A stretch of DNA of 64,000 nucleotides from Crossiella sp. SN42. Its GTDB lineage: Bacteria > Actinomycetota > Actinomycetes > Mycobacteriales > Pseudonocardiaceae. Made by a program: the position numbers and the translations under genes. Where the stretch lies: positions 1-64,000 of the forward strand of contig NZ_JAMHIV010000026.1 of the NCBI RefSeq assembly GCF_023897065.1. Direction: 5' to 3'. Shown here in pieces: positions 1 to 64,000 of the stretch. Below the pieces are notes generated by a model. The model was not told where the DNA came from. It saw nothing but the letters and a program-made list of their open reading frames with translations, and made no database searches. Within the stretch, counting starts at the first letter, position 1; every line of letters starts with the position of its first letter.

Positions 1-421
1 CCTCCAGCCCCGCACGATCCCTCGCCCCTGCCCGTCCCCCGCCTTCCTTCAATCCCGCTCGCCCGGCTTCGTTTCCGAGCCCCACCAATCCCGCGCCATC
101 CACCGCCCCCGCCGAACCCGCGCCACCCGTCAACCCCACCGACCTCACGCCACCCGTCAGCCCCGCCGCCCGCGCGCCATCCGTCAACCCCGTCGACCCC
201 GCGCCGTCCTTCGCCCCTGCCCGCCCCGCGCCATCCTCTGGCCCCGCTCGCCCCGCGCCGTTCCCAAGCCCCACCAATCCCGTGCCGTCCACCACCCCAG
301 CCGATCCCGCGCCGTCCTCCGACTCCGCCCGCCCCGCACCGTCCTCCGACCCCGCCCGCCCCGCACCGCCCTTCGACTCCGCCCGCCCCGCACCGCCCTT
401 CGAGCCCGCCCACCCCGCGCC
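1..421 (-). repeat. 27-bp tandem repeat array, in frame
   Basis: About 15 imperfect copies of a 27-bp unit encode nonapeptides such as GAGRAESKG, GAGRAGSED, GAGRAESED, GAGSAGVVD and GTGLVGLGN. The unit is best conserved near 300-421 and degrades toward the window edge. Every unit is a multiple of three, so the frame stays open. The array begins about 33 codons into the partial dehydrogenase gene. Confidence 0.85.
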
Positions 422-520
422 GCGTTCCAACCCCACCCGCCCCGCGCCGTCGTCCGCCCCCACCAACTTCGCGGCAAGCTCCCCCACCGCAACCTGCGCC
501 TCACCCAGCTCGAAGTTCAC
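1..520 (-). CDS. Acyl-CoA dehydrogenase, N-terminal fragment with 9-residue repeats (runs off window)
   Basis: The reading frame on the minus strand is open from a GTG at 520-518 to the window edge, 173 codons with no stop. The GTG overlaps the TGA of the upstream acyl-CoA dehydrogenase gene (sequence GTGA), a typical translational-coupling junction. The first residues read VNFELGEAQVAVGELAAKLV, which is the usual start of an acyl-CoA dehydrogenase (compare MDFxLxEEQxAVRELAxxxL). After residue about 33 the protein becomes a run of about 15 nonapeptides of the form D-G-A-G-R-A-G-x-x. The catalytic body must lie beyond the window. Coupling to the FadE34-like gene behind a KstR operator suggests a steroid side-chain enzyme. 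Family assignment rests only on the first 20 residues and the context. Confidence 0.7.
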   Translation of the reverse strand, partial: MNFELGEAQVAVGELAAKLVGADDGAGRVGLERGAGWAGSKGGAGRAESKGGAGRAGSEDGAGRAESEDGAGSAGVVDGTGLVGLGNGAGRAGPEDGAGRAGAKDGAGSTGLTDGARAAGLTGGVRSVGLTGGAGSAGAVDGAGLVGLGNEAGRAGLKEGGGRAGARDRAGLE

Positions 521-3021
521 CGCCCCTTCCCCTCCCCATCCCGAGGCAACCCCAGCACCCGCTCCCCCACCAACGTCAGCAAAATCTGCGTCGTCCCCCC
601 AGCAATGCTCAAACACCGGCTCAGCAAAAACCGGTGCACTTCCCCCGAGTCCCGCACCAAAGCCCGCTCCCCCAACAACTCGGCCGCCACCTCCGCGACG
701 TCCTGCCGATGCCGCACCCCCACCAGCTTCCGCACCCCGGACTCCGCCCCCACCTCGCCCCCAGCCACCGCCCGCTGCGTAGCCCGCAAATCCAGCAACG
801 ACAACGCGAGCCCATCCACCACCAGCCCGCCAACCCGCTCCGCCACCACCGGATCCGCCAACAACCCGGCCTCCCCCGCAGCGGCCAGCACCTCCTCCAC
901 CGGCTCCCCCAACGCCGACCCCCGGCTCATCGCCACCCGCTCATCGGCCAAGGTCCCGCGAGCCAACCGCCACCCATCCCCCGGCTCCCCAACGACATCG
1001 GCGTCCGCGACGAACACCTCATCCAGGAACACCTCGGCAAACCGAGCATCTCCGGTGATCTCACGTAACGGCCGCACGGATATACCGTCCGACTGCATAT
1101 TCACCAGGAAGTACGTCAACCCCCGATGCCGCGGCGCCTCAGGATCGGTCCGCGCCAAGCAGATCCCCCGATCCGCCCGATCCGCCAACGAGGTCCACAC
1201 CTTCTGCCCGGACAGCAGCCACCCACCCTCGGTCCGCACCGCCCGCGTCCGCAACGAGGCAAGATCCGACCCAGCCCCCGGCTCGCTGAACAGCTGGCAC
1301 CACACCACCTCGCCGCGCAACGTCGCCCCCACAAACCGCCGCCGCTGCTCCTCGGTCCCGTGCCGCAACAAGGTCGGCGCCGCCCACCCCCCGATCACCA
1401 GATCCGCCCGGACCACCCCGGCCCGAGCCAACTCCTCCTCCACCACCAACTGCCCCAACGCCCCCAGCCCCAGCCCATACGGCCGAGGCCAATGCGGCGC
1501 GAACAACCCCGCCGCCACCAACGCCGCCCGCCGCTCCCCCTCACTCAGCCCGGCGATCCGCTCAACCTCCCGCCGCACCCCCTCCCGAAACCCCACTGTC
1601 CCAGCGCCGACCCAACCACCACCGCCAACAACCCCCGGCTCACCGACCCCCGCGATCAAGCCGACTTCACCGTCGCCCGCAGCCAACCCGGCGCCGCCGC
1701 TACCAGCACCCACCCCGGTACCGCCGTCGTCCGCGGCCACCGCAGATCCGCCGCTACCGGCAACCGCCCCAACACCGTCACCACCCGCTGCCGCCCCTGC
1801 CCCGTTCCCAGCAGCCCCCGCCTGGCCGTCACCGCCAGCCCGGTCATCCCCGCCCCCCAACCCCTTCCGCCCGTTCGCACCGACCGCCCTAAGCCCCGCC
1901 GAGCCGCCGTCCCCGCCCGGCTCCGGTTGCCACCCCTCGCCCTCCCCCAACTCCACCCGCAACCGCCGCCGGGTCCCCCGCCCTGCCAGCACCGCGGCCC
2001 GCTCCCGCCACCGCACCCCACTGAGCAACTGCCGCAAGGCAAACGCCCGTCGCAGGTACAGATGCGCGTCGTGCTCCCAGGTGAACCCGATCCCGCCGAG
2101 CACCTGCACGCAGTCCTTCGCGTTGGCCACCGCCGCGTCCAGCGCGACCGCCGCCGCGGCCGCCGCCGACAACGACATCGCGGGCGAGGCTTCTTCCACC
2201 GCCCGCGCCGCGTCCCAGGCCACCGCCGCCGCCCGTTCGGACCGGCACAGCATCTCCGCGCACAGGTGCTTCACCGCCTGGAACGACCCGATCGGCCGCC
2301 CGAACTGCACGCGTTCGCGGGCATATCGCGTCGCGATATATACGCATTGCCGAGCTATCCCGGCCGCCTCCGCCGAGGCCAGCACCGCGGCCCGGTCCAG
2401 CACCGCCTCCGTGGTCAGGTCCGGCAGCACCCGGTCGGCGGGGATCACGGCCACCACCTCGACCTCGGCCAGGTCCCGCGAAAAGTCCGTGGCCGGCAAC
2501 GGGCGCACCCCGGCTTCTCCCGGCGTCAGCAGGATCCAGCCGGTCTCCCCGCCGACCGGCAACAGCAGCGCGGCGTCCTCGGCCGCTCCCAGCACCGGCC
2601 CGGTCACGCCGGTGACCAGCAGCCGTCCGGCGGAATCCCGTTGCGCGGTCAGCGTTCCCGGTGTCAGGGCGACCGCGGCGGACAGTCCACACGCGACGGC
2701 GGGCAGCAGTTCCCGGACACTCGGCTGGTCGACGAGCACCAGTCCGGCCAGCACGGTCGGCAGCACCGGCCCCGGAATCAGGGCCTCGGCGGCGGCCTCC
2801 AAGGCGACGGCCAGGTCCACCACCGTGCCGCCCCCGCCACCGAGCTCCTCGGGCACGGCGATGCCGAACAGTCCCAGGTCGACCAGTCCGGGCCACAGCC
2901 GGCGCCAGGCCGGGTCGCCGTTCTCCTGCGCGCGCACTGCCGCGACGGCGTGACCGTCCCGGCCGTAGGCGAGCACGGACTCGCGCAAGGCCTGCTGCTC
3001 CGCGGTGACCGCGATCGACAC
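517..3021 (-). CDS. fadE34: Fused two-domain acyl-CoA dehydrogenase, FadE34/ChsE3-like
   Basis: This 834-residue protein has two acyl-CoA dehydrogenase domains. Domain 1 (about 1-345) ends with QVLGGIGFTWEHDAHLYLRR. Domain 2 (about 478-830) carries FSEPGAGSDLAS and SGQKVWTSLADRADRG and ends with AGGTTQILLTLVGERVLGLPR. In Mycobacterium the fused FadE34, about 711 residues and acting on steroid side chains, is transcribed divergently from kstR, as here. The extra length is a Gly/Ala-rich linker at about 361-477 (DNA 1590-1941) with a loose 9-residue period (GDGVGAVAG, SGGAGLAAG, DGEVGLIAG). The start is a GTG at 3021, 25 bp from a consensus KstR operator. It is probably the first gene of an operon with the partial dehydrogenase. 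The steroid role is inferred from synteny and operator; the enzyme family is clear. Confidence 0.85.
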   Translation of the reverse strand: MSIAVTAEQQALRESVLAYGRDGHAVAAVRAQENGDPAWRRLWPGLVDLGLFGIAVPEELGGGGGTVVDLAVALEAAAEALIPGPVLPTVLAGLVLVDQPSVRELLPAVACGLSAAVALTPGTLTAQRDSAGRLLVTGVTGPVLGAAEDAALLLPVGGETGWILLTPGEAGVRPLPATDFSRDLAEVEVVAVIPADRVLPDLTTEAVLDRAAVLASAEAAGIARQCVYIATRYARERVQFGRPIGSFQAVKHLCAEMLCRSERAAAVAWDAARAVEEASPAMSLSAAAAAAVALDAAVANAKDCVQVLGGIGFTWEHDAHLYLRRAFALRQLLSGVRWRERAAVLAGRGTRRRLRVELGEGEGWQPEPGGDGGSAGLRAVGANGRKGLGGGDDRAGGDGQAGAAGNGAGAAAGGDGVGAVAGSGGSAVAADDGGTGVGAGSGGAGLAAGDGEVGLIAGVGEPGVVGGGGWVGAGTVGFREGVRREVERIAGLSEGERRAALVAAGLFAPHWPRPYGLGLGALGQLVVEEELARAGVVRADLVIGGWAAPTLLRHGTEEQRRRFVGATLRGEVVWCQLFSEPGAGSDLASLRTRAVRTEGGWLLSGQKVWTSLADRADRGICLARTDPEAPRHRGLTYFLVNMQSDGISVRPLREITGDARFAEVFLDEVFVADADVVGEPGDGWRLARGTLADERVAMSRGSALGEPVEEVLAAAGEAGLLADPVVAERVGGLVVDGLALSLLDLRATQRAVAGGEVGAESGVRKLVGVRHRQDVAEVAAELLGERALVRDSGEVHRFLLSRCLSIAGGTTQILLTLVGERVLGLPRDGEGKGR
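1079..1102. repeat. AT-rich dyad, copy 1
   Basis: TATACCG (1081-1087) then ACTGCATATTC, inside the fadE34-like gene, forcing AAT and ATA codons. It matches TATAYCG-N4-ACTG-N-ATAT at every fixed position. Confidence 0.6.
2321..2343. repeat. AT-rich dyad, copy 2
   Basis: GCATATCGCGTCGCGATATA includes the perfect palindrome ATATCGCG-T-CGCGATAT, inside the fadE34-like gene. Confidence 0.6.
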
Positions 3022-3046
3022 GACACCTCCAGCCAGACCGAAGATG

Positions 3047-3060
3047 TAGAACGTGTTTCA
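3047..3060. promoter_or_regulatory. KstR operator (full consensus)
   Basis: TAGAACGTGTTTCA fits the established KstR site TNNAACNNGTTNNA at every fixed position. It lies 25 bp upstream of the FadE34-like start, so KstR bound here would block transcription of both dehydrogenase genes until a steroid-CoA inducer is present. Confidence 0.85.
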
Positions 3061-3180
3061 CTTTGCCGCACGGCGGCGCGAGACACCACCCTCCACTCGG
3101 ACGCACCAACAACCAGACCCGAACGGGCCAGCGCACACTGGGAGTTCACCGAGATAACGGGTAGGCTCAACCCACAGAAC

Positions 3181-3194
3181 TGGAACAAGTTTCG
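3181..3194. promoter_or_regulatory. KstR operator (one mismatch), kstR autoregulation
   Basis: TGGAACAAGTTTCG matches TNNAACNNGTTNNA except at the last position (G for A). It lies 27 bp upstream of the kstR start codon, where an autoregulatory site would be expected. Confidence 0.65.
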
Positions 3195-3221
3195 CCTTTG
3201 TCGTGATGTTAGCCTAAGTCC

Positions 3222-3848
3222 ATGACGACTACGCCCAAGGCGCGCGCGGGCGGGGCCGAGGCACTGACCGGTCTCGCCGAGGAGGAGCTGGGCTCGGCGG
3301 CCCAGCGCGACCGGCGCAGGCGGATCATCGACGCGACCATCGCGCTCGCCTCCAAGGGCGGCTACGACGCGGTGCAGATGCGCGCGGTGGCCGACCGCGC
3401 CGACGTAGCGCTGGGCACCCTCTACCGCTACTTCCCGTCCAAGGTGCACCTGCTGGTCACCGCGCTGGCCAGGGAACTAGAACGGGCCAACCAGAAGATC
3501 GAGCGCGCCGCCATCCCCGGCGACACCGCCTACGACCGCGTGCTGTTCGTGCTGCGCCGCACCACCCGCAGCCTGCAACGAGACCCGCTGTTCACCGAGG
3601 CGATGACCCGGGCGTTCATGTTCGCCGACGCCAGCGCCGCCGCCGAGGTCGACTCGGTGGGCCTGTTGATGGAACGCATGTTCATCACCGCGATGGGCGG
3701 CGAACCGGACACCGAACGCAAGGCGATCGCCCGCGTCATCGGCGACGTCTGGCTGTCGAACCTGGTCGCCTGGGTGACCCGGCGGGCATCAGCCACCGAC
3801 GTGGCAACCCGCCTGGAGCTCACGGTCCGCCTACTCCTCAAGGACTAG
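3222..3848 (+). CDS. kstR: TetR-family repressor KstR
   Basis: KstR represses steroid catabolism genes and is released by steroid-CoA intermediates. This 208-residue protein has a long stretch of close similarity to mycobacterial KstR: the HTH region ATIALASKGGYDAVQMRAV followed by ADRADVALGTLYRYFPSKVH, and the ligand domain with LTEAMTRAFMFADASAAAEVD and WLSNLVAWVTRRASATDV. The tetR helix-turn-helix spans about residues 35-80. It is transcribed away from the fadE34-like gene, the arrangement seen around kstR in Mycobacterium, and both promoters carry KstR-type sites. The ATG at 3222 is preceded by only a weak ribosome-binding site. Confidence 0.92.
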   Translation: MTTTPKARAGGAEALTGLAEEELGSAAQRDRRRRIIDATIALASKGGYDAVQMRAVADRADVALGTLYRYFPSKVHLLVTALARELERANQKIERAAIPGDTAYDRVLFVLRRTTRSLQRDPLFTEAMTRAFMFADASAAAEVDSVGLLMERMFITAMGGEPDTERKAIARVIGDVWLSNLVAWVTRRASATDVATRLELTVRLLLKD

Positions 3849-3879
3849 CCACCGCAGCGAGGCCGGCCCCGACGAAAGC

Positions 3880-3909
3880 GGGGGCAGGAAGCGAGAACTC
3901 CCTGCCCCC
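3880..3909. terminator. Bidirectional hairpin between kstR and the DHFR-fold gene
   Basis: A perfect 9-bp inverted repeat, GGGGGCAGG (3880-3888) and CCTGCCCCC (3901-3909) with a 12-nt loop, sits between the two convergent genes. It has no U-tract, which is common in high-GC actinomycetes. Confidence 0.7.
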
Positions 3910-3915
3910 GACTAC

Positions 3916-4497
3916 TCACCCACGCCGCTGATAGCTGAGGAAGAGCACTCCGCTGTCGAACCGCTTCAGATCGGCCAGCTCAAACCGGTCCGGGCTGAAC
4001 CCGCCGTTGAACATCGGGATCCCCTTGCCCATCACGGTCGGGTGCTGCTTCACGAACACCTCGTCGATCTCCGGCAGCAGCTCCGCGGCGAGCGCGCCCC
4101 CGCCGACCAGGTAGATCCCCAGCCCCTCCTGCCGCTTGAGCTCCTTCACCTTGGCCAGCGCGTCCCCGCGAACCAGCTCCACCGTCGGCGCGGCCTCGGT
4201 CAGCGTGGCGGAGAACACGTAGTGCTTGAGATGCAGATAGGCATCCGGAATCCCTTGCGCCACACCACTTTCGTAGGACTTGCGCCCCTCCAGCACGGTG
4301 TCGAACCGGGTCAGCTCACCCGCGATCCCCAGCGCGTCCCGCGCCATGTACGGCAAGGTGTCCCCGTAGTTCTGGAACAGGTACTCCATGTGGTCACCCT
4401 CCATCAGGAAGTGACCAGTGGCCGTCGGGTCACCCCCGCCAACCTCGGCGATGAAGCCATCCAGGGTCGCCGCCACAAAGTAAGTCAACTTGCGCAT
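3916..4497 (-). CDS. Dihydrofolate reductase-fold protein (RibD C-terminal type)
   Basis: This 193-residue protein opens with MRKLTYFVAATLDGFIA, the first strand of the DHFR/RibD C-terminal fold, and contains TVLEGRKSYESG, YVFSATL and GIYLVGGGALAAELLPEIDEVF, the pattern of YyaP/YwjB-like reductases that use NAD(P)H. The physiological substrate of this family is mostly unknown. No signal peptide or membrane segment is seen, so it should be cytoplasmic. It converges on kstR and is preceded by an inverted repeat at 4540-4579 that may be its operator. There is no adjacent thymidylate or riboflavin gene to suggest a pathway. Confidence 0.85.
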   Translation of the reverse strand: MRKLTYFVAATLDGFIAEVGGGDPTATGHFLMEGDHMEYLFQNYGDTLPYMARDALGIAGELTRFDTVLEGRKSYESGVAQGIPDAYLHLKHYVFSATLTEAAPTVELVRGDALAKVKELKRQEGLGIYLVGGGALAAELLPEIDEVFVKQHPTVMGKGIPMFNGGFSPDRFELADLKRFDSGVLFLSYQRRG

Positions 4498-4539
4498 CTA
4501 TTGTCTCCCCAGTCCATCCATGGGAGCGACCCTCACCCC

Positions 4540-4579
4540 CAACCACTGCAACCATAGTACTCCACCCATAGTGGTTGCA
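4540..4579. promoter_or_regulatory. Inverted-repeat operator candidate upstream of the DHFR-fold gene
   Basis: Two nested inverted repeats occur in this AT-richer patch: CAACCACT (4540-4547) with AGTGGTTG (4570-4577), and TGCAACCA (4547-4554) with TGGTTGCA (4572-4579). They lie about 45-80 bp upstream of the reductase start. The spacing fits a dimeric repressor; no regulator gene sits next to it. Confidence 0.5.
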
Positions 4580-5251
4580 ACACCCAAGCGCGCTCCGCCA
4601 GCGCACCCACCCGCCAAACGCGCGGCTAGCTGCGACGTTGCCCCGAGCGTTGAGCGCTGTCATAGCGAGCGGCGACGGGCGGCAAGCAGCGGGCGGTGAC
4701 AGGCGCCGGGTGGCTGCGACGTGCCGTGGACGAGGCATCAGACCACGGCACCGGGCGGCGGGCAGCGGCCATCGAGTGCCGAGCGCCGGCGTGGGCACCA
4801 GGTGCGGACGGCACGCCGACGGGCGGCACCTCACCACCGGGCGGCACCTCACGCCAGGCGGCGTCTCACCACCGGGCACCACTTCACCGCCGGGCACCGC
4901 CTCACCGTCGAGCACCGCCTCACCGCCGGCGGCGTCTCACCGCCGGACATCGACTGGCGGACTGCCGGCGACGGTCGACGGATCGCCGGGGCGCGCTCGG
5001 GCCGGGGTGGCGCTGGCCCTTCGACCGCCGCCTGGCGGCTCTTGCCAGACCGTCGCCTTGTGGCTCCTGCCGGGCCGTCGCCTGGCGGCTCTTGCCGGTG
5101 CGCCTTCCGGGCACCGTGCGTCTCCCCGCCACGCGCACCGCTTCTCTCTGCGGAACGAAACGATCAGCGGGCGAAGTTCCGCGGCCCTTTCAGCTATCAG
5201 CGAACAGCGGGCCGGGGGCCTCGGTGCGGAGCGGCGGTGGGGCGGGCTGGG
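4580..5251. other. Non-coding low-complexity stretch, C-rich on the plus strand
   Basis: I see no convincing gene here. Open frames exist on several strands but translate to Arg/Pro/Ala-rich strings without codon bias. The region contains seven degenerate 17-18-bp units (4822-4945, core TCACCNCCGGG) and three 25-bp units (5025-5099, core CCGTCGCCTGGCGGCTCTTG). It lies at the 3' side of the monooxygenase gene. On that gene's coding strand it is rich in GGTGAGGCGG-like words, which also occur downstream of the TetR gene at 7324-8000. Confidence 0.6.
5025..5099. repeat. Three tandem 25-bp repeats
   Basis: Units at 5025-5049, 5050-5074 and 5075-5099 share CC-G-YCGCCTGGCGGCTCTTGCC. Units 1 and 3 are nearly identical, while unit 2 has a few substitutions. 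They are directly adjacent without spacers. Confidence 0.8.
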
Positions 5252-6577
5252 TCAGGGGCGGGGTTGGCGGTGGTGGGTGCGGCGGTCTTGGGTCAGTTCG
5301 TGGAGGTAGGGGTGGAAGTCGACTTGGATGGTGTGGCGTTTGGAGGCAACGTAGCGCTTGCGTTGGGCGCGTTGGTAATCGGCGATGCTGCGGCGCATGG
5401 TGTCCCGGCTCGGCAGGGTGGTGGTGCCGTCCAGGAGGTCGGCGATCCAGGACGCCTGGGCTTCGGCCAGGGGCATAACGGCGCCCAGGGGTTGGATGAG
5501 GCCGATGAAGTAGAGGCCGGGGTGGTCTACCGAGGCGATTCGGCGGTACAGGTCGATGTGGTTGTCGGCGGGCTTGATGATGTCCTCGCCCAGGAAGGGG
5601 AAGGTGATCCGGTAGCCGGTGCAGTAAATGACCAGGTCGACTGGTTCGCTGGTGTCGTCGGTGAAGTGGACCGTGTCACCCTCGAACCTGGCGATGTTGG
5701 GGCGGATCTGGATGTCGCCATGGCCCAGGCGGCTGAGCAGGTCTTCGGAGACGGTGGGGTGGGCGGCGAAGAGTTTGTGCTGGGGGTCGGGCAGGCCGTA
5801 GTCCGACATCTTGCCGATCTTCAGGCGTAAGAAGGCGCTCAGCAGCAGGCGGCGGGCGAACATCGGCAGGGTTCGGGTCAGGAAGGGGCTGCTCAGGGTG
5901 TCGGTGGGGCGGCCGAAGAAGTACTTGGGCAGCACGTACTCACCGCGGCGGAAGGCCAGCAGGGTGCGGTCGGCTATGCGGGAGCTCTCCACCGCGATGT
6001 CGCAGGCCGAGTTGCCGAAACCCAGTACCAGCACTCGTTTTCCCGCCAGGATGTCGGGGGTGCGGTAGTGGTGGGCGTGCAGCTGGGTTCCGGGGAAGGT
6101 GTCGGCGCCGGGGAAGGCGGGTTCGGGCCAGCGGGGGTCCCAGTGGTGGCCGTTGGCGACCAAGACGGCGCGGAAGCTCTCGGTCTGCTCTGATCCGTCC
6201 ACTGTGGACCGGGTGGTGACCCGGTAGCCGCCGTCGGGGTCGGGGTGGACGTTGGTCACCTCGGCCTGGAAGCGGATGTGGCGGTGCAGGCCGAAGTGCT
6301 CGACGAAGGAGTCGAAGTAGGCCGCGATCTGGGTGTGGCTGGGGTAGTCGGGCAGGGTCGCCGGCATCGGGAAGCTCGCGTACTCCATCTGCTGCCGGGA
6401 GGTGTTGATGTGCAGCGACCGGTAGGCCGAGGACATGCCGTTGTCGTTGTCGTAGCGCCAGTTCCCGCCCACCCGCGAACCGGTCTCGAAACAGGTGAAC
6501 TCGATCCCCCGCGCCTGGAGCACCTGGGCCGCGGCGATCCCTGACGAACCCGCGCCGATGACACAGACCCGCTGCAT
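5252..6577 (-). CDS. Flavin-containing monooxygenase
   Basis: This 441-residue enzyme should oxygenate a nucleophilic N/S atom or a ketone using FAD, NADPH and O2. It shows an N-terminal FAD fold (VCVIGAGSSGIAAAQVL), the FMO fingerprint FxGxxxHxxxY as FPGTQLHAHHY, a second Rossmann motif (VLVLGFGNSACDIAVE) and the C-terminal CTGYRITFPF. Two ATGs are possible. The one at 6577 is preferred because AGGGGG lies 6 nt upstream, whereas the ATG at 6583 directly abuts that sequence. It is transcribed away from a TetR gene with a TGACC-N4-GGTCA palindrome between them, so TetR control is likely. The substrate is not evident; the last 20 residues are basic and His-rich. Confidence 0.88.
   Translation of the reverse strand: MQRVCVIGAGSSGIAAAQVLQARGIEFTCFETGSRVGGNWRYDNDNGMSSAYRSLHINTSRQQMEYASFPMPATLPDYPSHTQIAAYFDSFVEHFGLHRHIRFQAEVTNVHPDPDGGYRVTTRSTVDGSEQTESFRAVLVANGHHWDPRWPEPAFPGADTFPGTQLHAHHYRTPDILAGKRVLVLGFGNSACDIAVESSRIADRTLLAFRRGEYVLPKYFFGRPTDTLSSPFLTRTLPMFARRLLLSAFLRLKIGKMSDYGLPDPQHKLFAAHPTVSEDLLSRLGHGDIQIRPNIARFEGDTVHFTDDTSEPVDLVIYCTGYRITFPFLGEDIIKPADNHIDLYRRIASVDHPGLYFIGLIQPLGAVMPLAEAQASWIADLLDGTTTLPSRDTMRRSIADYQRAQRKRYVASKRHTIQVDFHPYLHELTQDRRTHHRQPRP
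6197..6209. repeat. GTCCA-N3-TGGAC palindrome
   Basis: GTCCACTGTGGAC in the monooxygenase gene; coding strand reads S-T-V-D with an ACA codon. Confidence 0.7.
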
Positions 6578-6596
6578 GATCATCCCCCTGAGGTTG

Positions 6597-6610
6597 TGAC
6601 CGGGTGGTCA
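6597..6610. promoter_or_regulatory. Palindromic operator candidate between monooxygenase and TetR gene
   Basis: TGACC-GGGT-GGTCA is a perfect 5-bp-arm palindrome in the 89-bp divergent intergenic region, 20 bp upstream of the monooxygenase start. Its position suits autoregulation by the adjacent TetR protein. Confidence 0.5.
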
Positions 6611-6666
6611 TGGCAGCATCCTCTGCGCTGGGGAGCCAGGGCAAGACCGCGTCAACGGAGGCCGCA

Positions 6667-7323
6667 GTGCCCACTCAGACCTGGACGAACCTGCCGGAAC
6701 CGCGCCGGGACCGGGTGCTGGCCGCCGCCGTCGCGGAGTTCGGCAGGCACGGCTACTCCGGCGGCAGCCTCAACGTGATCGCGCAGGAGGCCGGGGTCGC
6801 CAAAGGCTCGCTGTTCCAGTACTTCACGGACAAGTTCGACTTCTTCCTGCACGTCACCGAGCACACCGCGCTGCGGGTGCGGGCGGCGCTGGACCCGTGG
6901 CTGGAGCGGCTCGACCCCGGGGCCGGGTTCGCGGAGACGGTGCTGGACGCGGTGCAGGCGTGGATGGCCCACTTCGCCGACCACCCCGCCGATCGCGGGA
7001 TGATCGCGGCGATCAACCTGGAGCTGGACCCGGCGATCCGCGCGGTGGTGCTCGGCCCGGTGCACCAGCGCTACCGGGAGGCGCTGCTGCCGCACTTCGC
7101 CCGCGCCCAGGAGCACGGCACGCTGTCCGCCGGGGCGGATCTGGACGCGTTGCTCGCGCTGTTCCTGTTGTTGCTGCCGCATCTGGCGCTGGCTCCGTTC
7201 GAGCCGGGGATCGACGGGGCGCTGGGATTGCACGGGCGGCCGATGGCGGAGTTGCGCGCGCAGGCCGCGCGGCTGATCCGGCCGGTGCTCGCCGGGTTTG
7301 GGGTGGCGGGGCAGACCGGCTGA
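6667..7323 (+). CDS. TetR-family regulator of the adjacent monooxygenase
   Basis: This 218-residue protein has an N-terminal TetR helix-turn-helix (RVLAAAVAEFGRHGYSGGSL, then IAQEAGVAKGSLFQYFTDKFDF) followed by a divergent helical ligand domain. I place the start at the GTG at 6667, which has GGAGG 5 nt upstream. A longer frame from 6604 would overlap the likely promoter. The divergent arrangement with the flavin monooxygenase and the intervening palindrome make it the likely local regulator. The inducer cannot be read from sequence. Confidence 0.85.
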   Translation: MPTQTWTNLPEPRRDRVLAAAVAEFGRHGYSGGSLNVIAQEAGVAKGSLFQYFTDKFDFFLHVTEHTALRVRAALDPWLERLDPGAGFAETVLDAVQAWMAHFADHPADRGMIAAINLELDPAIRAVVLGPVHQRYREALLPHFARAQEHGTLSAGADLDALLALFLLLLPHLALAPFEPGIDGALGLHGRPMAELRAQAARLIRPVLAGFGVAGQTG

Positions 7324-8020
7324 GGTAGGGGTGAGGGCCGGGTGCGGCTGGCCGGGCAAAACGGACAGGCGCGGCGAGCCAGGGAGCGCGGGACGGGGCG
7401 GACAAAGCAGGGCAGGGCGGCGGGCGGACAAAGCAGGGCAGAGCGGCGGGCAGGCAGCAGGGCGCGGGCGGCGGGCAGGCAGCAGGGCGCGGGCGGCGAG
7501 GCGCGCAGCGGGGCGGGTGAGGCGGCGCAGCAGGACGGGTGCGGGGGCGCGGCGGGGCTGGCGAGGTGGCGCGGCAGGGCCGGTGAGGTGGCGCCGGCAC
7601 GCGGCCGGGCACGGCTGATGGAGTGGCACAGCAGGCAGTCGGGCACTGCGGGCGGAGTGGCACCGCGGGCGGGGCAGCACGGCGGGCGGGGCAGCACGGC
7701 GGGCGGTGAGGCATGGGTGGGGCGGCACGGCGGCCGGGAGGCACGGGGCGGCACGCGGCGGGCAGGCCGGCCACGACGAGCGGAGCGGCGTGGCGGGCGG
7801 TGAGGCACGGGGGTGGCACGCGGCGGGCGGGTCGGGCGCGACGAGCGGAGCGGCGGGGCGGGTGGCGCGGGAGCGGCGGGGCGGGCGGCATGTGGGATGC
7901 GGCTGGTGGGCGGGGCATGGGTGCGACCATCGGCGGATTGACCCGGTTTGGGGCGGCGTTGAGGATGGGTGAAAACGTATTCATTCATCGGGTCGCCGCC
8001 AGCCCGGGAGGGAGCTGGCG
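7324..8020. other. Non-coding G-rich low-complexity stretch with short tandem repeats
   Basis: No gene is supported here. The plus strand is strongly G-rich and built of short words such as GGCGGGC and GGTGAGGC. Near 7440-7498 a roughly 26-bp unit (GGGCAGGCAGCAGGGCGCGG core) is repeated twice in tandem, preceded by two CAAAGCAGGGCAG copies. The last 60 bp are less skewed and hold the promoter and GGGAGG ribosome-binding site of the GH28 gene. Confidence 0.6.
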
Positions 8021-9412
8021 ATGGGGTCGTCTCGGCGGGAGTTCCTGAAGGTGTCCGGGCTGGCCGCTGGGGGGCTGTTGCTGCCCGGGGCCGCGCTGGC
8101 GGACGGCGCGGCTGATCCGTGGGACGCGGTGCCGGGGATTCTGGCCCGGGTCGTGCCGCCGTCGTTTCCCGCTCGGGACTTTCCCGTCACCAGCTACGGC
8201 GGCAAGGGGGACGGCAAGGCGGACAACACCGCCGCGTTCCGGGACGCCATCGCCGCTTGTGCGCGGGCTGGGGGTGGGCGGGTGGTGGTGCCGGCGGGGA
8301 TCTTCCTGAGCGGGGCCATCCATCTGACCAGTAACGTCAATCTGCATATACAGTCCGGCGGTATAATCAGCTTCGCTACCGATCCGAGGAAGTTCCTGCC
8401 GGTGGTGCGGACCCGGTGGCAGGGGATCGAGTGCATGAACTACTCGCCCTTCATCTACGCCTACGAGGCCACCAATGTGGCGCTGACCGGGGCTGGGCGC
8501 ATCGACGGGCAGGCGGGCAATGGGCCGTGGTTCGACTTCGATCCGAAGCGGCAGCCGGACTGGGAGAAGTTGCAGAAGCTGGCGGTGGAGGGCGTGCCGG
8601 TGGAGCGGCGGGTGTTCGGGGGCGGGCACTTCCTGAAGCCGAACATGATCCAGTTCTACCGGTGCCGGAATGTGCTGGTGGAGGGGCTCGACATCCGGAA
8701 TCCGGCGATGTGGACCATCCATCCGGTGCTGTGCCGCAATGTCACGGTGCGCGGGGTCACCGTGTACAGCCGGGGCGGCATGGTGGACGGGGTGGATCCG
8801 GAGGCCAGTTCCGACGTGCATGTGACCGGGTGCACGTTCGACACCGGCGATGACGGGGTGGCGATCAAGTCGGGGCGGGACGTCGATGGGCGCCGGGTGG
8901 GGGTGCCCAGTGCGAACATCGTGGTGGAGCAGTGCGCGTTCCTGGGGCGGTGGGGGGCGATCGCGGTGGGCAGTGAGATGTCGGGCGGGGTGCGCAACGT
9001 GTTCGCGCAGGACATCACCATCCGGCCGGGGCCTGACTACAAGACCTTCCACGCGGTGTACATCAAGACCAACAAGCGGCTGGGTGGCACCGTGGACGGG
9101 GTGCACGTGCGCAGACTTGTCGCTGACAAGATTGACCGGGGCGCGGTGTTCATCACGATGAACTACAGCCTGACCGGGCCGGGGTTCGGGCCGATCGCCT
9201 ACCCGTCCGTGCGCAACGTCACGTTGGACCGGCTCACCGTGCGCGGCACGCCCTGGGCGGTGCGCCTGGACGGCCTCGCGGAAAGCCACATCCAGGACGT
9301 CCGGGTCAGCAACAGCACGTTCACCGAGGTCACCGACGCCGGTATCTCGATCAAGAACGCCGATCGGACCGTGTTCCACACTGTGCACGTGAATGGCAAA
9401 CCGGTCCTCTGA
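8021..9412 (+). CDS. Tat-exported glycoside hydrolase family 28 (polygalacturonase-type)
   Basis: The 463-residue protein begins with a twin-arginine signal (SRREFLKVSGLAAGG), followed by a right-handed beta-helix pattern. GH28 landmarks are the pectate-lyase-like start FPVTSYGGKGDGKADNTAAF, the catalytic region DGVDPEASSD (about 256-265), GDDGVAIKSG (276-285), GSEMSGGVRNVF, and YIKTNK in place of the usual RIK. This suggests an exported enzyme that hydrolyses galacturonan or a related pectic side chain. The ATG at 8021 has GGGAGGGAG about 6 nt upstream. It stands alone between a repeat region and ssgB. One AT-rich dyad (8344-8368) falls inside and forces two rare ATA codons. Confidence 0.9.
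   Translation: MGSSRREFLKVSGLAAGGLLLPGAALADGAADPWDAVPGILARVVPPSFPARDFPVTSYGGKGDGKADNTAAFRDAIAACARAGGGRVVVPAGIFLSGAIHLTSNVNLHIQSGGIISFATDPRKFLPVVRTRWQGIECMNYSPFIYAYEATNVALTGAGRIDGQAGNGPWFDFDPKRQPDWEKLQKLAVEGVPVERRVFGGGHFLKPNMIQFYRCRNVLVEGLDIRNPAMWTIHPVLCRNVTVRGVTVYSRGGMVDGVDPEASSDVHVTGCTFDTGDDGVAIKSGRDVDGRRVGVPSANIVVEQCAFLGRWGAIAVGSEMSGGVRNVFAQDITIRPGPDYKTFHAVYIKTNKRLGGTVDGVHVRRLVADKIDRGAVFITMNYSLTGPGFGPIAYPSVRNVTLDRLTVRGTPWAVRLDGLAESHIQDVRVSNSTFTEVTDAGISIKNADRTVFHTVHVNGKPVL
8344..8368. repeat. AT-rich dyad, copy 3
   Basis: On the minus strand TATACCG-CCGG-ACTG-T-ATAT, inside the GH28 gene and using two ATA codons. Confidence 0.6.
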
Positions 9413-9532
9413 CGTGGCATTCTGCCCGAACGTTCGCACGAATGGGTGTGATGCGCGCCGAACCGCGTAAAGCTGGGAAGCCTCAGACGTCCCCCCAACG
9501 CACGCGACGGGCGAGACGGAAGGGCAGCAGTC

Positions 9533-9946
9533 ATGCGCGAGGAGCACGCGGAGATCCGGACCACCACGATGTTCAACCTGCTGGTGGCACCGCCGGTGCC
9601 GGTGGAGGTCGAACTGGGTTACTCGACCACCGACCCGTACGCGGTGCGCGCGGTGTTCAACCCCGGTGGCAACCAGAGCGTGGAGTGGATCCTCGCTCGG
9701 GACCTGCTGGCCGACGGGCTGATCAGCGACAGCGGCGAGGGCGACGTCAAGATGTGGCCGATCCCGGATCAGCTGGAGCTGGTCGTGATCGAGTTCACCA
9801 CCCCGGCCGGGCACGCCCGGTTCACCGCGGACGCCGAGGAGCTGGCGGAGTTCCTCAACCGCAGCTACGAGCTCATCGCCCCCGGCACCGAGCACGAGTG
9901 GTTCGACTTCGAGCACGAGCTCACCCACCTGGGCAACGCGAACTGA
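9533..9946 (+). CDS. ssgB: SsgA/SsgB-family sporulation and cell-division protein
   Basis: The 137-residue protein matches the SALP family in length and motifs: YSTTDPYAVRAVF, VEWILARDLLADGL, GDVKMWP, and a C-terminus with APGTEHEWFDFEHELTHL. SsgB-type proteins help position FtsZ during sporulation-specific division in actinomycetes. Which SALP paralogue this is cannot be settled from one sequence; the short length and lack of SsgA-specific extensions favour SsgB. The start is ATG 9533 with GGAAGGG about 8 nt upstream. The 120-bp upstream region holds the palindrome CGAACGTTCG (9427-9436). It implies a spore-forming or mycelial host. Confidence 0.85.
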   Translation: MREEHAEIRTTTMFNLLVAPPVPVEVELGYSTTDPYAVRAVFNPGGNQSVEWILARDLLADGLISDSGEGDVKMWPIPDQLELVVIEFTTPAGHARFTADAEELAEFLNRSYELIAPGTEHEWFDFEHELTHLGNAN

Positions 9947-10068
9947 GGGCCCGGTGCCCCTCGGGGTGAACAACGGCCTCGTTCGAGCGAACAACCGGAC
10001 GCGTCCTGCTCGGTCTGCCCGTGGCCACTTAGGTTTCGGAGACGAAGCCGAGGCCGGGAGGGCGCGGG

Positions 10069-10830
10069 GTGCTCTGGAACAGCCTGCTCATCGTGGGCGG
10101 GGCCATCGGAGTCAGCGTCCTGGCCGCCTACGTGGTGGACCGCTGCGTCCCGCGTGAGTCGCGGGCCCGCTACCACGACGTCTCCGGTCACTTCTTCGCC
10201 GCGGTCGGCGCCTTCTACGCGATCCTGGTCGCCTTCGTGGTGGTCGCGGTGTGGGAGGACATGGAGGCGGCGAAGAAGAACACCTACGTCGAGGCGAACG
10301 CGTTGCCGGGCCTGTACTTCGCCTCGACCGCCTTCTCCGACAAGGACAAGGCCGCCTTCCAGGACATCGCGGTCAGCTACGCGCGCACCGTGATCGTGGA
10401 CGAGTGGCCGGAGCTGCGCGAGGGTCAGGCCAGCGCCAAGGTCGAGGACGTGGCCAAGCGGATGCGCCGCGCCATCGTCTCGATGGAGGTGGAGACCGCG
10501 CGCCAGGAAGGCCTGTACTCGGCCATGATCGAGCGGGTCAACACGATCAACACCATGCGCCGGGAACGGCTCAACGAGGCGCACACCTCGGTGCCCCGGT
10601 TCTTCTGGGCCGGGTTGATCGTGGGCGGGGTGCTGGTCATCGGGTTCGCGTTGTTCTTCGGCCCGCCGGGTTTCCTGCCGCACGCGCTGATGATCGCGGT
10701 GCTGGCCGCGCTGGTGTCGGCCTCCCTGTACTTCACCTACCTGATGGACCACCCGTTCCGGGGCGAGGTCGCGGTGGCCCCCGAAGCTTTCCGCATCGCT
10801 TTGGTCCAGATGGGACAGACACCACCGTGA
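10069..10830 (+). CDS. DUF4239-like membrane protein
   Basis: This 253-residue protein has predicted membrane helices at about 3-23 and 40-60, a charged middle (70-175) and two more helices near 182-228. The layout and the HFFAAVGAFYAILVAFVVV segment resemble the DUF4239 (bestrophin-like) family, whose role is unknown. The start is GTG 10069 with GGGAG about 8 nt upstream. It is followed after 15 bp by a small secreted protein gene, so the two are likely co-transcribed. Upstream at 9968-9995 there are two GAACAAC direct repeats around GTTCG-AG-CGAAC, a possible control site. No function is proposed. Confidence 0.7.
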   Translation: MLWNSLLIVGGAIGVSVLAAYVVDRCVPRESRARYHDVSGHFFAAVGAFYAILVAFVVVAVWEDMEAAKKNTYVEANALPGLYFASTAFSDKDKAAFQDIAVSYARTVIVDEWPELREGQASAKVEDVAKRMRRAIVSMEVETARQEGLYSAMIERVNTINTMRRERLNEAHTSVPRFFWAGLIVGGVLVIGFALFFGPPGFLPHALMIAVLAALVSASLYFTYLMDHPFRGEVAVAPEAFRIALVQMGQTPP

Positions 10831-10845
10831 AGTCGAGGAGGAGCA

Positions 10846-11361
10846 ATGCCCGCCCAATCCCGCCGCCCCTGGTTGCGGATCGCCGTGATCGCCGCGGTGG
10901 CCGCGGTGCTGCCGCTGGCCGCCGCCAGCGCCGCGCCCGCACCGGCGCCCCAGGATGAGACCATCGAGCTGACCGCCCAGCGCGGGGTGCTGAGCCTGCC
11001 CGCCGCGCCCGCGGTCGGCGTGCCGTTCCTCGGCGGCGGCGACCTGCTCGACGCCGCGGGCAAGAAGGCCGGCGAGGGCTACTCCAGTTGCCTGATCGCC
11101 AAGCTCGCGCTGCCCGCCGAGCTCACCGCCTACTGCACCTCGGCCTACCGGCTGGAGAAGGGCGAGATCCACCTGTCCAGCCTGCGCACCTACACGCTGC
11201 TGCCCGGCCCCACGTTCAAGGACGGGCCGATGGCGGTGACCGGCGGCACCGGCGCGTACAAGAGCGCCCGCGGTGAGGCCAAGACGGTGAAGCAGGGCGG
11301 GGACCCGCTCGACCCGGCGAAGCCGGTGTCCTACAAGTTCACCATCACGCTCAGCGCCTGA
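10846..11361 (+). CDS. Secreted dirigent/allene-oxide-cyclase-barrel-like protein
   Basis: A 171-residue protein with a clear Sec signal peptide (basic start, then AVIAAVAAVLPLAAASAAPA). The mature part ends with MAVTGGTGAYKSARGEAKTV, resembling the V-T-G-G-T-G-x-Y-x-x-A-R-G-E motif of dirigent-like and allene-oxide-cyclase-barrel proteins, and contains two cysteines in YSSCLIAKL and AYCTSAY. The start ATG 10846 is preceded by GAGGAGGAG. It lies 15 bp after the DUF4239-like gene. Its stop overlaps the stop of the convergent gene by 11 bp. Barrel assignment is tentative; secretion is well supported. Confidence 0.65.
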   Translation: MPAQSRRPWLRIAVIAAVAAVLPLAAASAAPAPAPQDETIELTAQRGVLSLPAAPAVGVPFLGGGDLLDAAGKKAGEGYSSCLIAKLALPAELTAYCTSAYRLEKGEIHLSSLRTYTLLPGPTFKDGPMAVTGGTGAYKSARGEAKTVKQGGDPLDPAKPVSYKFTITLSA

Positions 11362-12481
11362 TCGCCTCGACCAGGTCGCCGTCGGGTGTCACGGCGGCGA
11401 CCCGGTCGGCGGCCACGATCCGCAGCCGCGGTCCCCCGGCCCCGTGCCGCCACTGCCCGCCGGCCAGCGGCAGCGCGGCGATCCGCGGGGCCGGGCCGTG
11501 CGTCCAGTCGAGCCTGCCCGCGATGGTGTCGATGTCGGTGCGGGAGAGGGCTTCGCGGACCGCGGCGGGATCGGCCGGGTCGGCCGCGGCGCGCACCGCG
11601 TGGGTGGCCACCTCCAGCAGCGCGTGCGCCAAACCCAAGGGCGGCAACCAGGACCGGCCGGTGTCGCGCCGGTAGGCCGCGGCCAGCTCCGCCGCGGATC
11701 GTCCGTCCACACTGGACGCGCACTGGTGCCGGGGTGACCAGGCGACCACGGTGGCGACCCGGTCCAGCGCGGGGTGGTCCAGGCCGAACGGGTAGGCCAG
11801 CCAACGGGAACAGGTGATCAGCCGCAGGCCCAGCGGCGCGGCGGCGGCGCTGAAGCCGGCCAGGTCGGCGGTGGTGGCCGCGCTGCTGACGATGCGTGCG
11901 CCCTCGGCGTGGAAGGCGGCGAGGGCGACGGTGTGCTCGGCGGCGGGTTCGGGGTAGCCGCCGGGGTCGACCAGCGGGCGGGCCTGGCGGGCCACGGGCA
12001 GGAAACCCATCGCGGGGTCGCGGAGCGCCGCGCCTTGCGGGCCGTTGTTCCAGAGCAGGCCGACCGGGTCCGTGCCGGGGACGCGGGACCAGAGGTCGGT
12101 GAAGGCGCGGGCGATGTCGTCCAGGCCCCAGCAGAAGTGGAACGCGCCGGCGGGGCAGGTGGCGCGGTGCACCTGCCAGGGCAGCGCGGTGGACAGGAAC
12201 GGCAGGCCCAGTTCCGTCGCGGCGGTGGCCAGTGCGGGCAGCACGGTGGTGCCGCCCAGCGCGGTGACCAGCCGGACCCCGTCGGCGGCCAGCTGCCGTA
12301 CCGCGCGCCGCGCACCGTCCACTGTGGACTCGTGGTCGGCGGTGCGGAACTCGATCGGGCGGCCGTGCGCGGTCAGGGCGAGGCCGCGGAAGTGTTGGGT
12401 GGCATAGGCGAGCGGGTCGCCCAGCGGGGCCAGGCGGCCGGAGCGGGGCAGCGCGACCCCGATCCGCGGCGGGTCAGTCAC
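11351..12481 (-). CDS. Periplasmic-binding-fold ligand-binding protein without signal peptide
   Basis: The 376-residue protein has the type I periplasmic-binding (Leu/Ile/Val-receptor-like) pattern: an N-terminal IGVALPRSGRLAPLGD, VRLVTALGGTTVLPALATAATELGLPFLST, and a C-terminal LAHALLEVATHAVRAA. It lacks a signal peptide and lipobox, unlike ABC transporter receptors, and no ABC genes are nearby. The GTG start at 12481 overlaps the 3' end of the ion-channel gene by 8 bp, so both are probably translated together. A cytoplasmic ligand sensor linked to the channel is one reading; this is inference. It contains two copies of the GTCCA-N3-TGGAC palindrome (11705, 12317). Confidence 0.7.
   Translation of the reverse strand: MTDPPRIGVALPRSGRLAPLGDPLAYATQHFRGLALTAHGRPIEFRTADHESTVDGARRAVRQLAADGVRLVTALGGTTVLPALATAATELGLPFLSTALPWQVHRATCPAGAFHFCWGLDDIARAFTDLWSRVPGTDPVGLLWNNGPQGAALRDPAMGFLPVARQARPLVDPGGYPEPAAEHTVALAAFHAEGARIVSSAATTADLAGFSAAAAPLGLRLITCSRWLAYPFGLDHPALDRVATVVAWSPRHQCASSVDGRSAAELAAAYRRDTGRSWLPPLGLAHALLEVATHAVRAAADPADPAAVREALSRTDIDTIAGRLDWTHGPAPRIAALPLAGGQWRHGAGGPRLRIVAADRVAAVTPDGDLVEAIRR
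11705..11717. repeat. GTCCA-N3-TGGAC palindrome
   Basis: GTCCACACTGGAC in the ligand-binding gene; coding strand reads S-S-V-D with an AGT codon. Confidence 0.7.
12317..12329. repeat. GTCCA-N3-TGGAC palindrome
   Basis: GTCCACTGTGGAC in the ligand-binding gene; coding strand reads S-T-V-D with an ACA codon. Confidence 0.7.
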
Positions 12482-13265
12482 GGGCCTTGCGCAGCTCGCG
12501 GATCTCGGCCCGGAGCGCGCGCAGCTCCAGCAGCACCGCCTGTTCGTCCTCGGCGGCGCGCGGTTCCGGGATGGCGGCCTTGCGCTCGGCGGCGATCTGG
12601 GACTCCATCGCGCTGACCATGGTGGCGATGAACAGGTTCAGCACGGTGAAGGTGCCCAGCAGCACGAACCCGACGAAGAAGATCCAGGCCAGCGGGTACT
12701 CGGTCATCACCTCGCGCATGACGTCGGACCAGGCGTCGCCGGTGATGATCTGGAACAGGGTGAGCATCGAGGCGCCCAGGTCGCTGAAGTAGCCGCCGGG
12801 CGCGGTGCCGTAGAGGTTGGTGGCCATCACCCCGGCCACGTAGAGCAGCAGGGTGAGCACCGCGACGATGGAGAGCACCGCGGGCACCGCGCTGAGCAGG
12901 GCGGCCACCACCCGGCGCAGGTTGGGCAGCACGGAGAGCAGGCGCAGCACCCGGATGATGCGCAGCGCGCGCAGCACCGAGGAGCCATGGGCGATGGGGG
13001 CCAGCGAGATCAGCACGACGAGCAGGTCGAAGCAGCTCCACGGGTCGCGGAAGAACGCCCGCCCGTGCGCGTAGAGGCGTAAGACGAGCTCGAGCACGAA
13101 CACGCCCAGCGCCCACTGGTCGACGGTGTCCACAATGGACCCGTACTCGCGTTCGATGGCGGGCACGGTCTGCAGCCCGAGCACGATCGCGTTGACCACG
13201 ATGACAGCGACGATCAGCTGCTGGAACCTGGTCGAGTCGACGAGGTCACGAACCCTGCTGCGCAA
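12474..13265 (-). CDS. Voltage-gated cation channel, BacNav-like, with atypical selectivity filter
   Basis: The 263-residue protein has the six-helix layout of bacterial voltage-gated sodium channels. S4 carries four arginines three residues apart (R99, R102, R105, R108 in VLRALRIIRVLRLLSVLPNL). The pore helix TLFQIITGDAW (169-179) aligns with TLFQVxTLESW of NaChBac-type channels. The filter therefore reads T-G-D-A-W instead of T-L-E-S-W, closer to the TGEAW of calcium-channel repeats. A C-terminal heptad-like segment (LLELRALRAEIRELRK) fits the tetramerising coiled coil of the family. The start is TTG at 13265 with GAAGGG 7 nt upstream. It overlaps the next gene by 8 bp. Confidence 0.88.
   Translation of the reverse strand: MRSRVRDLVDSTRFQQLIVAVIVVNAIVLGLQTVPAIEREYGSIVDTVDQWALGVFVLELVLRLYAHGRAFFRDPWSCFDLLVVLISLAPIAHGSSVLRALRIIRVLRLLSVLPNLRRVVAALLSAVPAVLSIVAVLTLLLYVAGVMATNLYGTAPGGYFSDLGASMLTLFQIITGDAWSDVMREVMTEYPLAWIFFVGFVLLGTFTVLNLFIATMVSAMESQIAAERKAAIPEPRAAEDEQAVLLELRALRAEIRELRKARD
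13128..13140. repeat. GTCCA-N3-TGGAC palindrome
   Basis: GTCCACAATGGAC in the ion-channel gene; coding strand reads S-I-V-D with an ATT codon. Confidence 0.7.
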
Positions 13266-13385
13266 GCGGATCCCTTCCCGGACGGGGGCGAGGTGCGGGC
13301 GGAGCCTAACTCGTCACCCGGTCCAGGCGTGCTTTTCCCTGACGCTGCCGCACTTTCCGGTGAATCCTGCGCGACTGCCCTCAAG

Positions 13386-14726
13386 TCAGCCGATGCGGTC
13401 CAGTTCGCGGGAGCGGGTCTCCGGGGCGGCGAAGGCCAGCCACAGCACCGACGCCGCCACCGCGGCGCCCACCACCAGGAAGGTCAGTGGCAGGCCGAGC
13501 AGCGGCCACAGCAGCGAGCCGAAGATCACCGGCACGAACCCGGCGCCGATCCGGCTGACCGTGGAGGCCCAGCCGAACCCGCTGGCGCGCAAGGTGGTCG
13601 GGTACACCTCGGAGACGTAGGCGTAGAGCGCGGGAATGGTCACCTGGATCAGCAGGCCGTAGGCGCCGATCCACAGGTAGGCATAGCCGGGCAGGTCCAG
13701 TTGCAGGGCGAAGAGCACCAGCGCCAGCGCGGCCAGCGGCGCGCTGGCGCCGATGACCCACTTGCGGCCCACGGTCTCCACCAGCCAGGCCGAGATCAGC
13801 ACCCCCAGGACGCCGACCGCGGTCATCAGCGTGGTCACCATGAAGGCCGCGTAGTCCCCGTAGCCCTGGGCGCGCAGGATGCTGGGCAGCCAGGTGAGCG
13901 CGCCGTAGTAGAGCACGAAGACGGTGAGGAAGACCGCCCACATCGCCGAGGTGGTCCGGGCGCTGTGCGTCCACAGCGCCCGGAGCTGGCTGAGCATGCT
14001 GGTCATGGACAGCGTGGGCACGGCCTGTTTTTCCGGCAGGGTCCACGGTTGCGGCGTGGCTCCGGTGCGTTCGACCAGGCGGTCGATCACCGCGCGGGCC
14101 TCGGCGTCGCGGCCGCGGCGCACCAGGTACATCGGCGACTCGGGCACCGAGAGCCGGACCCAGAACACCAGCAGCGCGGGCAGCACCATCACCAGCAGCA
14201 GCAACCGCCAGTCCCGCAAGGGCAGCAGCGCGGTGGAGACCAGTCCGCACAGGGTGGCGCCCAGCGGCCACCAGATGTCCAGCGCGGTGAGCACCCGGCC
14301 GCGGACCTTGGCCGGGGTGAACTCGCCGACCAGCGCGTAGTCCACCGGGATGCAGCCGCCCAGGCCGATCCCGGCCAGGAACCGGAACACGCAGAAGGTC
14401 ACGTAGTCCGGGGAGGCCGCGCCGGCCACGGTGAACACCGAGAACATCAGCAGCGTGAGGCTGAAGGCCTTCTTGCGGCCGATCAGGTCGGCGATGCCGC
14501 CCCAGGCGAAGGCCCCCACGGCCATGCCGATCAGGTTGGCGGTGCCGACCCAGCCGCGTTCGGCGGTGGAGAGGTTCCACTCGGCGCCGACCAGGGGGAT
14601 CAGGTAGCCGTTGAGGGCCACGTCCCAGGCGTCGAACATGAACCCGAGCCCGCCGATGAGGAAGATCGTGCCCTGGGTGCCCCATCGCCACGGCAGTTCC
14701 TGCACCACCTGGTCGCCTGTTTTCAC
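13386..14726 (-). CDS. MFS transporter, sugar/organic-acid porter type
   Basis: A 446-residue integral membrane protein with about 12 helices. The conserved loop 2-3 motif is GGIADLIGRKKAF, and a second copy after helix 8 reads ETVGRKWVIG. PESPMYLVRRGR follows helix 6 as in the sugar/metabolite:H+ symporter family. The substrate is not identifiable. The start ATG 14726 lies 13 bp from the stop of the VOC gene, so it may be the last gene of an AraC-VOC-MFS operon, which would suggest uptake or export of a compound handled by the VOC protein. No regulator of its own is seen. Confidence 0.85.
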   Translation of the reverse strand: MKTGDQVVQELPWRWGTQGTIFLIGGLGFMFDAWDVALNGYLIPLVGAEWNLSTAERGWVGTANLIGMAVGAFAWGGIADLIGRKKAFSLTLLMFSVFTVAGAASPDYVTFCVFRFLAGIGLGGCIPVDYALVGEFTPAKVRGRVLTALDIWWPLGATLCGLVSTALLPLRDWRLLLLVMVLPALLVFWVRLSVPESPMYLVRRGRDAEARAVIDRLVERTGATPQPWTLPEKQAVPTLSMTSMLSQLRALWTHSARTTSAMWAVFLTVFVLYYGALTWLPSILRAQGYGDYAAFMVTTLMTAVGVLGVLISAWLVETVGRKWVIGASAPLAALALVLFALQLDLPGYAYLWIGAYGLLIQVTIPALYAYVSEVYPTTLRASGFGWASTVSRIGAGFVPVIFGSLLWPLLGLPLTFLVVGAAVAASVLWLAFAAPETRSRELDRIG

Positions 14727-14739
14727 GCCGAGCAGTCTC

Positions 14740-15126
14740 TCAGGTCCCCGCGTAGGTGCCGAAGCTCCACAGGTGGCCCTCGGGGTCGCGGACGGTGAAG
14801 CCGCGGGAGCCGTAGTCGCTGTCGTCGATGTCGCGGACGAGCTCGGCCCCGGCCGCGGTGGCGCGGGCCAGCACCTCGTCGGGCTTGGCGGTGACCACGT
14901 AGACCGAGCCGTGCGGGCTCCAGCAGACCTCGCTGTCGCGGCGGGTGCCGAGCATCACGCCGCCGCCCTCGGGCCAGGCGAGCTCGGCGTGCTGGACCTC
15001 GCCGTCGGCCTCCCCCGGCACGACCAGGGTCTCGGTGAAGCCGAAGGCGGTGGTGAGGAAGCGGATCGCGGCCGGGGCGTCGGTGTAGGCCAGGCCCGGC
15101 CACACGGTGGGAGCTGGTGTCGTCAT
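14740..15126 (-). CDS. VOC-superfamily protein (glyoxalase/bleomycin-resistance type)
   Basis: A single-domain VOC protein of 128 residues with the two-module beta-alpha-beta-beta-beta pattern: PGLAYTDAPAAIRFLTTAFGF, HAELAWPEGGGVMLG, SVYVVTAKPDEVLARATAAGAELVRD and FTVRDPEGHLWSFGTY. Metal ligands of the H...E...H...E pattern are only partly visible (H in the second strand, E of DPEGH). It lies 4 bp downstream of an AraC gene and is probably controlled by it; the same AraC-VOC pairing recurs at 35 kb. Possible roles are resistance or a small-molecule isomerase or dioxygenase. Confidence 0.85.
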   Translation of the reverse strand: MTTPAPTVWPGLAYTDAPAAIRFLTTAFGFTETLVVPGEADGEVQHAELAWPEGGGVMLGTRRDSEVCWSPHGSVYVVTAKPDEVLARATAAGAELVRDIDDSDYGSRGFTVRDPEGHLWSFGTYAGT

Positions 15127-15130
15127 GCGC

Positions 15131-15949
15131 TCAGCCTGGCGGGGGCAGCTGGTCCGGGTCTTGATGGAATGGAAGCTCCGCGGCCAGCCAGGCGGTCGGG
15201 GTCAGGCCGCTGAAGGCCCGCCAGTCCCGGCTCAGGTGGGCCTGGTCGGCGTAGCCGGCCAGCGCGGCCACCTCGGCCAGCGCCGGGCGGTCCGGGGGTG
15301 TGAGCAGGGCGCGGGCGTGCTGGAAGCGCACGATCCTGGCCAGCACCTTGGGGCTGAGGCCGAACTCGCGGGTGAAGCGGGCGCGCAGGTGCTGGCGGCT
15401 CCAGCCGACCTCGGCGGCCAGCCCGGCCACCGCGACCGGGCCTTCGGTGAGGCGTCGCCAGGCCCAGCCGAGCTCGGGCGCGGGGATCGCGGCGGGCCGG
15501 GCCACCCGGTCCAGGACATCGGTGAAGCAGGTGAACCGGTCGGCCCAGGTGCCTGCCGCGCGCAGCCGCTCCAGCAGCTCCTCCGCCGGCCTGCCGAGCA
15601 GGTCGCGCAGGGACACGTCCAGTCCGGCCAGCTCGCCGGCGGGCAGGCCGAACAGGGCGCGGGCGCCCAGCGGGGTGAGGTCGGCCTCGACGCCGAACTG
15701 CTCGCCGTCGTGCTCGACGGTCATCGGGGTCTCGTGCAGGCCGCCGACCAGGGCGGGGTAGCGGCGGGCCGGGCCGGGTCCGTCGCGCAGGTCGACGGTG
15801 CCGGCGAGGGTGGCGATGAAGGTGAGCTTGCTGGAGGGCAGGCCGCGGTGCACGCCGGGCGCGGACCGGACGTGGTAGCCGATGTAGCGGTTGACCAGCG
15901 GGCGCAGCCGGGGCGGCGGCAGCCCGATCACCTGCTCGAACTCCTCCAC
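15131..15949 (-). CDS. AraC-family regulator of the VOC gene
   Basis: A 272-residue protein with an N-terminal sensor domain of the DUF6597 type (about 1-140; PPPRLRPLVNRYIGYHV) and a C-terminal double HTH (about 165-255: VAGLAAEVGWSRQHLRARFTREFGLSPKVL and LAEVAALAGYADQAHLSRDWRAFSGLTPTAW), the standard AraC signature. The start is GTG 15949. It precedes the VOC gene by 4 bp and, with the MFS gene, forms a tight leftward cluster. The short 36-bp gap to the divergent LLM oxidoreductase gene leaves little room for separate promoters. Confidence 0.88.
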   Translation of the reverse strand: MEEFEQVIGLPPPRLRPLVNRYIGYHVRSAPGVHRGLPSSKLTFIATLAGTVDLRDGPGPARRYPALVGGLHETPMTVEHDGEQFGVEADLTPLGARALFGLPAGELAGLDVSLRDLLGRPAEELLERLRAAGTWADRFTCFTDVLDRVARPAAIPAPELGWAWRRLTEGPVAVAGLAAEVGWSRQHLRARFTREFGLSPKVLARIVRFQHARALLTPPDRPALAEVAALAGYADQAHLSRDWRAFSGLTPTAWLAAELPFHQDPDQLPPPG

Positions 15950-15985
15950 CCGGTCAGCCTAAGGCGAACCGCCTAACGTGGGCGC

Positions 15986-17020
15986 ATGAAGGTTGCCACG
16001 ACATTGGGGTACTGGAGCGCCGGTCCGCCCGCCGACGCCGGGGAGATCGTGCGGATCGCCGACGAGCTGGGCTTCGAGTCGGTGTGGACCGCCGAGGCCT
16101 ACGGCAGTGACGTGCTCACGCCGCTGGCCTGGTGGGGCTCGCAGACCAGCCGGGTCAAGCTGGGCACCGGGATCGCGCAGATGTCCGCGCGGCCGCCGAC
16201 CACCCTGGCCATGGCCGCGATGACCCTGGACCACCTGTCCAACGGGCGGGCCGTGATCGGCATCGGCGCGAGCAACCCGCAGGTGGTCGAGGGCTGGTAC
16301 GGGGTGCCGTACCCGCGGCCGCTGGAGCGGACCAGGGAGTACATCGAGATCATGCGCAAGGTCATCGCCAGGGAGGGGCCGGTGACCTACGCGGGCAAGC
16401 ACTTCCAGCTGCCCCTGGAGGGTGGCAGCGGGATGGGCAAGGCGCTGAAGTCGACGCTGCACCCCTTCCGCAAGGACATCCCGATCTTCCTGGCCGCCGA
16501 GGGGCCGAAGAACGTCGCGCTGGCGGCGGAGATCGCGGACGGCTGGCTGCCGTTGTTCTTGTCCCCCAAGACCAGTGACGAGTTCCGGGTGTCGCTGGAG
16601 GAGGGGTTCGCGCGGGCGGGGGCGCGGCACACCAAGGAGAGCTTCGAGGTGGTCGGCGGGCCGTACTCGATCATCGTCAACGACGATGTGGAGGCGGCGG
16701 CGGACTGGTTGCGGCCGGTCATCGCGCTGTATGCCGGGGGGATGGGGGCCAAGGGGCTCAATTTCCACCACAACGTGATCGCCAAGGCCGGGTGGCACGC
16801 GGAGTGCGAGCGCATCCAAGACCTCTATCTGGCCGGGGACAAACAGGCCGCCATCGCCGCGGTGCCCACCGCCATGGTCGAGGACTTCGCGATCATCGGG
16901 CCGCTGTCGAAGGTGCGGGAGGAGATCCAGCGCTGGAAAGAGACGGTGATCACTACCTTCTCGATCAACACGCTGCAGACCCAGTACCTGCCGCAGCTGG
17001 CCGAGTTCGTCCTGGGCTGA
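15986..17020 (+). CDS. LLM-class F420-dependent oxidoreductase
   Basis: The 344-residue protein has the luciferase-like TIM barrel of F420-dependent enzymes: EIVRIADELGFESVWTAEAY at the first active-site loop, LGTGIAQMSARPPTTLAMAA, GRAVIGIGASNPQVVEGWYG, and IPIFLAAEGPKNVALAAEIA followed by DGWLP. The last four motifs are typical of the F420 LLM group in actinomycetes. The reaction is hydride transfer to or from an unknown organic substrate. The start ATG 15986 follows GCCTAACGTGGGCGC with no strong ribosome-binding site. It is a single gene, with a long non-coding region downstream. Confidence 0.9.
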   Translation: MKVATTLGYWSAGPPADAGEIVRIADELGFESVWTAEAYGSDVLTPLAWWGSQTSRVKLGTGIAQMSARPPTTLAMAAMTLDHLSNGRAVIGIGASNPQVVEGWYGVPYPRPLERTREYIEIMRKVIAREGPVTYAGKHFQLPLEGGSGMGKALKSTLHPFRKDIPIFLAAEGPKNVALAAEIADGWLPLFLSPKTSDEFRVSLEEGFARAGARHTKESFEVVGGPYSIIVNDDVEAAADWLRPVIALYAGGMGAKGLNFHHNVIAKAGWHAECERIQDLYLAGDKQAAIAAVPTAMVEDFAIIGPLSKVREEIQRWKETVITTFSINTLQTQYLPQLAEFVLG

Positions 17021-17327
17021 TCGGAGTTTTTCCAACGCTGTAAGCCACTCGGGCGGCCACCAGAGGACAACTCGACTAGCTCTGATGGGTGCCCTCAGTT
17101 GTGCTTCGGCCCGAGTTTTGCCATCCTGCCCCTGACTGCGCGATCGTCCGTTCCATCCCCCCGGGCGGACGGATGCGTCAAGTCGATGCGGGGAAGGCGT
17201 TCTATCCGTCTTCCTGCGCCCAGGTCGCCGGCCGCGACTTCCTCCCCCCTAGGTCCCGGCCGGCGACCTGCCGTTCTCCCGGCCCCTGCTCGCGCTTCGC
17301 GCTCGCCGGGTCTCGGCAGGGTGTTTT

Positions 17328-17346
17328 CTGGGGGCGCGGCCCCCAG
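17328..17346. repeat. Perfect 8-bp-stem hairpin with 3-nt loop
   Basis: CTGGGGGC at 17328-17335 pairs with GCCCCCAG at 17339-17346 around a GCG loop. It is followed by further G/C-only short palindromes. Confidence 0.85.
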
Positions 17347-17619
17347 GCCCCGCCCGGCGGGCTCTGCCCCCGGACCCCCGCGATTGGCGGGGAGTCGCCT
17401 GGCGTTGGGTCTCGCCAGGGGCACAAGCCTCGCGCTGCCTGTCCTGCTGCCCAGTTCTTCTGCCGCTGCCTCTCCCCTGCCCAGCTCTTCTGCTCTTCTT
17501 CCGTTCTTCTGCTCTCCCTGTGCCCCTCTTCTCCCCTTCCGCTTGCCCCTCCCCGGCTTTTCTTCTTGTGTCGCAACGTATTTTGGGGTCCTGTTCGAAA
17601 AGGGGGCGGGGCGGCTCGG

Positions 17620-17651
17620 GGCACGCAAGCGACCCCCAGTCGCTTGGTGCC
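17620..17651. terminator. Long hairpin, terminator-like
   Basis: GGCAC (17620-17624) plus CAAGCGAC (17626-17633) pair with GTCGCTTG (17639-17646) plus GTGCC (17647-17651), with one bulged G and a CCCCA loop. No gene ends just upstream, so it may belong to a non-coding transcript. Confidence 0.5.
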
Positions 17652-17738
17652 GGCGAGTCGCCCCGTCCGGGTGTGGGTCCCGGTGCTGCGGGGCTCACGG
17701 GTTGCAGCTTAGGGTCAAATCGAGCGCTTTTGCAACAC

Positions 17739-17767
17739 AGTGGAACAAGATGGTGCTAGTTTCCACT
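17739..17767. promoter_or_regulatory. Operator candidate upstream of the XRE gene
   Basis: AGTGGAA (17739-17745) and TTCCACT (17761-17767) form a 7-bp inverted repeat with a 15-nt spacer, 25 bp before the XRE start and within the AT-richer promoter segment. Confidence 0.45.
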
Positions 17768-17792
17768 TCAGTGTTCTCAAGGGAGGTGGGTC

Positions 17793-18266
17793 GTGCCAGA
17801 ACGGGAAGTGCCAGGACAGCGGGCGTCCGACGGCGTCACGGCTGCTCGGTCTGCCTTCGTGGAACGGCTGCGCTATCTCCTGGAGCACCATCCCGCCGGG
17901 CCGCACACGCCGGCCGAGGTGGCCGCGGGGACCGGGTTGTCGCAGTCCGGGATCTACGCGCTGCTCTCGCCCAAGGCCAATCCGACCGTGGAGACCATGG
18001 CGACGCTGGCCTCGTTCTTCGGGGTTCCGCTCGGGTACTTCGTGGACGAGCAGATCGCCGAGCGGACCAGGGCCGAACTGGGGCTGCTGAGCCGGTTGAA
18101 GGACGCCGGGGCGCAGAAGGTGGCGTTGCGGTCGACCTCGCCGGGGACCATGGAGTCGGCCTCGCTGCCCGAACTGCTGGACCTGATCGGCGCCGCGGTC
18201 GAGCAGGCCCGCCGGCTGAAGGAGACGGACGGCCCTCGACGGCCGGATGAGTCCCCGACAGAATGA
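17793..18266 (+). CDS. XRE-family HTH regulator of the ImmA/MAB_1171c block
   Basis: This 157-residue protein contains an XRE-type HTH at about 22-80 (FVERLRYLLEHHP, then TPAEVAAGTGLSQSGIYALL followed by SPKANPTVETMATLASFFG and VPLGYFVDE). The rest is helical and without a known domain. The start is GTG 17793 with GGGAGG 7 nt upstream. Its TGA overlaps the ATG of the metalloprotease gene (ATGA), so the pair is co-translated. XRE plus ImmA/IrrE-type protease is an established regulatory pairing in which the protease cleaves the repressor. Confidence 0.88.
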   Translation: MPEREVPGQRASDGVTAARSAFVERLRYLLEHHPAGPHTPAEVAAGTGLSQSGIYALLSPKANPTVETMATLASFFGVPLGYFVDEQIAERTRAELGLLSRLKDAGAQKVALRSTSPGTMESASLPELLDLIGAAVEQARRLKETDGPRRPDESPTE

Positions 18267-18832
18267 AGGTCGCCAGGTGGCGTCGCGGGGACGCCGGGCA
18301 GGAAGGCGACTCGGGGTTGCGGCGCACATACCGGGCATGCGCGGACATCGTCAACGGGCTGGCTCTGCCGCAGCCCTTCGATGTCCAGGTGCTCTGCGAC
18401 CGGGTGGGCCAGGAGCGCGGCAGGCCGATCTTCCTCGCGCCGATCAGCCTGCCCACCGGTGGGCCGTGCGGGTTGTGGATCAACACCGACCCGGCCGACT
18501 ACATCTTCTTCGAGGCCGACACCTCGCCGCTGCACCAGCGGCACATCGTGCTGCACGAGCTGGGCCACCTGCTCTGCGACCACCACGCCGCGCCGGTGCT
18601 CACCCCGGACGCCTCCCGGCTGCTGATGCCCTCGCTGGACCCGGCCATGGTGCGCAGGGTGCTGGGCCGGGGCTGCTACTCGGCGGTGGAGGAGCAGCAG
18701 GCGGAGATCATCGCCTCGATGATCATCCAGCGGACCAGCGCGTGGACCGCCGAGCCGGTGCGGCCGGTGCCACCGGAGGCCGCGGAGCTGGTGCGCCGGA
18801 TCGAGCGCGCCCTAGAGCGATCGGTGAACTGA
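18263..18832 (+). CDS. ImmA/IrrE-type zinc metalloprotease
   Basis: The 189-residue protein has the zinc-binding HELGH at residues 98-102 inside RHIVLHELGHLLCDHH, with a downstream acidic segment AVEEQQAEIIASMII that supplies the third ligand in this family. ImmA proteins cleave a cognate XRE repressor; the cognate here is presumably the overlapping upstream gene product. No signal peptide is present. The gene is followed without a gap by the MAB_1171c-type membrane gene. The N-terminus (MKVARWRRGDAGQEGDS) is short and basic, and the domain proper begins near residue 20. Confidence 0.9.
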   Translation: MKVARWRRGDAGQEGDSGLRRTYRACADIVNGLALPQPFDVQVLCDRVGQERGRPIFLAPISLPTGGPCGLWINTDPADYIFFEADTSPLHQRHIVLHELGHLLCDHHAAPVLTPDASRLLMPSLDPAMVRRVLGRGCYSAVEEQQAEIIASMIIQRTSAWTAEPVRPVPPEAAELVRRIERALERSVN

Positions 18833-18833
18833 A

Positions 18834-20036
18834 CTGGACGCCGTCAGCCTGGTCCTGCCGCCACTGTGCGCGCTGGTGTCCCTGATCGCGCTGCTGTACA
18901 AGCTGCCCGACCTGCGCCGCGACCGGCGGGAACCCGGGCTGCTCGCGCTGTGCGCCACCTTCGCCATCCTGACCGTCACCTACACCCTGTTCATCCCGGC
19001 CGTGTGGGCCTGGGTGGACCGGCTGCTCGGCGTGCCCAACATCGGCGGGATCATCAACCAGGGCATGGTGATCCTGCTGACCATGGCCCAGCTGAGCGTG
19101 GTGCTGCGCTGGTCCGACCCGCCCGAGGTGGCCTGGCCGCGGATCCGGTTCCGGCTGTGGCTCTACGGCCTGGTGCTGGCCGCGATGGCGGCGCTGTACA
19201 CGTTGGCGGCCACCACCAGCGTGCAGGACGACCACTTCGCCCTCTCCCTGGTCCGCTCGCCCTACTACCAGGTCTACATGGGCCTCTACCTGGGCGCGTA
19301 CACCCTGGGCCAGGTCGACGTGATGCGGCTGTGCTGGCGCTACGCCAAGGTCGCCGGGCGGCCGTGGCTGCGCCGGGGGCTGCGGATCGCGGCGGCCTCC
19401 TCCGCGCTGGGCCTGGTGTACTCGGCCGGGCGGGCCGCCGACGTGGTGGGCGGGCTGCTGAACTACAGCGGGCTGTGGTGGGAGCCGGTGGTGCGGGTCA
19501 GCGTCGGGCTGGCCGCACTGCTCAAGGTGGTGGGCTGGACCATTCCCGGCTGGGGACCCCGGCTGTCGGTGGCGCTGGGCGCGCGGGATCGGCGGCGGGC
19601 GCTGCGCGAGCTGACCCCGCTGTGGCAGGCCCTCTACCGCTCCGCGCCGGACATCGCGCTGGTGGACCCGCTCGGCGCGGGCATGCGGCAGAGCCTGGAG
19701 TTCCGGTTGTACCGCAAGGTGATCGAGATCAGGGACGGGCAGCTCGCGCTGCGGCCGTACCTGGATCCGGCGGTCGCGGAGACCGCGCGGCGGATCGGCG
19801 CGCAGGCCGGGCTGAGCGGGCGGGAGCTGGACGTCGCGGTGGAGGCGGCGCGGCTGCGGGTGGCGCTGCGGGACCAGGCCGAGGGACACCGGCCCGAGCG
19901 GTCCGCGCCGCTGACCGGGGACAGCGGGGGCGACCTCGCCGAGGAGCTTTCCTGGCTGCGTCAGGTGTCCAGGGCGTTCAGCGGCTCGCCGGTAGTGGCC
20001 GCGGTGCTCGCCGAGTCCAGCAGGGAACACGCCTGA
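18834..20036 (+). CDS. MAB_1171c-family membrane protein
   Basis: The protein (about 400 residues) has a hydrophobic N-terminal half with seven likely membrane helices, including LLALCATFAILTVTYTLFIPAVWAW, LWLYGLVLAAMAALYTLA and YMGLYLGAYTLGQVDVMRLCW. A soluble C-terminal half contains ELTPLWQALYRSAPDIAL and FRLYRKVIEIRDGQLALRPYL, typical of the MAB_1171c family, which commonly follows XRE and ImmA genes in actinobacteria. The usual start codons begin at GTG 18876, which would cut the first helix. A CTG at 18834, one base after the ImmA stop, restores it (DAVSLVLPPLCALVSLIALLYKL) and is my preferred start. The molecular function is unknown. Confidence 0.8.
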   Translation: MDAVSLVLPPLCALVSLIALLYKLPDLRRDRREPGLLALCATFAILTVTYTLFIPAVWAWVDRLLGVPNIGGIINQGMVILLTMAQLSVVLRWSDPPEVAWPRIRFRLWLYGLVLAAMAALYTLAATTSVQDDHFALSLVRSPYYQVYMGLYLGAYTLGQVDVMRLCWRYAKVAGRPWLRRGLRIAAASSALGLVYSAGRAADVVGGLLNYSGLWWEPVVRVSVGLAALLKVVGWTIPGWGPRLSVALGARDRRRALRELTPLWQALYRSAPDIALVDPLGAGMRQSLEFRLYRKVIEIRDGQLALRPYLDPAVAETARRIGAQAGLSGRELDVAVEAARLRVALRDQAEGHRPERSAPLTGDSGGDLAEELSWLRQVSRAFSGSPVVAAVLAESSREHA

Positions 20037-20082
20037 GGCTTCCCGGTCGACGAGCGGCGGTCTGGTCACGATCACTCTGCGA

Positions 20083-20098
20083 TGTGACGATGGTCACG
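20083..20098. promoter_or_regulatory. CRP-like site upstream of the cyclase-like gene
   Basis: TGTGA-CGATGG-TCACG fits the CRP/GlxR consensus TGTGA-N6-TCACA with one mismatch. It lies about 90 bp upstream of the 20186 start. The core GTGAC-N4-GTCAC is shared with the palindrome at 20812-20829. Confidence 0.55.
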
Positions 20099-20185
20099 GT
20101 GCGTATGTGCGGTTCCGGACACACTGTCGTGATCATCAGGAGCAGGCTGTGCCCCGCCCACCACGCCGTTGTTCCGGAGTTCCGC

Positions 20186-20773
20186 ATGAGCGAGCCGCCG
20201 CCGTTCCTCCCGCCCTACCGGGCTGTGCTGGTCGCGGACAACCGGGACTACGACGGCGACGGACCGACCGGGCAGCGGCTGGACGAGTCGGTGCCCGAGG
20301 TGCTGCGCGCGACCTTCGACCGCATCGGCCAGCCGGAGTTGTGGCGGGAACTGGCCTTCCAGGACAGCTCGGCGCACGGCCACACCCTGGGCCTGGACAC
20401 CCGCTACCTGCCGCTGCTGGTCGAGCCCTACCTCCAGGCCCTGCGCCGCGAGCTGGCCGCGCGGAGCAGGCACACCCGCTCCTACCCGCTGCGCCTGCGG
20501 GTCAGCCTCGGCGTCTGCCCGCTGCCGGCCTCCGGCGCCCCGGCCAGGGTGGAGGCGCACAACCTGATCAACGCCCAGTCGGTGCGCAACCTGGCCCGCC
20601 GCGCCGACCCCACCCCGGCCTTCGTGGCCGCGATCCTGTCCGAGCGGGTGTTCAACGACGTGGTGCGGGCGGGCTACACCCGGCTCTCGCCCGCGGAGTT
20701 CACCAGGACCGAGGTGCGGGTGAAGCAGTACCACGGCACCGGTTACCTCCACCTGCCGCGGGACCGCGAGTGA
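20186..20773 (+). CDS. Degenerate nucleotidyl-cyclase-fold protein
   Basis: This 195-residue protein fits the class III cyclase fold loosely: a first strand YRAVLVADNRDYDG with an acidic residue where the metal-binding Asp sits, a helix ending in WRELAFQDSSAHGHTLGL, then PLRLRVSLGVCPLP, an NLINAQSVRNLARRA helix corresponding to the VNxAARL segment, and a C-terminal YLHLP strand. The canonical second Asp and the substrate-binding Lys/Asp are not evident, so it may bind rather than make a nucleotide. The start ATG 20186 is chosen because the domain begins just after it; the same frame runs far upstream only as an overlap of the membrane-protein gene. Confidence 0.55.
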   Translation: MSEPPPFLPPYRAVLVADNRDYDGDGPTGQRLDESVPEVLRATFDRIGQPELWRELAFQDSSAHGHTLGLDTRYLPLLVEPYLQALRRELAARSRHTRSYPLRLRVSLGVCPLPASGAPARVEAHNLINAQSVRNLARRADPTPAFVAAILSERVFNDVVRAGYTRLSPAEFTRTEVRVKQYHGTGYLHLPRDRE

Positions 20774-20811
20774 CCTCCGCGACACTGGCATCCGGGTAAG
20801 GCAAGGCCGTT

Positions 20812-20829
20812 GCGTGACACATGTCACGC
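20812..20829. promoter_or_regulatory. Palindromic CRP-like site upstream of the SPFH-like gene
   Basis: GCGTGACA-CA-TGTCACGC has perfect 8-bp arms and lies 60 bp before the 20890 start. It contains the same GTGAC-N4-GTCAC core and spacing as the site at 20083-20098. Confidence 0.6.
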
Positions 20830-20889
20830 TCGCCAGGCGTGCCTGCCGCGAGACTGCTCCGGCGGGTCCATTGCCGAGGAGGGTCGTTC

Positions 20890-21669
20890 ATGACCGGATC
20901 CACACAGGCACGCCGACCGGTGGGGCCATTCGCCGGAGTCGGCACCTGGTGGCGTTCTCGCCAGTTGCGCAAGGAAGAGGTGGGTGCGGCGGCGCCGCCG
21001 GTGGCCACGCCGGCCAAGGTGGCGCGGTACGAGGTGGCCGCGTGCCGGGTGCCGAGTGCGACCGCGGAGTTCGCGTTCACCTTCTCCTGCACCGTGCGGT
21101 GGCGGCTGGTGCCCGCCGCGGACGGGCCCCGGCATCCGAATCCGGCCGGGGTGGCGGTGAACGCGGTGCTGCACCGGGCGATGGCCATCTCCGGCGCGGC
21201 CGAGCTGACCGAGGGCGAACGGGTCAACGCGGAGCTGGCCGCCGAGCTCGGCACGCCCAAGCCCGATCCCGGTGGCTGGGTGCAGTCCTGGGCCGAGGAC
21301 ATCGGCCTGTCCGCCGACGCCGAGGACCTGAGCCTGGTCACCCAGTTGCAACGATTACGCCGCAAGCGGCTGGCCTGGGCGGCGGAGCGGGAATGGGAGT
21401 GCGACCAGCGGCAGTACCTGACCGAGAGCGTGCTGCGTGATCCCGGTTCGGCGGTGGCCTGGTGGCTGGCCCGGCATCCCGACGAGATCGAGGAGGCCGT
21501 CCGCCTCGTCGGTCCGCTGGCCCGGCTGGTCTCCGCGGTGCACCAGACCGAGGTGCACCCGCTGTACCGCGAGTTCGAGCCACGCCACCAGCTGCCCGGG
21601 CCGAGGGCTCAGGAGGGCTCCTCGCCGATCACCGGCGGCGGCACCGTGGGCAGGTCGTCCAGTCCGTAG
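20890..21669 (+). CDS. SPFH/Band-7-like hypothetical protein
   Basis: A 259-residue protein. Residues about 55-120 (VACRVPSATAEFAFTFSCTV) read like the beta-rich part of an SPFH domain in which incoming sequences are processed as a ...TVRWRL... strand, followed by an alpha-helical arm rich in Arg/Glu (LQRLRRKRLAWAAEREWECDQRQYLTE) and a segment with AWWLARHPDEIEEAVRLVGPL. No membrane helix is seen. The ATG at 20890 has GGAGGG 7 nt upstream. Its last 61 bp overlap the convergent PPE-like gene. Adjacent genes encode the cyclase-like protein and the XRE/ImmA/MAB_1171c block. The fold call is tentative. Confidence 0.5.
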   Translation: MTGSTQARRPVGPFAGVGTWWRSRQLRKEEVGAAAPPVATPAKVARYEVAACRVPSATAEFAFTFSCTVRWRLVPAADGPRHPNPAGVAVNAVLHRAMAISGAAELTEGERVNAELAAELGTPKPDPGGWVQSWAEDIGLSADAEDLSLVTQLQRLRRKRLAWAAEREWECDQRQYLTESVLRDPGSAVAWWLARHPDEIEEAVRLVGPLARLVSAVHQTEVHPLYREFEPRHQLPGPRAQEGSSPITGGGTVGRSSSP

Positions 21670-22832
21670 ATCTCGTCGCTGAGCCTGCGCACCTTGCTGG
21701 TGTGCTCGACGTCGTCCTCGGGCCTGCGGCCGGGCTGCGGCGGCGGGAGCAGTGCGGGGCCTGGGGCGCCTGGTTTTCCGGGGACGCCGGGGGCTGGGCG
21801 GGTGGTGTGCGGGGCGGGGTTGCGGGGTGCGGGCGTTGGTGGCTGCGGGGATGCGCCACCACCGCCCAGCACGCCGAGGAACCCCGCCGCGCCACCGGAA
21901 CCAGCGCCGGGTGCGCCCGGCCCCGAGCCGCCGAACCCGCCGCCGGGACCCGGGCCGCCCAGCCCGCCGCCTTGTCCGGGGCCGCCGGACACGGTTCCCG
22001 GGCCGCCGGGGATCGGCAGGTCCGGGCGGAGGCCGGCCGGGCCGCCGGCCTGCGCCCGGGTGCCGTCCTCGGCACCGGGCCGGTGGCCGGGATCAGCGGC
22101 GGGTTGCGTGCTGGTGGGTTGCGGGGTGGCCGGGCCGGTTGGCGGCCGGCCAGGATCGGCGGGGTGGTCCAGTGACGTCCGCGGTGGGCGGGTGCGGCCG
22201 GGGTCGCGGGCGGGTGGGTCGACGGGCGGGGGTTCACGGCGGTCGCGGTCGCCGGGCGGGGGCAGGGCGAGCGGGGTGGTCTCGACCGCGATCCGGGGTG
22301 GGTCGGGCAGGGTGGGCACCGACTCCGCCTGGACCCTGGCCGCGGCCTCGAAGGCGTACAGGGCGCGGTTGGCGGCGTCGTCGCGGGCCTTGTTGGCGGC
22401 CAGCTGGGCGTGCATGTCCTGCTGGATCTCGATGAGCGCCACCGGGTTGAAGGCCGTCTCGGCGAAGCCGGGCTGGCGCACCTGTTCGGCGGACTCGATC
22501 TTCGGCTTGGTCTCGGCGAAGTCGACGCCGTGCGCGGAGACGCCGGCCAGGTTGGTCTCGGCGGCCTTGAGCGCGGTCATCGCCCAGTGCAGGGACGGCC
22601 GGGCCGCGTCGAACATCGCGCTGGCCGCCGCGCCGTGCCAGTCCAGGCCCAGGTCGGTCAGTGCCCGCGCCACCCGCTCCCGGCACTCCTCGGCCGCCAC
22701 GTGCATCGCCCGCAGCGCCTCCGCCGGCTCGTGCACCGCGCCGCTGCCCGCCCCCTCCTGCATCCAGCGGTACTTCTCCTCCAGCGGATAGCCCTCGAAC
22801 CGGTTGTGCCGTATCCGCGGCTCCTCGCTCAT
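21609..22832 (-). CDS. PPE/WXG100-like ESX substrate with proline/glycine-rich tail
   Basis: A 407-residue protein. The N-terminal 160 residues are helical with a WHG (WxG-type) turn in LDWHGAAASAMFDAARPSLHW, as in PPE/WXG proteins. A long Pro/Gly-rich region (about 185-370) follows, then a conserved-looking acidic tail containing YGLDD, a Y-x3-D type VII secretion signal. It is the last gene of a leftward operon with a DUF3558 lipoprotein (13 bp upstream) and a small helical protein. Such trios accompany ESX secretion in Pseudonocardiales, although no ESX core gene lies in the window. Its 3' end overlaps the SPFH-like gene by 61 bp. Confidence 0.75.
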   Translation of the reverse strand: MSEEPRIRHNRFEGYPLEEKYRWMQEGAGSGAVHEPAEALRAMHVAAEECRERVARALTDLGLDWHGAAASAMFDAARPSLHWAMTALKAAETNLAGVSAHGVDFAETKPKIESAEQVRQPGFAETAFNPVALIEIQQDMHAQLAANKARDDAANRALYAFEAAARVQAESVPTLPDPPRIAVETTPLALPPPGDRDRREPPPVDPPARDPGRTRPPRTSLDHPADPGRPPTGPATPQPTSTQPAADPGHRPGAEDGTRAQAGGPAGLRPDLPIPGGPGTVSGGPGQGGGLGGPGPGGGFGGSGPGAPGAGSGGAAGFLGVLGGGGASPQPPTPAPRNPAPHTTRPAPGVPGKPGAPGPALLPPPQPGRRPEDDVEHTSKVRRLSDEIYGLDDLPTVPPPVIGEEPS

Positions 22833-22844
22833 CCCGCCCCCTCG

Positions 22845-23429
22845 TCATCGTTTTCCGCGCAGCTCCACCAGGTTCCGGGTGGCCAGCTCCGCCATGGCCA
22901 CCGCGCGCTGGCACAGCTCCGCCGTGGTCAGCGGCACCGGTTCGGTGTCATAGGAGTACTGGATGCCCAGCCGCTGCCCGTCGGCCACGCTGACATCGAC
23001 GAAGCAGCCCCGGCCGTCGGTGGTCCGCCGGTTCTGCACCGCAGGGAACCCGGCCACCCGCACCAGCTGGACCTCCAGGTTGGTCTCGCCCGGCCGCAGC
23101 CAGACGTCCGCGCCCTCCTGCGGCACTGGCGTGACCTGGTAGGCGTACCGCGGTTTCTCCCCCGACCGGGAGAAGCCGCAACCCCGGTTGCCGAACCGGT
23201 CACCGGCCTCGGCGGGCATCACGTAGTCCACGCCGAGGTCCTTGCGCTGCGCGGCGGTCAGCAGCTCGCACACCTGGCCCTCGACGAAACCGTCCAGCCG
23301 GATCTCCTTGGGGCGCGCGGACACCACCGCCTTGGCCGCCGCCTCGTCCATCGGCACCGGCGAACCGGGCACCGAACATCCGGCGAGCACTACCAGCGCC
23401 ACCATTCCCAGCACCCGGAACGCGATCAT
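22845..23429 (-). CDS. DUF3558 lipoprotein
   Basis: A 194-residue lipoprotein: a short signal peptide (MIAFRVLGMVALVVLAGCS) with the lipobox LAGC, then a DUF3558-like domain with VCELLTAAQRKDLGV, GNRGCGFSRSG, VAGFPAVQNR and GCFVDVSVADGQRLGIQYS. DUF3558 lipoproteins are widespread in Actinobacteria beside PPE/ESX-type genes; their function is unknown. The ATG overlaps the upstream gene stop by 4 bp and the gene precedes the PPE-like gene by 13 bp, so the three are one operon. It should sit on the outer face of the membrane. Confidence 0.88.
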   Translation of the reverse strand: MIAFRVLGMVALVVLAGCSVPGSPVPMDEAAAKAVVSARPKEIRLDGFVEGQVCELLTAAQRKDLGVDYVMPAEAGDRFGNRGCGFSRSGEKPRYAYQVTPVPQEGADVWLRPGETNLEVQLVRVAGFPAVQNRRTTDGRGCFVDVSVADGQRLGIQYSYDTEPVPLTTAELCQRAVAMAELATRNLVELRGKR

Positions 23430-23755
23430 GACCGATACCGCGCCAGGGATTCGGCGATCTCCGTTTCGGTGAATCCGTAGTCCTGGGCGGCCAGCCTGAG
23501 TTCCACCGCCGCGTCCAGCAGGGTCTGGCTGTATTTCAGGTACTGCTGGTAGATCGAGTCCGGTCCGTCGACGAACTTCCAGCTGTACACCTTCGCGGCG
23601 TCCGCGCTGACCGGGTCACCGCCGCAGGGCCGCATCCGCAGGCCTTCCTGCAACAGGCGCAGCCTGCCCCGCAGCCATTCCCCTTCCCGGTTGAGCACCG
23701 CGAAGGCGGCCAGCACCTGTTCCCGGCTCACCCGGACCCGGTCATCGCTCCCCAC
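23426..23755 (-). CDS. Small helical ESX-associated protein
   Basis: A 109-residue, almost entirely helical protein without cysteine pairs in a signal peptide or membrane segment. It starts with a heptad-like helix (VSREQVLAAFAVLNREGEWLRG), contains YQQYLKYSQTLLDAAVELRLAA and ends with YGFTETEIAESLARYRS. The latter has Y-x3-E, the type VII secretion signal pattern, so it may be a partner of the PPE-like protein. It is the first gene of the operon and its stop overlaps the lipoprotein ATG. A strong composite inverted repeat lies just upstream (23769-23807). Confidence 0.65.
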   Translation of the reverse strand: MGSDDRVRVSREQVLAAFAVLNREGEWLRGRLRLLQEGLRMRPCGGDPVSADAAKVYSWKFVDGPDSIYQQYLKYSQTLLDAAVELRLAAQDYGFTETEIAESLARYRS

Positions 23756-23768
23756 GACTACCCCCCGA

Positions 23769-23807
23769 TTTACCTCGATTACCCTCAGTAATCATAGGAG
23801 AGGTAAA
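23769..23807. promoter_or_regulatory. Composite palindromic operator before the ESX-type operon
   Basis: TTTACCTC (23769-23776) pairs with GAGGTAAA (23800-23807), and inside it GATTAC (23777-23782) pairs with GTAATC (23788-23793) around CCTCA. Fourteen paired bases lie 14 bp upstream of the first start codon in an unusually AT-rich patch. It could be a repressor site or a 5'-UTR hairpin. Confidence 0.6.
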
Positions 23808-23874
23808 GTGCGCGAGCCGTGACTATTTGCACACAACTCGGGGCTTCACCCGAATTGACGTACAACGTCCGCGA

Positions 23875-24597
23875 TTACTTGTTTGGTTTGGCAAAATGCG
23901 CCCAACAGCCCAGTGCCACCACGGCCAGCACCTCGGTCAGCGCCAGTCCCCGTTCCCACAGGCCCAGCGGGAAGAACTCCCACCAGCGCGCGCCCAGCGG
24001 CCCGTAGTAGGCGATCACCGCCACGATCGGCGGGAACCACAGCAGCGACACCAGGCCCAGCCACCACACCGTCCTGGCGAAGCCCCGCGAGGCGACCTCC
24101 GTCAGCCACGGCCGCGCCAGCAGCATGGCCGCGATCGGCAGGCCGAAGAACGCCAGCGCGCTGCCCACGCGGTGGATGTCGCCGCTGAGGCTGGGGCCGA
24201 CCGACCAGTCGTGCTTGGGGAACACCACCACCATCACCAGGCCGATGACCCACATCGCCAGGAACACCGCGGCGGGCGAGGCGGCGCGGGTCAAACCCTT
24301 GCGCACCAAGCCGACCAGGATGACCGCGGAGCCCGCGGCGAGGATCAGCAGGGCGGAGTCGAAGACCCAGCGCTGGTCGGTGAGGGCGTAGTGGCTGATG
24401 GTGCGGAACAGCGGCGCGGAGGTGGGCAGCAGGTCCAGCAGGCCGAGGAGCGCGATACCGGCCAGCACCAGCACGGTGCCGATGGCGCTCAGGGGCGCGG
24501 CGGCGCCCAGCACCCGTTCGGGGAGGGGTCTGGACGCCGCCGCGGCGGCGGTGCGCTCGGGCTCCGTCGGCACTGGGGGAACCTCGGGAGACAGCAC
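23875..24597 (-). CDS. DUF998 membrane protein
   Basis: The protein (about 240 residues) has six or so membrane helices: LSAIGTVLVLAGIALLGLLDLL, WVFDSALLILAAGSAVILVGL, AVFLAMWVIGLVMVVVF, GSALAFFGLPIAAMLLA and two more near the C-terminus. FPKHDWSVGPSLSGDIHRVGSALAF is characteristic of the DUF998 family, whose role is unknown. I choose the GTG at 24597 because GGAGG lies 5 nt before it; a longer frame back to 24690 would add an unstructured tail. It is a single gene running toward the divergent end of the ESX-type operon. Confidence 0.8.
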   Translation of the reverse strand: MLSPEVPPVPTEPERTAAAAASRPLPERVLGAAAPLSAIGTVLVLAGIALLGLLDLLPTSAPLFRTISHYALTDQRWVFDSALLILAAGSAVILVGLVRKGLTRAASPAAVFLAMWVIGLVMVVVFPKHDWSVGPSLSGDIHRVGSALAFFGLPIAAMLLARPWLTEVASRGFARTVWWLGLVSLLWFPPIVAVIAYYGPLGARWWEFFPLGLWERGLALTEVLAVVALGCWAHFAKPNK

Positions 24598-24951
24598 GCG
24601 CACCTCCGCGGTGAGGCGCCGGGGTCTGCACTCCGCCGGCGCCGGGTCGTTGTGGTCGGTTGCCTGAAGAACGCGGCGGCGGCCGGACATCGTTCCCGGT
24701 CGCGGCTGTCGATAACCTGAAGACAGCGGACCCGCGCGACCGAGGGCGCGCTGGTGACCCGGCCGAGCCCGCTACCAGCGGTGATGTCCGCAGCGGAGTA
24801 TCGGCCGGGCGGCGGCGACCGGTGGTGAGCAAGAACACCCCGGAGTCGCGACAGCGCCGCTGGGCGCGGGTTCGACCGGGTCAAGCCCGGCCTGGTGGCC
24901 ATTGCGCGGCAACGACTCCGTGGTCTCCCGGCTGGTCGAGGGCTGGCTGAC
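24598..24951. other. Intergenic region, nothing recognised
   Basis: About 350 bp between two leftward genes. It contains the promoter region of the DUF998 gene but no clear gene, hairpin or repeat was seen. Confidence 0.5.
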
Positions 24952-26610
24952 TCAGCCGACCGCGGCCGCCGCGGCCCGGCCCGCCGTGCGGCCGGAGAAC
25001 AGGCAGCCGCCGAGGAAAGTGCCCTCCAGCGAACGGTATCCGTGCATGCCGCCGCCGCCGAAGCCCGCCACCTCACCGGCCGCGTACACCCCGGGCAGCG
25101 GTTCGCCACCGGCCTGCAGCACCCGGCCGTCCAGGTCGGTCTCCAGGCCGCCCAAGGTCTTGCGGGTCAGGATGGACAGTCGCACCGCGATCAGCGGGCC
25201 CGCCTTGGGGTCCAGCAGGCGGTGCGGGCTGGCCACCCGGATCAGCTTGTCCCCCAAGTAGTTCCGGGCGCCGCGCAGCGCGGTCACCTGGAGGTCCTTG
25301 GTGAACGGGTTGGCGATCTCCCGGTCCCGCGCCAGCACCTGACGCTCCACATCGGACAACTCGATCAGCGGCTCGCCGCCGGTGAGCTCGTTCATCCGGC
25401 GCACCAGCGCGGGCAGGGTGGACTCCACGATGAAGTCGACCCCGTTGCGCTTGAACGCTTCCACCGGTCCCGGCGCGCCCGCGCGGGCCCGGCCGATGAC
25501 CTGCCGGACGCTCTTGCCGGTGAGGTCGGGGTTCTGCTCGGAGCCGGAGAGCGCGAACTCCTTCTCGATGATCTTCTGGGTGAGGATGAACCAGGTGTGC
25601 TCGTGCCCGGAGCGCATGATGTGCTCCAGGGTGCCCAGAGTGTCGAAGCCGGGGAACAGCGGCACCGGCAGGCGCTGCCCGCGCGCGTCCAGCCACAGCG
25701 AGGACGGGCCGGGCAGGATCCGGATGCCGTGCCTGGCCCAGATCGGGTCCCAGTTCTGGATGCCCTCGGTGTAGTGCCACATGCGGTCCGGGTTGATGAT
25801 CCGCGCGCCCGCGGCCTCGGTGATGCCGAGCATCCGGCCGTCCACGTGCGCGGGCACGCCGGAGAGCAGCTTGGCCGGCGGGGTGCCCATCCGCGCGGGC
25901 CAGTTGCGGCGCACCAGGTCGTGGTTGCCGCCGATGCCCCCCGAAGTGACGATCACGGCCTGGGCGTGCAGCTCGAACTCGCCGACCGGCACCCGGGAGC
26001 TGCCCTCGCCGCGGGCCACCGGGCTGGGTTCCAGGACCTGGCCGCGCACGCCGTCGACCACGCCGCCGGTGACGCTCAGCTCGTCCACCCGGTGCCGGAA
26101 CTTCAGCGTGACCAGGCCGCGCTCGACCGCGGCGCGCACCCGCTTGACGAACGGGGCGATCACGCCGGGACCGGTGCCCCAGGTGATGTGGAAGCGCGGC
26201 ACCGAGTTGCCGTGGCCGTTGGCGTCGTAGCCGCCGCGCTCGGCCCAGCCGACCACCGGGAAGATCTGGATGCCCTGCTGCTTGAGCCAGGCCCGCTTCT
26301 CCCCCGCGGCGAACTGCACGTAGGCCTCGGCCCACTTGCGCGGCCAGTAGTCCTCCTCGCGGTCGAAACCCGCGGTGCCCAGCCAGTCCTGCCAGGCCAG
26401 CTCGTAGGAGTCGCGGATGCGCAGGCGGCGCTGCTCCGGCGAGTCGACCAGGAACAGGCCGCCGAAGGACCAGAACGCCTGGCCGCCCATGCTCGCCTCG
26501 GGCTCCTGGTCCAGCAGCAGCACCCGTCTGCCCGCCTCGGCCAGCTCGGCGGTGGCGACCAGACCGGCGAGCCCAGCGCCCACCACGATGACATCGGCAT
26601 CGGCAGCCAT
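24952..26610 (-). CDS. FAD-binding dehydrogenase, KstD-like (Rv0785-type)
   Basis: A 552-residue flavoprotein with the FAD-binding N-terminus DVIVVGAGLAGLVATAELAEAGRRVLLLDQE, the fumarate-reductase/KstD-type continuation GGQAFWSFGGLFLVDSPEQRRL, VTSGGIGGNHDLVRRNWP, and a C-terminal VYAAGEVAGFGGGGMHGYRS with LEGTFLGGCLFSGRTAG closing the FAD site. It resembles the actinobacterial family of M. tuberculosis Rv0785, annotated as an FAD-binding dehydrogenase related to 3-ketosteroid dehydrogenases. The substrate is unproven. The start ATG 26610 is preceded by GGGAGAAGGG. The nearby MarR gene points the same way but is 125 bp upstream. Confidence 0.88.
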   Translation of the reverse strand: MAADADVIVVGAGLAGLVATAELAEAGRRVLLLDQEPEASMGGQAFWSFGGLFLVDSPEQRRLRIRDSYELAWQDWLGTAGFDREEDYWPRKWAEAYVQFAAGEKRAWLKQQGIQIFPVVGWAERGGYDANGHGNSVPRFHITWGTGPGVIAPFVKRVRAAVERGLVTLKFRHRVDELSVTGGVVDGVRGQVLEPSPVARGEGSSRVPVGEFELHAQAVIVTSGGIGGNHDLVRRNWPARMGTPPAKLLSGVPAHVDGRMLGITEAAGARIINPDRMWHYTEGIQNWDPIWARHGIRILPGPSSLWLDARGQRLPVPLFPGFDTLGTLEHIMRSGHEHTWFILTQKIIEKEFALSGSEQNPDLTGKSVRQVIGRARAGAPGPVEAFKRNGVDFIVESTLPALVRRMNELTGGEPLIELSDVERQVLARDREIANPFTKDLQVTALRGARNYLGDKLIRVASPHRLLDPKAGPLIAVRLSILTRKTLGGLETDLDGRVLQAGGEPLPGVYAAGEVAGFGGGGMHGYRSLEGTFLGGCLFSGRTAGRAAAAAVG

Positions 26611-26735
26611 TGACGACCCTTCTCCCGGAGCGGGATGACGCGGACCAGCCGATCATGCCGCCTCACCAGCCCGCGGCCTAGCACCGGGAGCGGATTTCTA
26701 CCCGCGAGTAGCGCGTCGGACGGCCGGCAGGTGTT

Positions 26736-27182
26736 TCAGGGGGTCCAGGACTTCTCCAGGACGGCGACCAGGGGGGCCAGTTCGGGCAGGGCCTGGGCCT
26801 CGGCGAGGGCTTCGGCCAGGGCCTGGTCGTGGGTGGGGCGGGCCTGGTCGACCAGCTGCTGGCCGGTGGGGGTGACCTCGGTGTAGATGCCGCGGCGGTC
26901 GGTCGCGCACAGGTAGCGCTCCAGCAGGCCGCGCTCCTCCAGCCGGGTGACCAGGCGGGTGGTCGCGGACTGGCTGAGCACCACCGCGTTGGCCAGCTGG
27001 TTCATCCGCATGTGCCAGCCGTCCTGGCGGGACAGGATGGACAGCACGCTGAACTCGCGCACGGACAGCTCGTGTCCCTTCTGCAGCGCGCGCTCCAGCT
27101 TGTCCTCGATCCGGCAGTGCAGGGCGGCCAATGTGCGCCATCCCTGGGCCCGCGCTTCGACCGCGTCGTCGGCCAGTCCCAT
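26736..27182 (-). CDS. MarR-family regulator
   Basis: This 148-residue protein has the MarR winged helix: LSVREFSVLSILSRQDGWHM, MNQLANAVVLSQSATTRLVTRLEERGLLER and the wing DRRGIYTEVTPTGQQLV. The start is ATG 27182 with AGGAGGGG 4 nt upstream; a longer frame to 27248 would reach into the promoter. It is transcribed away from an MFS-SDR-AKR operon across 148 bp, the usual layout of a MarR repressor controlling an efflux/detoxification operon. The ligand is likely a small aromatic or electrophile, by family analogy. Confidence 0.88.
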   Translation of the reverse strand: MGLADDAVEARAQGWRTLAALHCRIEDKLERALQKGHELSVREFSVLSILSRQDGWHMRMNQLANAVVLSQSATTRLVTRLEERGLLERYLCATDRRGIYTEVTPTGQQLVDQARPTHDQALAEALAEAQALPELAPLVAVLEKSWTP

Positions 27183-27330
27183 CGCACCCCTCCTGAGCTG
27201 CTCGGCTTGCGCCGCCCGGTGTCCAGGCGCATCATACAGCTCGTGCAATAACCAGCGTATGCAACTATCGCAGACGCGGGTTGTTGTGTACGCCGCTAAT
27301 TGTCGACGCTATCCATCTGGAGTGCTGGCC
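27183..27330. promoter_or_regulatory. Divergent MarR/MFS promoter region
   Basis: This segment is markedly AT-richer than its surroundings. It contains TGCAATAAC (near 27242) and TGCAACTAT (near 27259) in direct orientation and TTGTTGTGTACG further right. These look like spaced half-sites, but no perfect palindrome was found. Confidence 0.45.
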
Positions 27331-28527
27331 ATGCCCATTGCCCTGCTCGCCCTGGCGATCAGCGCGTTCGCCATCGGCACCACCGAGTTCGTGATCATGG
27401 GGCTGTTACCGGAGGTGGCCGCCGACTTCGGGGTGTCCATCCCGGCCGCCGGCCTGCTGATCTCCGGCTACGCGCTGGGCGTGGTGGTCGGCGGGCCGCT
27501 GCTCACCGCGCTGGGCGGGCGGCTGCCCCGCAAGACGATCCTGGTCAGCCTGATGGGGCTGTTCATCGCCGGGAACATGTTCTCCGCGCTGGCCGAGACC
27601 TACGGCCTGCTGATGACCGGCCGGGTGGTCGCCGCGCTCGCGCACGGCGCGTTCTTCGGCGTCGGCTCGGTGGTGGCCGCGGACCTGGTCGCGCCGGAGC
27701 GCAGGGCCAGCGCGCTCGCGATGATGTTCACCGGCCTGACCATGGCCAACGTGCTCGGTGTGCCGCTGGGCACCGCGCTGGGCCAGCAGCTGGGCTGGCG
27801 CTCGACGTTCTGGGCGGTGACCGCGCTGGGCGTGCTCGGCCTGGTCGGGGTCATCGCGCTGGTGCCGCGCACCAAGGCCGCGCCGGGCGGCGGGCTGCGC
27901 CAGGAGCTGGCGGTGTTCCGGATCCCGCAGGTGTGGCTGGCGCTGGCGATGACCGCGCTGGGCTTCGGCGGGGTGTTCGCCTCCTTCACCTACATCGCGC
28001 CGATGATGACCCAGGTCGCCGGTTTCGCCCCCGGCACGGTCACCTGGCTGCTGGTGCTCTTCGGGGTCGGCCTGTTCGTGGGCAACCTGCTCGGCGGCCG
28101 GGCCGCGGACCGCGCGCTGATGCCCAGCCTCTACCTGTTCCTGGCCGTGCTGGCCGCGGTGCTGTTCACCTTCACCTTCACCGCGCACTCCCAGCTCGGC
28201 TCGGTGCTCACCATCGCCCTGTTCGGCATCGCCGGGTTCGCCACGGTTGCGCCGCTGCAGATGCGGGTACTGACCAAAGCGGCGGGAGCGCCCGCGCTGG
28301 CCTCGGCGGCCAACGTGGCCGCGTTCAACCTGGGCAACGCGGGCGGCGCGTGGCTGGGCGGGCTGGCCATCGACCACGGCCTGGGCTACACCGCGCCGAA
28401 CTGGATCGGCGGCACGCTGACCGTGGCCGGGCTCGCGGTGGCGCTGTTCTCCGGCTGGCTGGACCGCGGGCGGCGGGCCACGATCAGCACCGAGGGAGCC
28501 ACTCCGGAAGCCGCGCTCGCGCGCTGA
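27331..28527 (+). CDS. MFS efflux transporter (DHA1, AraJ/YdhP-like)
   Basis: A 398-residue, 12-helix transporter. The start MPIALLALAISAFAIGTTEFVIMGLLP and the following FGVSIPAAGLLISGYALGVV with LTALGGRLPRKTIL are typical of the DHA1 drug/arabinose-efflux subgroup. The motif C-like GMTxANVLGVPLG appears as MANVLGVPLGTALGQQLGWR. The ATG at 27331 has GGAG 9 nt upstream and starts directly with helix 1. It is the first gene of a MarR-controlled operon with a short-chain dehydrogenase and an aldo/keto reductase, suggesting removal and reduction of a toxic carbonyl. Confidence 0.9.
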   Translation: MPIALLALAISAFAIGTTEFVIMGLLPEVAADFGVSIPAAGLLISGYALGVVVGGPLLTALGGRLPRKTILVSLMGLFIAGNMFSALAETYGLLMTGRVVAALAHGAFFGVGSVVAADLVAPERRASALAMMFTGLTMANVLGVPLGTALGQQLGWRSTFWAVTALGVLGLVGVIALVPRTKAAPGGGLRQELAVFRIPQVWLALAMTALGFGGVFASFTYIAPMMTQVAGFAPGTVTWLLVLFGVGLFVGNLLGGRAADRALMPSLYLFLAVLAAVLFTFTFTAHSQLGSVLTIALFGIAGFATVAPLQMRVLTKAAGAPALASAANVAAFNLGNAGGAWLGGLAIDHGLGYTAPNWIGGTLTVAGLAVALFSGWLDRGRRATISTEGATPEAALAR

Positions 28528-28541
28528 GTATGCGCGTCGAC

Positions 28542-28567
28542 TGCATATATCGCTCTACTGAATATCC
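28542..28567. repeat. AT-rich dyad, copy 4
   Basis: TATATCG-CTCT-ACTG-A-ATAT in the gap between MFS and SDR genes, preceded by a second half-site CGACTGCATAT. Confidence 0.6.
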
Positions 28568-28593
28568 TCGCCAGGGAAAGGCAGCTCGCACCG

Positions 28594-29379
28594 ATGAAGA
28601 TCGACCTGACCGGCCGCACCGCCCTCGTCACCGGCTCCACCAGCGGGATCGGCTACGCCGTGGCCGCCGGGTTCGCGAAGGCGGGCGCCGAGGTGGTGCT
28701 CAACGGCCGCAGCGCGGACCGGGTCGCCGCGGCGGTGGACAGGCTGACGGCGGAGACCGGTTGGGACAAGGTCACCGGGGTGGCCGCGGACATCGCCACC
28801 GCGGCGGGGGCGGACTCGCTGTTCGCGCAGCTGCCTGAGGTGGACATCCTGATCAACAACACCGGCATCTTCGGGCCGCAGCCGGTCTTCGAGATCCCGG
28901 ACGCGGAGTGGCTGCGCTTCTTCGAGGTCAACGTGCTCTCCGGGGTGCGGCTGACCAGGCACTACGCGCCGCGGATGGCCGAGCGCGGCTGGGGCAGGGT
29001 GGTCTTCGTCAGCAGCGAGTCCTCGACCATGATCCCCAGCGAGATGGTGCACTACGGGATGACCAAGACCGCGCAGCTCTCGGTCGCCCGCGGCATGGCC
29101 CAGGAGGTGGCGGGCAGCGGGGTCACCATCAACAGCGTGCTGCCCGGCTCCACCCTCACCGAGGGCGTGCGCGCCTTCATCGGCGAGCTGTACCCGGAGC
29201 TGCCCTTCGAGCAGGCCGAGCGCGAGTTCATGGCCAAGGACCGGCCGACCTCGCTGCTCAAGCGGCTGATCCGGCCGGAGGAGATCGCCAACCTGATCGT
29301 CTACACCGCCAGCGACGCCGCCTCGGCCACCACCGGCGCGGCGCTGCGGGTCGACGGCGGTCTCATCCCGACCATCTGA
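28594..29379 (+). CDS. Short-chain dehydrogenase/reductase (SDR)
   Basis: A 261-residue classical SDR with the cofactor motif TGSTSGIG (13-20), NNTG (88-91, replacing NNAG), catalytic Ser in VSSESS (about 140-144) and YGMTK (Y154, K158). The Asn-Gly-Arg after strand 2 (VVLNGRS) favours NADP(H). It probably reduces a carbonyl or oxidises an alcohol. It is 66 bp after the MFS gene and 29 bp before the AKR gene. The spacer contains an AT-rich dyad (28542-28567) that may be a regulatory or structural site rather than part of any coding sequence. Confidence 0.9.
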   Translation: MKIDLTGRTALVTGSTSGIGYAVAAGFAKAGAEVVLNGRSADRVAAAVDRLTAETGWDKVTGVAADIATAAGADSLFAQLPEVDILINNTGIFGPQPVFEIPDAEWLRFFEVNVLSGVRLTRHYAPRMAERGWGRVVFVSSESSTMIPSEMVHYGMTKTAQLSVARGMAQEVAGSGVTINSVLPGSTLTEGVRAFIGELYPELPFEQAEREFMAKDRPTSLLKRLIRPEEIANLIVYTASDAASATTGAALRVDGGLIPTI

Positions 29380-29408
29380 GTTCTGCGCAGCACACGAAAG
29401 GAAGATCG

Positions 29409-30236
29409 ATGAGCAAGGTTCCGTCCCTCACCCTCAACAACGGGGTGGCCATGCCGCAGCTGGGCTTCGGCGTGTTCCAGATCCCGGACGGCGAGACCGA
29501 GGCCGCCGTCACCCACGCGCTGGAGGCCGGGTACCGCAGCATCGACACCGCGGCCATCTACGGCAACGAGGGCGGCGTCGGCGCGGCGCTGGCCGCCGCG
29601 GGCCTGCCCCGCGAGGAGCTGTTCATCACCACCAAGCTGTGGAACGCCGACCAGGGCTACGACAGCGCGCTGCGCGCCTTCGACGCCAGCCTGGACAAGC
29701 TGAAGCTGGACTACCTGGACCTGTACCTGATCCACTGGCCGGTGCCGGCCAAGGGCCAGTACGTGGACTCCTGGAAAGCGCTGACCAAGCTCCAGCAGGA
29801 CGGCCGGGTGCGCGCGGTCGGCGTGTCCAACTTCCAGCCGGAGCACCTGCGGCAGGTCATCGACGCCACCGGCGTGGTGCCCGCGGTGAACCAGGTCGAG
29901 CTGCACCCGCGGCTGGTCCAGGCCGGGCTGCGCGAGGCGCACCGGGAGCTGGGCGTGGTCACCGAGGCGTGGAGCCCGCTGGCCCAGGGCGAGCTGCTCG
30001 ACGATCCGGTGCTGGTGGAGCTGGCCCGCAAGTACGACCGCACCCCGGCCCAGATCGTGCTGCGCTGGCACCTCCAGCTGGGCAACGTGGTGATCCCGAA
30101 GTCGGCGACCCCGTCCCGGATCAAGCAGAACCTGGACGTCTTCGGCTTCGAGCTGGCTGAGGACGACCTCGCCTCGGTCACCGCGCTCAACGCCGACCGC
30201 CGCACCGGCCCCGACCCGGACACCTTCACCGGCTGA
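29409..30236 (+). CDS. Aldo/keto reductase (2,5-diketogluconate-reductase type)
   Basis: A 275-residue AKR with the complete tetrad D46, Y51, K76 and H109 (RSIDTAAIYGNE, TTKLW, YLIHWPVP). The signature VGVSNFQPEHL and the C-terminal VVIPKSATPSRIKQNLDVF, which forms the NADP-binding loop, place it in the AKR5-like bacterial group. It is the last gene of the MFS-SDR-AKR operon and ends at a strong hairpin (30253-30279). With the SDR it may give redundant carbonyl reduction. The ribosome-binding site is GAAAGGAAG about 5 nt before ATG 29409. Confidence 0.92.
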   Translation: MSKVPSLTLNNGVAMPQLGFGVFQIPDGETEAAVTHALEAGYRSIDTAAIYGNEGGVGAALAAAGLPREELFITTKLWNADQGYDSALRAFDASLDKLKLDYLDLYLIHWPVPAKGQYVDSWKALTKLQQDGRVRAVGVSNFQPEHLRQVIDATGVVPAVNQVELHPRLVQAGLREAHRELGVVTEAWSPLAQGELLDDPVLVELARKYDRTPAQIVLRWHLQLGNVVIPKSATPSRIKQNLDVFGFELAEDDLASVTALNADRRTGPDPDTFTG

Positions 30237-30252
30237 TCCGGCCAGACCTGGT

Positions 30253-30279
30253 GCCCCGCCTGGGTTTTCCGGGCGGGGC
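30253..30279. terminator. Bidirectional terminator between AKR and WD40 genes
   Basis: GCCCCGCC (30253-30260) pairs with GGCGGGGC (30272-30279). The stem extends by three further pairs (one G-U) to a GTTTT loop. It sits in the 53-bp gap between two convergent stop codons. Confidence 0.85.
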
Positions 30280-30289
30280 GAGGTCGTGC

Positions 30290-33200
30290 TCAGCGGCAGC
30301 TGGGGCGTTGCGGGACGTCGGGGAAGTACTGTTCCCACTCCTGCGGGCTCAGTTCCGCCTCGGGCAGCTCGCAGACGCGGGCGGCGGCCTGTTCCGGGTC
30401 GGCGTCCCAGAGCAGCACCACGCCGTCGTGGCCGCCGCTGACCATGGTCTTGCCGTCCGGGCTGAACTGGACGCTGTAGACCCGGTCCTTGTGCAGGGCC
30501 AGCACCGCGGCCTCGGTGAGGCGGCCCTGGCCGGAGACCTCCCACAGCCGCAGGGTCTGGTCGGCTCCGGTGCTGGCGAGCATGTTCCCGTCGCCGCGGA
30601 AGGCCACCGAGTAGGTGGTGTTGCCGTGCTCCTTCTTGGTTTCCACCAGCCGCGGGTGGTCGGGGTCGCGGATGTCCCACAGCCGCACCGAGTGGTCGGC
30701 GCTGGTGGAGGCGAGCAGGGTGCCCTCGGGGTTGATCGCCACCGAGTACAGCAGGTCGGTGTGGCCGCTGGCCGCGGCCAGCAACGTGGCCTGGCCGGAG
30801 TCGCGCACCCGCCACAGCCGGATCACCCGGTCCGCGCCTGCGGCGGCCAGCACCTTGGTCTTCTCGTTGTAGGCCACCGACATGATGGCGTTGGCCGGGC
30901 TGTGCAGCACCGCGCCGCGCCGCGGCTGGTCCGGGTCGCGGATGTCCCACAGCGCCACGGTGCTGTCCACGCTGCCGGTGATCAGGGTGGCGCCGCCGTC
31001 GGCGAAGGCCATCGAGAGCACCCCGTCCACGTGGCCTTTCAGCTCGCCGCGCGGGCGGATGTCGTCGAGGTCGCCGACCGACCACAGCCGGACCGTGCCG
31101 CCCAGGGTGGAGGTGGCCATCAGCTTGCCGTCGGCGCTGAACCGGACGTCGTAGACCACGTCGTCGTGGCCTTCCAGGATCTTGAGCAGCCGGGGGTGCT
31201 GCTGGTCGCGCACGTCCCACAGCCGCACGGTGTGGTCGGCGCTGCCGGTGACCAGCACCTTCTGGGTGGGGTGCAGCACGGCGGTGCGCACCGGGCCGGT
31301 GTGCGCGCTGAGCTCGGGCAGCTCGGCCGGGTGCTCCGGGTCGGCGAAGTCCCACAGCCGCACGCTCTGGTCCAGGCTGCCGGAGGCGAGGGTCTTGCCG
31401 TCGGGGTGGAAGACCACCGAGCGGATGATGTCGGTGTGCTTGCGCAGCACCGCGCCCGCCCTGGGTTTGCGGCGGTCCCGCAGGTGCCAGACCCGGATGT
31501 CGTTGTCCAGCGAGCCGGAGACCAGGGTGTCCTCGCCTGGCCGGAAGGACAGGTCGAACACGGTGTCGTGGTGCCCGGTCAGCGGGGGCAGCTCCACCGG
31601 TTCGCGTGGGTCGCGCATGTCCCAGACGCGGATGCTGCGGTCGGGCGCGCCGGTGGCGAACAGGGTGCCGTCGTGGTTGAAGGCCGCGCCGAAGGCGCTC
31701 TGCCGGTCCACCGGCAGGCTGCCCTGGGACTTGGGGTTGCCGGGGTCGCTGATGTCCCACAGCCGCACCGGCGGTTCGCCGGAGCCGACGATGGCGAAGG
31801 TGCGGCCGTCCGGGCTGAAGGCCATGCCGTGCACGGTCATGGTGTCCTGGAAGCGGGCCTTGCGGGTGGCCGCCCCGGGGTCGCGGACGTCCCAGAGCTC
31901 GACCACGCCGTCCACCGCGGCGACCGCGAGCAGGGCGCCGGTGCGGTCGAAGGCCAGTGAGGCGATCGAGGCCCCGGTCCACGGCAGACGGCCGATCTCC
32001 TTGCCCCGCCGGGGATCGGTCACGTCCCAGAACCGCACGGTGGCATCGCCCGCGCCGGAGGCGATCAGGCCGCCGCCGGGCCGGTAGGCGATGCTGGAGA
32101 CCGGGCCGGTGTGCCCGTGCAGGGTGCGCACCCGGTGCGGGTGCCTGCGGTCGCGCACGTCCCACAGGCTCATGGTGCTGTTCTGGTTGGCCACCACCAT
32201 GTTCCGGCCGTCCGGGCTGTACACCGCGGCGCCGACGGTGTTGCCCTGTTCGGTGAGCGGGCTGGCGTAGTGGGTGACGTAGGTGCTGAGCAGGCTGCCC
32301 CTGGTCTCCAGGATGGGGGCCAGCCGGTAGGCGGCCAGGCTGAGCCGGGCGGCCAGGCCGGGATTGGCGCCCCGCAAGGAGATCGCCCGGTCGGCGACCC
32401 GCTGGGCCACGGTGGTGGTGCGCTCCTCGTCGGCCATCCGCTGGGAGTCCACCGCGAAACCGGTGGCGGCCACGCTGAGCACCAGCATCGCGGTGAGCAG
32501 CGCGACGGCCTGGCGCAGCCGCCGGGTGCGCCGCCGGTCCACCTGGTCCTGCCTGGCCTGCTCGGCCAGGCTGGCGGCGAGGAAGCGCTGCTCCCCGGCG
32601 GAGAGGGTGTCCTGGTTGCGGGCGGCCCAGTCCCTGGCCACGGCCAGCCGGGAGCCGCGGTAGAGCGCGCCGGGGTCGCGGCCCTCGCTCTCCCAGCCCG
32701 CGGCGGCCTCGGTGAGCTGGCGGTGCACCCGCAGGCCCTCGCGGTCCTCGGTGAGCCAGCCGCGCAGCCGGGGCCAGGACCGGATCAGCGCCTCGTGGGT
32801 GATCTCCACGCTGTCGCCGTCGCGGGTGAGCAACCGGGCCGCGGTGAGCCGGTCGAGCACGAGCGCGGTGTCCGGGTTCCCCAGATCCGTGTCACCGCTG
32901 TCCAGCTCCGCTCGGTTGATGCGGCGCTTGGTGTCCTCGGTGCCCTCGCCGAGCGCGGTCAGGCGCAGCAGGATGCGCCGCAGCAACGCGCGCTGGGCCT
33001 CGGTCAGTCCACTGTGGACTTCCTCGGCGGTGCGCGCGACGGCGTGCTCGATACCGCCGACGGCGTCGTAGCCGGCGAGGGTCAGCGTGGTGCCGCGCCT
33101 GCGCCGCCAGGTCTCCAGCAGCGCGTGCGAGACCAGCGGCAGCACGCCCGGCCTGCCGGAGGCGTCCGCGACCAGGCGGGTGACCAGCGCGGTCTCCACC

Positions 33201-34126
33201 GAGCAGCCCGCGCGCACGGCGGGTTCGACGATGGCGGCGCGCAGCTCGTCGGTGCCGAGCTGGCCGACCACGACCTGCGCGTCCTGCAGGATGCCGGCCA
33301 GCTCGGGGCGTTGCAGGCAGTGGGTGTAGAAGTCCGAGCGGACGCCGATGACCACCCTGGCCCTGGTCAGCTCGTCGTCGGTGGCCGCGCGCAACGCGGC
33401 CAGGAACGCCGAGCGCTCGGCCGGGTCGGCGCACAGGGTGAACAGCTCCTCGAACTGGTCCACCACGAGCAGGAACTCCGCGCCCGCCGGCTCGCCGTCG
33501 AGCAGCTGGCGCAGTGCGAGCCCGAGGTTGCGCGGCTGTTCGCGCAGGTCGGCGGCGAGCCGGCCGGCCGGGGTGCGCAGGCGGGCGGCCAGTGCCACCG
33601 CGCACTCCTCCAGCGGGCGGGCGCCGGGGGTGACCACCAGTGCGGGACCGGCCTTGGGCAGCACCCCGGCGCGCAGCACGGAGGACTTGCCGGAGCCGGA
33701 GGCGCCGACCACCGCGACGAACCGCCGCCGGGCCAGCAGGCCGATGAGCTTGTCCACCAGGCCGGCCCGGCCGAAGAACCGGTCGGCGTCCTCGGCCTGG
33801 AAGGCGGCCAGCCCGGGGTAGGGCGGGCGTTCGCCGTCGGTCTCCCGCGGCTGGACCGGGTCGAGCTCGGCGGCCGCGTCCCGCCACCGCTTCTCCCACT
33901 CCGCTTCCTCGCCGCCGCAGGCCTTGGCGTAGGCGAGGGTGACCGCCAGGCTGGGCAGCCGGTCGCCGCGCGCGGCCTGGGCGAGGGTGGCCATGGAGAA
34001 GTGCGCCTGCCGGGCGAGCTCCCGGTAGCTCGGGTTGCCCGCCTGCTGCCGCAGCGCGCGCAGCTCACCGGCGAAGCGCTGGACCGGTCCCCCGTCCGGA
34101 TCCAGTGGACGTTCTGGACGTGGCAT
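30290..34126 (-). CDS. HTH-nSTAND NTPase with transmembrane helix and 14 WD40 repeats
   Basis: A 1278-residue protein. Residues 15-75 form an XRE-like HTH (SYRELARQAHFSMATLAQAA). The NTPase has Walker A GASGSGKSS (141-149) and Walker B FLLVVDQFEELF (218-229), the DQFEE form typical of nSTAND/novel STAND ATPases. A single membrane helix lies at about 538-558, followed from about 600 to the end by 14 WD40 units (each ending LWDxRDP or similar), enough for two seven-bladed propellers. The ATG at 34126 has GGGGGAAG upstream and directly starts the HTH; a longer frame to 34594 crosses the promoter. Such proteins may be signalling or defence sensors; the ligand is unknown. Confidence 0.88.
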   Translation of the reverse strand: MPRPERPLDPDGGPVQRFAGELRALRQQAGNPSYRELARQAHFSMATLAQAARGDRLPSLAVTLAYAKACGGEEAEWEKRWRDAAAELDPVQPRETDGERPPYPGLAAFQAEDADRFFGRAGLVDKLIGLLARRRFVAVVGASGSGKSSVLRAGVLPKAGPALVVTPGARPLEECAVALAARLRTPAGRLAADLREQPRNLGLALRQLLDGEPAGAEFLLVVDQFEELFTLCADPAERSAFLAALRAATDDELTRARVVIGVRSDFYTHCLQRPELAGILQDAQVVVGQLGTDELRAAIVEPAVRAGCSVETALVTRLVADASGRPGVLPLVSHALLETWRRRRGTTLTLAGYDAVGGIEHAVARTAEEVHSGLTEAQRALLRRILLRLTALGEGTEDTKRRINRAELDSGDTDLGNPDTALVLDRLTAARLLTRDGDSVEITHEALIRSWPRLRGWLTEDREGLRVHRQLTEAAAGWESEGRDPGALYRGSRLAVARDWAARNQDTLSAGEQRFLAASLAEQARQDQVDRRRTRRLRQAVALLTAMLVLSVAATGFAVDSQRMADEERTTTVAQRVADRAISLRGANPGLAARLSLAAYRLAPILETRGSLLSTYVTHYASPLTEQGNTVGAAVYSPDGRNMVVANQNSTMSLWDVRDRRHPHRVRTLHGHTGPVSSIAYRPGGGLIASGAGDATVRFWDVTDPRRGKEIGRLPWTGASIASLAFDRTGALLAVAAVDGVVELWDVRDPGAATRKARFQDTMTVHGMAFSPDGRTFAIVGSGEPPVRLWDISDPGNPKSQGSLPVDRQSAFGAAFNHDGTLFATGAPDRSIRVWDMRDPREPVELPPLTGHHDTVFDLSFRPGEDTLVSGSLDNDIRVWHLRDRRKPRAGAVLRKHTDIIRSVVFHPDGKTLASGSLDQSVRLWDFADPEHPAELPELSAHTGPVRTAVLHPTQKVLVTGSADHTVRLWDVRDQQHPRLLKILEGHDDVVYDVRFSADGKLMATSTLGGTVRLWSVGDLDDIRPRGELKGHVDGVLSMAFADGGATLITGSVDSTVALWDIRDPDQPRRGAVLHSPANAIMSVAYNEKTKVLAAAGADRVIRLWRVRDSGQATLLAAASGHTDLLYSVAINPEGTLLASTSADHSVRLWDIRDPDHPRLVETKKEHGNTTYSVAFRGDGNMLASTGADQTLRLWEVSGQGRLTEAAVLALHKDRVYSVQFSPDGKTMVSGGHDGVVLLWDADPEQAAARVCELPEAELSPQEWEQYFPDVPQRPSCR
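33007..33019. repeat. GTCCA-N3-TGGAC palindrome
   Basis: GTCCACTGTGGAC in the nSTAND-WD40 gene, read in another frame as V-H-S-G-L with an AGT codon. Confidence 0.7.
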
Positions 34127-34141
34127 CTTCCCCCACCCGGA

Positions 34142-34201
34142 TTGTGTGCGGGTTGATTGTGTAGCCCGCGTGGCGAAGCCACACAACAACGGAGGAGCTA
34201 A
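34142..34201 (+). other. Element A: degenerate copy of the 34767 peptide 3' part
   Basis: Aligned without gaps to 34788-34847, 35 of 60 bases match, including codons for GAA-GCC, CAA and AGG and the closing stop. It has a TGA where the other copy has TGG and no start codon, so it is not an intact gene. It contains the hairpin GTGGC-GAA-GCCAC (34170-34182) and lies just upstream of the WD40 gene on the other strand. Confidence 0.4.
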
Positions 34202-34251
34202 AACTGTTCGTGGGGAGGGATCTGCGCGGTACTGGGGGCCGCCGCGTGGCG

Positions 34252-34287
34252 AAGGCCCGTCGTTCCGGCACCGGAGCGACGGGCCTT
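34252..34287. terminator. Strong hairpin downstream of element A
   Basis: AAGGCCCGTCG (34252-34262) pairs perfectly with CGACGGGCCTT (34277-34287), and inside it TCCGG pairs with CCGGA around CA. It is followed by T-containing sequence (TTTCCCGTTT) on the plus strand, so it would terminate rightward transcription. Confidence 0.75.
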
Positions 34288-34766
34288 TCCCGTTTCGCTG
34301 GCCGGCGAGTGGCCAGGTCACCGTGTCGGTGTGCGGGCGGCCGTTCTTCTGTCCGGTCACCGGGACCACGTTCGCGCCGCGCCGGTAGCTGAAGTCGTTT
34401 CCGTTGAGTGCGGCGGCGGGGCTCAAATGTGTGCGGCAGCAGCCGACTCCCGGCGGTAGTTGTTGCCGCCGTCCAGCCGGAGTCCGGGCTGGCATGGTGG
34501 CGTGCTTTTGGCGTTGTGCAGGCCGCCGCGACCGGGGCGGTCGCCACAATTCCGGATGCGCCCAAACAGGCGGAACCGCGACACACCACCTCATCGTTCA
34601 TGTGCGTGAACACTGTTCCACTGCTTGTGCGCCCCAGAAGGCCAGTGACGGCCCGTCACGGCGAGCAAGGGCCATTAGTCGTCGCAACCGACTAAACAAC
34701 GACCGATCGACTGTCCGGTCCGGAGCGGTCAACCGCCCCTTCAGAGATCATCACGAGGTGGTAAAC
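34288..34766. other. Intergenic region with palindromes, no gene recognised
   Basis: No convincing gene. The right part holds two clear palindromes (34645-34659 and 34675-34695) that precede the small peptide gene; the left part is featureless to my reading. Confidence 0.5.
34645..34695. promoter_or_regulatory. Two palindromes upstream of the small peptide gene
   Basis: GTGACG-GCC-CGTCAC (34645-34659) and TTAGTCG-N7-CGACTAA (34675-34695) are both perfect. They lie about 70-120 bp upstream of the ATG at 34767, suitable for operator sites. Confidence 0.55.
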
Positions 34767-34847
34767 ATGCTGGTCAGAGCCTTGTGGTTGTGCGGTCGTT
34801 GGTTGTACGTCGTCGGCTCCGAAGCCGTACAACGCCGAAGGCGATAG
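34767..34847 (+). CDS. 26-residue Trp/Arg-rich peptide, possible leader or small protein
   Basis: A short frame with ATG 34767 and GAGGTGG 6 nt upstream encodes a 26-residue peptide that starts MLVRALWLCGRWLYVVG and ends QRRRR before TAG. The hydrophobic, tryptophan-containing first half and basic end would suit a membrane-active peptide or an attenuator leader. Its own mRNA can fold through GTTGTAC/GTACAAC, and a 12-bp hairpin follows 18 nt after the stop. Two palindromes lie upstream. A degenerate copy exists at 34142-34201. I do not recognise a family; translation is supported only by the ribosome-binding site and the surrounding control signals. Confidence 0.45.
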   Translation: MLVRALWLCGRWLYVVGSEAVQRRRR

Positions 34848-34865
34848 AACTGGACTCGGCAGGGA

Positions 34866-34894
34866 CACCGTCGCGACTGGGGGTCGCGACGGTG
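34866..34894. terminator. 12-bp perfect hairpin after the small peptide gene
   Basis: CACCGTCGCGAC (34866-34877) pairs with GTCGCGACGGTG (34883-34894) around a 5-nt TGGGG loop, 18 nt after the peptide stop codon. It lacks a U-tract. Confidence 0.75.
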
Positions 34895-34974
34895 CAACGC
34901 CGGCGGTCTCCCTCGACCGCGCGCGGCAGGGCCGTTCCGTCCCACGACGGCCCTGCCGCGCATCCGGCCCAGGT

Positions 34975-35454
34975 TCAGGATTCGCTGTTCGTCCATTCCA
35001 GCGCGGCGGCGGCGATTTCCTCATCGGGCACGTCCCGGTCGTGCCGGGCGATGCACCAGCGAATTCCGGCCGGGCAGCGGAAAACGCCCATGCGGTCCCC
35101 GGAGAAGGAATCCGCGACCGGGTTGATGGGAGTCGCGCCCAATTCGACGGCCTTCGCGAAAACCTCGTCCACATCCGTGGTCCAGTAGGTCATGGTGAAG
35201 GCGTTGCCCTCGGCCGGGCTGGGCAGGATGCCGTACTCCGGCATGGGTTCGCTGAGCTGGAACATGGTTTCGCCCAGGCGGAGCTCGGCGTGCATGACCT
35301 GGCCGTCAGGGGTGTCCATCCGCTTGACCACCTCCGCGCCCAGGGCCTGCTGGTAGAAGTCGATGGCCTTGGCGCAGCCGGGGGCGGCGAAGAAGACGTT
35401 GAGGCGGTGGTAGCCGGCCGGGGCGGGGCCGGTGGCGGTGGTGTTGTCGGTCAT
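34975..35454 (-). CDS. PhnB-like VOC protein
   Basis: A 159-residue protein with the PhnB/DUF1338-like VOC pattern: YHRLNVFFAAPGCAKAIDFYQQALGAEVV, VMHAELRLGETMFQLSE, FTMTYWTTDVDEVFAKAVELGATPINP and GDRMGVFRCPAGIRWCIARH. The family includes 3-demethylubiquinone-methyltransferase-like proteins without known enzymatic role. The start ATG 35454 is 19 bp from the divergent AraC gene. The AraC partner is likely to regulate it, as in the pair at 14.7-15.9 kb. It has no signal peptide. Confidence 0.88.
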   Translation of the reverse strand: MTDNTTATGPAPAGYHRLNVFFAAPGCAKAIDFYQQALGAEVVKRMDTPDGQVMHAELRLGETMFQLSEPMPEYGILPSPAEGNAFTMTYWTTDVDEVFAKAVELGATPINPVADSFSGDRMGVFRCPAGIRWCIARHDRDVPDEEIAAAALEWTNSES

Positions 35455-35473
35455 GTGAGGCATCCTGGCGGCC

Positions 35474-36319
35474 GTGCCCACCGACCGGCTTGGACAAACG
35501 CGACAGCTCGCCACCACCAGCGAGTACGGCGTGCTCGGGGTGCGCGACATCGACTTCACGCTGGAGCGGGTGCCGGTCTCGCCTGATCTGTCGCCGCTGG
35601 TGGAGCGGCATTGGCTGGTGTCGTGGGCGTTGCCGCCGGGGCGGCGGGCCTCGGTGACGCTGCTGCCGCACCCGTGCGTGAACCTGGTCTTCGACCGGGG
35701 GCAGCTTGCCGTGAGCGGGGTGGGCAGCGCGCGGTTCACCTACACCTACGAGGGCGCGGGCCGGGTGTTCGGGGTGAAGTTCCGGCCGGGCGGGTTCCTG
35801 CCGTTCCTGGGCGCGCCGGTGGCGGAGCTGACCGATGCGGTGCGGCCGCTGTCGGCGCTGTGGGGTGCGGACGCGGCGGCGATGGCCGCCGAGCTGGGCG
35901 CGGCCCCCGAGCTGGACGCGCTGGTGGCGGTGGCCGAGCGGTACCTGCGGGCGCACTGGCCGGGGCCGGATCCGGAGACGGCGCGGGTGGGGCGGATCGT
36001 GCGGGCGCTGCTGCACGACCGGGAGATCACCAGGGTGGCGGATGTGTGCGAGCGCTTCGGCATCACCCCGCGCTCGCTGCAACGGTTGTTCCACCGGCAT
36101 GTCGGGGTGAGCCCGAAGTGGGTGCTGCGCCGCTACCGGCTGCACGAGGCGGCGGCCCGGCTGGCCGAGGGCACCTCGGGCACCTGGACCGAGGTGGCGG
36201 TGGAGCTGGGTTACTTCGACCAGTCGCACTTCATCCGCGACTTCACCCAGGCGATCGGGCTGACCCCGGTCGCCTACGCGGCGGCCTGCCAGGCGCGGCA
36301 GGCCCCGGTCAGCGCGTGA
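35474..36319 (+). CDS. AraC-family regulator, divergent from the VOC gene
   Basis: A 281-residue protein with a DUF6597-type N-terminal domain (about 20-150: VSPDLSPLVERHWLVSWALP, LLPHPCVNLVF and VFGVKFRPGGFLPFLG) and a C-terminal AraC HTH (about 185-265: ITRVADVCERFGITPRSLQR and EVAVELGYFDQSHFIRDFTQ). The GTG start at 35474 leaves 19 bp to the VOC start, so the promoters must overlap the coding ends or the transcripts are leaderless. The same domain architecture occurs in the AraC at 15.1-15.9 kb. Its 3' end overlaps the convergent TPR gene by 11 bp. Confidence 0.88.
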   Translation: MPTDRLGQTRQLATTSEYGVLGVRDIDFTLERVPVSPDLSPLVERHWLVSWALPPGRRASVTLLPHPCVNLVFDRGQLAVSGVGSARFTYTYEGAGRVFGVKFRPGGFLPFLGAPVAELTDAVRPLSALWGADAAAMAAELGAAPELDALVAVAERYLRAHWPGPDPETARVGRIVRALLHDREITRVADVCERFGITPRSLQRLFHRHVGVSPKWVLRRYRLHEAAARLAEGTSGTWTEVAVELGYFDQSHFIRDFTQAIGLTPVAYAAACQARQAPVSA

Positions 36320-37403
36320 GCCGCAGCGGCAGCTCCTCCACCAGCGGTTCGGCGGTCAGGACGGCGCGGATCTGCTCGCCCTGCTCGGAAGTGCCGTTGC
36401 GGGCGTCGAAGCGGGCGGCCAGTTCCAGGGCCTGCTCGGTCAGCTCGTCGCGCAGCGCGGCCGAGGGCCAGTCCACGGCGTCCCGGTCGCGGTAGGCGGG
36501 GCGGCGGACGGCGGTCTCCGGCGCTCTGGTGAGCACCAGCGCGCCGGCCGCCGCGAACCGCATGGCCGCGGCCGGGGTGCAGGGTTCGTCCAGCCAGCCG
36601 AGGTGCCTGGTGAGGAGCTTCAGGCCGCGTTCGTGGTTGCCGGTGACCGCGCAGAAGACCAGGTGCTCGGCGACCAGGCCGAGTTTGGCGCGGTCGTGGC
36701 GCAGGGCCGGGTAGGCGCCGCGGTGCGCGTCGGCGGCCTCGGTGAGCCTGCCGGTGCGCAGGTAGGGCAGCAGCAGGTTGGTGCGGATGCTCTGCGGCTG
36801 CTCGTAGCAGTTGAGCTGCCCGCTGAGCACCGGCCGCGCGGTGGCCAGGGCTTCCTCGTCGCGGCCGAGCCAGACCAGGTGGTTGATCTTGCCGTTGGGT
36901 TCGCAGCCGTCGCAGTCGGAGAGCTCGCCGCGCGGGCTGGCCTGCCAGAGCCGGAACTGCTCGGCGGCGGTGTCCCGGTCGCCGAGGTGGCGGGCGAGCA
37001 GTTCCCGGTACTGGTGCACCGGGTTCATGCCGTGCCCGGCCTGCCGGTAGCGACGTTCCATGTCGTCGAGCACGGCCTTGGTCTGGTCGAGGGGGACCTC
37101 GGGGAAGTCGGCGAGGCTGGCCACGATCCCCTTGAAGTCCCAGAGCAGGTCCTCATCCAGGTCCGGGTCGCCTTCACCGCGGTCGTAGGCGGCCAGGCAC
37201 CAGGCGAAGGGCACGAACGACTTCGCGGGTTCGCCGCCGTAGCGGTAGGTCTCCAGGCTGAGGATCCGGGCGGCGTAGCGCAGGTCGTCCCGGCCGAGCG
37301 CGTCGGCCTGCCGCACCACCTGTTCGACCGCGGCGATGCGGGCCGGGCCGAAGGGCAGCTCGTCGGCGGCGCGCAGCTCGGCTTCCAGCTGCTCGGGGCT
37401 CAT
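36309..37403 (-). CDS. TPR-like protein, short paralogue
   Basis: A 364-residue soluble helical protein. It is very similar over its whole length to the first 365 residues of the following gene product (shared PAKxFVPFAWCLAAYDRGEGD, FPEVPLDQT, MERRYRQAGHGMNPVHQYRE, NHLVWLGxDEEA, LLPYLRTGRLTEAA, and a C-x2-C in DCDGCEP). The pattern of paired helices fits a TPR-like superhelix. Its ATG overlaps the stop of the long paralogue (ATGA). It is the last gene of the HSP90-TPR-TPR operon and may arise from partial tandem duplication. A client-binding or co-chaperone role is inferred from context. Confidence 0.75.
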   Translation of the reverse strand: MSPEQLEAELRAADELPFGPARIAAVEQVVRQADALGRDDLRYAARILSLETYRYGGEPAKSFVPFAWCLAAYDRGEGDPDLDEDLLWDFKGIVASLADFPEVPLDQTKAVLDDMERRYRQAGHGMNPVHQYRELLARHLGDRDTAAEQFRLWQASPRGELSDCDGCEPNGKINHLVWLGRDEEALATARPVLSGQLNCYEQPQSIRTNLLLPYLRTGRLTEAADAHRGAYPALRHDRAKLGLVAEHLVFCAVTGNHERGLKLLTRHLGWLDEPCTPAAAMRFAAAGALVLTRAPETAVRRPAYRDRDAVDWPSAALRDELTEQALELAARFDARNGTSEQGEQIRAVLTAEPLVEELPLRLTR

Positions 37404-40159
37404 CGGCCACCTTCCCGGAGCTGGGCCAGCAGCTCCTCGACGTGTTCCCGTTGCGGCGCTTCCGGTTCGAGGCGGTCCAGCGCGGCGGTGAGCAGCGGTT
37501 CGGCTTCCGCGCCGCGGCCCAGCTCCATCAGCAGCCGGCCGCGGAAGACGTCCGCGGTCAGCGCGGGTCCTTCGGCTCCTGACAGCCGGTGGAAGCCCTC
37601 GGCGGCGGCGCTCGCCCTGGCCAGCGCGGGGTTCTTGTCCTCGGCGAGGGTGAGGATGCGGGCCGCGTCGTGGTCCAGCAGGGCGCGCTGGAAGACCTCG
37701 GGCGGTTCCTCGCCCAGGGTGGCGGCGAGGGTGTCGGCCTCGGCGAGCGCGGTGCGGGCGTGGTTGTTCTCCCTGGCCCAGTGCCAGGACAGCGCGGCCA
37801 GGCGGCGGTGTTCCAGCTCCCGCAACGGTTCCCCAAGCCCGGCCAGGGCCTCGGCGGCGGCTTGGTGGCGGCGGGCGGCCTCGGCGTCGCGGTCCAGCTC
37901 GTCCAGGATCTCGGCGGCGATGCCGTGCATCTGGGCCAGGCCGTACCGGTTGTCCTGTTCGGCGCACTGGGCGGCGAGCTCGTCCAGCACGGTCAGCGCG
38001 GCGTCGGGCTGGCCGAGTGCGCGGTGGGCGTGGCTGAGCAGGAACCGGGCGCGGCCGAGCTGGTCGTGCTCGGCGGCCTCGGTAAGGACTTCCTCGGCGA
38101 GGTCGGCGGCCTGGTCCGGGCGGCCGGTGGCCAGCGCGGCGGCGGCCAGGTCGAGCTTGATCTCCAGCAGGTCCAGCTCCACCTCGAACCGCAGTGCGTC
38201 GGTGAGCGCGGCGGTGAGGTGCCCGAACGCCTCCTCGGCCCGGTCCAGGTGGTGTGCGGAGCGGCCCGCGTGGTGCTGGGCGAGCACCCGGAGCAGCGGG
38301 TCCTCGGCGTCGGCGGCCGCGGCGTAGAGCGGGTAGGCGGTGTCGACGTCATCGAGCACGGCGCAGGTGTGCCCGGCGGCCAGCCGGGTGCGGTGCAGCA
38401 GCGGGGACGGCGGCAGCTCGGCCAGGATCTCCACCGTGCGCAGCACAGCGCCGACGGCGGCGGCGTGGTCCGGTTCCTCCCGGTCGATCCAGACCTGGAG
38501 CAGCGTCATCCAGCAGTCCGCGGCCAGCAGCCGGTCCGGGTGGCCGTCAGTGGCTTCGGCCAGCTCCCGGCCGAGCCGGATGGCGGCCTCGGTCTCGCCG
38601 GTCTCCCGGAGAGCGTCCACGATCCGGCCGCGAGCCCGCACCAGCGCGCGATCGGCCCCGAGGGCGGCGAGCTCCTCGGCGACGGCGTGCAGTTCGGGCA
38701 GCCCCTGCTCGGCCCGGTGGTCGTAGCAGCAGGCCAGTGCGGCCCGGCTGCGGGCGGTGGCGGCCAGCGCCGGCTCGCCGTGCTCGGCGAAGATCGCCGC
38801 GGCCTCGCGCAGCATGCCTTCGGCGGCGGCCGGGTCGTCCTCGAACCGGTCCGAGGCGGTGGCCCCGAGCCGCCGGGCGCGCAGCACCGGCGGCGGTTGC
38901 GGGCAGACCTCGTCGAAGCGGGCCCACAGCGCGGCCAGGCGGTCGTGGTCGCGGACCTCGGCGGCTTCCTCGGCGGCGTCGGCCAGCTCTTCCGGGGTTG
39001 CCGGGAAGCTGATCTGCGGTGGTTCGGCCACGGCGAGCCGGGCGGCGGCGCGGGCCGGTCCGGACAGCGGCAGGTGTTCCACCAGCGGTTCGGCGGCCAG
39101 GACGGCGCGGATCTGCTCGCCCTGCTCGGCGGTGCCGTTGCGGGCGTCGAAGCGGGCGGCCAGCTCCAGGGCCTGTTCGGCGAGCTCGTCGCGCAGGGCG
39201 GTGGCGGGCCAGTCCACGGCGGCGCGGTCGCGGTAGGCGGGGCGGCGGACGGGGGTGTCCGGGTGACCGGCCTCGATGACCCTGGTGAGCACCAGCGCGG
39301 CGGCCGCGGCGAAGTGCATCGCGGCGGCCGGGGTGCTGGGTTCGTCCAGCCAGCCGAGGTGGCGTTCGAGCAGTTCCAGGCCGCGCGGGTGGTTGCCGGT
39401 GCGGGCGCAGAAGATGAGGTGCTCGGCGATGAGGACCAGCTCGGCGCGGTCGTGCCGCACCGCCCGGTAGGCGCTGCGGTGCGCCTCGGCGGCCTCGGTG
39501 AGCCTGCCGGTGCGCAGGTAGGGCAGCAGCAGGTCGGTGCGGATGCCGTGCGGCTGCTCGCGGCAGCTGAGCTGGCCGCTGAGCACGGGCAGTGCGACCG
39601 CGACCGCTTCTTCGTCCTGGCCCAGCCACACCAGGTGGTTGATCTTGGCGTTGGGTTCGCAGCCCGCGCAGTCCGACAGCTCCCCGCGCGGGCTGGCCTG
39701 CCATCGCCGGAACTGCTCGGCCGCGGTGTCCCGGTCGCCGACGTGCCTGGCCAGGAACTCGCGGTACTGGTGCACCGGGTTCATGCCGTGCCCGGCCTGC
39801 CGGTAGCGGCGCTCCATGTCGTCCAGCACGGCCCTGGTCTGGTCGAGCGGGACTTCGGGGAAGTCGGCGAGGCTGCTGACGATGCCCTTGAAGTTCCAGA
39901 ACAGGTGGTGGTCCAGCCGCCGGTCGCCCTCGCCGCGGTCGTAGGCGGCCAGGCACCAGGCGAAGGGCACGAAGGTCTTCGCCGGTTCCGCGCCGTAGCG
40001 GTAGGCCTCCAGGCTGAAGATCCGCGCGGTGTACTGGAGGTCGGCCAGGCCGAGCGCGTCGGCGTGCCGGATGACGTCCTCCACCGCGGCGGTGCGGGCC
40101 GGTCCGTAGGGCAGGTCCCGGCTGGCGAACAGCTTGGCTTCCAGCTCCTCGGGGCTCAC
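37400..40159 (-). CDS. TPR protein, 919 residues, HSP90-operon partner
   Basis: A long soluble all-helical protein rich in Ala, Leu and Glu. Residues 1-365 duplicate the short paralogue; residues 420-910 contain successive TPR-like units such as AEGMLREAAAIFAEHGEPALAATA, DAALTVLDELAAQCAEQDNRYGLAQMHGIAAEIL and GRGAEAEPLLTAALDRLEPEAP. The GTG start at 40159 overlaps the HSP90-family gene stop by 4 bp. Eukaryotic HSP90 works with TPR co-chaperones; a similar pairing here is a hypothesis based on the overlap. No NTP-binding motif, signal or membrane segment is visible. TPR units were recognised by pattern, not by profile. Confidence 0.78.
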   Translation of the reverse strand: MSPEELEAKLFASRDLPYGPARTAAVEDVIRHADALGLADLQYTARIFSLEAYRYGAEPAKTFVPFAWCLAAYDRGEGDRRLDHHLFWNFKGIVSSLADFPEVPLDQTRAVLDDMERRYRQAGHGMNPVHQYREFLARHVGDRDTAAEQFRRWQASPRGELSDCAGCEPNAKINHLVWLGQDEEAVAVALPVLSGQLSCREQPHGIRTDLLLPYLRTGRLTEAAEAHRSAYRAVRHDRAELVLIAEHLIFCARTGNHPRGLELLERHLGWLDEPSTPAAAMHFAAAAALVLTRVIEAGHPDTPVRRPAYRDRAAVDWPATALRDELAEQALELAARFDARNGTAEQGEQIRAVLAAEPLVEHLPLSGPARAAARLAVAEPPQISFPATPEELADAAEEAAEVRDHDRLAALWARFDEVCPQPPPVLRARRLGATASDRFEDDPAAAEGMLREAAAIFAEHGEPALAATARSRAALACCYDHRAEQGLPELHAVAEELAALGADRALVRARGRIVDALRETGETEAAIRLGRELAEATDGHPDRLLAADCWMTLLQVWIDREEPDHAAAVGAVLRTVEILAELPPSPLLHRTRLAAGHTCAVLDDVDTAYPLYAAAADAEDPLLRVLAQHHAGRSAHHLDRAEEAFGHLTAALTDALRFEVELDLLEIKLDLAAAALATGRPDQAADLAEEVLTEAAEHDQLGRARFLLSHAHRALGQPDAALTVLDELAAQCAEQDNRYGLAQMHGIAAEILDELDRDAEAARRHQAAAEALAGLGEPLRELEHRRLAALSWHWARENNHARTALAEADTLAATLGEEPPEVFQRALLDHDAARILTLAEDKNPALARASAAAEGFHRLSGAEGPALTADVFRGRLLMELGRGAEAEPLLTAALDRLEPEAPQREHVEELLAQLREGGR

Positions 40160-41928
40160 GGGGTGTCCTCCTTGGGCACGGCCGAGTCGAGCAGGCCGAG
40201 GAACGAGCGGTTGAGCAGCGCCGCGTCGGCGGGCCGGATGGGGTGGTAGCCCAGCAGCAGGGCCTGGCCGTAGAGCGCTTCGACGGCCAGGGCGATCATG
40301 GCCGGGTCGGTGAGCGCGCAGACCCGGCGCACCAGCGGGTTGCGGTGGTTGAGCACCAGCTGCGGCCGGTCCTCGGCGGGTTTCTCGAACGCGGCGAGCA
40401 CCCCGGCCCACAGCTGGTCGGCCTTGGCCCTGGTGGCTTTCAGCTCGCTCTGGAAGGCGGCGTCCCGGTCCAGCAGGTAGAGCACGGACAGCGCAGGCGG
40501 GTCGAAGGCGCGCAGCACCACCTCGCAGCCGAGCCGGTCCAGGGCGCGTTGCGCGGTGGTCAGGAACGGGCGCAGCGCCAGCTCCTCGGCCGGGTCCACC
40601 GGGGACAGCCTGGTCATCACGTCGCTGGGTTCCAGGCGCTGCACCACCAGGTCGGCGTCGAGTGCGGGCAGCCTGCCGATGATCTCGGTGTCGTAGGTGT
40701 AGCCGCCGTTGACCACGGCCAGGCCCTGGGCGGAGGCGACCGCGGCGAGCTGGCGGAAGTCCTCGGCGGTGGTGGTGTAGCGGATGCGGCCGTGCCGGGC
40801 GCGGAACTCGCCCAGGGTCATCCGCCCCATGTTGGTTTCCAGGGGCAGCCACTCGTCGACCAGGGCGAGCATGTCGTCATCGTGCAGGGCGAGGGCTTTC
40901 ACGCCGAGGTGGTGGATGCCCAGGAAGCGGGCCAGCCGGGCCGGGTCGGTGGCGGCCAGGCCGACCAGCCAGCCGCGCAGCCGCTCGCCGAGGGCCTCGC
41001 GGGTCTCCTCCAGGAGGCTGTCGTCGTAGAGGGCCTCGCGGCTGGCGGTGGGCCGCAGCTCGGCGGCGTCGATGACGCAGCGGGCGAAGAAGGCCCAGCC
41101 GGGCAACAGGCCGTCGGCGCTCTCGGTGAGCAGCATCCGCTTGAGGTAGACCCGGTGCCCGGCGCGTTCGGCCGGGTTGGCCTGGAAGGGCAGCACGTAG
41201 GCCACGCCGGTGAGCCCGGCCTGCGGCACGTCCAGCTCGACCACGTCGAACGGGGTGAAGCCGAGGGTGTCCTGGGCGTAGCCGACCAGGTCGGCCAGCC
41301 GCTCCCCGGCCGGCCGCTGGTCCTGCCGCCACGGCGGTCCGTCCCCGGCGACCCGCTGCCCGAGCGCGGTGACCGGGAAGGGCAGCATGGAGCCGTAGAG
41401 CGCGGCCAGCTCCACCACGGTGGGCCCGGCCAGCCAGGACTCCGCGCCGGGCCGGGCGGACAGGGTGACCGTGGTGCCGGGTTCGGCGCGTTCGGCGGGG
41501 CCGAACCGGTAGGTGCCGTCGGCGCGGCCGACCCATTCCACCGCGGGCGCGCCGGTGGCCGAGCGGGTGGTCACGGTGACCTCGTCGGCGACCAGGAACG
41601 CCGAGAGCAGGCCGATGCCGAACTGGCCGAGGAACTCGTGCCGGGCGAAGCCCAGCTCGTCCCGCTTGGAGCTGCGGCCGATGGTGGCCAGCAGCTCGTG
41701 CACCTGCTCCTCGGTGAGTCCGATGCCGGTGTCGGTGACGGTGAGCGTGCCGCCGGTGCTGTCGATGGTGATCCCGGCGGGCGCGTCCGGATCGGTGGCG
41801 CGGCGGGCGGTCACCGCGTCCACCGCGTTCTGCAGCAGCTCGCGCAGGTAGACCCGTGGGCTGGCGTAGAGGTGATGGCTGAGCAGGTCGACCACGCCAC
41901 GCAGGTCGACCTGGAAAGTGCGGTCCAA
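40156..41928 (-). CDS. HSP90-family protein (HtpG-like)
   Basis: A protein of about 590 residues with the GHKL ATPase motifs of HSP90: ELLQNAVDA (N-box with catalytic Glu, about 30-38), VTDTGIGLTEEQ, and GQFGIGLLSAFLVADEV (about 100-115), followed by the middle-domain phrases VELDVPQAGLTGVAYVLPF and YLKRMLLTESADGLLPGWAFFARCVID. The C-terminal third is unlike standard HtpG dimerisation domains. I prefer the TTG at 41928 (GGGGGGA upstream; protein starts MDRTFQVDLRG); an ATG at 41961 is also in frame but only 9 bp from the divergent GNAT start. It is the first gene of the operon with two TPR proteins. Confidence 0.88.
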   Translation of the reverse strand: MDRTFQVDLRGVVDLLSHHLYASPRVYLRELLQNAVDAVTARRATDPDAPAGITIDSTGGTLTVTDTGIGLTEEQVHELLATIGRSSKRDELGFARHEFLGQFGIGLLSAFLVADEVTVTTRSATGAPAVEWVGRADGTYRFGPAERAEPGTTVTLSARPGAESWLAGPTVVELAALYGSMLPFPVTALGQRVAGDGPPWRQDQRPAGERLADLVGYAQDTLGFTPFDVVELDVPQAGLTGVAYVLPFQANPAERAGHRVYLKRMLLTESADGLLPGWAFFARCVIDAAELRPTASREALYDDSLLEETREALGERLRGWLVGLAATDPARLARFLGIHHLGVKALALHDDDMLALVDEWLPLETNMGRMTLGEFRARHGRIRYTTTAEDFRQLAAVASAQGLAVVNGGYTYDTEIIGRLPALDADLVVQRLEPSDVMTRLSPVDPAEELALRPFLTTAQRALDRLGCEVVLRAFDPPALSVLYLLDRDAAFQSELKATRAKADQLWAGVLAAFEKPAEDRPQLVLNHRNPLVRRVCALTDPAMIALAVEALYGQALLLGYHPIRPADAALLNRSFLGLLDSAVPKEDTP

Positions 41929-41970
41929 AATGATTCGTCCCCCCAAGTGCGGTGGGGCCATCCTAAGGCG

Positions 41971-42834
41971 GTGAGCGCCACCGGGTCCGGGAAATACGAG
42001 CACGGGCTGCGCGGGATGCAGGAGCTGGCCGACGCGGTGTGGACACCGGGCAGCCGCTGGCACCCCGGCGAGCTGGCCTGGGCGCGGTCGCAGCACCTGG
42101 GCCGCGAGCCGGACTGGCCGACCCGGTTGTGGCGGCAAGGATCCACGGTGCTGGCCTGGGGCTGGGTGGACCTGCCGGGCACGCTCTACCTCCAGGTGCG
42201 GCCGGGGTCGGCGGAGCTGGTCGGCGAGGTGCTGGCCTGGGCGGAGTCAGTGGCCGCCGAGGCGCTGTCGGTGCTGGTGCTGGACCGGGAACGCCACCTG
42301 GTGGAAGGCCTGCGCGCCAACGGCTATGTCGAGTCCATTTCGGACGGTCCGTTCTTCCGGCGGATGGTCGGCGGCCTGGCCGAGACACCCGACGTGTTGC
42401 TGCCCAAGGGTTTCACCATCCGGGAGGCCACCGACCTGGCGGCCAGGACCGAGCTGCACCGGGCCGCCTGGCACCCCTCGCGGGTGACCCTGGCCGGCTA
42501 CACCACCGTGACCAGGGCCTGGCTGTACCGGCGGGAGCTGGACCTGGTGGCGCACGCCCCGGACGGCACCCCGGCCGCCTACTGCCTGGGCTGGCTGGAC
42601 TCGCGCGGCCGGGTCGGGGTGTTCGAGCCGGTGGGCACCGCGCCAGAGTTCCGGGGGCGCGGGCTGGGCCGGGCGGTGTGCCTGGCGGTGATGGCGCGGA
42701 TGCGGGGGCTGGGCGCGGACACCGTCACCGTGCTGCCCCGCGGCGACGCCGCCTACCCGGTGCCGGCGCGGCTCTACGCCGGGCTGGGGCTGACGCCGAT
42801 CGGCCGAACGGTGGTCTTCACCCGGGCGCGCTGA
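41971..42834 (+). CDS. GNAT N-acetyltransferase
   Basis: A 287-residue protein with two GNAT-like modules. The C-terminal one (about 150-287) contains GFTIREATDLAARTELHRAA, VGVFEPVGTAPEFRGRGLGRAVCLAVMARM with the acetyl-CoA loop R-G-x-G-L-G, and VPARLYAGLGLTPIGRTVVF. The N-terminal half has weaker similarity. The substrate is unknown. The start GTG 41971 stands close to the HSP90 gene start, so the two transcripts must share or overlap control regions. It is followed after 33 bp by a small membrane protein gene. Confidence 0.85.
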   Translation: MSATGSGKYEHGLRGMQELADAVWTPGSRWHPGELAWARSQHLGREPDWPTRLWRQGSTVLAWGWVDLPGTLYLQVRPGSAELVGEVLAWAESVAAEALSVLVLDRERHLVEGLRANGYVESISDGPFFRRMVGGLAETPDVLLPKGFTIREATDLAARTELHRAAWHPSRVTLAGYTTVTRAWLYRRELDLVAHAPDGTPAAYCLGWLDSRGRVGVFEPVGTAPEFRGRGLGRAVCLAVMARMRGLGADTVTVLPRGDAAYPVPARLYAGLGLTPIGRTVVFTRAR

Positions 42835-42867
42835 ACCATTCCACGACTGGCGGCCGTTGGCCGGAGC

Positions 42868-43185
42868 ATGAGCACCGCGTCGATCGCCGGAATCCTCGTC
42901 ATGCTGCCCGCCCTGGTCGGGATCGCCATCCTGTGGCGGTGGAGCGCGCCCGGCCTGGCCGAGCCCAAACCCCTGCCCCAGCCCAGAGACCTGCTCGCCA
43001 AGGCCAGGGAGGCCGCGGAGCGGTTCACCCCGCAGCGCCGCGCGCCGATCGGCCCCCGGATCGGCGCGCACCGCAGCCGGGTGCCGCGGTACGCGCCGAT
43101 GCCGACCATGCGGTCGGTGGCCGAGCTCCGCGCCAGGGAGGACGCGGACCACCTGTCCTACTACCCGAAACTGCGCCGGGACTAG
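42868..43185 (+). CDS. Small membrane-anchored protein
   Basis: A 105-residue protein with one N-terminal membrane helix (SIAGILVMLPALVGIAILWRW) and a Pro/Arg-rich cytoplasmic-type tail (QPRDLLAKAREAAERF, RSRVPRYAPMPTMRSVAELR). No family recognised. It is 33 bp downstream of the GNAT gene and overlaps the stop of the convergent secreted-protein gene by 4 bp. Confidence 0.6.
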   Translation: MSTASIAGILVMLPALVGIAILWRWSAPGLAEPKPLPQPRDLLAKAREAAERFTPQRRAPIGPRIGAHRSRVPRYAPMPTMRSVAELRAREDADHLSYYPKLRRD

Positions 43186-44015
43186 CGGCGGAAGCGCCAG
43201 GTCTTGCTGTCGAAGGCGACGCAGATGCCCGGCGAGAGCACGACCACCCGCAGCGTGCCGTCCCGGAAGTCGTAGTCCACGCCCTCGACCTCGAAGTTCC
43301 CGGAACACCCGCTCTGCAGCGGCAACCGGCCCAGCTCCCGGACCACCCCCCGGACGTCCGCACCGCCCAGCGCGGCGTCCAGGTCGACCTGGAGCAGCTG
43401 CTTGCCCGGTCCGTCGGAGGCGCAGAGCAGCTGGGTGGCCGAGGTGAACTCGCAGCCCTGGATGTTGGTCACCGTGCGGTCCAGCCGGATCGCGAAGGCG
43501 TACGGCAGGTTCTTCCCCGGATCCGTCACGGCCACCCCGGGGTTGGGGAAGACCAGGAAGCGGTTCATCTCGCCCCACTCCCCCGACACCAGCCACCTGG
43601 CGTCGGGGGAGACGGCGGCGAAGGAGTTGTTGATCGCTTCCCAGGACTCCAGCTGGTGCACGTACTCCGCGCGCCTGCCGTCGGCGGTCTCCACCCGGAA
43701 CATCTTGGCGCGCAAGGTGCTGCTCTGGTACGGCTCCACGTAGACGCCCTGCCGGGAGCCGGGGTCGCCGATGTGGTCCCAGCCCCTGGTGCGCACGTCC
43801 AGGGGGATGGTGCCGATGCCGGTGTAGCGGATGGATCCGTTGCCGTTGCGGATGATCGTGGCCAGGCCCTGGCTCTCATCCAGCGGCCGGGCGTGGTCGG
43901 AGCCGAGGGTCTTCCACGGGCCGACGTCGGCGGCGGCGGGCAGGGCGCCCAGTATCAGGGCGGTCAGCACGAACAGGGTGGTGGTGGCGCTGCGCAGGAC
44001 GTTCCCGCGGGTCAT
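43182..44015 (-). CDS. Secreted protein of unknown function (beta-propeller-like)
   Basis: A 277-residue protein with a Sec signal peptide (SATTTLFVLTALILGALPAAADV). The mature part is rich in beta strands with a W/D pattern (FAAVSPDARWLVSGEWGEMNRFLVFPNP, LDRTVTNIQGCEFTSATQLLC) suggestive of a propeller, and four cysteines near the C-terminus. No enzyme motif is seen. The ATG at 44015 overlaps the stop of the LuxR-type regulator gene (ATGA), so the two are co-translated. Confidence 0.65.
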   Translation of the reverse strand: MTRGNVLRSATTTLFVLTALILGALPAAADVGPWKTLGSDHARPLDESQGLATIIRNGNGSIRYTGIGTIPLDVRTRGWDHIGDPGSRQGVYVEPYQSSTLRAKMFRVETADGRRAEYVHQLESWEAINNSFAAVSPDARWLVSGEWGEMNRFLVFPNPGVAVTDPGKNLPYAFAIRLDRTVTNIQGCEFTSATQLLCASDGPGKQLLQVDLDAALGGADVRGVVRELGRLPLQSGCSGNFEVEGVDYDFRDGTLRVVVLSPGICVAFDSKTWRFRR

Positions 44016-45031
44016 GCTCGCTCCTGGGGGACGGAGGGGTGGCGCGGCGGAACCGGATCGGAGACTACCCGGTTCCGTTGCCCGCGGTCGAGCATGCCGC
44101 GGTCCAGCAGTCCCAAAGCGGCCGCGCGCAGCCCGGCCTGGAACCGGCTGGTGGCGCCGAGGGTGTCCATCAGCGCCCGGACGTGGCGTTGCGCGGTGCG
44201 CAGGCTGACGCCCAGGCGCAGCGCGATGGTCTTGTCGGTGAGCCCGGCGGCGAGCAGCTCCAGCACCCGCCAGTCGATGCCGGGGGTGGCGTGCTGGCCG
44301 GGCAGCGGGGCGGCGCGCTGCCAGCTGTGCTCGAACAGTGAGCGCAACCCGGTCAGCAGCGCCGAGGCCGAGACCAGCAGCGCGCTGTCGGTCTCCTGCC
44401 CGATGGCCACCGGCAGGATCGCCCACCGCCGGTCCACCAGCCCCAGCTTCGTCGGCAGCCCCGGCAGGACCCGGATCCGCTCACCCCGGGACCGCCTGCG
44501 GTGCAAGGCGTCCAGCACATGCGCACAGTCCACATAGGACGCGTCGTAGACGGTCCGGTAGACCACGCCCGCGGCCAGCGCGCTGCGCGCCTCCTCGTTG
44601 GCCGCGCCGGCCACGTAGGGCGGCCGCTCGAACTGGCAGACCTCGAACCGGGCGGCGCGCTGCAACCCGGCCCAGCGCCGCCCGATCGCGGCGTGCCCGC
44701 GCAGCAGCTCCACCGGCCCGTGGCTCTCCGAGTCGCCACTGGCCCGGTCGTAGAGGGTCATCAGCGCCGGGATGAGCGCGCGCACCCGGTGCAGTCGCTG
44801 GTGGTGGGAGACGATGTAGGACTCGATCGCCGAGTCCGGGGGCACCCGGGCCCACCGCCCGTCCGCGCCGACCACCAGCCCGGCCTGGTCGAGCAGGCCG
44901 AGCAGCGCGGCGGTGCGGTCGGGGTCGAGGCGGGCCGCGGCGGCCAGCTCGCCGGTGGTCCAGGACGGGCGGGTCAGCACGATCTCGTAGACGCGCTGTT
45001 GGTCGGCGGTGAGGCCGAGCACCTCCAACAT
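44012..45031 (-). CDS. LuxR-type regulator with TrmB-like N-terminus
   Basis: A 339-residue regulator. Residues 1-60 resemble a TrmB-type winged helix (LGLTADQQRVYEIVLTRPSW then TTGELAAAARLDPDRTAALL). The C-terminal 65 residues form a LuxR HTH (IDWRVLELLAAGLTDKTIAL then RLGVSLRTAQRHVRALMDTL). The middle has the PLD-like effector arrangement common in this group. I prefer the ATG at 45031 (GGAG 8 nt upstream) over 45064. It is co-translated with the secreted protein downstream, which it may control. The target set is unknown. Confidence 0.8.
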   Translation of the reverse strand: MLEVLGLTADQQRVYEIVLTRPSWTTGELAAAARLDPDRTAALLGLLDQAGLVVGADGRWARVPPDSAIESYIVSHHQRLHRVRALIPALMTLYDRASGDSESHGPVELLRGHAAIGRRWAGLQRAARFEVCQFERPPYVAGAANEEARSALAAGVVYRTVYDASYVDCAHVLDALHRRRSRGERIRVLPGLPTKLGLVDRRWAILPVAIGQETDSALLVSASALLTGLRSLFEHSWQRAAPLPGQHATPGIDWRVLELLAAGLTDKTIALRLGVSLRTAQRHVRALMDTLGATSRFQAGLRAAALGLLDRGMLDRGQRNRVVSDPVPPRHPSVPQERA

Positions 45032-45072
45032 GCCACACACTCCGAGGCAGGGGTACCTCGACATCTACCGCC

Positions 45073-45102
45073 CCGGGCGGCGGGCCAACACCCGCCGCCC
45101 GG
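45073..45102. terminator. 12-bp perfect hairpin downstream of the M28 gene
   Basis: CCGGGCGGCGGG (45073-45084) and CCCGCCGCCCGG (45091-45102) with a CCAACA loop, 12 bp past the stop codon of the leftward M28 peptidase gene. No U-tract. Confidence 0.85.
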
Positions 45103-45114
45103 AGGGTCACCCAC

Positions 45115-47152
<2,038 letters not shown>

Positions 47153-47220
47153 CCGGCCCGCCGCCGCTGCCACGTACAGTGGTCAACCGGCAGACCAGCA
47201 GCGGAACGGATTGAGCGGCG

Positions 47221-48687
47221 ATGACGGCGAGTGTCGACGAGGAGATCGAGCAGACCGACGGCCCGGGGATCGACCCGGACCGGATGGCGATCTGCCTCCA
47301 GGTGCTGGCCGAGGTGGAGGAGCTGCCGACCGAGCACCCGGACGCGGTGGCCGTCCGCCGGGCCACCGCCGCGATCTTCAAGGACGTGCGCAAGCGCCGT
47401 CGCCAGGCCAAGCGGCAGGCGGTGGCCAAGGCCGACCGCGCGGTGACCGCGGCCACCGCCACCGGCTCGCCGGAGCGGATCGACGACGAGACCCGCGGCA
47501 TCCCGCTGGTGTCCAACGCCGCCGGCGCCACCGCGGGCACGCTGATCCGCTCCCGGGCCTGCTACCACTGCAAACAGCGCTACCACGTGGTGGACGCCTT
47601 CTACCACCAGCTGTGCCCGCCGTGCGCGGCGCTGAACCGCTCCCGCCGGGACGCGCGCACCGACCTGACCGGGCGGCGCGCGCTGCTCACCGGCGGCCGC
47701 GCCAAGATCGGCATGTACATCGCGCTGCGGCTGCTCCGCGACGGCGCGCACACCACCATCACCACCCGCTTCCCCAACGACGCGGTGCGCCGCTTCGCCG
47801 CGATGGAGGACAGCGACGACTGGCTGCACCGGCTGCGCGTGGTCGGCATCGACCTGCGCGACCCGGCCCAGGTGGTCGCGCTGGCCGACTCGGTCGCCGA
47901 GCAGGGCCCCCTGGACATCCTCATCAACAACGCCGCGCAGACCGTGCGCCGCTCCCCCGGCTCCTACGCGCTGCTGGAGTCCGCCGAGTCCGCGCCGCTG
48001 CCCGCGGGCCCGCTGCCCGAGCTGATCACCTTCGGCCACACCAGTGACGCCCACCCCAAGGCGCTGGCCGGGTCACTGGCCGAGGCCAGCGTGCAGGCGC
48101 ACAACCTGACCGCGCTGGCGCTGACCGCCGGTTCGGCCTCGATGGAGCGGGTGGCCGCGGACATCGCCATCGACGCCGGCGGCCTGGTGCCCGACCTCCA
48201 GGAGGTGAACAGCTGGACCCAGCGGGTGCACGAGGTGGACGCGCTGGAGATGCTGGAAGTCCAGCTGTGCAACCAGACCGCGCCGTTCATCCTGATCAGC
48301 AGGCTGCGCCCGGCGATGGCCTCGTCGACGGCGCGGCGCAAGTACGTGGTGAACGTCTCCGCGATGGAGGGCCAGTTCAGCCGCAAGTACAAGGGCCCCG
48401 GCCACCCGCACACGAACATGGCCAAGGCCGCGCTGAACATGCTCACCCGCACCAGCGCAGAGGAGATGCTGACCACCGACGGCATCCTGATGACCGCGGT
48501 GGACACCGGCTGGATCACCGACGAGCGCCCGCACCCGACCAAGATGCGCCTGGCCGAGGAGGGCTTCCACGCCCCGCTCGACCTGGTCGACGGCGCGGCC
48601 AGGGTCTACGACCCGATCGTGCGCGGCGAGGCGGGCGAGGACCTGTACGGCTGCTTCCTGAAGGACTACGCGCCCGCCGCGTGGTGA
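47221..48687 (+). CDS. SDR-family protein with N-terminal zinc ribbon
   Basis: A 488-residue protein. The N-terminal region (1-135) has a basic helix and a zinc-ribbon-like motif (ACYHCKQRYHVVDAFYHQLC then PPC). From about 145 it reads as an SDR: LTGRRALLTGGRAKIGMYIAL, DILINNAAQTVRRSPGSY, and a late YKGPGHPHTNMAKAALN segment. The usual Y-x3-K is not present in standard form, so catalytic competence is doubtful. Proteins of this build are common in actinobacteria and some eukaryotes; their role is unknown. The gene is followed by the convergent GNAT stop after 1 bp. ATG 47221 has GAGCGGCG just before it. Confidence 0.82.
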   Translation: MTASVDEEIEQTDGPGIDPDRMAICLQVLAEVEELPTEHPDAVAVRRATAAIFKDVRKRRRQAKRQAVAKADRAVTAATATGSPERIDDETRGIPLVSNAAGATAGTLIRSRACYHCKQRYHVVDAFYHQLCPPCAALNRSRRDARTDLTGRRALLTGGRAKIGMYIALRLLRDGAHTTITTRFPNDAVRRFAAMEDSDDWLHRLRVVGIDLRDPAQVVALADSVAEQGPLDILINNAAQTVRRSPGSYALLESAESAPLPAGPLPELITFGHTSDAHPKALAGSLAEASVQAHNLTALALTAGSASMERVAADIAIDAGGLVPDLQEVNSWTQRVHEVDALEMLEVQLCNQTAPFILISRLRPAMASSTARRKYVVNVSAMEGQFSRKYKGPGHPHTNMAKAALNMLTRTSAEEMLTTDGILMTAVDTGWITDERPHPTKMRLAEEGFHAPLDLVDGAARVYDPIVRGEAGEDLYGCFLKDYAPAAW

Positions 48688-48688
48688 G

Positions 48689-49603
48689 TCAGCAGGGCAG
48701 CCGGTAGGCGAGCCACTCGTCGGCCACCACCAGCCCGGCCCCGGCCAGCGCCTCGGCCAGCACCGGGTCCTCCAGCTCGCGCACCACCAGCGTGGCCACC
48801 TCCAGCCGCGCCTGCTCGATCACCGCGACCAGCAGCACCAGCAGCTCGGCCGAGGTGGTGTCCCGGTGCACGACCAGCTCGACCTCGGCCGTCTCGTCGT
48901 CCACCAGCACCGCGGTGGCGAAGGCCTTGGGCTTGCCGTCGACGTCGCGCAGGTCCACGGTCAGGTACCCGGCCAGGTCGGCGCCGACCGCGTCGGCCAC
49001 GTCGTCGACGGTCCACTCCCCGCCCAGCACGCCCGCGCACAGCGGCACGTACTCGGCCAGCTCGGCCTCGGTCGGCTCCACGGGCAGCTCTCGCACCGCG
49101 ACCTCCGGCAACCCGGCGGGCGGCTGCCACCCGGCGAGCTCCAGCCGCCACACCCGCCCCAGCTCAGCCGCGGTCACCGCGTCCACCGCCGCCGCGGCCA
49201 GCCGGTCCAGCCGCCCCTCGGTGTCACACCAGCGCACCCCGGTGCACCCGGCCTCACGCGCCAGCTCCACCGCCGAGCGCACCAGCACCGCCAGCACCTC
49301 GACCTCGGCCGCCGAGCCCTCGCCGACCGCGCCGGCCACCCGCCGGGCCTCCCGCTCCACCAGGACCCACTGCAACCCGGCGTCGGTCTCCGGCAGCTCC
49401 GGCCAGAACAGCTCGGCCCAGCCCAGCAGGGTCTCTCCCCGCCGGGCCACCACCGCGCCCAGCAGGCCGCGGTCCTCTTCTTCGAGTTCCGGCTCCGGCT
49501 CACCGAGCTCGGTGAACATCTCGCGAACCAGCTTGAGGTCGATGTGCTCGTCCCGCCGGAGCTCGACGGTGAGCGCGGTGGCGTCAGTGGTCCCGGTGCT
49601 CAT
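48689..49603 (-). CDS. GNAT-family acetyltransferase
   Basis: A 304-residue acidic protein with two GNAT-like halves. The N-terminal half carries GAVVARRGETLLGWAELFWPE and the second AFATAVLVDDETAEVELVVH, both typical beta4-region sequences of GNATs. The acetyl-CoA loop is less clear than in the 41971 gene. The start ATG 49603 has GGGGAAA upstream. It converges on the zinc-ribbon SDR gene with only 1 bp between stop codons. The substrate is unknown. Confidence 0.75.
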   Translation of the reverse strand: MSTGTTDATALTVELRRDEHIDLKLVREMFTELGEPEPELEEEDRGLLGAVVARRGETLLGWAELFWPELPETDAGLQWVLVEREARRVAGAVGEGSAAEVEVLAVLVRSAVELAREAGCTGVRWCDTEGRLDRLAAAAVDAVTAAELGRVWRLELAGWQPPAGLPEVAVRELPVEPTEAELAEYVPLCAGVLGGEWTVDDVADAVGADLAGYLTVDLRDVDGKPKAFATAVLVDDETAEVELVVHRDTTSAELLVLLVAVIEQARLEVATLVVRELEDPVLAEALAGAGLVVADEWLAYRLPC

Positions 49604-49713
49604 GCTTTCCCCGTTCGCCGTGCCTGGCGCGAAGGTACTGGCAGACCAGGCCCGCTGACCTGCGGAACCACCCGGTGGGGCGGTGAACGCAACCCGGTCG
49701 GCGGCGGGGTTCA

Positions 49714-49983
49714 CTAGGTGAATGGGGTGACCGTGGGCAGCCGGTGATGGCGGTCGGCGAACTGCCACTCGTGCCACAGGTACACGTGCACCCCCATCAC
49801 GTCCGCCACGATCTCGGCCACATGGCTGCGCACCGTGACCCCGCAGCGGTATGGGCACTCCATCACCAGCCGGACGTCGCCGGGCTCGGTGTCGGGGCGC
49901 CGTCGCTGGACCGGGATCGGTGGGCGGCGGGCTGGCTGGGACTTCTCGCTGGCCGGTGTCGGCTTGTTCGGGTTCCTCCCCAT
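49714..49983 (-). CDS. Hypothetical small basic protein
   Basis: An 89-residue protein starting MGRNPNKPTPASEKSQP. The first half is basic and disordered, the second reads as a folded domain (RLVMECPYRCGVTVRSHVAEIVADVMGVHVYLWHEWQFADRHH) with C-x3-C and several His residues. No family recognised. The start ATG 49983 is chosen because the longer frame adds only low-complexity sequence. It lies 110 bp upstream of the GNAT gene on the same strand. Confidence 0.55.
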   Translation of the reverse strand: MGRNPNKPTPASEKSQPARRPPIPVQRRRPDTEPGDVRLVMECPYRCGVTVRSHVAEIVADVMGVHVYLWHEWQFADRHHRLPTVTPFT

Positions 49984-50291
49984 GCCCCAAACCTGGCCGG
50001 TGACTTTCGGGCAAGGCAGGTTCCGACTGCGTGACAGAGTCGCCGGTTTGCCGGACACGGGGGGACAGTGATGGGGTATGGCTAACACCCGTGGGAGTGA
50101 GTCCGATCCCACGAATGAGGTACGAGGAGAGAGTGGGGAGGTCACTCAATGAATCCGAAGAAGCACGAGATCCTGGACACCGGCAACTCAGGCACGCACT
50201 GACACCAGTCTCGGCGCGAGTGCGGCGCCGAAGTCCGTGGGGGACGGCCAGGGGCCGCCGTCCTCCGGCCACAGACGGGCACACTGGGAGA

Positions 50292-51968
50292 ATGACCGAG
50301 GTGGGGGCGCTGGCCGACCGGTTGGTCGAGGTGCTGGCGACAGAAGATCCGCTCAACGACCTACTCGACGGGCAGCCCGGTTTCCAGGGGCTGCTCCCCC
50401 AGATCTCCGCGGCCGGTCAGGCGCGGACCGCGGCCGCGGCGGCCGATCTTGCCGCCGCCGCAACGGAACTGGCGGTATCCGGGCCGGACGCGGTCACCAG
50501 GGACGTCCTGGTGCAGCAGGCCGAGGCGGTCCGGACCCGATCCGAAACCCGGCTGGCCGAGCACACCCTCCTGGACCTGATGCACGCGCCCGCGGTGGTC
50601 GCGCTCAACCGGCTGCCCGCGGCCCGGCCCGCGACCGCCGAGCAGGAGGAGTTCTTCCTGGCCCGGATCGCCGGACTCCCAGACTTCCTCGCCCAGGCCG
50701 CCGACCGGCACCGCGAGGGCGTGGCCTCCGGCCGGCTCCCGGTGGCCCGTTCCCTGCGCACGCTCACCGGGCTGCTGGAGAACTACCTCGCCCACCCCGG
50801 CCAAGATCCGCTGACCCAGGCGCCGCTGACCGGCGACCGCACCGCCCGGCGGGAACGACTGCTGGCCGAGGAGGTCCGCCCCGCGGTCGCCGCCTACCGG
50901 GCCACCCTCCAGGAGATCACCGGCCGCCCCGACGAACAGCCGGGCCTGTGCTGGCTGCCCGACGGCGAGGCGAACTACACCGCGCTGGCCCGCATGCACA
51001 CCACCACCGAACGCACCCCGGCCGAGCTGCACGCCGAGGGCCTGCGCCTGCTCGCGGACCTGGAGGCGGAGTTCGCGCGGCTGGGCGGGCCGCTGTTCGG
51101 GGTGCGCACCGGGGCCGAGGTGCGGGCGCGGCTGCGCACCGATCCGGCGCTGAAGCTGCGGGACGGGGCCGAGCTGCTCGCGCTGTCCCGGGCGGCCATG
51201 GACCGGGCCGAGGCCGCCGCGCCGCGCTGGTTCGGCCGGATGCCGGGGCACCGCTGCGAGCTGCGCGAGACGCCGCCGGACAAGGCGCCCACCGCCTCCA
51301 CCGCCGCCTACCTGCCGCCGCCACTGGACGGCTCCCGGCCGGGCATCTACTACGCCAACACCTACCGGGTCACCGAGCGGGACCGCTGCGTGACCGAGGC
51401 CAACGCCTTCCACGAGGCGGTGCCCGGCCACCACTTCCAGCTGGGCCTGGCCGCCGAGCTGACCGGCCTGCCCGCGCTGCGCCGGGTGGCCTGGGTGAAC
51501 GCCTACATGGAGGGCTGGGCGCTCTACTGCGAGCACCTGGCCGAGGAGATGGGCCTGTACTCCGGCGACCTGATGCGGCTGGGCGCGCTGGCCAACACGG
51601 CCATGCGCGCGGCGCGGCTGGTGGTGGACACCGGGCTGCACGCCTTCGGCTGGCCGCGCGCCCGGGTGGTGGCCTTCCTGCGCGAGCACACCGCGATGAC
51701 CGAGGTGGAGATCGCCTCGGAGACCGACCGCTACATCGAGACCCCCGGCCAGGCCCTGTCCTACCTGGTCGGCCGGATGGAGTTCCAGCGGCTGCGGGCC
51801 CGCGCCGAGCGGGAGCTGGGCGCGGACTTCGACATCCGCGGCTTCCACGACCTGGTGCTCGGCGGCGGCCCGCTGCCGCTGACCGTGCTGGACCGGGTGG
51901 TGGACGACTGGCTGAAGGTCGTGTCTCGCGGGTCTCGCACGCGATCGCCGGGCCCAGCCCGTTCCTGA
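50292..51968 (+). CDS. DUF885 metal-dependent hydrolase
   Basis: A 558-residue protein with the DUF885 signature NAFHEAVPGHHFQLGLA (HExxPGHH, zinc ligands and catalytic Glu), WVNAYMEGWALYCEHLAEEMGLY, and ETDRYIETPGQALSYLVGR. Members are annotated as carboxypeptidase-like hydrolases, some distantly related to M32. No signal peptide. The start ATG 50292 follows GGGAG closely. The last 16 or so residues (VSRGSRTRSPGPARS) are encoded by the left arm of a 162-bp inverted repeat, so the C-terminus seems to have been altered by that element. Confidence 0.85.
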   Translation: MTEVGALADRLVEVLATEDPLNDLLDGQPGFQGLLPQISAAGQARTAAAAADLAAAATELAVSGPDAVTRDVLVQQAEAVRTRSETRLAEHTLLDLMHAPAVVALNRLPAARPATAEQEEFFLARIAGLPDFLAQAADRHREGVASGRLPVARSLRTLTGLLENYLAHPGQDPLTQAPLTGDRTARRERLLAEEVRPAVAAYRATLQEITGRPDEQPGLCWLPDGEANYTALARMHTTTERTPAELHAEGLRLLADLEAEFARLGGPLFGVRTGAEVRARLRTDPALKLRDGAELLALSRAAMDRAEAAAPRWFGRMPGHRCELRETPPDKAPTASTAAYLPPPLDGSRPGIYYANTYRVTERDRCVTEANAFHEAVPGHHFQLGLAAELTGLPALRRVAWVNAYMEGWALYCEHLAEEMGLYSGDLMRLGALANTAMRAARLVVDTGLHAFGWPRARVVAFLREHTAMTEVEIASETDRYIETPGQALSYLVGRMEFQRLRARAERELGADFDIRGFHDLVLGGGPLPLTVLDRVVDDWLKVVSRGSRTRSPGPARS

Positions 51969-52077
51969 CGGCGGTGCCGAGACGGCCAAGTACGCCCGGT
52001 ACGAGGCCGCCTCGGCGCCACCGTCAGGAACGACCTGGACTCCGGCGCTCACGCACGAGACCCGCGAGACACGACCT
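51916..52077. repeat. 162-bp nested inverted repeat across two converging gene ends
   Basis: Outer arms of 22 bp (51916-51937 and 52056-52077; begins AGGTCGTGTCTCGCGGGTCT) are perfect. Inner arms GTTCCTGACGG (51961-51971) and CCGTCAGGAAC (52021-52031) are perfect and extend to about 21 bp with one mismatch and one wobble. The left arm codes for the end of the DUF885 protein and the right arm reaches the stop codon of the tryptophanase gene. It could be a bidirectional terminator or a MITE-like insertion; no target duplication was seen. Confidence 0.85.
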
Positions 52078-53443
52078 ACGTCCGGGGGGCCAGCCGGCAG
52101 TTGAAGTGCCGCAGCAGCGGCGGGTTGTGCGTGAGCCGGTAGCCGGGCACCCGCTCGGGGTCCTTGGCGATCTCGGCCAGGACCTCGCCCACGTACTCCA
52201 GGTGGCTCTGGGTGTAGACCCGGCGCGGGATGGCCAGCCGCACCAGCTCGTACGGGGCGGCCTTGGTCAGCTCGTCCTGCTCGTCGAACTCGCCGAGGTA
52301 GAGCGAGCCCAGCTCGGCGGCCCGGATGCCGCCGCGCCGGTACAGCTCCAGGGCCAGCGCGTGCCCGGGGAAGGAGCTGGGGGGCAGGTGGGTGAGCAGA
52401 CGGCCGGCGTTGAGGTAGATGGCGTGGATCCCGGCAGGCTGCACGATGGACACGCCGCCGGCCACCGCCAGCTCGCCGAGGTGGCGGGACTGTTCGGCGC
52501 GGGCGCGCAGGTAGTCCGGTTCGGTCACCTCGCGCAGGCCCTGGGCCAGCATGTCCAGGTCCCGCCCGGCCAGGCCGCCGTAGGTGCGGAAGCCCTCGGT
52601 GGCGATCAGCAGCAGCTCGCAGCGCCCGGCCAGCTCGGGGTCGCGCACCGCGAGCAGGCCGCCCATGTGCACGATGCCGTCCTTCTTCAGGCTGGCCACG
52701 CACCCGTCGGCCAGCGCGAAGGCCTCCCGCGCCACCTCACGCGGACTGCGGTGCTCATAGCCGGGTTCCCGCTGGGTGACCAGCCAGGCGTTCTCGGCGA
52801 AGCGGGCCGCGTCCAGGAAGTAGGGCACCCCGTGCGCGCGGCACAGCGCCGCGGCGGCCTTGAGGTTGGCCATGGACACCGGCTGCCCGCCGCCGCCGTT
52901 GTTGGTGATGGTCATGATCACCAGGCCGACCGGGGTGCCGTCGGTGAGCACCCGCTCCAGGGCCTCCAGGTCGATGTCGCCCTTGAACGGGGCCGGCTCG
53001 TCCAGGTCCTTGGCCGCCGGGCCGGGCAGGTCCAGCGCGGTGCAGCCGAGCAGCTCCACGTTGGCCCTGGTGGTGTCGAAGTGCGTGTTGCTGACGCTGA
53101 CCTGGCCCGGCTTGAGCAGCGCGGTGAACAGGATCCGCTCGGCCGCGCGGCCCTGGTGCACCGGCCACAGGTGCGGGTAGCCGGTCAGCTCCTCGACCAC
53201 CTCCTTGAACCGGAAGAAGGAGCGCGCCCCGGCATAGGACTCATCGCCCAGCGCCGAGGCGGCCTGCTGGGCCGCGGACAGCGCGCCGGTGCCGGAGTCG
53301 CTGAGCAGGTCGATGGTGACCACGTCGGCGGGCAGGTTGAACTGGTTGTACCCGGCCTCGACCAGCGCGGCCTCGCGCTGTTCCGGCGTGGTGATCGGGA
53401 TCGGCTCCACGACCTTGATCCGGTAGGGCTCCATCAGCGGCAT
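52076..53443 (-). CDS. tnaA: Tryptophanase / beta-eliminating lyase
   Basis: A 455-residue PLP enzyme closely matching tryptophan indole-lyase: EPYRIKVVEPIPITT, IDLLSDSGTGALSAAQ, HQGRAAERI, NTHFDTTRAN, TNNGGGGQPVSMANLKAA, LDAARFAENA and the PLP lysine in SLKKDGIVHMGGLL (K254). It is TnaA-like rather than tyrosine-phenol-lyase-like by the KKDGIVHMGG segment. The product would be indole, pyruvate and ammonia. It lies 22 bp downstream of an indole prenyltransferase gene. Tryptophanase plus DMATS genes are a known actinomycete cassette for prenylated indoles. The final residues end at the 162-bp inverted repeat. Confidence 0.9.
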   Translation of the reverse strand: MPLMEPYRIKVVEPIPITTPEQREAALVEAGYNQFNLPADVVTIDLLSDSGTGALSAAQQAASALGDESYAGARSFFRFKEVVEELTGYPHLWPVHQGRAAERILFTALLKPGQVSVSNTHFDTTRANVELLGCTALDLPGPAAKDLDEPAPFKGDIDLEALERVLTDGTPVGLVIMTITNNGGGGQPVSMANLKAAAALCRAHGVPYFLDAARFAENAWLVTQREPGYEHRSPREVAREAFALADGCVASLKKDGIVHMGGLLAVRDPELAGRCELLLIATEGFRTYGGLAGRDLDMLAQGLREVTEPDYLRARAEQSRHLGELAVAGGVSIVQPAGIHAIYLNAGRLLTHLPPSSFPGHALALELYRRGGIRAAELGSLYLGEFDEQDELTKAAPYELVRLAIPRRVYTQSHLEYVGEVLAEIAKDPERVPGYRLTHNPPLLRHFNCRLAPRT

Positions 53444-53465
53444 ACGGGGTGGCTCCGCTCTTTCT

Positions 53466-54569
53466 TCAGGATGCGAGGGACTCCGGGCGCGGCGGGGTGA
53501 CCGCGTAGCTTTCGGCCGAGAGGTACACGGTGAGCCCGGTGTGCGGGCGGCCCGTGCGCAGGGACAGGTGCGGGATGAGGCCGACGCCCTCGTTGAGCGG
53601 GCGGCGGGCCAGCACGGCCAGCGCCCGGTCCAGCAGCGCCCGATCGAGGCCGTGCCCTGCCAGCAGCGCGTGCGCCCTGGCCAGCGCGACCTCGTCGTCC
53701 TCGGCGTAGTCGCGCACCGGGAGGTAGACGGAGAACCCGCTGGCCCGGTCGGTGTCCCCGGCCAGGAAGCTCAGGCTGGAGATCAGCGGCCGCCCGGTGA
53801 AGCGGCCCCGGTGGCCGCCGGCGATCGCGGTGAACTCGCGGATCTGCTCCTCCTCCACCTGCCGGGCCGCGCCCGCCGTGCGCAGCAGCTGGGCCAGGTC
53901 GCCGTCGTGGTGGGAGAGGTAGACCTTGACCCTGGGGTCGGGCTGGGTGTGCAGGTCGATGGAGAAGAAGGAGTAGCGGTCCAGCTCGTCGCCGGGGCGC
54001 AGCCGCCGCCGGAGGTTGGGGTAGGCGCCGCCGAAGCCGAGCCGGGCCAGCCCGGCCTCGACCAGCTCGCCCGCGACGGCACGGCCGCGGACCTCCGGGT
54101 TGAAGTAGATCTTGAACGCCGGCGGCAGGCCGGGGCGCAGCACCACCGACCACCACCAGGCGAAGCGGCCCTGCGGGTGCTCGGGCAGGAACAGCTCGGC
54201 CACCGCCTCGAAGGCGGCCAGGGAGAAGCCGTAGCGCCGGGCCAGCCGGGGTAACAGCTGCTGAGCTGCGCAAACGTTTGCTTCGATGGACGCGCCCTCG
54301 CCGAGGGTTTCCAGCAGCAGGCGCACCGCGGGGCGGCCCGCCCGGTCGACGGCGAGGGAGAACTCGACCGGGGTGTGGTCGTCGGCGACATCGGAGGGCC
54401 AGGCGGGCGGTTGCCCGATCGGCCGGTCGCCACCGGGTCCGAGCATTTCCCGCACGAGGTCGGCGTATTCTTCGGCCGCATTTGTGGAATGGGAAAGACC
54501 GACCGCCCGGCAGAGCTCGCTGGTTAGTCCGGAAATGTCGTCAGCCAGCGAGAGCGTTGCCTTGCCCAT
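53466..54569 (-). CDS. Indole prenyltransferase (DMATS/ABBA type)
   Basis: A 367-residue ABBA-fold aromatic prenyltransferase. Landmarks: FAWWWSVVLRPGLPPAFKIYFNPE, RYSFFSIDLHTQPDPRVKVYLSHHD, SGFSVYLPVRDYAEDDE, and GLIPHLSLRTGRPHTGLTVYLSAESY, the repeated K-x-Y-x-N/S strands that bind the dimethylallyl pyrophosphate. Bacterial members such as IptA and SCO7467 prenylate tryptophan at the benzene ring. Next to tryptophanase this predicts dimethylallyl-tryptophan converted to prenylindole. In characterised clusters a flavin monooxygenase is also present; none is adjacent here. ATG 54569 follows a region with CGTCGTTACGACACCGACG. Confidence 0.9.
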   Translation of the reverse strand: MGKATLSLADDISGLTSELCRAVGLSHSTNAAEEYADLVREMLGPGGDRPIGQPPAWPSDVADDHTPVEFSLAVDRAGRPAVRLLLETLGEGASIEANVCAAQQLLPRLARRYGFSLAAFEAVAELFLPEHPQGRFAWWWSVVLRPGLPPAFKIYFNPEVRGRAVAGELVEAGLARLGFGGAYPNLRRRLRPGDELDRYSFFSIDLHTQPDPRVKVYLSHHDGDLAQLLRTAGAARQVEEEQIREFTAIAGGHRGRFTGRPLISSLSFLAGDTDRASGFSVYLPVRDYAEDDEVALARAHALLAGHGLDRALLDRALAVLARRPLNEGVGLIPHLSLRTGRPHTGLTVYLSAESYAVTPPRPESLAS

Positions 54570-54757
54570 CTGACTCCGTATCGTCGTTACGACACCGACG
54601 GCTGATCAACTTAGCCGAGCGGAGATCACGACGACACCGCTCTCCCAGTGACCGTGGCGAACTGCTGCAAGTTACGGAACGCACATCTCAGTGCGGCCGG
54701 GCATGACCGGCGGACGCCGCGCGCCCGCCGTTCGTGCACAGGTCAGAGATCACACGA

Positions 54758-55387
54758 CTACCCACCGTTGCCCGGACTGACCAGTTCCGCGTCGTCGCCC
54801 GCCGACTCGGCCAACCGGGCGAGCACGTGCTCGACCAGGGTCACCAGCGCGTCCTTGCTGGACTCGCGCTGGCGCGCGTCGACCATGAGCACCGGCACGT
54901 CCGGGTTGAGCACCAGCGCCTTGCGGATCTCTTCCGGCTCGTAGCTGTGCGCGCCCTCGAAACAGTTGACCGCGACCACGAACGGGATTTTCCGGCGCTC
55001 GAAGAAATCGACCGAGGGAAACGAGCTGTCCAGCCGTCGGGTGTCCACCAGGACAATCGCGCCAATCGCGCCATTGGCCAGTTCGTCCCACATGAACCAG
55101 AACCGGTTCTGGCCGGGTGTGCCGAAGAGGTAGAGCACGATCTCGGTGTTGATGCTGATCCGGCCGAAGTCCAGCGCGACCGTGGTGGTGGTCTTGCCCT
55201 CGACCCCGGCCAGGTCGTCGACGTCCTCGCCCGCCTCGGTCAGCAGCTCCTCGGTGCTCAGCGGGGGGATCTCGCTGACCGAGCTGACCAGCGTGGTCTT
55301 CCCCGCCCCGAAACCGCCGGCGACCAGCACCTTCACCGAGGTGGGGATCACCAGCTCGGCCTGCGGGTCAGATCCTGCGGACACCAT
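54758..55387 (-). CDS. cvnD: CvnD GTPase of the conservon
   Basis: A 209-residue Ras-like GTP-binding protein: P-loop GGFGAGKTT (24-32), DXXG-type switch GTPGQNRFWFMWDE, and IVLVDTRRLDSSFPSVDFFE with AVNCFEGAHSYEPEEIRKAL. Such proteins end the Cvn operon and act with the sensor kinase, roadblock and DUF742 proteins as a eukaryote-like G-protein system at the membrane. The ATG overlaps the cvnC stop region by 20 bp. The indole prenyltransferase gene begins 188 bp downstream on the same strand. Confidence 0.9.
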   Translation of the reverse strand: MVSAGSDPQAELVIPTSVKVLVAGGFGAGKTTLVSSVSEIPPLSTEELLTEAGEDVDDLAGVEGKTTTTVALDFGRISINTEIVLYLFGTPGQNRFWFMWDELANGAIGAIVLVDTRRLDSSFPSVDFFERRKIPFVVAVNCFEGAHSYEPEEIRKALVLNPDVPVLMVDARQRESSKDALVTLVEHVLARLAESAGDDAELVSPGNGG

Positions 55388-55739
55388 CGAGCACCGCCTC
55401 CAATAGGTTCCTACTCGGTCGTTCCACGGCCCCGGCGTACCGGGTGACCACGTCGCCGCGTTCGATCAGGTCGCTGACCAGGACCTTGACCACGATGAGC
55501 GGCACATCGATATAGGCGGCGACCTCGGCGACCGACAGGGGGTGCCTGCACAGGTCGATGATGGAGAACTGCTCCGGGGTCAGGGTCTGCAGGTCGTTGT
55601 CGGTCAGCACGCTCACGATCTGGGTGGCCAGGTCCAGCTCGGTGTTGCCCGGCCTGGTCCGGCCCCTGGTCATCGCGTACGGCCGCACCAGCGGACCGGC
55701 CGCCTCGTCGAACCAGTGCGCTTCCTCGTCCACTGGCAT
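55368..55739 (-). CDS. cvnC: CvnC DUF742 protein
   Basis: A 123-residue DUF742 protein: LVRPYAMTRGRTRPGNTELDLATQIVS, then a winged-helix-like FSIIDLCRHPLSVAEVAAYIDVPLIVVKVLVSDLI and a C-terminal RNLLEAVLDGVRRI. Members of this family are always found between the roadblock and GTPase genes of conservons. The 20-bp overlap with cvnD and 4-bp gap to cvnB show one operon. Its function in the complex is not established; a DNA- or protein-binding role is assumed from the HTH-like sequence. Confidence 0.92.
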   Translation of the reverse strand: MPVDEEAHWFDEAAGPLVRPYAMTRGRTRPGNTELDLATQIVSVLTDNDLQTLTPEQFSIIDLCRHPLSVAEVAAYIDVPLIVVKVLVSDLIERGDVVTRYAGAVERPSRNLLEAVLDGVRRI

Positions 55740-55743
55740 GCGC

Positions 55744-56169
55744 TCAGCTCCTCGGGGGGTTGGCGGCGGCGGTTTCCCGTGGGGCTGAGCTGAGGTAGAC
55801 GCCCACCTGCTTGACCAGCAGGTTCATCTCGTAGGCGATCATGCCGACGTCGGCGGTCTCCTCGGCCAGCAGCGCCAGGCAGGCGCCCCGCCCGGCCGCG
55901 GTGACGAAGAGGTAGGCGTGCTCCATCTCCACGATGGTCTGGCGCACGGCGCCACCGCCGAAGTGCCTGCCGGTGCCGCGGGCCAGGCTCTGGAAGGCCG
56001 AGGCCATCGCGGAGAGGTGCTCGGAGTCATCCTTGGACAGGTCCTGCGAACGGCCGATCAGCAGGCCGTCGGAGGAGAGCACGACCGCGTGCCGGACCCC
56101 GACGGTCCGCTGCACCAGCTCGTCCAGCAGCCAGTTCAGATCGGTGTTCCGAGAAGCCTTGTCGCTCAT
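55744..56169 (-). CDS. cvnB: CvnB roadblock/LC7 protein
   Basis: A 141-residue roadblock/LC7 domain protein: LDELVQRTVGVRHAVVLSSDGLLIG, MASAFQSLARGTGRHFGGGAVRQTIVEME and HAYLFVTAAGRGACLALLAEETADVGMIAYEMNLLV. It should bind CvnD as a GAP-like partner. I choose ATG 56169 since it gives the standard length; an ATG at 56226 overlaps cvnA (ATGA) and would add a 19-residue low-complexity leader. Confidence 0.92.
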   Translation of the reverse strand: MSDKASRNTDLNWLLDELVQRTVGVRHAVVLSSDGLLIGRSQDLSKDDSEHLSAMASAFQSLARGTGRHFGGGAVRQTIVEMEHAYLFVTAAGRGACLALLAEETADVGMIAYEMNLLVKQVGVYLSSAPRETAAANPPRS

Positions 56170-56222
56170 GCTGGGCTGACCTTCTTCGTCGAGGCCGACG
56201 TCGGGCGGGCGGCGGCCATTGA

Positions 56223-58997
56223 TCATCCTGGGAATGGGTCTGCGTCGCGTCCCTCGCGGGTCCCGCGCTGGAAGGCGGCCATGGTGTCGCGAACCTGCTC
56301 CGGCGAGCGTCCCGTGGTGGCCGGGACCTCGTTCTCACCGGTGTCGGCGGCGCCGGAGTCAGCGAGCAGCTGCGGTGCCAGGTTCTGCTGCGGCCGGCGG
56401 ACCGGCAGCGCGGGCCGTTCTCCCGTGGGCGCACCGGTGCGGGCCGCTGGGGAGCTGGCGCCACGGACATCGCCCGCGGTGCCGTTGCGGGCATCCGCCC
56501 TGGTGCCGTTGCGGTCATCTGCCGCGGTGGCGGCGCGGGCGTTGACCACCGGGATCTCCCCCGTGGTGGCGTTGCGGTCGACCCCGGCCGGCACCTGGGG
56601 CTGCTGCCCGGTCGGCGTGTTGTGCGTGAGCAGTGGCGCGTGGGTGAGCAGCGCGCCCGGCCCGGTCTGCTCCAGCGGGAGCCCGCCGGTGCGCTCGGCA
56701 GGCTGTTCCGGCGGGGCCAGTTCCTCGTGCTGGTAGCGGTCCTCCGGGGTCGAGGGCTTCTCCTCCTGGATGCTGGCGAAGGTCGCCCCGCCGAGCAGGT
56801 TGATCGAACGGCCGGGGGTGTCCTCGCCGCTGCTGAGCGGGTCGGCCCAGAAGCTGTGCAGGTCCCGGCCGGGGCGGTCGTGCTCACCCTCGGCCTGCTC
56901 GTCGTCGTCCACCTGGTCTTCTTCTGCCGCGCGCTGCTGGTGGACCGGTCCGAGCGGCGTGCGAACGGGTTTTCCCGAGCTGGTCGCCCGCTCCCGCTTG
57001 GTCAGTTCGCGCAGGGTGTCCTCGGAGAGCTGGGTGCGCACGTCGGAGGCGAGGATCTCATTCGGCACCAGGATGACCGCCCTGGTGCCGCCGTAGGGCG
57101 AGTCGCGCAGCTCGACCCGCACGCCCAGGCGCAGCGCGAGCCGGGCGACCACGAACAGGCCGAGCCGGGAGTCGCCCTTGAGCGCCATCGCGTCGAACTC
57201 CGGCGGGTCGGCCAGCATCGCGTTGGCCCGGTCCCGGTCCTCCTCGCTCATGCCCAGGCCGTGGTCCTCGACCTCGACCACGACGCCCTTGGCCGCGATC
57301 GAGCCGTGCACCTGCACCTGGGAGCGCGGCGGGGAGAAGGAGGTGGCGTTGTCCACCAGCTCGGCGACCAGGTGGATGGTGTCGGCCACCGCGGAGCCGA
57401 TGACCGCGGCGTCCGGGATCCGCTGCAGGCGGACGCGGGCGTAGTGCTCGGTCTCGGAGATGGCCGCGCGCAGCACGTCGACCAGCCGGATCGGCTTGCG
57501 CCAGCGGCGGCCGGGCTGCTCGCCGCCGAGGATGATCAGGTTCTCCGCGTTGCGGCGGGCCCGGGTGGCCAGGTGGTCGAGCTGGAAGAGGCCCTCGATC
57601 TGCTCGGGGTCCTCCTCGTGCCGCTCCATCCGGTCCAGGATCTTCAGCTGCCGGTGCACCAGGGCCTGGTTGCGGTGGGCGATGCCGAGGAAGACGTTGT
57701 TGACGCCCTCGCGGGCCTGGGCTTCCTGCACGGCCGCGGCGACCGCGGTGAGCTGGGCGGCGTTGAAGGCGCGGGCCACCTGGCCGATCTCGTCCCGGCC
57801 GTAGTCCAGGTCGGGCACCTCGACCGAGACGTCCACCGGCTCGCCCTTGCGCAGGCGGCGGACGATGTCGGGCAGCCGTTCGTGCGCGAGCTCCAGCGCG
57901 TCCCGCCGCAGGCTGTCCAGGCGCACCACCAGCGCCCGGTCCACCAGTTTCCGGGAGACCTTGAGCGCGACCATGATCGCCACCACGGCCAGGATGAGCG
58001 CGATGAGCGAGCCGATGAGCGCGTTGGTCAGCGAGTCGGCGCCGTCCTGCAATGCCCGGCCGGAGACCAGCTCGGCCTGCTGGATGGTGAGCTTGGCCAG
58101 CTGGTCGGCCACGCCGACGGTCAGCCGCTGCCACTCCTCCTCGCTGATACTCACCGCGCCCTGGCTGCCCCGGCCGCTGCGGGCGACCCACGGGCCGTTG
58201 CTGATCAGGGCGTTCTCAACCTCGGCGAGCCTTTTCCAGGAATCGCTGTCGCGCAACTGGCGATAACTGTCCTGGACCTCCTGACGAGCAAAGGGGATTG
58301 CGCTCTCCAGCTCGGAGTGGTATGCGCTGACCAGGTTGGTGAACTCAAGGTGGTCGGCCGCCGGAAGGCTACCGGTGGCGATGGCGCCGGCCATCAGCGA
58401 ACCGGCCCTGGACATGCGGTCACCGGACCGGAAAATTGCCGTCGCGCCGATACCGCCCTGGGTGGAGGTGACATCGGGCACGATACGGGCCTGGGTGTCG
58501 AACAACCGGGCGGCGGAATCCAGCAGCCGGTTGTAGAAGGCGTAGACCTGCGCCTTGTCGATACCGGAGGACTCGATCCTGGTGCGAATCCGGGGCAGCT
58601 CCTCCAGCAGGGAGTTGAGCTGGTTGATGCGGTCGACCACCGCGGGCGGGGCGTTGCTCACCACCGGCGGCAGGGCGGCCTTCATGACCCCGAGCGCCTC
58701 GTCGGTCTGCTGCTGCACCATGCGCAGCTCGGTGGTCAGCCCCGTGGCGGGTTTGCCCAGGTAGACCATGCCGAGCTGGCGTTCTTTCTGGGCCGAGGCG
58801 AGCGCGTTGACCGCGGGGATGGACACCGCGCGCACACCGGCGGCGACCTCACGCAGGTAGTACCCGTCGAAGATCAGGTAGGACGAGCCGGACACCCACA
58901 TGACGAGCAGGGCCACACTCGGGATCAGCACGGCGCCGGTCAGCCGTGTCCTGATCGACCGGTGGCTCTTCTGAGAACCGCTTTCTTCCGAGCTCAC
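56223..58997 (-). CDS. cvnA: CvnA sensor histidine-kinase-like protein
   Basis: A protein of about 924 residues. An N-terminal membrane helix (about 20-45), a nitrate/sulfonate-sensor (NIT-type) extracellular domain (about 60-300) and a second helix (ALIGSLIALILAVVAIMVAL) precede a HAMP-like linker and a GHKL ATPase domain with VAELVDNATSFSPP (N-box), VEVEDHGLGMSEEDRDRAN and KGDSRLGLFVVARLALRLGV. The phospho-acceptor His is not in a standard H-box. A 230-residue disordered, Pro/Thr-rich tail with repeated (R)NGT/RNAT motifs follows. The start is taken as GTG 58997 (GGAG upstream); GTG 59024 is also possible. It is the first gene of cvnABCD. Confidence 0.88.
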   Translation of the reverse strand: MSSEESGSQKSHRSIRTRLTGAVLIPSVALLVMWVSGSSYLIFDGYYLREVAAGVRAVSIPAVNALASAQKERQLGMVYLGKPATGLTTELRMVQQQTDEALGVMKAALPPVVSNAPPAVVDRINQLNSLLEELPRIRTRIESSGIDKAQVYAFYNRLLDSAARLFDTQARIVPDVTSTQGGIGATAIFRSGDRMSRAGSLMAGAIATGSLPAADHLEFTNLVSAYHSELESAIPFARQEVQDSYRQLRDSDSWKRLAEVENALISNGPWVARSGRGSQGAVSISEEEWQRLTVGVADQLAKLTIQQAELVSGRALQDGADSLTNALIGSLIALILAVVAIMVALKVSRKLVDRALVVRLDSLRRDALELAHERLPDIVRRLRKGEPVDVSVEVPDLDYGRDEIGQVARAFNAAQLTAVAAAVQEAQAREGVNNVFLGIAHRNQALVHRQLKILDRMERHEEDPEQIEGLFQLDHLATRARRNAENLIILGGEQPGRRWRKPIRLVDVLRAAISETEHYARVRLQRIPDAAVIGSAVADTIHLVAELVDNATSFSPPRSQVQVHGSIAAKGVVVEVEDHGLGMSEEDRDRANAMLADPPEFDAMALKGDSRLGLFVVARLALRLGVRVELRDSPYGGTRAVILVPNEILASDVRTQLSEDTLRELTKRERATSSGKPVRTPLGPVHQQRAAEEDQVDDDEQAEGEHDRPGRDLHSFWADPLSSGEDTPGRSINLLGGATFASIQEEKPSTPEDRYQHEELAPPEQPAERTGGLPLEQTGPGALLTHAPLLTHNTPTGQQPQVPAGVDRNATTGEIPVVNARAATAADDRNGTRADARNGTAGDVRGASSPAARTGAPTGERPALPVRRPQQNLAPQLLADSGAADTGENEVPATTGRSPEQVRDTMAAFQRGTREGRDADPFPG

Positions 58998-59570
58998 GAC
59001 GCTCCACTGCTTGTGAAAGACCACCCCGGGAAACCGCGGCGGAAATTCACCGCGCCGCTATCCACCAGGGGAAGTTGGACCGGAGGGGACGGTAACGAGT
59101 TCCTGGTTGAATACGACACCTTCCATACCGAGGAGTTCTCCCGCCCAAGCGCGGGGAGATTAACACGGACGCTGGCTTCGTTACCAGCCCCAACGAATGC
59201 GCATTAACGCAGAAGACGCGAAACCTTACCAGCGCGAGCACCCGCAAGCCCAGACCCGATTGACGGGGATTGGACTGTAAGTGCCGTCACCTGCGCTTTT
59301 TCCGCGAGTAACCTACCTCACTCCAGGTCATCACCCGACCCCGGCCCGTGTCGATCACCACCAAGGTCCCCCGGACGGCGGTCGCGCCCCGCCCAGGGGC
59401 CCTACTCACCCGGCTCGGCCGCCGATGCCCGAACGGGCGCTAGCACAATGCGCAGGACGCGAGCGTGACCACGATCACGAACCAAGAGAGAATCACCACC
59501 GGCTGTTCTCCACACCCTTTCCGAATAAAACGTGAGCAGTTTTCAAGTCTCTTTGCGAGGATCCCGCACC
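58998..59570. other. Intergenic region: cvnA promoter and unassigned sequence
   Basis: Relative to the rest it is AT-richer around 59080-59240, consistent with the divergent promoter area of cvnA. It contains GCTGG-N8-CCAGC (59171-59188). No gene is supported between here and the VOC gene at 59571. Confidence 0.5.
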
Positions 59571-59963
59571 ATGAAGTCCGTCATCCGCCACATCACCGTC
59601 AACTGCGCCCCACCCCTGGAGCCCTACACCCTGGCCGAGTTCTGGAGCGCCACCCTCGGCCACCCGATCCACCCCGACGACACCCCGGGCGACGACGAGG
59701 TCCTGATCGAGCTCCCCGACTCCCCCGGCCTGCTCTTCATCCGGGTCCCCGACCCCAAGTCCCCCACCACCCGCAACCGCCTGCACCTCGACCTCCAGCC
59801 AGAACAACCAAGAGACGAAGAGGTCACCCGCCTCCTGACCCTGGGCGCCACCTTCGTCGACGACCAGCGCACCGAAGACGGCCGAGGCTGGGTGGTCCTG
59901 GCCGACCCAGCAGGCAACGAGTTCTGCGTCGAACGCAGCGATGCGGAACGCACCACGCCGTAG
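59571..59963 (+). CDS. VOC-family (glyoxalase-like) protein
   Basis: A 130-residue protein with the glyoxalase-like domain pattern: IRHITVNCAPPLEPYTLAEFWSATLGHPI, SPGLLFIRVPDPKSPTTRNRLHLDLQP, VTRLLTLGATFVDDQR and GWVVLADPAGNEFCVERSD. Possible metal ligands (H in the first strand, H of RLHLDL, E of FCVE) are present. It begins at ATG 59571; no strong ribosome-binding site is seen. The function is unknown. It is a single gene between the conservon and the beta-glucanase locus. Confidence 0.82.
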   Translation: MKSVIRHITVNCAPPLEPYTLAEFWSATLGHPIHPDDTPGDDEVLIELPDSPGLLFIRVPDPKSPTTRNRLHLDLQPEQPRDEEVTRLLTLGATFVDDQRTEDGRGWVVLADPAGNEFCVERSDAERTTP

Positions 59964-60442
59964 CCCGCACACCGTCCGGCCCGCCACCCGGCCCGCCCGA
60001 TGCCCAGCCCGCACACCGCCCAAGCCGGCCGCCTCTGTCGGCTGCCTGGGCGCCCGCTGCCTGGGTCGCCCGTCGCCTGGGTCGCCCGTCGCCTGGGTCG
60101 CCCCCGTTCCAGCCCGCCTCCTGCCCGCACCACCCGCGCTCGCACCCCGGGCGCGTGCGGTGACTGTGCGAAACCGCGGTATGCTGCGGATGTGATCAGC
60201 GCAGCTCAGAGCGCTGCCCACAGCCCGCCGACACCGCCGCTTCACCCGTCCGAGTGCTTAGCCAAAACACGAAGGCAACCAAAACGCGGGTTCGAGCGTT
60301 CCGCAGAGGAACGGTGGCGGCGGCGGGGCAGAGCCGGACCAGCACCCAGCCGGCCCCGCCCCAGGAAACAAGCAGCCAAGCCCAACGGGCCAGCCCAGCG
60401 AGCCGGTCCGGTCCCGGGCGGCGGGAGCGGGGCGGGCTGGGG
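59964..60442. repeat. Non-coding region with four 16-bp tandem repeats
   Basis: Four near-identical 16-bp units at 60041-60104 (core CGCCTGGGTCGCCCG) lie between the VOC gene and the convergent GH16 gene. The rest is low-complexity and no gene is supported. Confidence 0.7.
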
Positions 60443-61375
60443 TCAGGTGGCCGGGACCGTGTCGATGAACTCGGTGCCGTTGGCCCGGTGGGTGTCGACC
60501 TGCTGGCGGACCTGGGCTGGGGTCAGGACCTGGTTGCGGGCGAAGTAGACCCAGTCGGCCTGTTGGTGGTACCTGCGTTCCGGGCCCGCGTCGTTGAGGT
60601 CGATGAACCAGTGGTTGAAGTTGATCAGCATGGGGGTCTCGGGGTAGTACTTGTCGCCGTGGTCGGCGATGAGCTGGCCGTCGATGTAGTACTTCATGCG
60701 ACCGTTGGCGACCTGCAGGACCAGGTCGTGCCAGCCGGCGAAGCTGCGGTGGGAGCGGGTTGAGGTGTTGTCGGCCCACCACGGGTCCGCCTGGTAGGTC
60801 TCCCACGAGGTCAGGAACATGGTGTTGGCCTGTTCGCCCCAGCCGCCGTTGGGCAGGTACTCGAAGTCCTGTTCGCCGTAGTCCGGGTCGCGGTCGTGGC
60901 GGAGCGGGGTGATCGTGTAGAAGGTCTGCACCACGTGGTCGCCGTCGGGGCCGTAGGCCGGTGCGTCGGTCATGTGGAAGCGGGTGGCGTAGGTGCCCTC
61001 GAAGAACTTGCGGCCGGTGTTGAGCTGCGACTGCCTTGTGCCGCTTGGGGTTCCGTTGGTCTGGGCGCTCAGTTGGGCGACCTGCTGACCATCGACGGTG
61101 GGGAAGCTGACCAGGTTCGGGTCCCAGGTCGCGCCGCCGACTCCTGGGCCGCCGGTGCCGGAGCGGACGGTCCAGCCGCGTTGGGGCAGGCGGGGGTCGG
61201 CGCTGCCGGTGTAGTTGAAGTCGTCGAAGAGGACCTGGGTTGGCTGGGTGGCGGTGGGGCCGTGTTGGAGCGCCGGCTGGGGTGGGGCGGCGGCGCTCGC
61301 GGGCAGGGTGGTCAGGCCGAGGGTGACCAGGGTGGACAGGCCGGCGGACAGCAGCCGGATTCGTTGCGGGGACAC
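60443..61375 (-). CDS. Secreted glycoside hydrolase family 16 (beta-1,3-glucanase-type)
   Basis: A 310-residue exported enzyme. A Sec signal (LSAGLSTLVTLGLTTLPASAAA) precedes a beta-sandwich domain with the GH16 catalytic cluster in GEQDFEYLPNGGWG (E168, D170, E172: E-x-D-x-E), preceded by TFYTITPLRHDRDPDY and followed by WHDLVLQVANGRMKYYIDG. Substrate by family: beta-1,3- or mixed-linked glucan. The GTG at 61375 has GAGGAGGAA 4 nt upstream. It is divergent from a GntR gene over 159 bp with the palindrome ACCAATTGGT between them, and lies close to a GH64 gene. Confidence 0.85.
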   Translation of the reverse strand: MSPQRIRLLSAGLSTLVTLGLTTLPASAAAPPQPALQHGPTATQPTQVLFDDFNYTGSADPRLPQRGWTVRSGTGGPGVGGATWDPNLVSFPTVDGQQVAQLSAQTNGTPSGTRQSQLNTGRKFFEGTYATRFHMTDAPAYGPDGDHVVQTFYTITPLRHDRDPDYGEQDFEYLPNGGWGEQANTMFLTSWETYQADPWWADNTSTRSHRSFAGWHDLVLQVANGRMKYYIDGQLIADHGDKYYPETPMLINFNHWFIDLNDAGPERRYHQQADWVYFARNQVLTPAQVRQQVDTHRANGTEFIDTVPAT

Positions 61376-61437
61376 GACTTCCTCCTCAACACCGCGGGGA
61401 TGTGCGGGGTGGCGGCGGTGTCGGGCATCCTGACTTG

Positions 61438-61447
61438 ACCAATTGGT
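61438..61447. promoter_or_regulatory. GntR operator candidate between GH16 and GntR genes
   Basis: ACCAATTGGT is a perfect 10-bp palindrome within CTTGACCAATTGGTAAG, 62 bp upstream of the GH16 start and 87 bp before the GntR start. GntR/HutC proteins recognise such short AT-centred palindromes. Confidence 0.6.
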
Positions 61448-61534
61448 AAGTTCAGTGACGTGAACGACCGTTGCACAGAAGCCCGGCGGCGTCAACCGGT
61501 GGCCGGGTCCGGTCGGCGTGGTCATACTGGGCCG

Positions 61535-62245
61535 GTGCCGAGACCGGTGGCGCGCAAGCGCGAACGCGTGCGCGACTACCTGCTGGAGCTGGTCGAGACC
61601 CGGCCGCAGGGCACCGCGATCCCCTCCGAGCGCACCCTCTGCACGCTGCTGTCGGTCTCCCGGCCCACGTTGCGCTCGGCGGTGGACGAACTGGTCAGCT
61701 CCGGGCTGCTGGTGCGCGAGCACGGGCGCGGCATGTTCGTGGCGCGGGGCAAGGTGACGCAGGAACTCCTCGGCGAGCAGGTGCCGCTGGCCGTGCCCAA
61801 GGCGGAGGGCGACTGGTCAAGTCGGGTGCTGGAACTGGTCAGGATTCCGGCTGGGGCCAGGATCGGGCGCAAGCTGGAACTGTCGCCCCGGGCCGAGATC
61901 ACCTACGTGGCCCGGTTGCGACTTGTGGACGGTATGCCGATCGCGTTGGAGCAGCTGCACATCCCGGTCGCGGTGGCCCCTGATCTGTCCACAGTGGACT
62001 TTGAGCGGCCTGGACTGCACGCCGCGTTGCGGAAACGCGGGGTGGTGGTGCACGAGGCGGTGCAGTCGATCGAGCCGACGGTGACCGATGAGACCGAGTC
62101 CGAGTTGCTCGGCGTGCCGCTGCTGACGCCGGCGCTGCTGTTCGACCGGCGCACCACGGACGCCGACGGCCGTGCGGTGGAGTACGCGCGCTCGATCTAC
62201 CGCGGCGACCGCTACCGGATCGTCTCCCGCCTGTCGCTGGCGTGA
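61535..62245 (+). CDS. GntR/HutC-family regulator
   Basis: A 236-residue regulator: N-terminal GntR winged helix (VRDYLLELVETRPQGTAIPS, then ERTLCTLLSVSRPTLRSAVDELVSSGLL) and a UTRA effector domain (about 90-230; ITYVARLRLVDGMPIALEQLHIPVA and ALLFDRRTTDADGRAVEYARSIYRGDRYRI). UTRA proteins bind sugars or sugar phosphates. The GTG at 61535 lies 6 nt after CATACT, a -10-like sequence, so the mRNA is probably leaderless. Its position between GH16 and GH64 suggests control of beta-glucan use. It contains a GTCCA-N3-TGGAC palindrome (61987). Confidence 0.88.
   Translation: MPRPVARKRERVRDYLLELVETRPQGTAIPSERTLCTLLSVSRPTLRSAVDELVSSGLLVREHGRGMFVARGKVTQELLGEQVPLAVPKAEGDWSSRVLELVRIPAGARIGRKLELSPRAEITYVARLRLVDGMPIALEQLHIPVAVAPDLSTVDFERPGLHAALRKRGVVVHEAVQSIEPTVTDETESELLGVPLLTPALLFDRRTTDADGRAVEYARSIYRGDRYRIVSRLSLA
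61987..61999. repeat. GTCCA-N3-TGGAC palindrome
   Basis: GTCCACAGTGGAC in the GntR gene; reads S-T-V-D with an ACA codon. Confidence 0.7.
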
Positions 62246-62250
62246 CCCGG

Positions 62251-62282
62251 CCGGCCACCGCAGCAGGGGTGGCGGTGGCCGG
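62251..62282. terminator. Bidirectional terminator between GntR and GH64 genes
   Basis: CCGGCCACCGC (62251-62261) pairs perfectly with GCGGTGGCCGG (62272-62282) over a 10-nt loop, in the gap between two converging stop codons. Confidence 0.85.
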
Positions 62283-62309
62283 ACGGGCGCACGTTGTGGT
62301 GTGACGGGA

Positions 62310-63500
62310 TCAGCGGAGGCGCTTGACGTCGACGGTGAGCGTGCCCGGGTCGCCGGAGCGGGTGGCGCCGCTGAAGTCCGGGCCCGGGGAGACGTCGTCG
62401 TAGGGGAAGGCGTAGCCGCGGTTGTCCGGCAGGCGCTCGTGCACGATCCGGGCGTAGTGGTTGGTGGCCGGGGTGCGGTAGAAGTTGCTCGCCACCTCGC
62501 CGTGCGGCTGGTTCGGGTTGGACAGCAACGTGGTGCGGTTCAGCGCCGCGGCCAGCCGCGGGATGATCGCCTTGCGCACCTCGCTGGCCCCGGCCAGGCT
62601 GAACGGACCGGAGTCGCAGCTGAACACGTCAGCGGTGCTGGGCTTGGTGAAGGTCTCGCCGTTGTTGAAGCGCAGCACCCCGCCGCTGACCCGGCCGGTG
62701 AGCCTGCCCGCACCGCTCTGGGTGTCCACCACCAGGTCGGTGCCCGCGTACTTGGCCCAGCACTGGTCGATGTAGCCGCCCAGGTAGTTGGCGAACGCGC
62801 TCGCCTTGTAGTGCGCGCTCATCGCCCGCAGGTTGCGGCCGTCCGGACCCTTCTGGATCAGCTGGTTCCAGGCCGAGCCCTCCTTGGACGCCTGGGCTTG
62901 CAGCGCCGCGCAGATCCCGTCCAGCGCGCCGGCCGGCAGGCCCGGCACGGTCTCCACCCGGCCGGAGAGCGAGCGCAGCGAGAGGCCCAGCGGCGCGGCC
63001 ACGAAGTCCACGTAGCTGATGTTGGCGAACAGCTCGGCCTCGTTGAAGGTGAACTCGGCGAAGGTCCAGTTCTTGTTGATGTTGGGGTCGCCCGGGTTGA
63101 GGAAGCTGGGGTGCACGATGTGCGGGCCTGGGTTGACGAAGAAGTTGAGCTTCGCCCCGGTCACCACGTAGATCCGCGCGCCGTACATGCGCGGGATGGA
63201 CACCGTGGTGGAGGAACCGGGACCGCCCAGGGCGATCGAGGGGTCCTCGCCCAGCGGGGTGACCGGCGAGCCGGGCGAGGGCGGGTAGTAGGAGCTGCCG
63301 TCCCGGCGGACGAACAGCGGGCGGTTGCCGGACAGGCCCACGACGTAGGCGTAGGCGGTGGCCGATCCGGAGTTGTTGACCAGGTTCAGGGTGAATCTCT
63401 GCGGCGTCGCGGCAGTGGTGGCGTGCGCGGCGAGCTGGCCGAGGGCAGGGGTGGCCAGAGCTGTCGCGGACGCGCCGAGGAAGAGGCGACGAGAGATCAT
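62310..63500 (-). CDS. Tat-exported GH64 beta-1,3-glucanase
   Basis: A 396-residue enzyme with a twin-arginine leader (SRRLFLGASATALATPALGQ) and the GH64 sequence pattern: LNLVNNSGSATAYAYVVGL, ARIYVVTGAKLNFFVNPGPHIVHPSF, WTFAEFTFNEAELFANISYVDFVA, GLSLRSLSG, and a C-terminal YARIVHERLPDNRGYAFPYDDVSPGPDFSG. GH64 enzymes release laminaripentaose from curdlan/laminarin. The conserved Glu/Asp pair probably lies in FNEAELF and ISYVDFV. ATG 63500 has GGAGGAAAG 4 nt upstream. A LacI-type operator is centred at 63595, so carbon-source control is likely in addition to GntR. Confidence 0.9.
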   Translation of the reverse strand: MISRRLFLGASATALATPALGQLAAHATTAATPQRFTLNLVNNSGSATAYAYVVGLSGNRPLFVRRDGSSYYPPSPGSPVTPLGEDPSIALGGPGSSTTVSIPRMYGARIYVVTGAKLNFFVNPGPHIVHPSFLNPGDPNINKNWTFAEFTFNEAELFANISYVDFVAAPLGLSLRSLSGRVETVPGLPAGALDGICAALQAQASKEGSAWNQLIQKGPDGRNLRAMSAHYKASAFANYLGGYIDQCWAKYAGTDLVVDTQSGAGRLTGRVSGGVLRFNNGETFTKPSTADVFSCDSGPFSLAGASEVRKAIIPRLAAALNRTTLLSNPNQPHGEVASNFYRTPATNHYARIVHERLPDNRGYAFPYDDVSPGPDFSGATRSGDPGTLTVDVKRLR

Positions 63501-63577
63501 GAACTTTCCTCCACGTCGAGGAAGCTGATCCATGCCACTGGCGGCTGCGACCTGGAAACTCAGCTGGTAGGGATACA

Positions 63578-63611
63578 GGGGGTGTGCGTGAGAGCGCTCT
63601 CGCACACCCCC
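63578..63611. promoter_or_regulatory. LacI/CebR-type operator within a 34-bp palindrome
   Basis: GAGAGCGCTCTC (63590-63601) closely resembles the CebR-type box TGGGAGCGCTCCCA. It sits inside the larger inverted repeat GGGGGTGTGCG (63578-63588) and CGCACACCCCC (63601-63611), about 80 bp upstream of the GH64 start. Confidence 0.7.
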
Positions 63612-63675
63612 TACGGTGGCCCTGGATCCCGAGGAAAGTCAAGGTGTTCAGATGGGGAACATATTCTGGGCCGCG

Positions 63676-63698
63676 TTATATACCGTCACGCGGTATGC
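63676..63698. repeat. AT-rich dyad, copy 6 (short spacer)
   Basis: TATACCG-TCACG-CGGTATGC at the 3' end of the protease gene; includes the inverted repeat ATACCG/CGGTAT. Confidence 0.5.
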
Positions 63699-64000
63699 AA
63701 CGCCAATCCGTATACGGAGAGGATCTCGTTGATCGGCTGGAACCAGGTCCGCCCGCCGCCGCGGCAGTCGCCGTAGCCGCCGGAAGTGACGCCCTGGGCC
63801 TGGTCGCCGGTGATGAACGAGCCGCCGGAGTCACCGCCCTCGGCGCACACGCTGGTGCCGGTCATCTGGTGCACCGCGCCCTGGGCGTAGTTGATGGTCT
63901 CGTTGTGCGACAACACCTGTCCGCAGTGCCACTTGGTGGTGGAACCGGACCGGCACACCGAGGTCCCGACCGGCGCCACCCAGGAGCCGCGGACCAGGGC
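63686..64000 (-). CDS. Streptogrisin-type serine protease, 3' part (runs off window)
   Basis: The C-terminal 104 residues of a chymotrypsin-fold protease (S1E). The strand ALVRGSWVAPVGTSVCRSG begins at the window edge, followed by GTSVCAEGGDSGGSF, which carries the catalytic Ser in GDSGG, and TSGGYGDCRGGGRTWFQPINEIL. Four cysteines form the expected two disulfides. The prodomain and the catalytic His and Asp lie outside the window. Family members are secreted with pro-regions. The stop TGA at 63686 overlaps an AT-rich dyad (63676-63698). Confidence 0.88.
   Translation of the reverse strand, partial: ALVRGSWVAPVGTSVCRSGSTTKWHCGQVLSHNETINYAQGAVHQMTGTSVCAEGGDSGGSFITGDQAQGVTSGGYGDCRGGGRTWFQPINEILSVYGLALHTA

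Follow-up and report, generated by a model that had tools for sequence, protein, structure and literature searches.

The AT-rich dyads in the analysed stretch of DNA from the soil bacterium Crossiella (64 kb, here called the window) are copies of a single near-palindromic motif that is maintained by selection, is concentrated in one part of the chromosome and probably represents the operator of a PadR-family repressor gene. We tentatively propose, with somewhat less than even confidence, that they are operators and operator arrays of one PadR-family winged-helix repressor, which would have a role in regional marking, compaction or anchoring. The window belongs to contig C19 in a 9.7 Mb genome, and this contig carries 11 loci in total, five of which lie outside the window.

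In the window, 16 copies of the tetramer ATAT are present. Pairs of them 11-19 bp apart make up five non-overlapping loci, while simulations under Markov models (orders 1-4, 100 runs per model) gave a mean of 0.01-0.02 and a maximum of one such locus. Among the tetramers present in the window, ATAT showed the highest pair enrichment. The dyads are real, and chance is excluded as their origin. An earlier note on this DNA had described six ATAT pairs, and all six sequences were found where it had placed them. Such pairs far exceed chance, but the dyad at 8344 has a single ATAT with TATAA as the partner box, and for the sequence present at 63676 the second ATAT is located upstream, at 63661. The form TATA[C/T]CG-N4-ACTG-N-ATAT, suggested there for three copies, fits 1079 and 28542 but not 8344 (TATACAG-TCCG-GCGG-T-ATAA). 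A division into two groups and a looser sixth copy had to be abandoned, as all six loci represent one motif. The most deviant locus is 2323, with ATAT pairs 13 or 15 bp apart from start to start. The unit of the motif is the near-palindrome ATAT-N13-ATAT, often in arrays with a 17-bp period; the distances to additional boxes have their peak at precisely 17 bp. Nine C19 loci, taken in both orientations, give the majority consensus ATATACCGC-N3-GCGGTATAT.

Sites are given here without strand. Site 1 (1080..1100, ATAT-N13-ATAT, with a weaker outer match at 1063) and site 2 (2323..2341, ATATCGCGTCGCGATATAT) are located in the same gene on the minus strand (517-3021), which encodes two sets of acyl-CoA dehydrogenase domains. 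Site 3 (8346..8366, ATATACAGTCCGGCGGTATAA) lies within a GH28 gene on the plus strand (8021-9412). Array 4 (28528..28565, locus 28545 below) consists of three boxes in 17-bp steps (GTAT, ATAT, ATAT) and is intergenic, between an MFS gene ending at 28527 and an SDR gene starting at 28594. The four boxes of array 5 (45911..45965; ATAT, ATAT, CTAT, ATAT), likewise in 17-bp steps, are part of an M28 peptidase gene (45115-46077, minus strand). Array 6 (63661..63715) also has four boxes in 17-bp steps (ATAT, ATAT, ATGC, ATAC) and straddles the 3' end of a minus-strand gene (stop at 63686) whose product carries an alpha-lytic-protease prodomain; the GH64 glucanase gene downstream (62310-63500, minus strand) is about 160 bp away, with the array upstream of it. 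Our own gene calls agree with the previous placement of four of the six dyads in coding sequence (1079, 2321, 8344 and 45909), where they indeed force ATA, TAT, AAT and GTA codons.

The padR gene (C19:122792-123133, minus strand) lies beyond the window on the contig that includes it, and its product contains the PadR domain PF03551 (E 9.5e-19, above the cut-off). Of 80 padR loci, many of them from close relatives, 71 have a matrix match ahead of the gene, compared to 3 of 1600 control windows. Seventy of these matches lie 17-48 bp and one lies 84 bp before the start; nine of the 80 loci scored below 13. With the padR operator left out of matrix training, 68 of 79 non-Crossiella loci were still matched (4 of 1580 control windows), and with a matrix built from the six window sites alone the padR-upstream matches numbered 60 among 79 loci from other actinobacteria, compared to 8 among 1580 control windows. 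This computational footprinting points to a PadR-family regulator as the protein that would use the sites. On sequence grounds, it is well supported that the motif is the putative autoregulatory operator-like sequence of this padR subfamily across actinobacteria. One match, in genome G018 (locus L045), was rejected, being a different palindrome; the long reading frames listed there include no padR. On C19, padR directly precedes a gene whose product has about nine hydrophobic segments and in which no domain scored above the cut-off (Pfam gave DUF5336 below the cut-off only, NCBIfam none). A tblastn match to this protein was obtained in only 12 of 81 loci, mostly covering the N-terminus and positioned directly downstream of padR.

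In the own-genome profile search, which scored 150 of 215 candidates, matches occurred only on C19 (10 loci) and C11 (2 loci), and C11 adjoins C19 by synteny. All nine profile loci (E up to 0.05) of the complete congener genome G002 lie within 8403631-8568154, that is 165 kb of 10.06 Mb; the model E-values are rough. Control DNA (400 kb) contained no site scoring 13 or more. Within the 600 kb scanned in G002, the core spans 8403646-8568123 and four weaker matches (13.3-16.2) fall beyond it, and one array of G001 is located at 546.9 kb, so the region has no sharp edge. Overall, four of the five Crossiella genomes have copies, mostly within unrelated genes, across some 150-500 kb surrounding padR, and at the thresholds applied the profile searches detected none elsewhere. 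A genome-wide excess, whose absence would by the earlier note have spoken against its idea, exists, though confined to one chromosomal region. That note did not describe such a confinement, nor the arrays with their 17-bp period, nor that the sites probably derive from the padR operator.

The distance between padR and dnaA is 2.63 Mb in G003 and 2.66 Mb in G002 (taken as circular), about half a replichore, which rules out an origin or terminus domain. A plasmid, island or biosynthetic cluster is not favoured, since the scanned genes of C19, including a uvrB-like one, resemble ordinary chromosomal genes (the Pfam scan covered 28 of 146 called proteins, some cut by stretch ends). Most of C19 is syntenic in the congeners. 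SARP-type direct repeats, dif and canonical parS were considered and dropped by eye.

A/T bases at third codon positions within the boxes were conserved in 28 of 28 cases in G002 and 24 of 24 in G001, compared to 44-45% elsewhere. Moreover, the arrays overlap 87 of 48230 codons, and among these are 11 of the 20 ATA codons on C19. It is thus well supported that selection maintains the sites. Of eight positions compared in box codons, none is kept in G003, the most divergent congener (p 0.21, few positions). Site 1080 is kept in G237, G001 and G002 and is missing from the aligned G003 sequence, while 2323 is kept in G237 and has an altered spacer in G001 and G002. The core of 8346 is identical in G001 and G002, and the ungapped G003 orthologue lacks the site. 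Boxes 1-3 of array 5 are kept in G001 and G002 (box 3 as GTAT), and box 4 is not. Individual sites turn over while the set as a whole persists. The idea that the site of one dimeric protein had spread through unrelated genes is supported by the excess and by this conservation in orthologous genes, far beyond background; binding and dimerisation are inferred.

Site-free orthologues align without insertion at the coding sites 1080, 8346, 128972 and 137205 and, in G001, at 381002. Judged from these alignments, coding sites with an alignable site-free orthologue differ from it by substitutions and not by insertion. Insertion at empty orthologous sites, as expected of a small mobile repeat, was seen only at two intergenic loci: 8565311 in G001 and G002 is a 29-bp insertion compared to G000 and G237 and precedes the orthologue of a sigma-factor-like gene, and array 28545 corresponds to a gap in G003. 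These two loci are what could be cited for a functionless origin by chance, a mutational process or a mobile repeat. We consider such an origin very improbable in view of the Markov simulations, the insertion-free coding sites and the conservation of box bases. G003 and Longimycelium have a single profile site, at padR. Other padR genomes searched by profile contain one or two loci at most, and 12 of 30 have no R1 match; the large scans scored a fraction of the first-look candidates (in two of them 14 for each genome), and weak or diverged dispersed sites may exist elsewhere. The single padR operator of G003, Longimycelium and other genera is likely the ancestral state, and the regional sites of four Crossiella genomes are likely derived.

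Of the 11 C19 loci, eight are coding, two are intergenic (one being the padR operator) and one straddles a gene end (P = 0.15 for at least three non-coding loci). The coding sites occupy all three codon phases and lie 65 to about 1900 bp from the gene start at no shared position. Our gene caller misplaces starts where sites lower the codon scores, and the congener counterparts of 45911, 1080 and 2323 were probably labelled 'intergenic' in error, so C19 calls and codon alignments were used instead. The sites are largely promoter-independent and kept by selection, as would be expected of a regional marker system. The main rival is an ordinary regulon, in which PadR within or just before genes would block transcription, as a roadblock or through intragenic operators, and coordinate nearby extracellular enzymes and metabolism. 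The apparently extracellular hosts (GH28, M28, alpha-lytic-type protease, GH18) and a solute-binding protein are consistent with this, as are the two non-padR arrays (28545 and 63661) and the G001/G002 insertion 8565311 upstream of genes. A crude screen also gave an excess of secreted hosts (p 0.01), but it was set aside because it called the XDH and DUF6228 proteins secreted and missed the GH28 and solute-binding ones. The scattered positions within genes, the unrelated hosts (acyl-CoA dehydrogenase, xanthine-dehydrogenase-like, DUF6228) and the one or two loci at most in other padR genomes argue against a regulon, which we regard as possible but doubtful.

Alternatively, surplus sites could act as a titration sink that buffers free PadR and sharpens an autoregulated switch. 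Two dispersed sites (8346 with a score of 32.4 and 137205 with 30.8) score as high as the padR operator (30.6; other C19 sites 23-30), and the turnover of single sites within a persisting set also speaks for it. A sink needs no regional confinement, yet the confinement is extreme, which makes this explanation improbable. Slightly less probable again is that the dispersed sites serve another DNA-binding protein whose specificity simply coincides with that of PadR. A PadR paralogue (41-44% identity) is present in three of the four array-bearing Crossiella genomes and was not found in G003 (E up to 1e-6), but it was not found in the array-bearing G000 either, no profile match lies near it in G002, and the dispersed sites alone predict the padR operators of other genera.

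Near-identical, selected sites in unrelated genes suggest that the repressor marks or anchors the region, beyond switching its own gene: they are placed without regard to gene structure but keep to a single region, and their use would thus be regional. In this regional marking, PadR dimers would occupy the 17-bp-spaced boxes side by side, and the loaded arrays may mark, compact or anchor a mid-replichore segment, which is the least certain step. Anchoring could perhaps be to the membrane, via the protein encoded beside padR, and the host genes would not be switched individually by the arrays. It may further be speculated, though we hold it rather unlikely, that a membrane-coupled PadR repressor was converted within one genus into a new chromosome-domain system, its autoregulatory operator copied largely by point mutation into some two to three dozen boxes in mostly coding DNA, with repressor and membrane partner tethering or compacting one mid-replichore segment.

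Chromosome-region marking systems are known mainly from few models, and their origin is little understood. By analogy, the sites most likely represent a regional marking or anchoring system resembling MatP/matS, RacA/ram or RefZ/RBM. MatP/matS shares the confinement to one chromosomal region, which is the terminus in that case, and MatP has a fold different from PadR. RacA/ram of Bacillus subtilis (PMC4949633) likewise involves a DNA-binding protein whose multiple sites cluster within a ~250-kb region; however, ram is situated next to oriC and DivIVA recruits RacA to the pole, whereas the Crossiella sites are mid-replichore, with a PadR protein and no known anchor. RefZ/RBM of Bacillus (PMC6657595) involves a transcription-factor-family protein and near-palindromic sites with positions conserved across the genus, but RefZ belongs to the TetR family and has five sites, distributed over two arms and the vicinity of oriC, compared to at least 11 loci in one region here. 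Noc/NBS and SlmA/SBS (PMC4726725) also rely on palindromic sites, and the way these are distributed along the chromosome conveys positional information; Noc is membrane-associated, but their sites are chromosome-wide and underrepresented in ter. Unlike for RacA, RefZ and MatP, the Crossiella region is neither ori nor ter, and several hosts look extracellular, as in a possible regulon; both observations count against a regional role, as do the two non-padR arrays upstream of genes, the blurred edge of the region, the membrane partner with no domain match and few tblastn matches, and the padR loci that score below 13. In Listeria, LftR, LltR and LstR are reported to be autoregulatory (PMC11237479, PMC6624303). 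The HAAS-PadR systems described there share the PadR gene beside a membrane-protein gene and the operator-like site just upstream of padR. In Crossiella, by contrast, coding sequence across 150-500 kb harbours dispersed sites as well, and a profile search did not detect the HAAS domain in the partner protein. Dispersed PadR sites were not reported among the top-ranked literature matches, in a search outside which most subscription journals lie. If the regional function is true, a repressor would have become a chromosome organiser by operator spread; a regulon would be an unusual one, with conserved intragenic operators. The likely ancestral and derived states can be compared directly here, down to single-site differences.

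The window contains 16 ATAT, and pairs 11-19 bp apart occur at five separate loci, compared to a mean of 0.01-0.02 loci in sequences simulated with Markov models of order 1-4. The six AT-rich dyads of the earlier note are present at their positions and not due to chance; the consensus printed there fits two of its three examples but not the third. An iterated palindromic matrix run on the whole contig C19 (165,380 bp), whose bases 1-64000 are the window, converged to 17 sites in 11 loci, at positions 1080, 2323, 8346, 28545, 45911, 63661/63678, 96778, 111979, 123142, 128972 and 137205. The distal sites still ranked 9th to 16th on C19 when each was omitted from training in turn. The sites are ATAT-N13-ATAT near-palindromes, and several loci form arrays of additional ATAT-like boxes, with a spacing peak exactly at 17 bp.

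In the congener G003 and in Longimycelium tulufanense (G013), a member of another genus, the single site immediately precedes a PadR gene. The orthologue in the window's genome, padR (C19:122792-123133; PF03551, 9.5e-19), has site 123142 in front. We analysed 250 bp upstream of padR in the best 80 of 240 PadR relatives using a matrix of 12 C19 sites, one of which is this padR operator. A score of at least 13 was reached in 71 of these 80 loci, which are not all independent as close relatives are among them, compared to 3 of 1600 windows drawn at random from these loci. A matrix trained without the padR operator matched 68 of 79 non-Crossiella padR loci (4 of 1580 windows), and one from the six window sites alone matched 60 of 79 (8 of 1580 windows). 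We read the motif as the putative autoregulatory operator of this PadR subfamily. With regard to the proposal that the six dyads serve one dimeric protein, they do belong to one motif, and binding by winged-helix PadR dimers would be expected from the family. A second PadR (41-44% identity) is encoded in three array-bearing genomes (G002:C1:7979182, G001:C2:109410, G237:C1:6145349); none was detected in G003 or the window's own genome (G000) at E up to 1e-6.

Dispersal of the motif is regional at the thresholds used. Across the 9.72-Mb genome there are 35 forward ATAT-N7-15-ATAT matches and 15 to the reversed control pattern; C19 accounts for 13 of the 35, at nine loci and with overlapping registers included in the count. 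The profile R1, a 55-position sequence-only model built from nine C19 loci including the padR operator in both orientations, detected ten of the 11 C19 loci (128972 was missed) and two on contig C11 (50614, 201729), which is directly left of C19 based on synteny with G001. In a genome-wide scan of the kind suggested in the earlier note, the excess lies on these two contigs, with no R1 match elsewhere (E up to 10, 150 of 215 first-look candidates scored). In the complete congener G002, nine R1 loci (E up to 0.05) all lie within 8403631-8568154. A matrix scan of 600 kb of this genome gave scores of at least 17 only within 8403646-8568123, with weaker sites outside at 8263998, 8388451, 8395855 and 8576871 (13.3-16.2) and no site of at least 13 in ten 40-kb control stretches. 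In G237, a complete genome of the same species as the window's, the profile detected ten loci and the matrix 12 in 6403298-6705530; all but one of the matrix loci (11 of 12) are within 6558095-6705530. The eight profile loci of G001 are all on one contig (38.7-397.6 kb), and a three-box array follows at 546.9 kb. G003 has a single profile locus and no second site scoring at least 13 in the surrounding 260 kb. The distance between padR and dnaA is 2.63 Mb in G003. For G002 it is 2.66 Mb on the assumption of a circular chromosome, which the agreement of both values supports. As this is about half a replichore, the region is at neither origin nor terminus.

Such dispersal is unusual among the genomes searched. 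R1 matched 12 of 390 family genomes at E up to 0.02, and many loci occurred only in four Crossiella genomes (G000, G237, G001, G002); among 394 class genomes seven matched, and six of these had one locus each (14 candidates per genome scored in both sets). A search of 30 other padR-bearing genomes at E up to 0.5 gave matches in 18, 15 with one locus and three with two on different contigs; the remaining 12 showed no R1 match, though all have a matrix match at padR. Since R1 is tuned to Crossiella, diverged dispersed sites in other genomes may be missed.

The boxes are conserved beyond background in orthologous genes. Their A/T third-codon bases are kept in 28/28 cases compared to G002 (elsewhere 987/2243; p 1e-10), 24/24 compared to G001 (982/2195), 27/28 compared to G237 (1587/2388) and 0/8 compared to G003 (366/1548; p 0.21). 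Furthermore, 11 of the 20 ATA codons of C19 touch arrays, which touch 87 of 48,230 codons. The chitinase codons GAC ATA TAT CGC of C19 correspond to GAC GTC TAC CGG in G003, and further site-free orthologues exist for 128972, 1080 and 8346; where a coding site aligns to such an orthologue, it originated without insertion. Substitutions separate site 381002, found in G001 only, from its relatives. Site 201740 is full in G000 only. Site 50628 occurs in G000, in G001 and, in weaker form, in G237, but not in G002. In G001/G002, 8565311 is an insertion of 29 bp between genes. Because G003 is the most divergent congener (83% identity over aligned C19 DNA compared to 88% for G001 and G002), the simpler reading is that the dispersed sites would have been gained in the lineage other than that of G003.

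Of the 11 C19 loci, eight are coding, two lie between genes (28545 and the padR operator) and one, 63661-63715, extends over the end of a gene (coding fraction 0.873; P 0.15 for at least three non-coding among 11). Codon phases 0, 1 and 2 are all represented, and the host genes are varied (acyl-CoA dehydrogenase with two sites, GH28, M28 peptidase, xanthine-dehydrogenase-like, DUF6228, solute-binding protein, GH18). As the sites disregard gene structure and remain local, we prefer regional anchoring or compaction as their putative function over a regulon, the main rival. The palindrome would be the target of PadR dimers, and the spacing of 17 bp is suggestive of neighbouring dimers. Dispersed PadR sites were not found in the literature searched, which took in few subscription papers, and RacA is to our knowledge not a PadR. 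Its ram sites are described mainly in the 250 kb left of oriC (PMC4949633); other comparison cases are RefZ, which belongs to the TetR family and has five conserved RBMs (PMC6657595), and the Noc and SlmA sites (PMC4726725). RefZ, Noc and SlmA are not PadR proteins either. The protein encoded next after padR has 315 residues and about nine hydrophobic segments; tblastn gave a match to it in 12 of 81 loci, each just downstream of padR. Pfam and NCBIfam profiles detected no HAAS domain in it; PadR and HAAS pairs are proposed as a membrane-linked signalling system (PMC11237479).

Other palindromes and repeats were also observed. At L045 around 1512, G018, from another genus of the family, carries GGGTGCATATGCC-N7-GGCATATGCACCC, a palindrome of another kind; none of the long frames listed there encodes a PadR. 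Two congeners share the identical palindrome ATATGGGCCAAAGGCCCATAT (G002:C1:3720533 and 9297265, G001:C39:739526), which is unlike the PadR motif, and G000:C29:88089-88130 is a short tandem repeat in which the starts of two ATATGCCCATCTGGAGTTGATAT copies are separated by 19 bp. In the window, 517-3021 (-) encodes an 834-aa protein with acyl-CoA dehydrogenase N- and C-terminal domains, two matched stretches each, and a coding score low for its length; 30290-34126 (-) encodes a 1278-aa nSTAND1 NTPase with WD40 repeats that may act in defence or signalling. The frame hosting the G001 array at 546.9 kb resembles, by eye, an ABC-transporter ATPase. Outside the window, C19:134490-136241 (+) encodes a 583-aa protein with Sigma-70 regions 2 and 4 (region 4 just below cut-off), a zf-HC2 finger and DUF11, and an inserted palindromic PadR-type site lies upstream of its counterpart in G001/G002.
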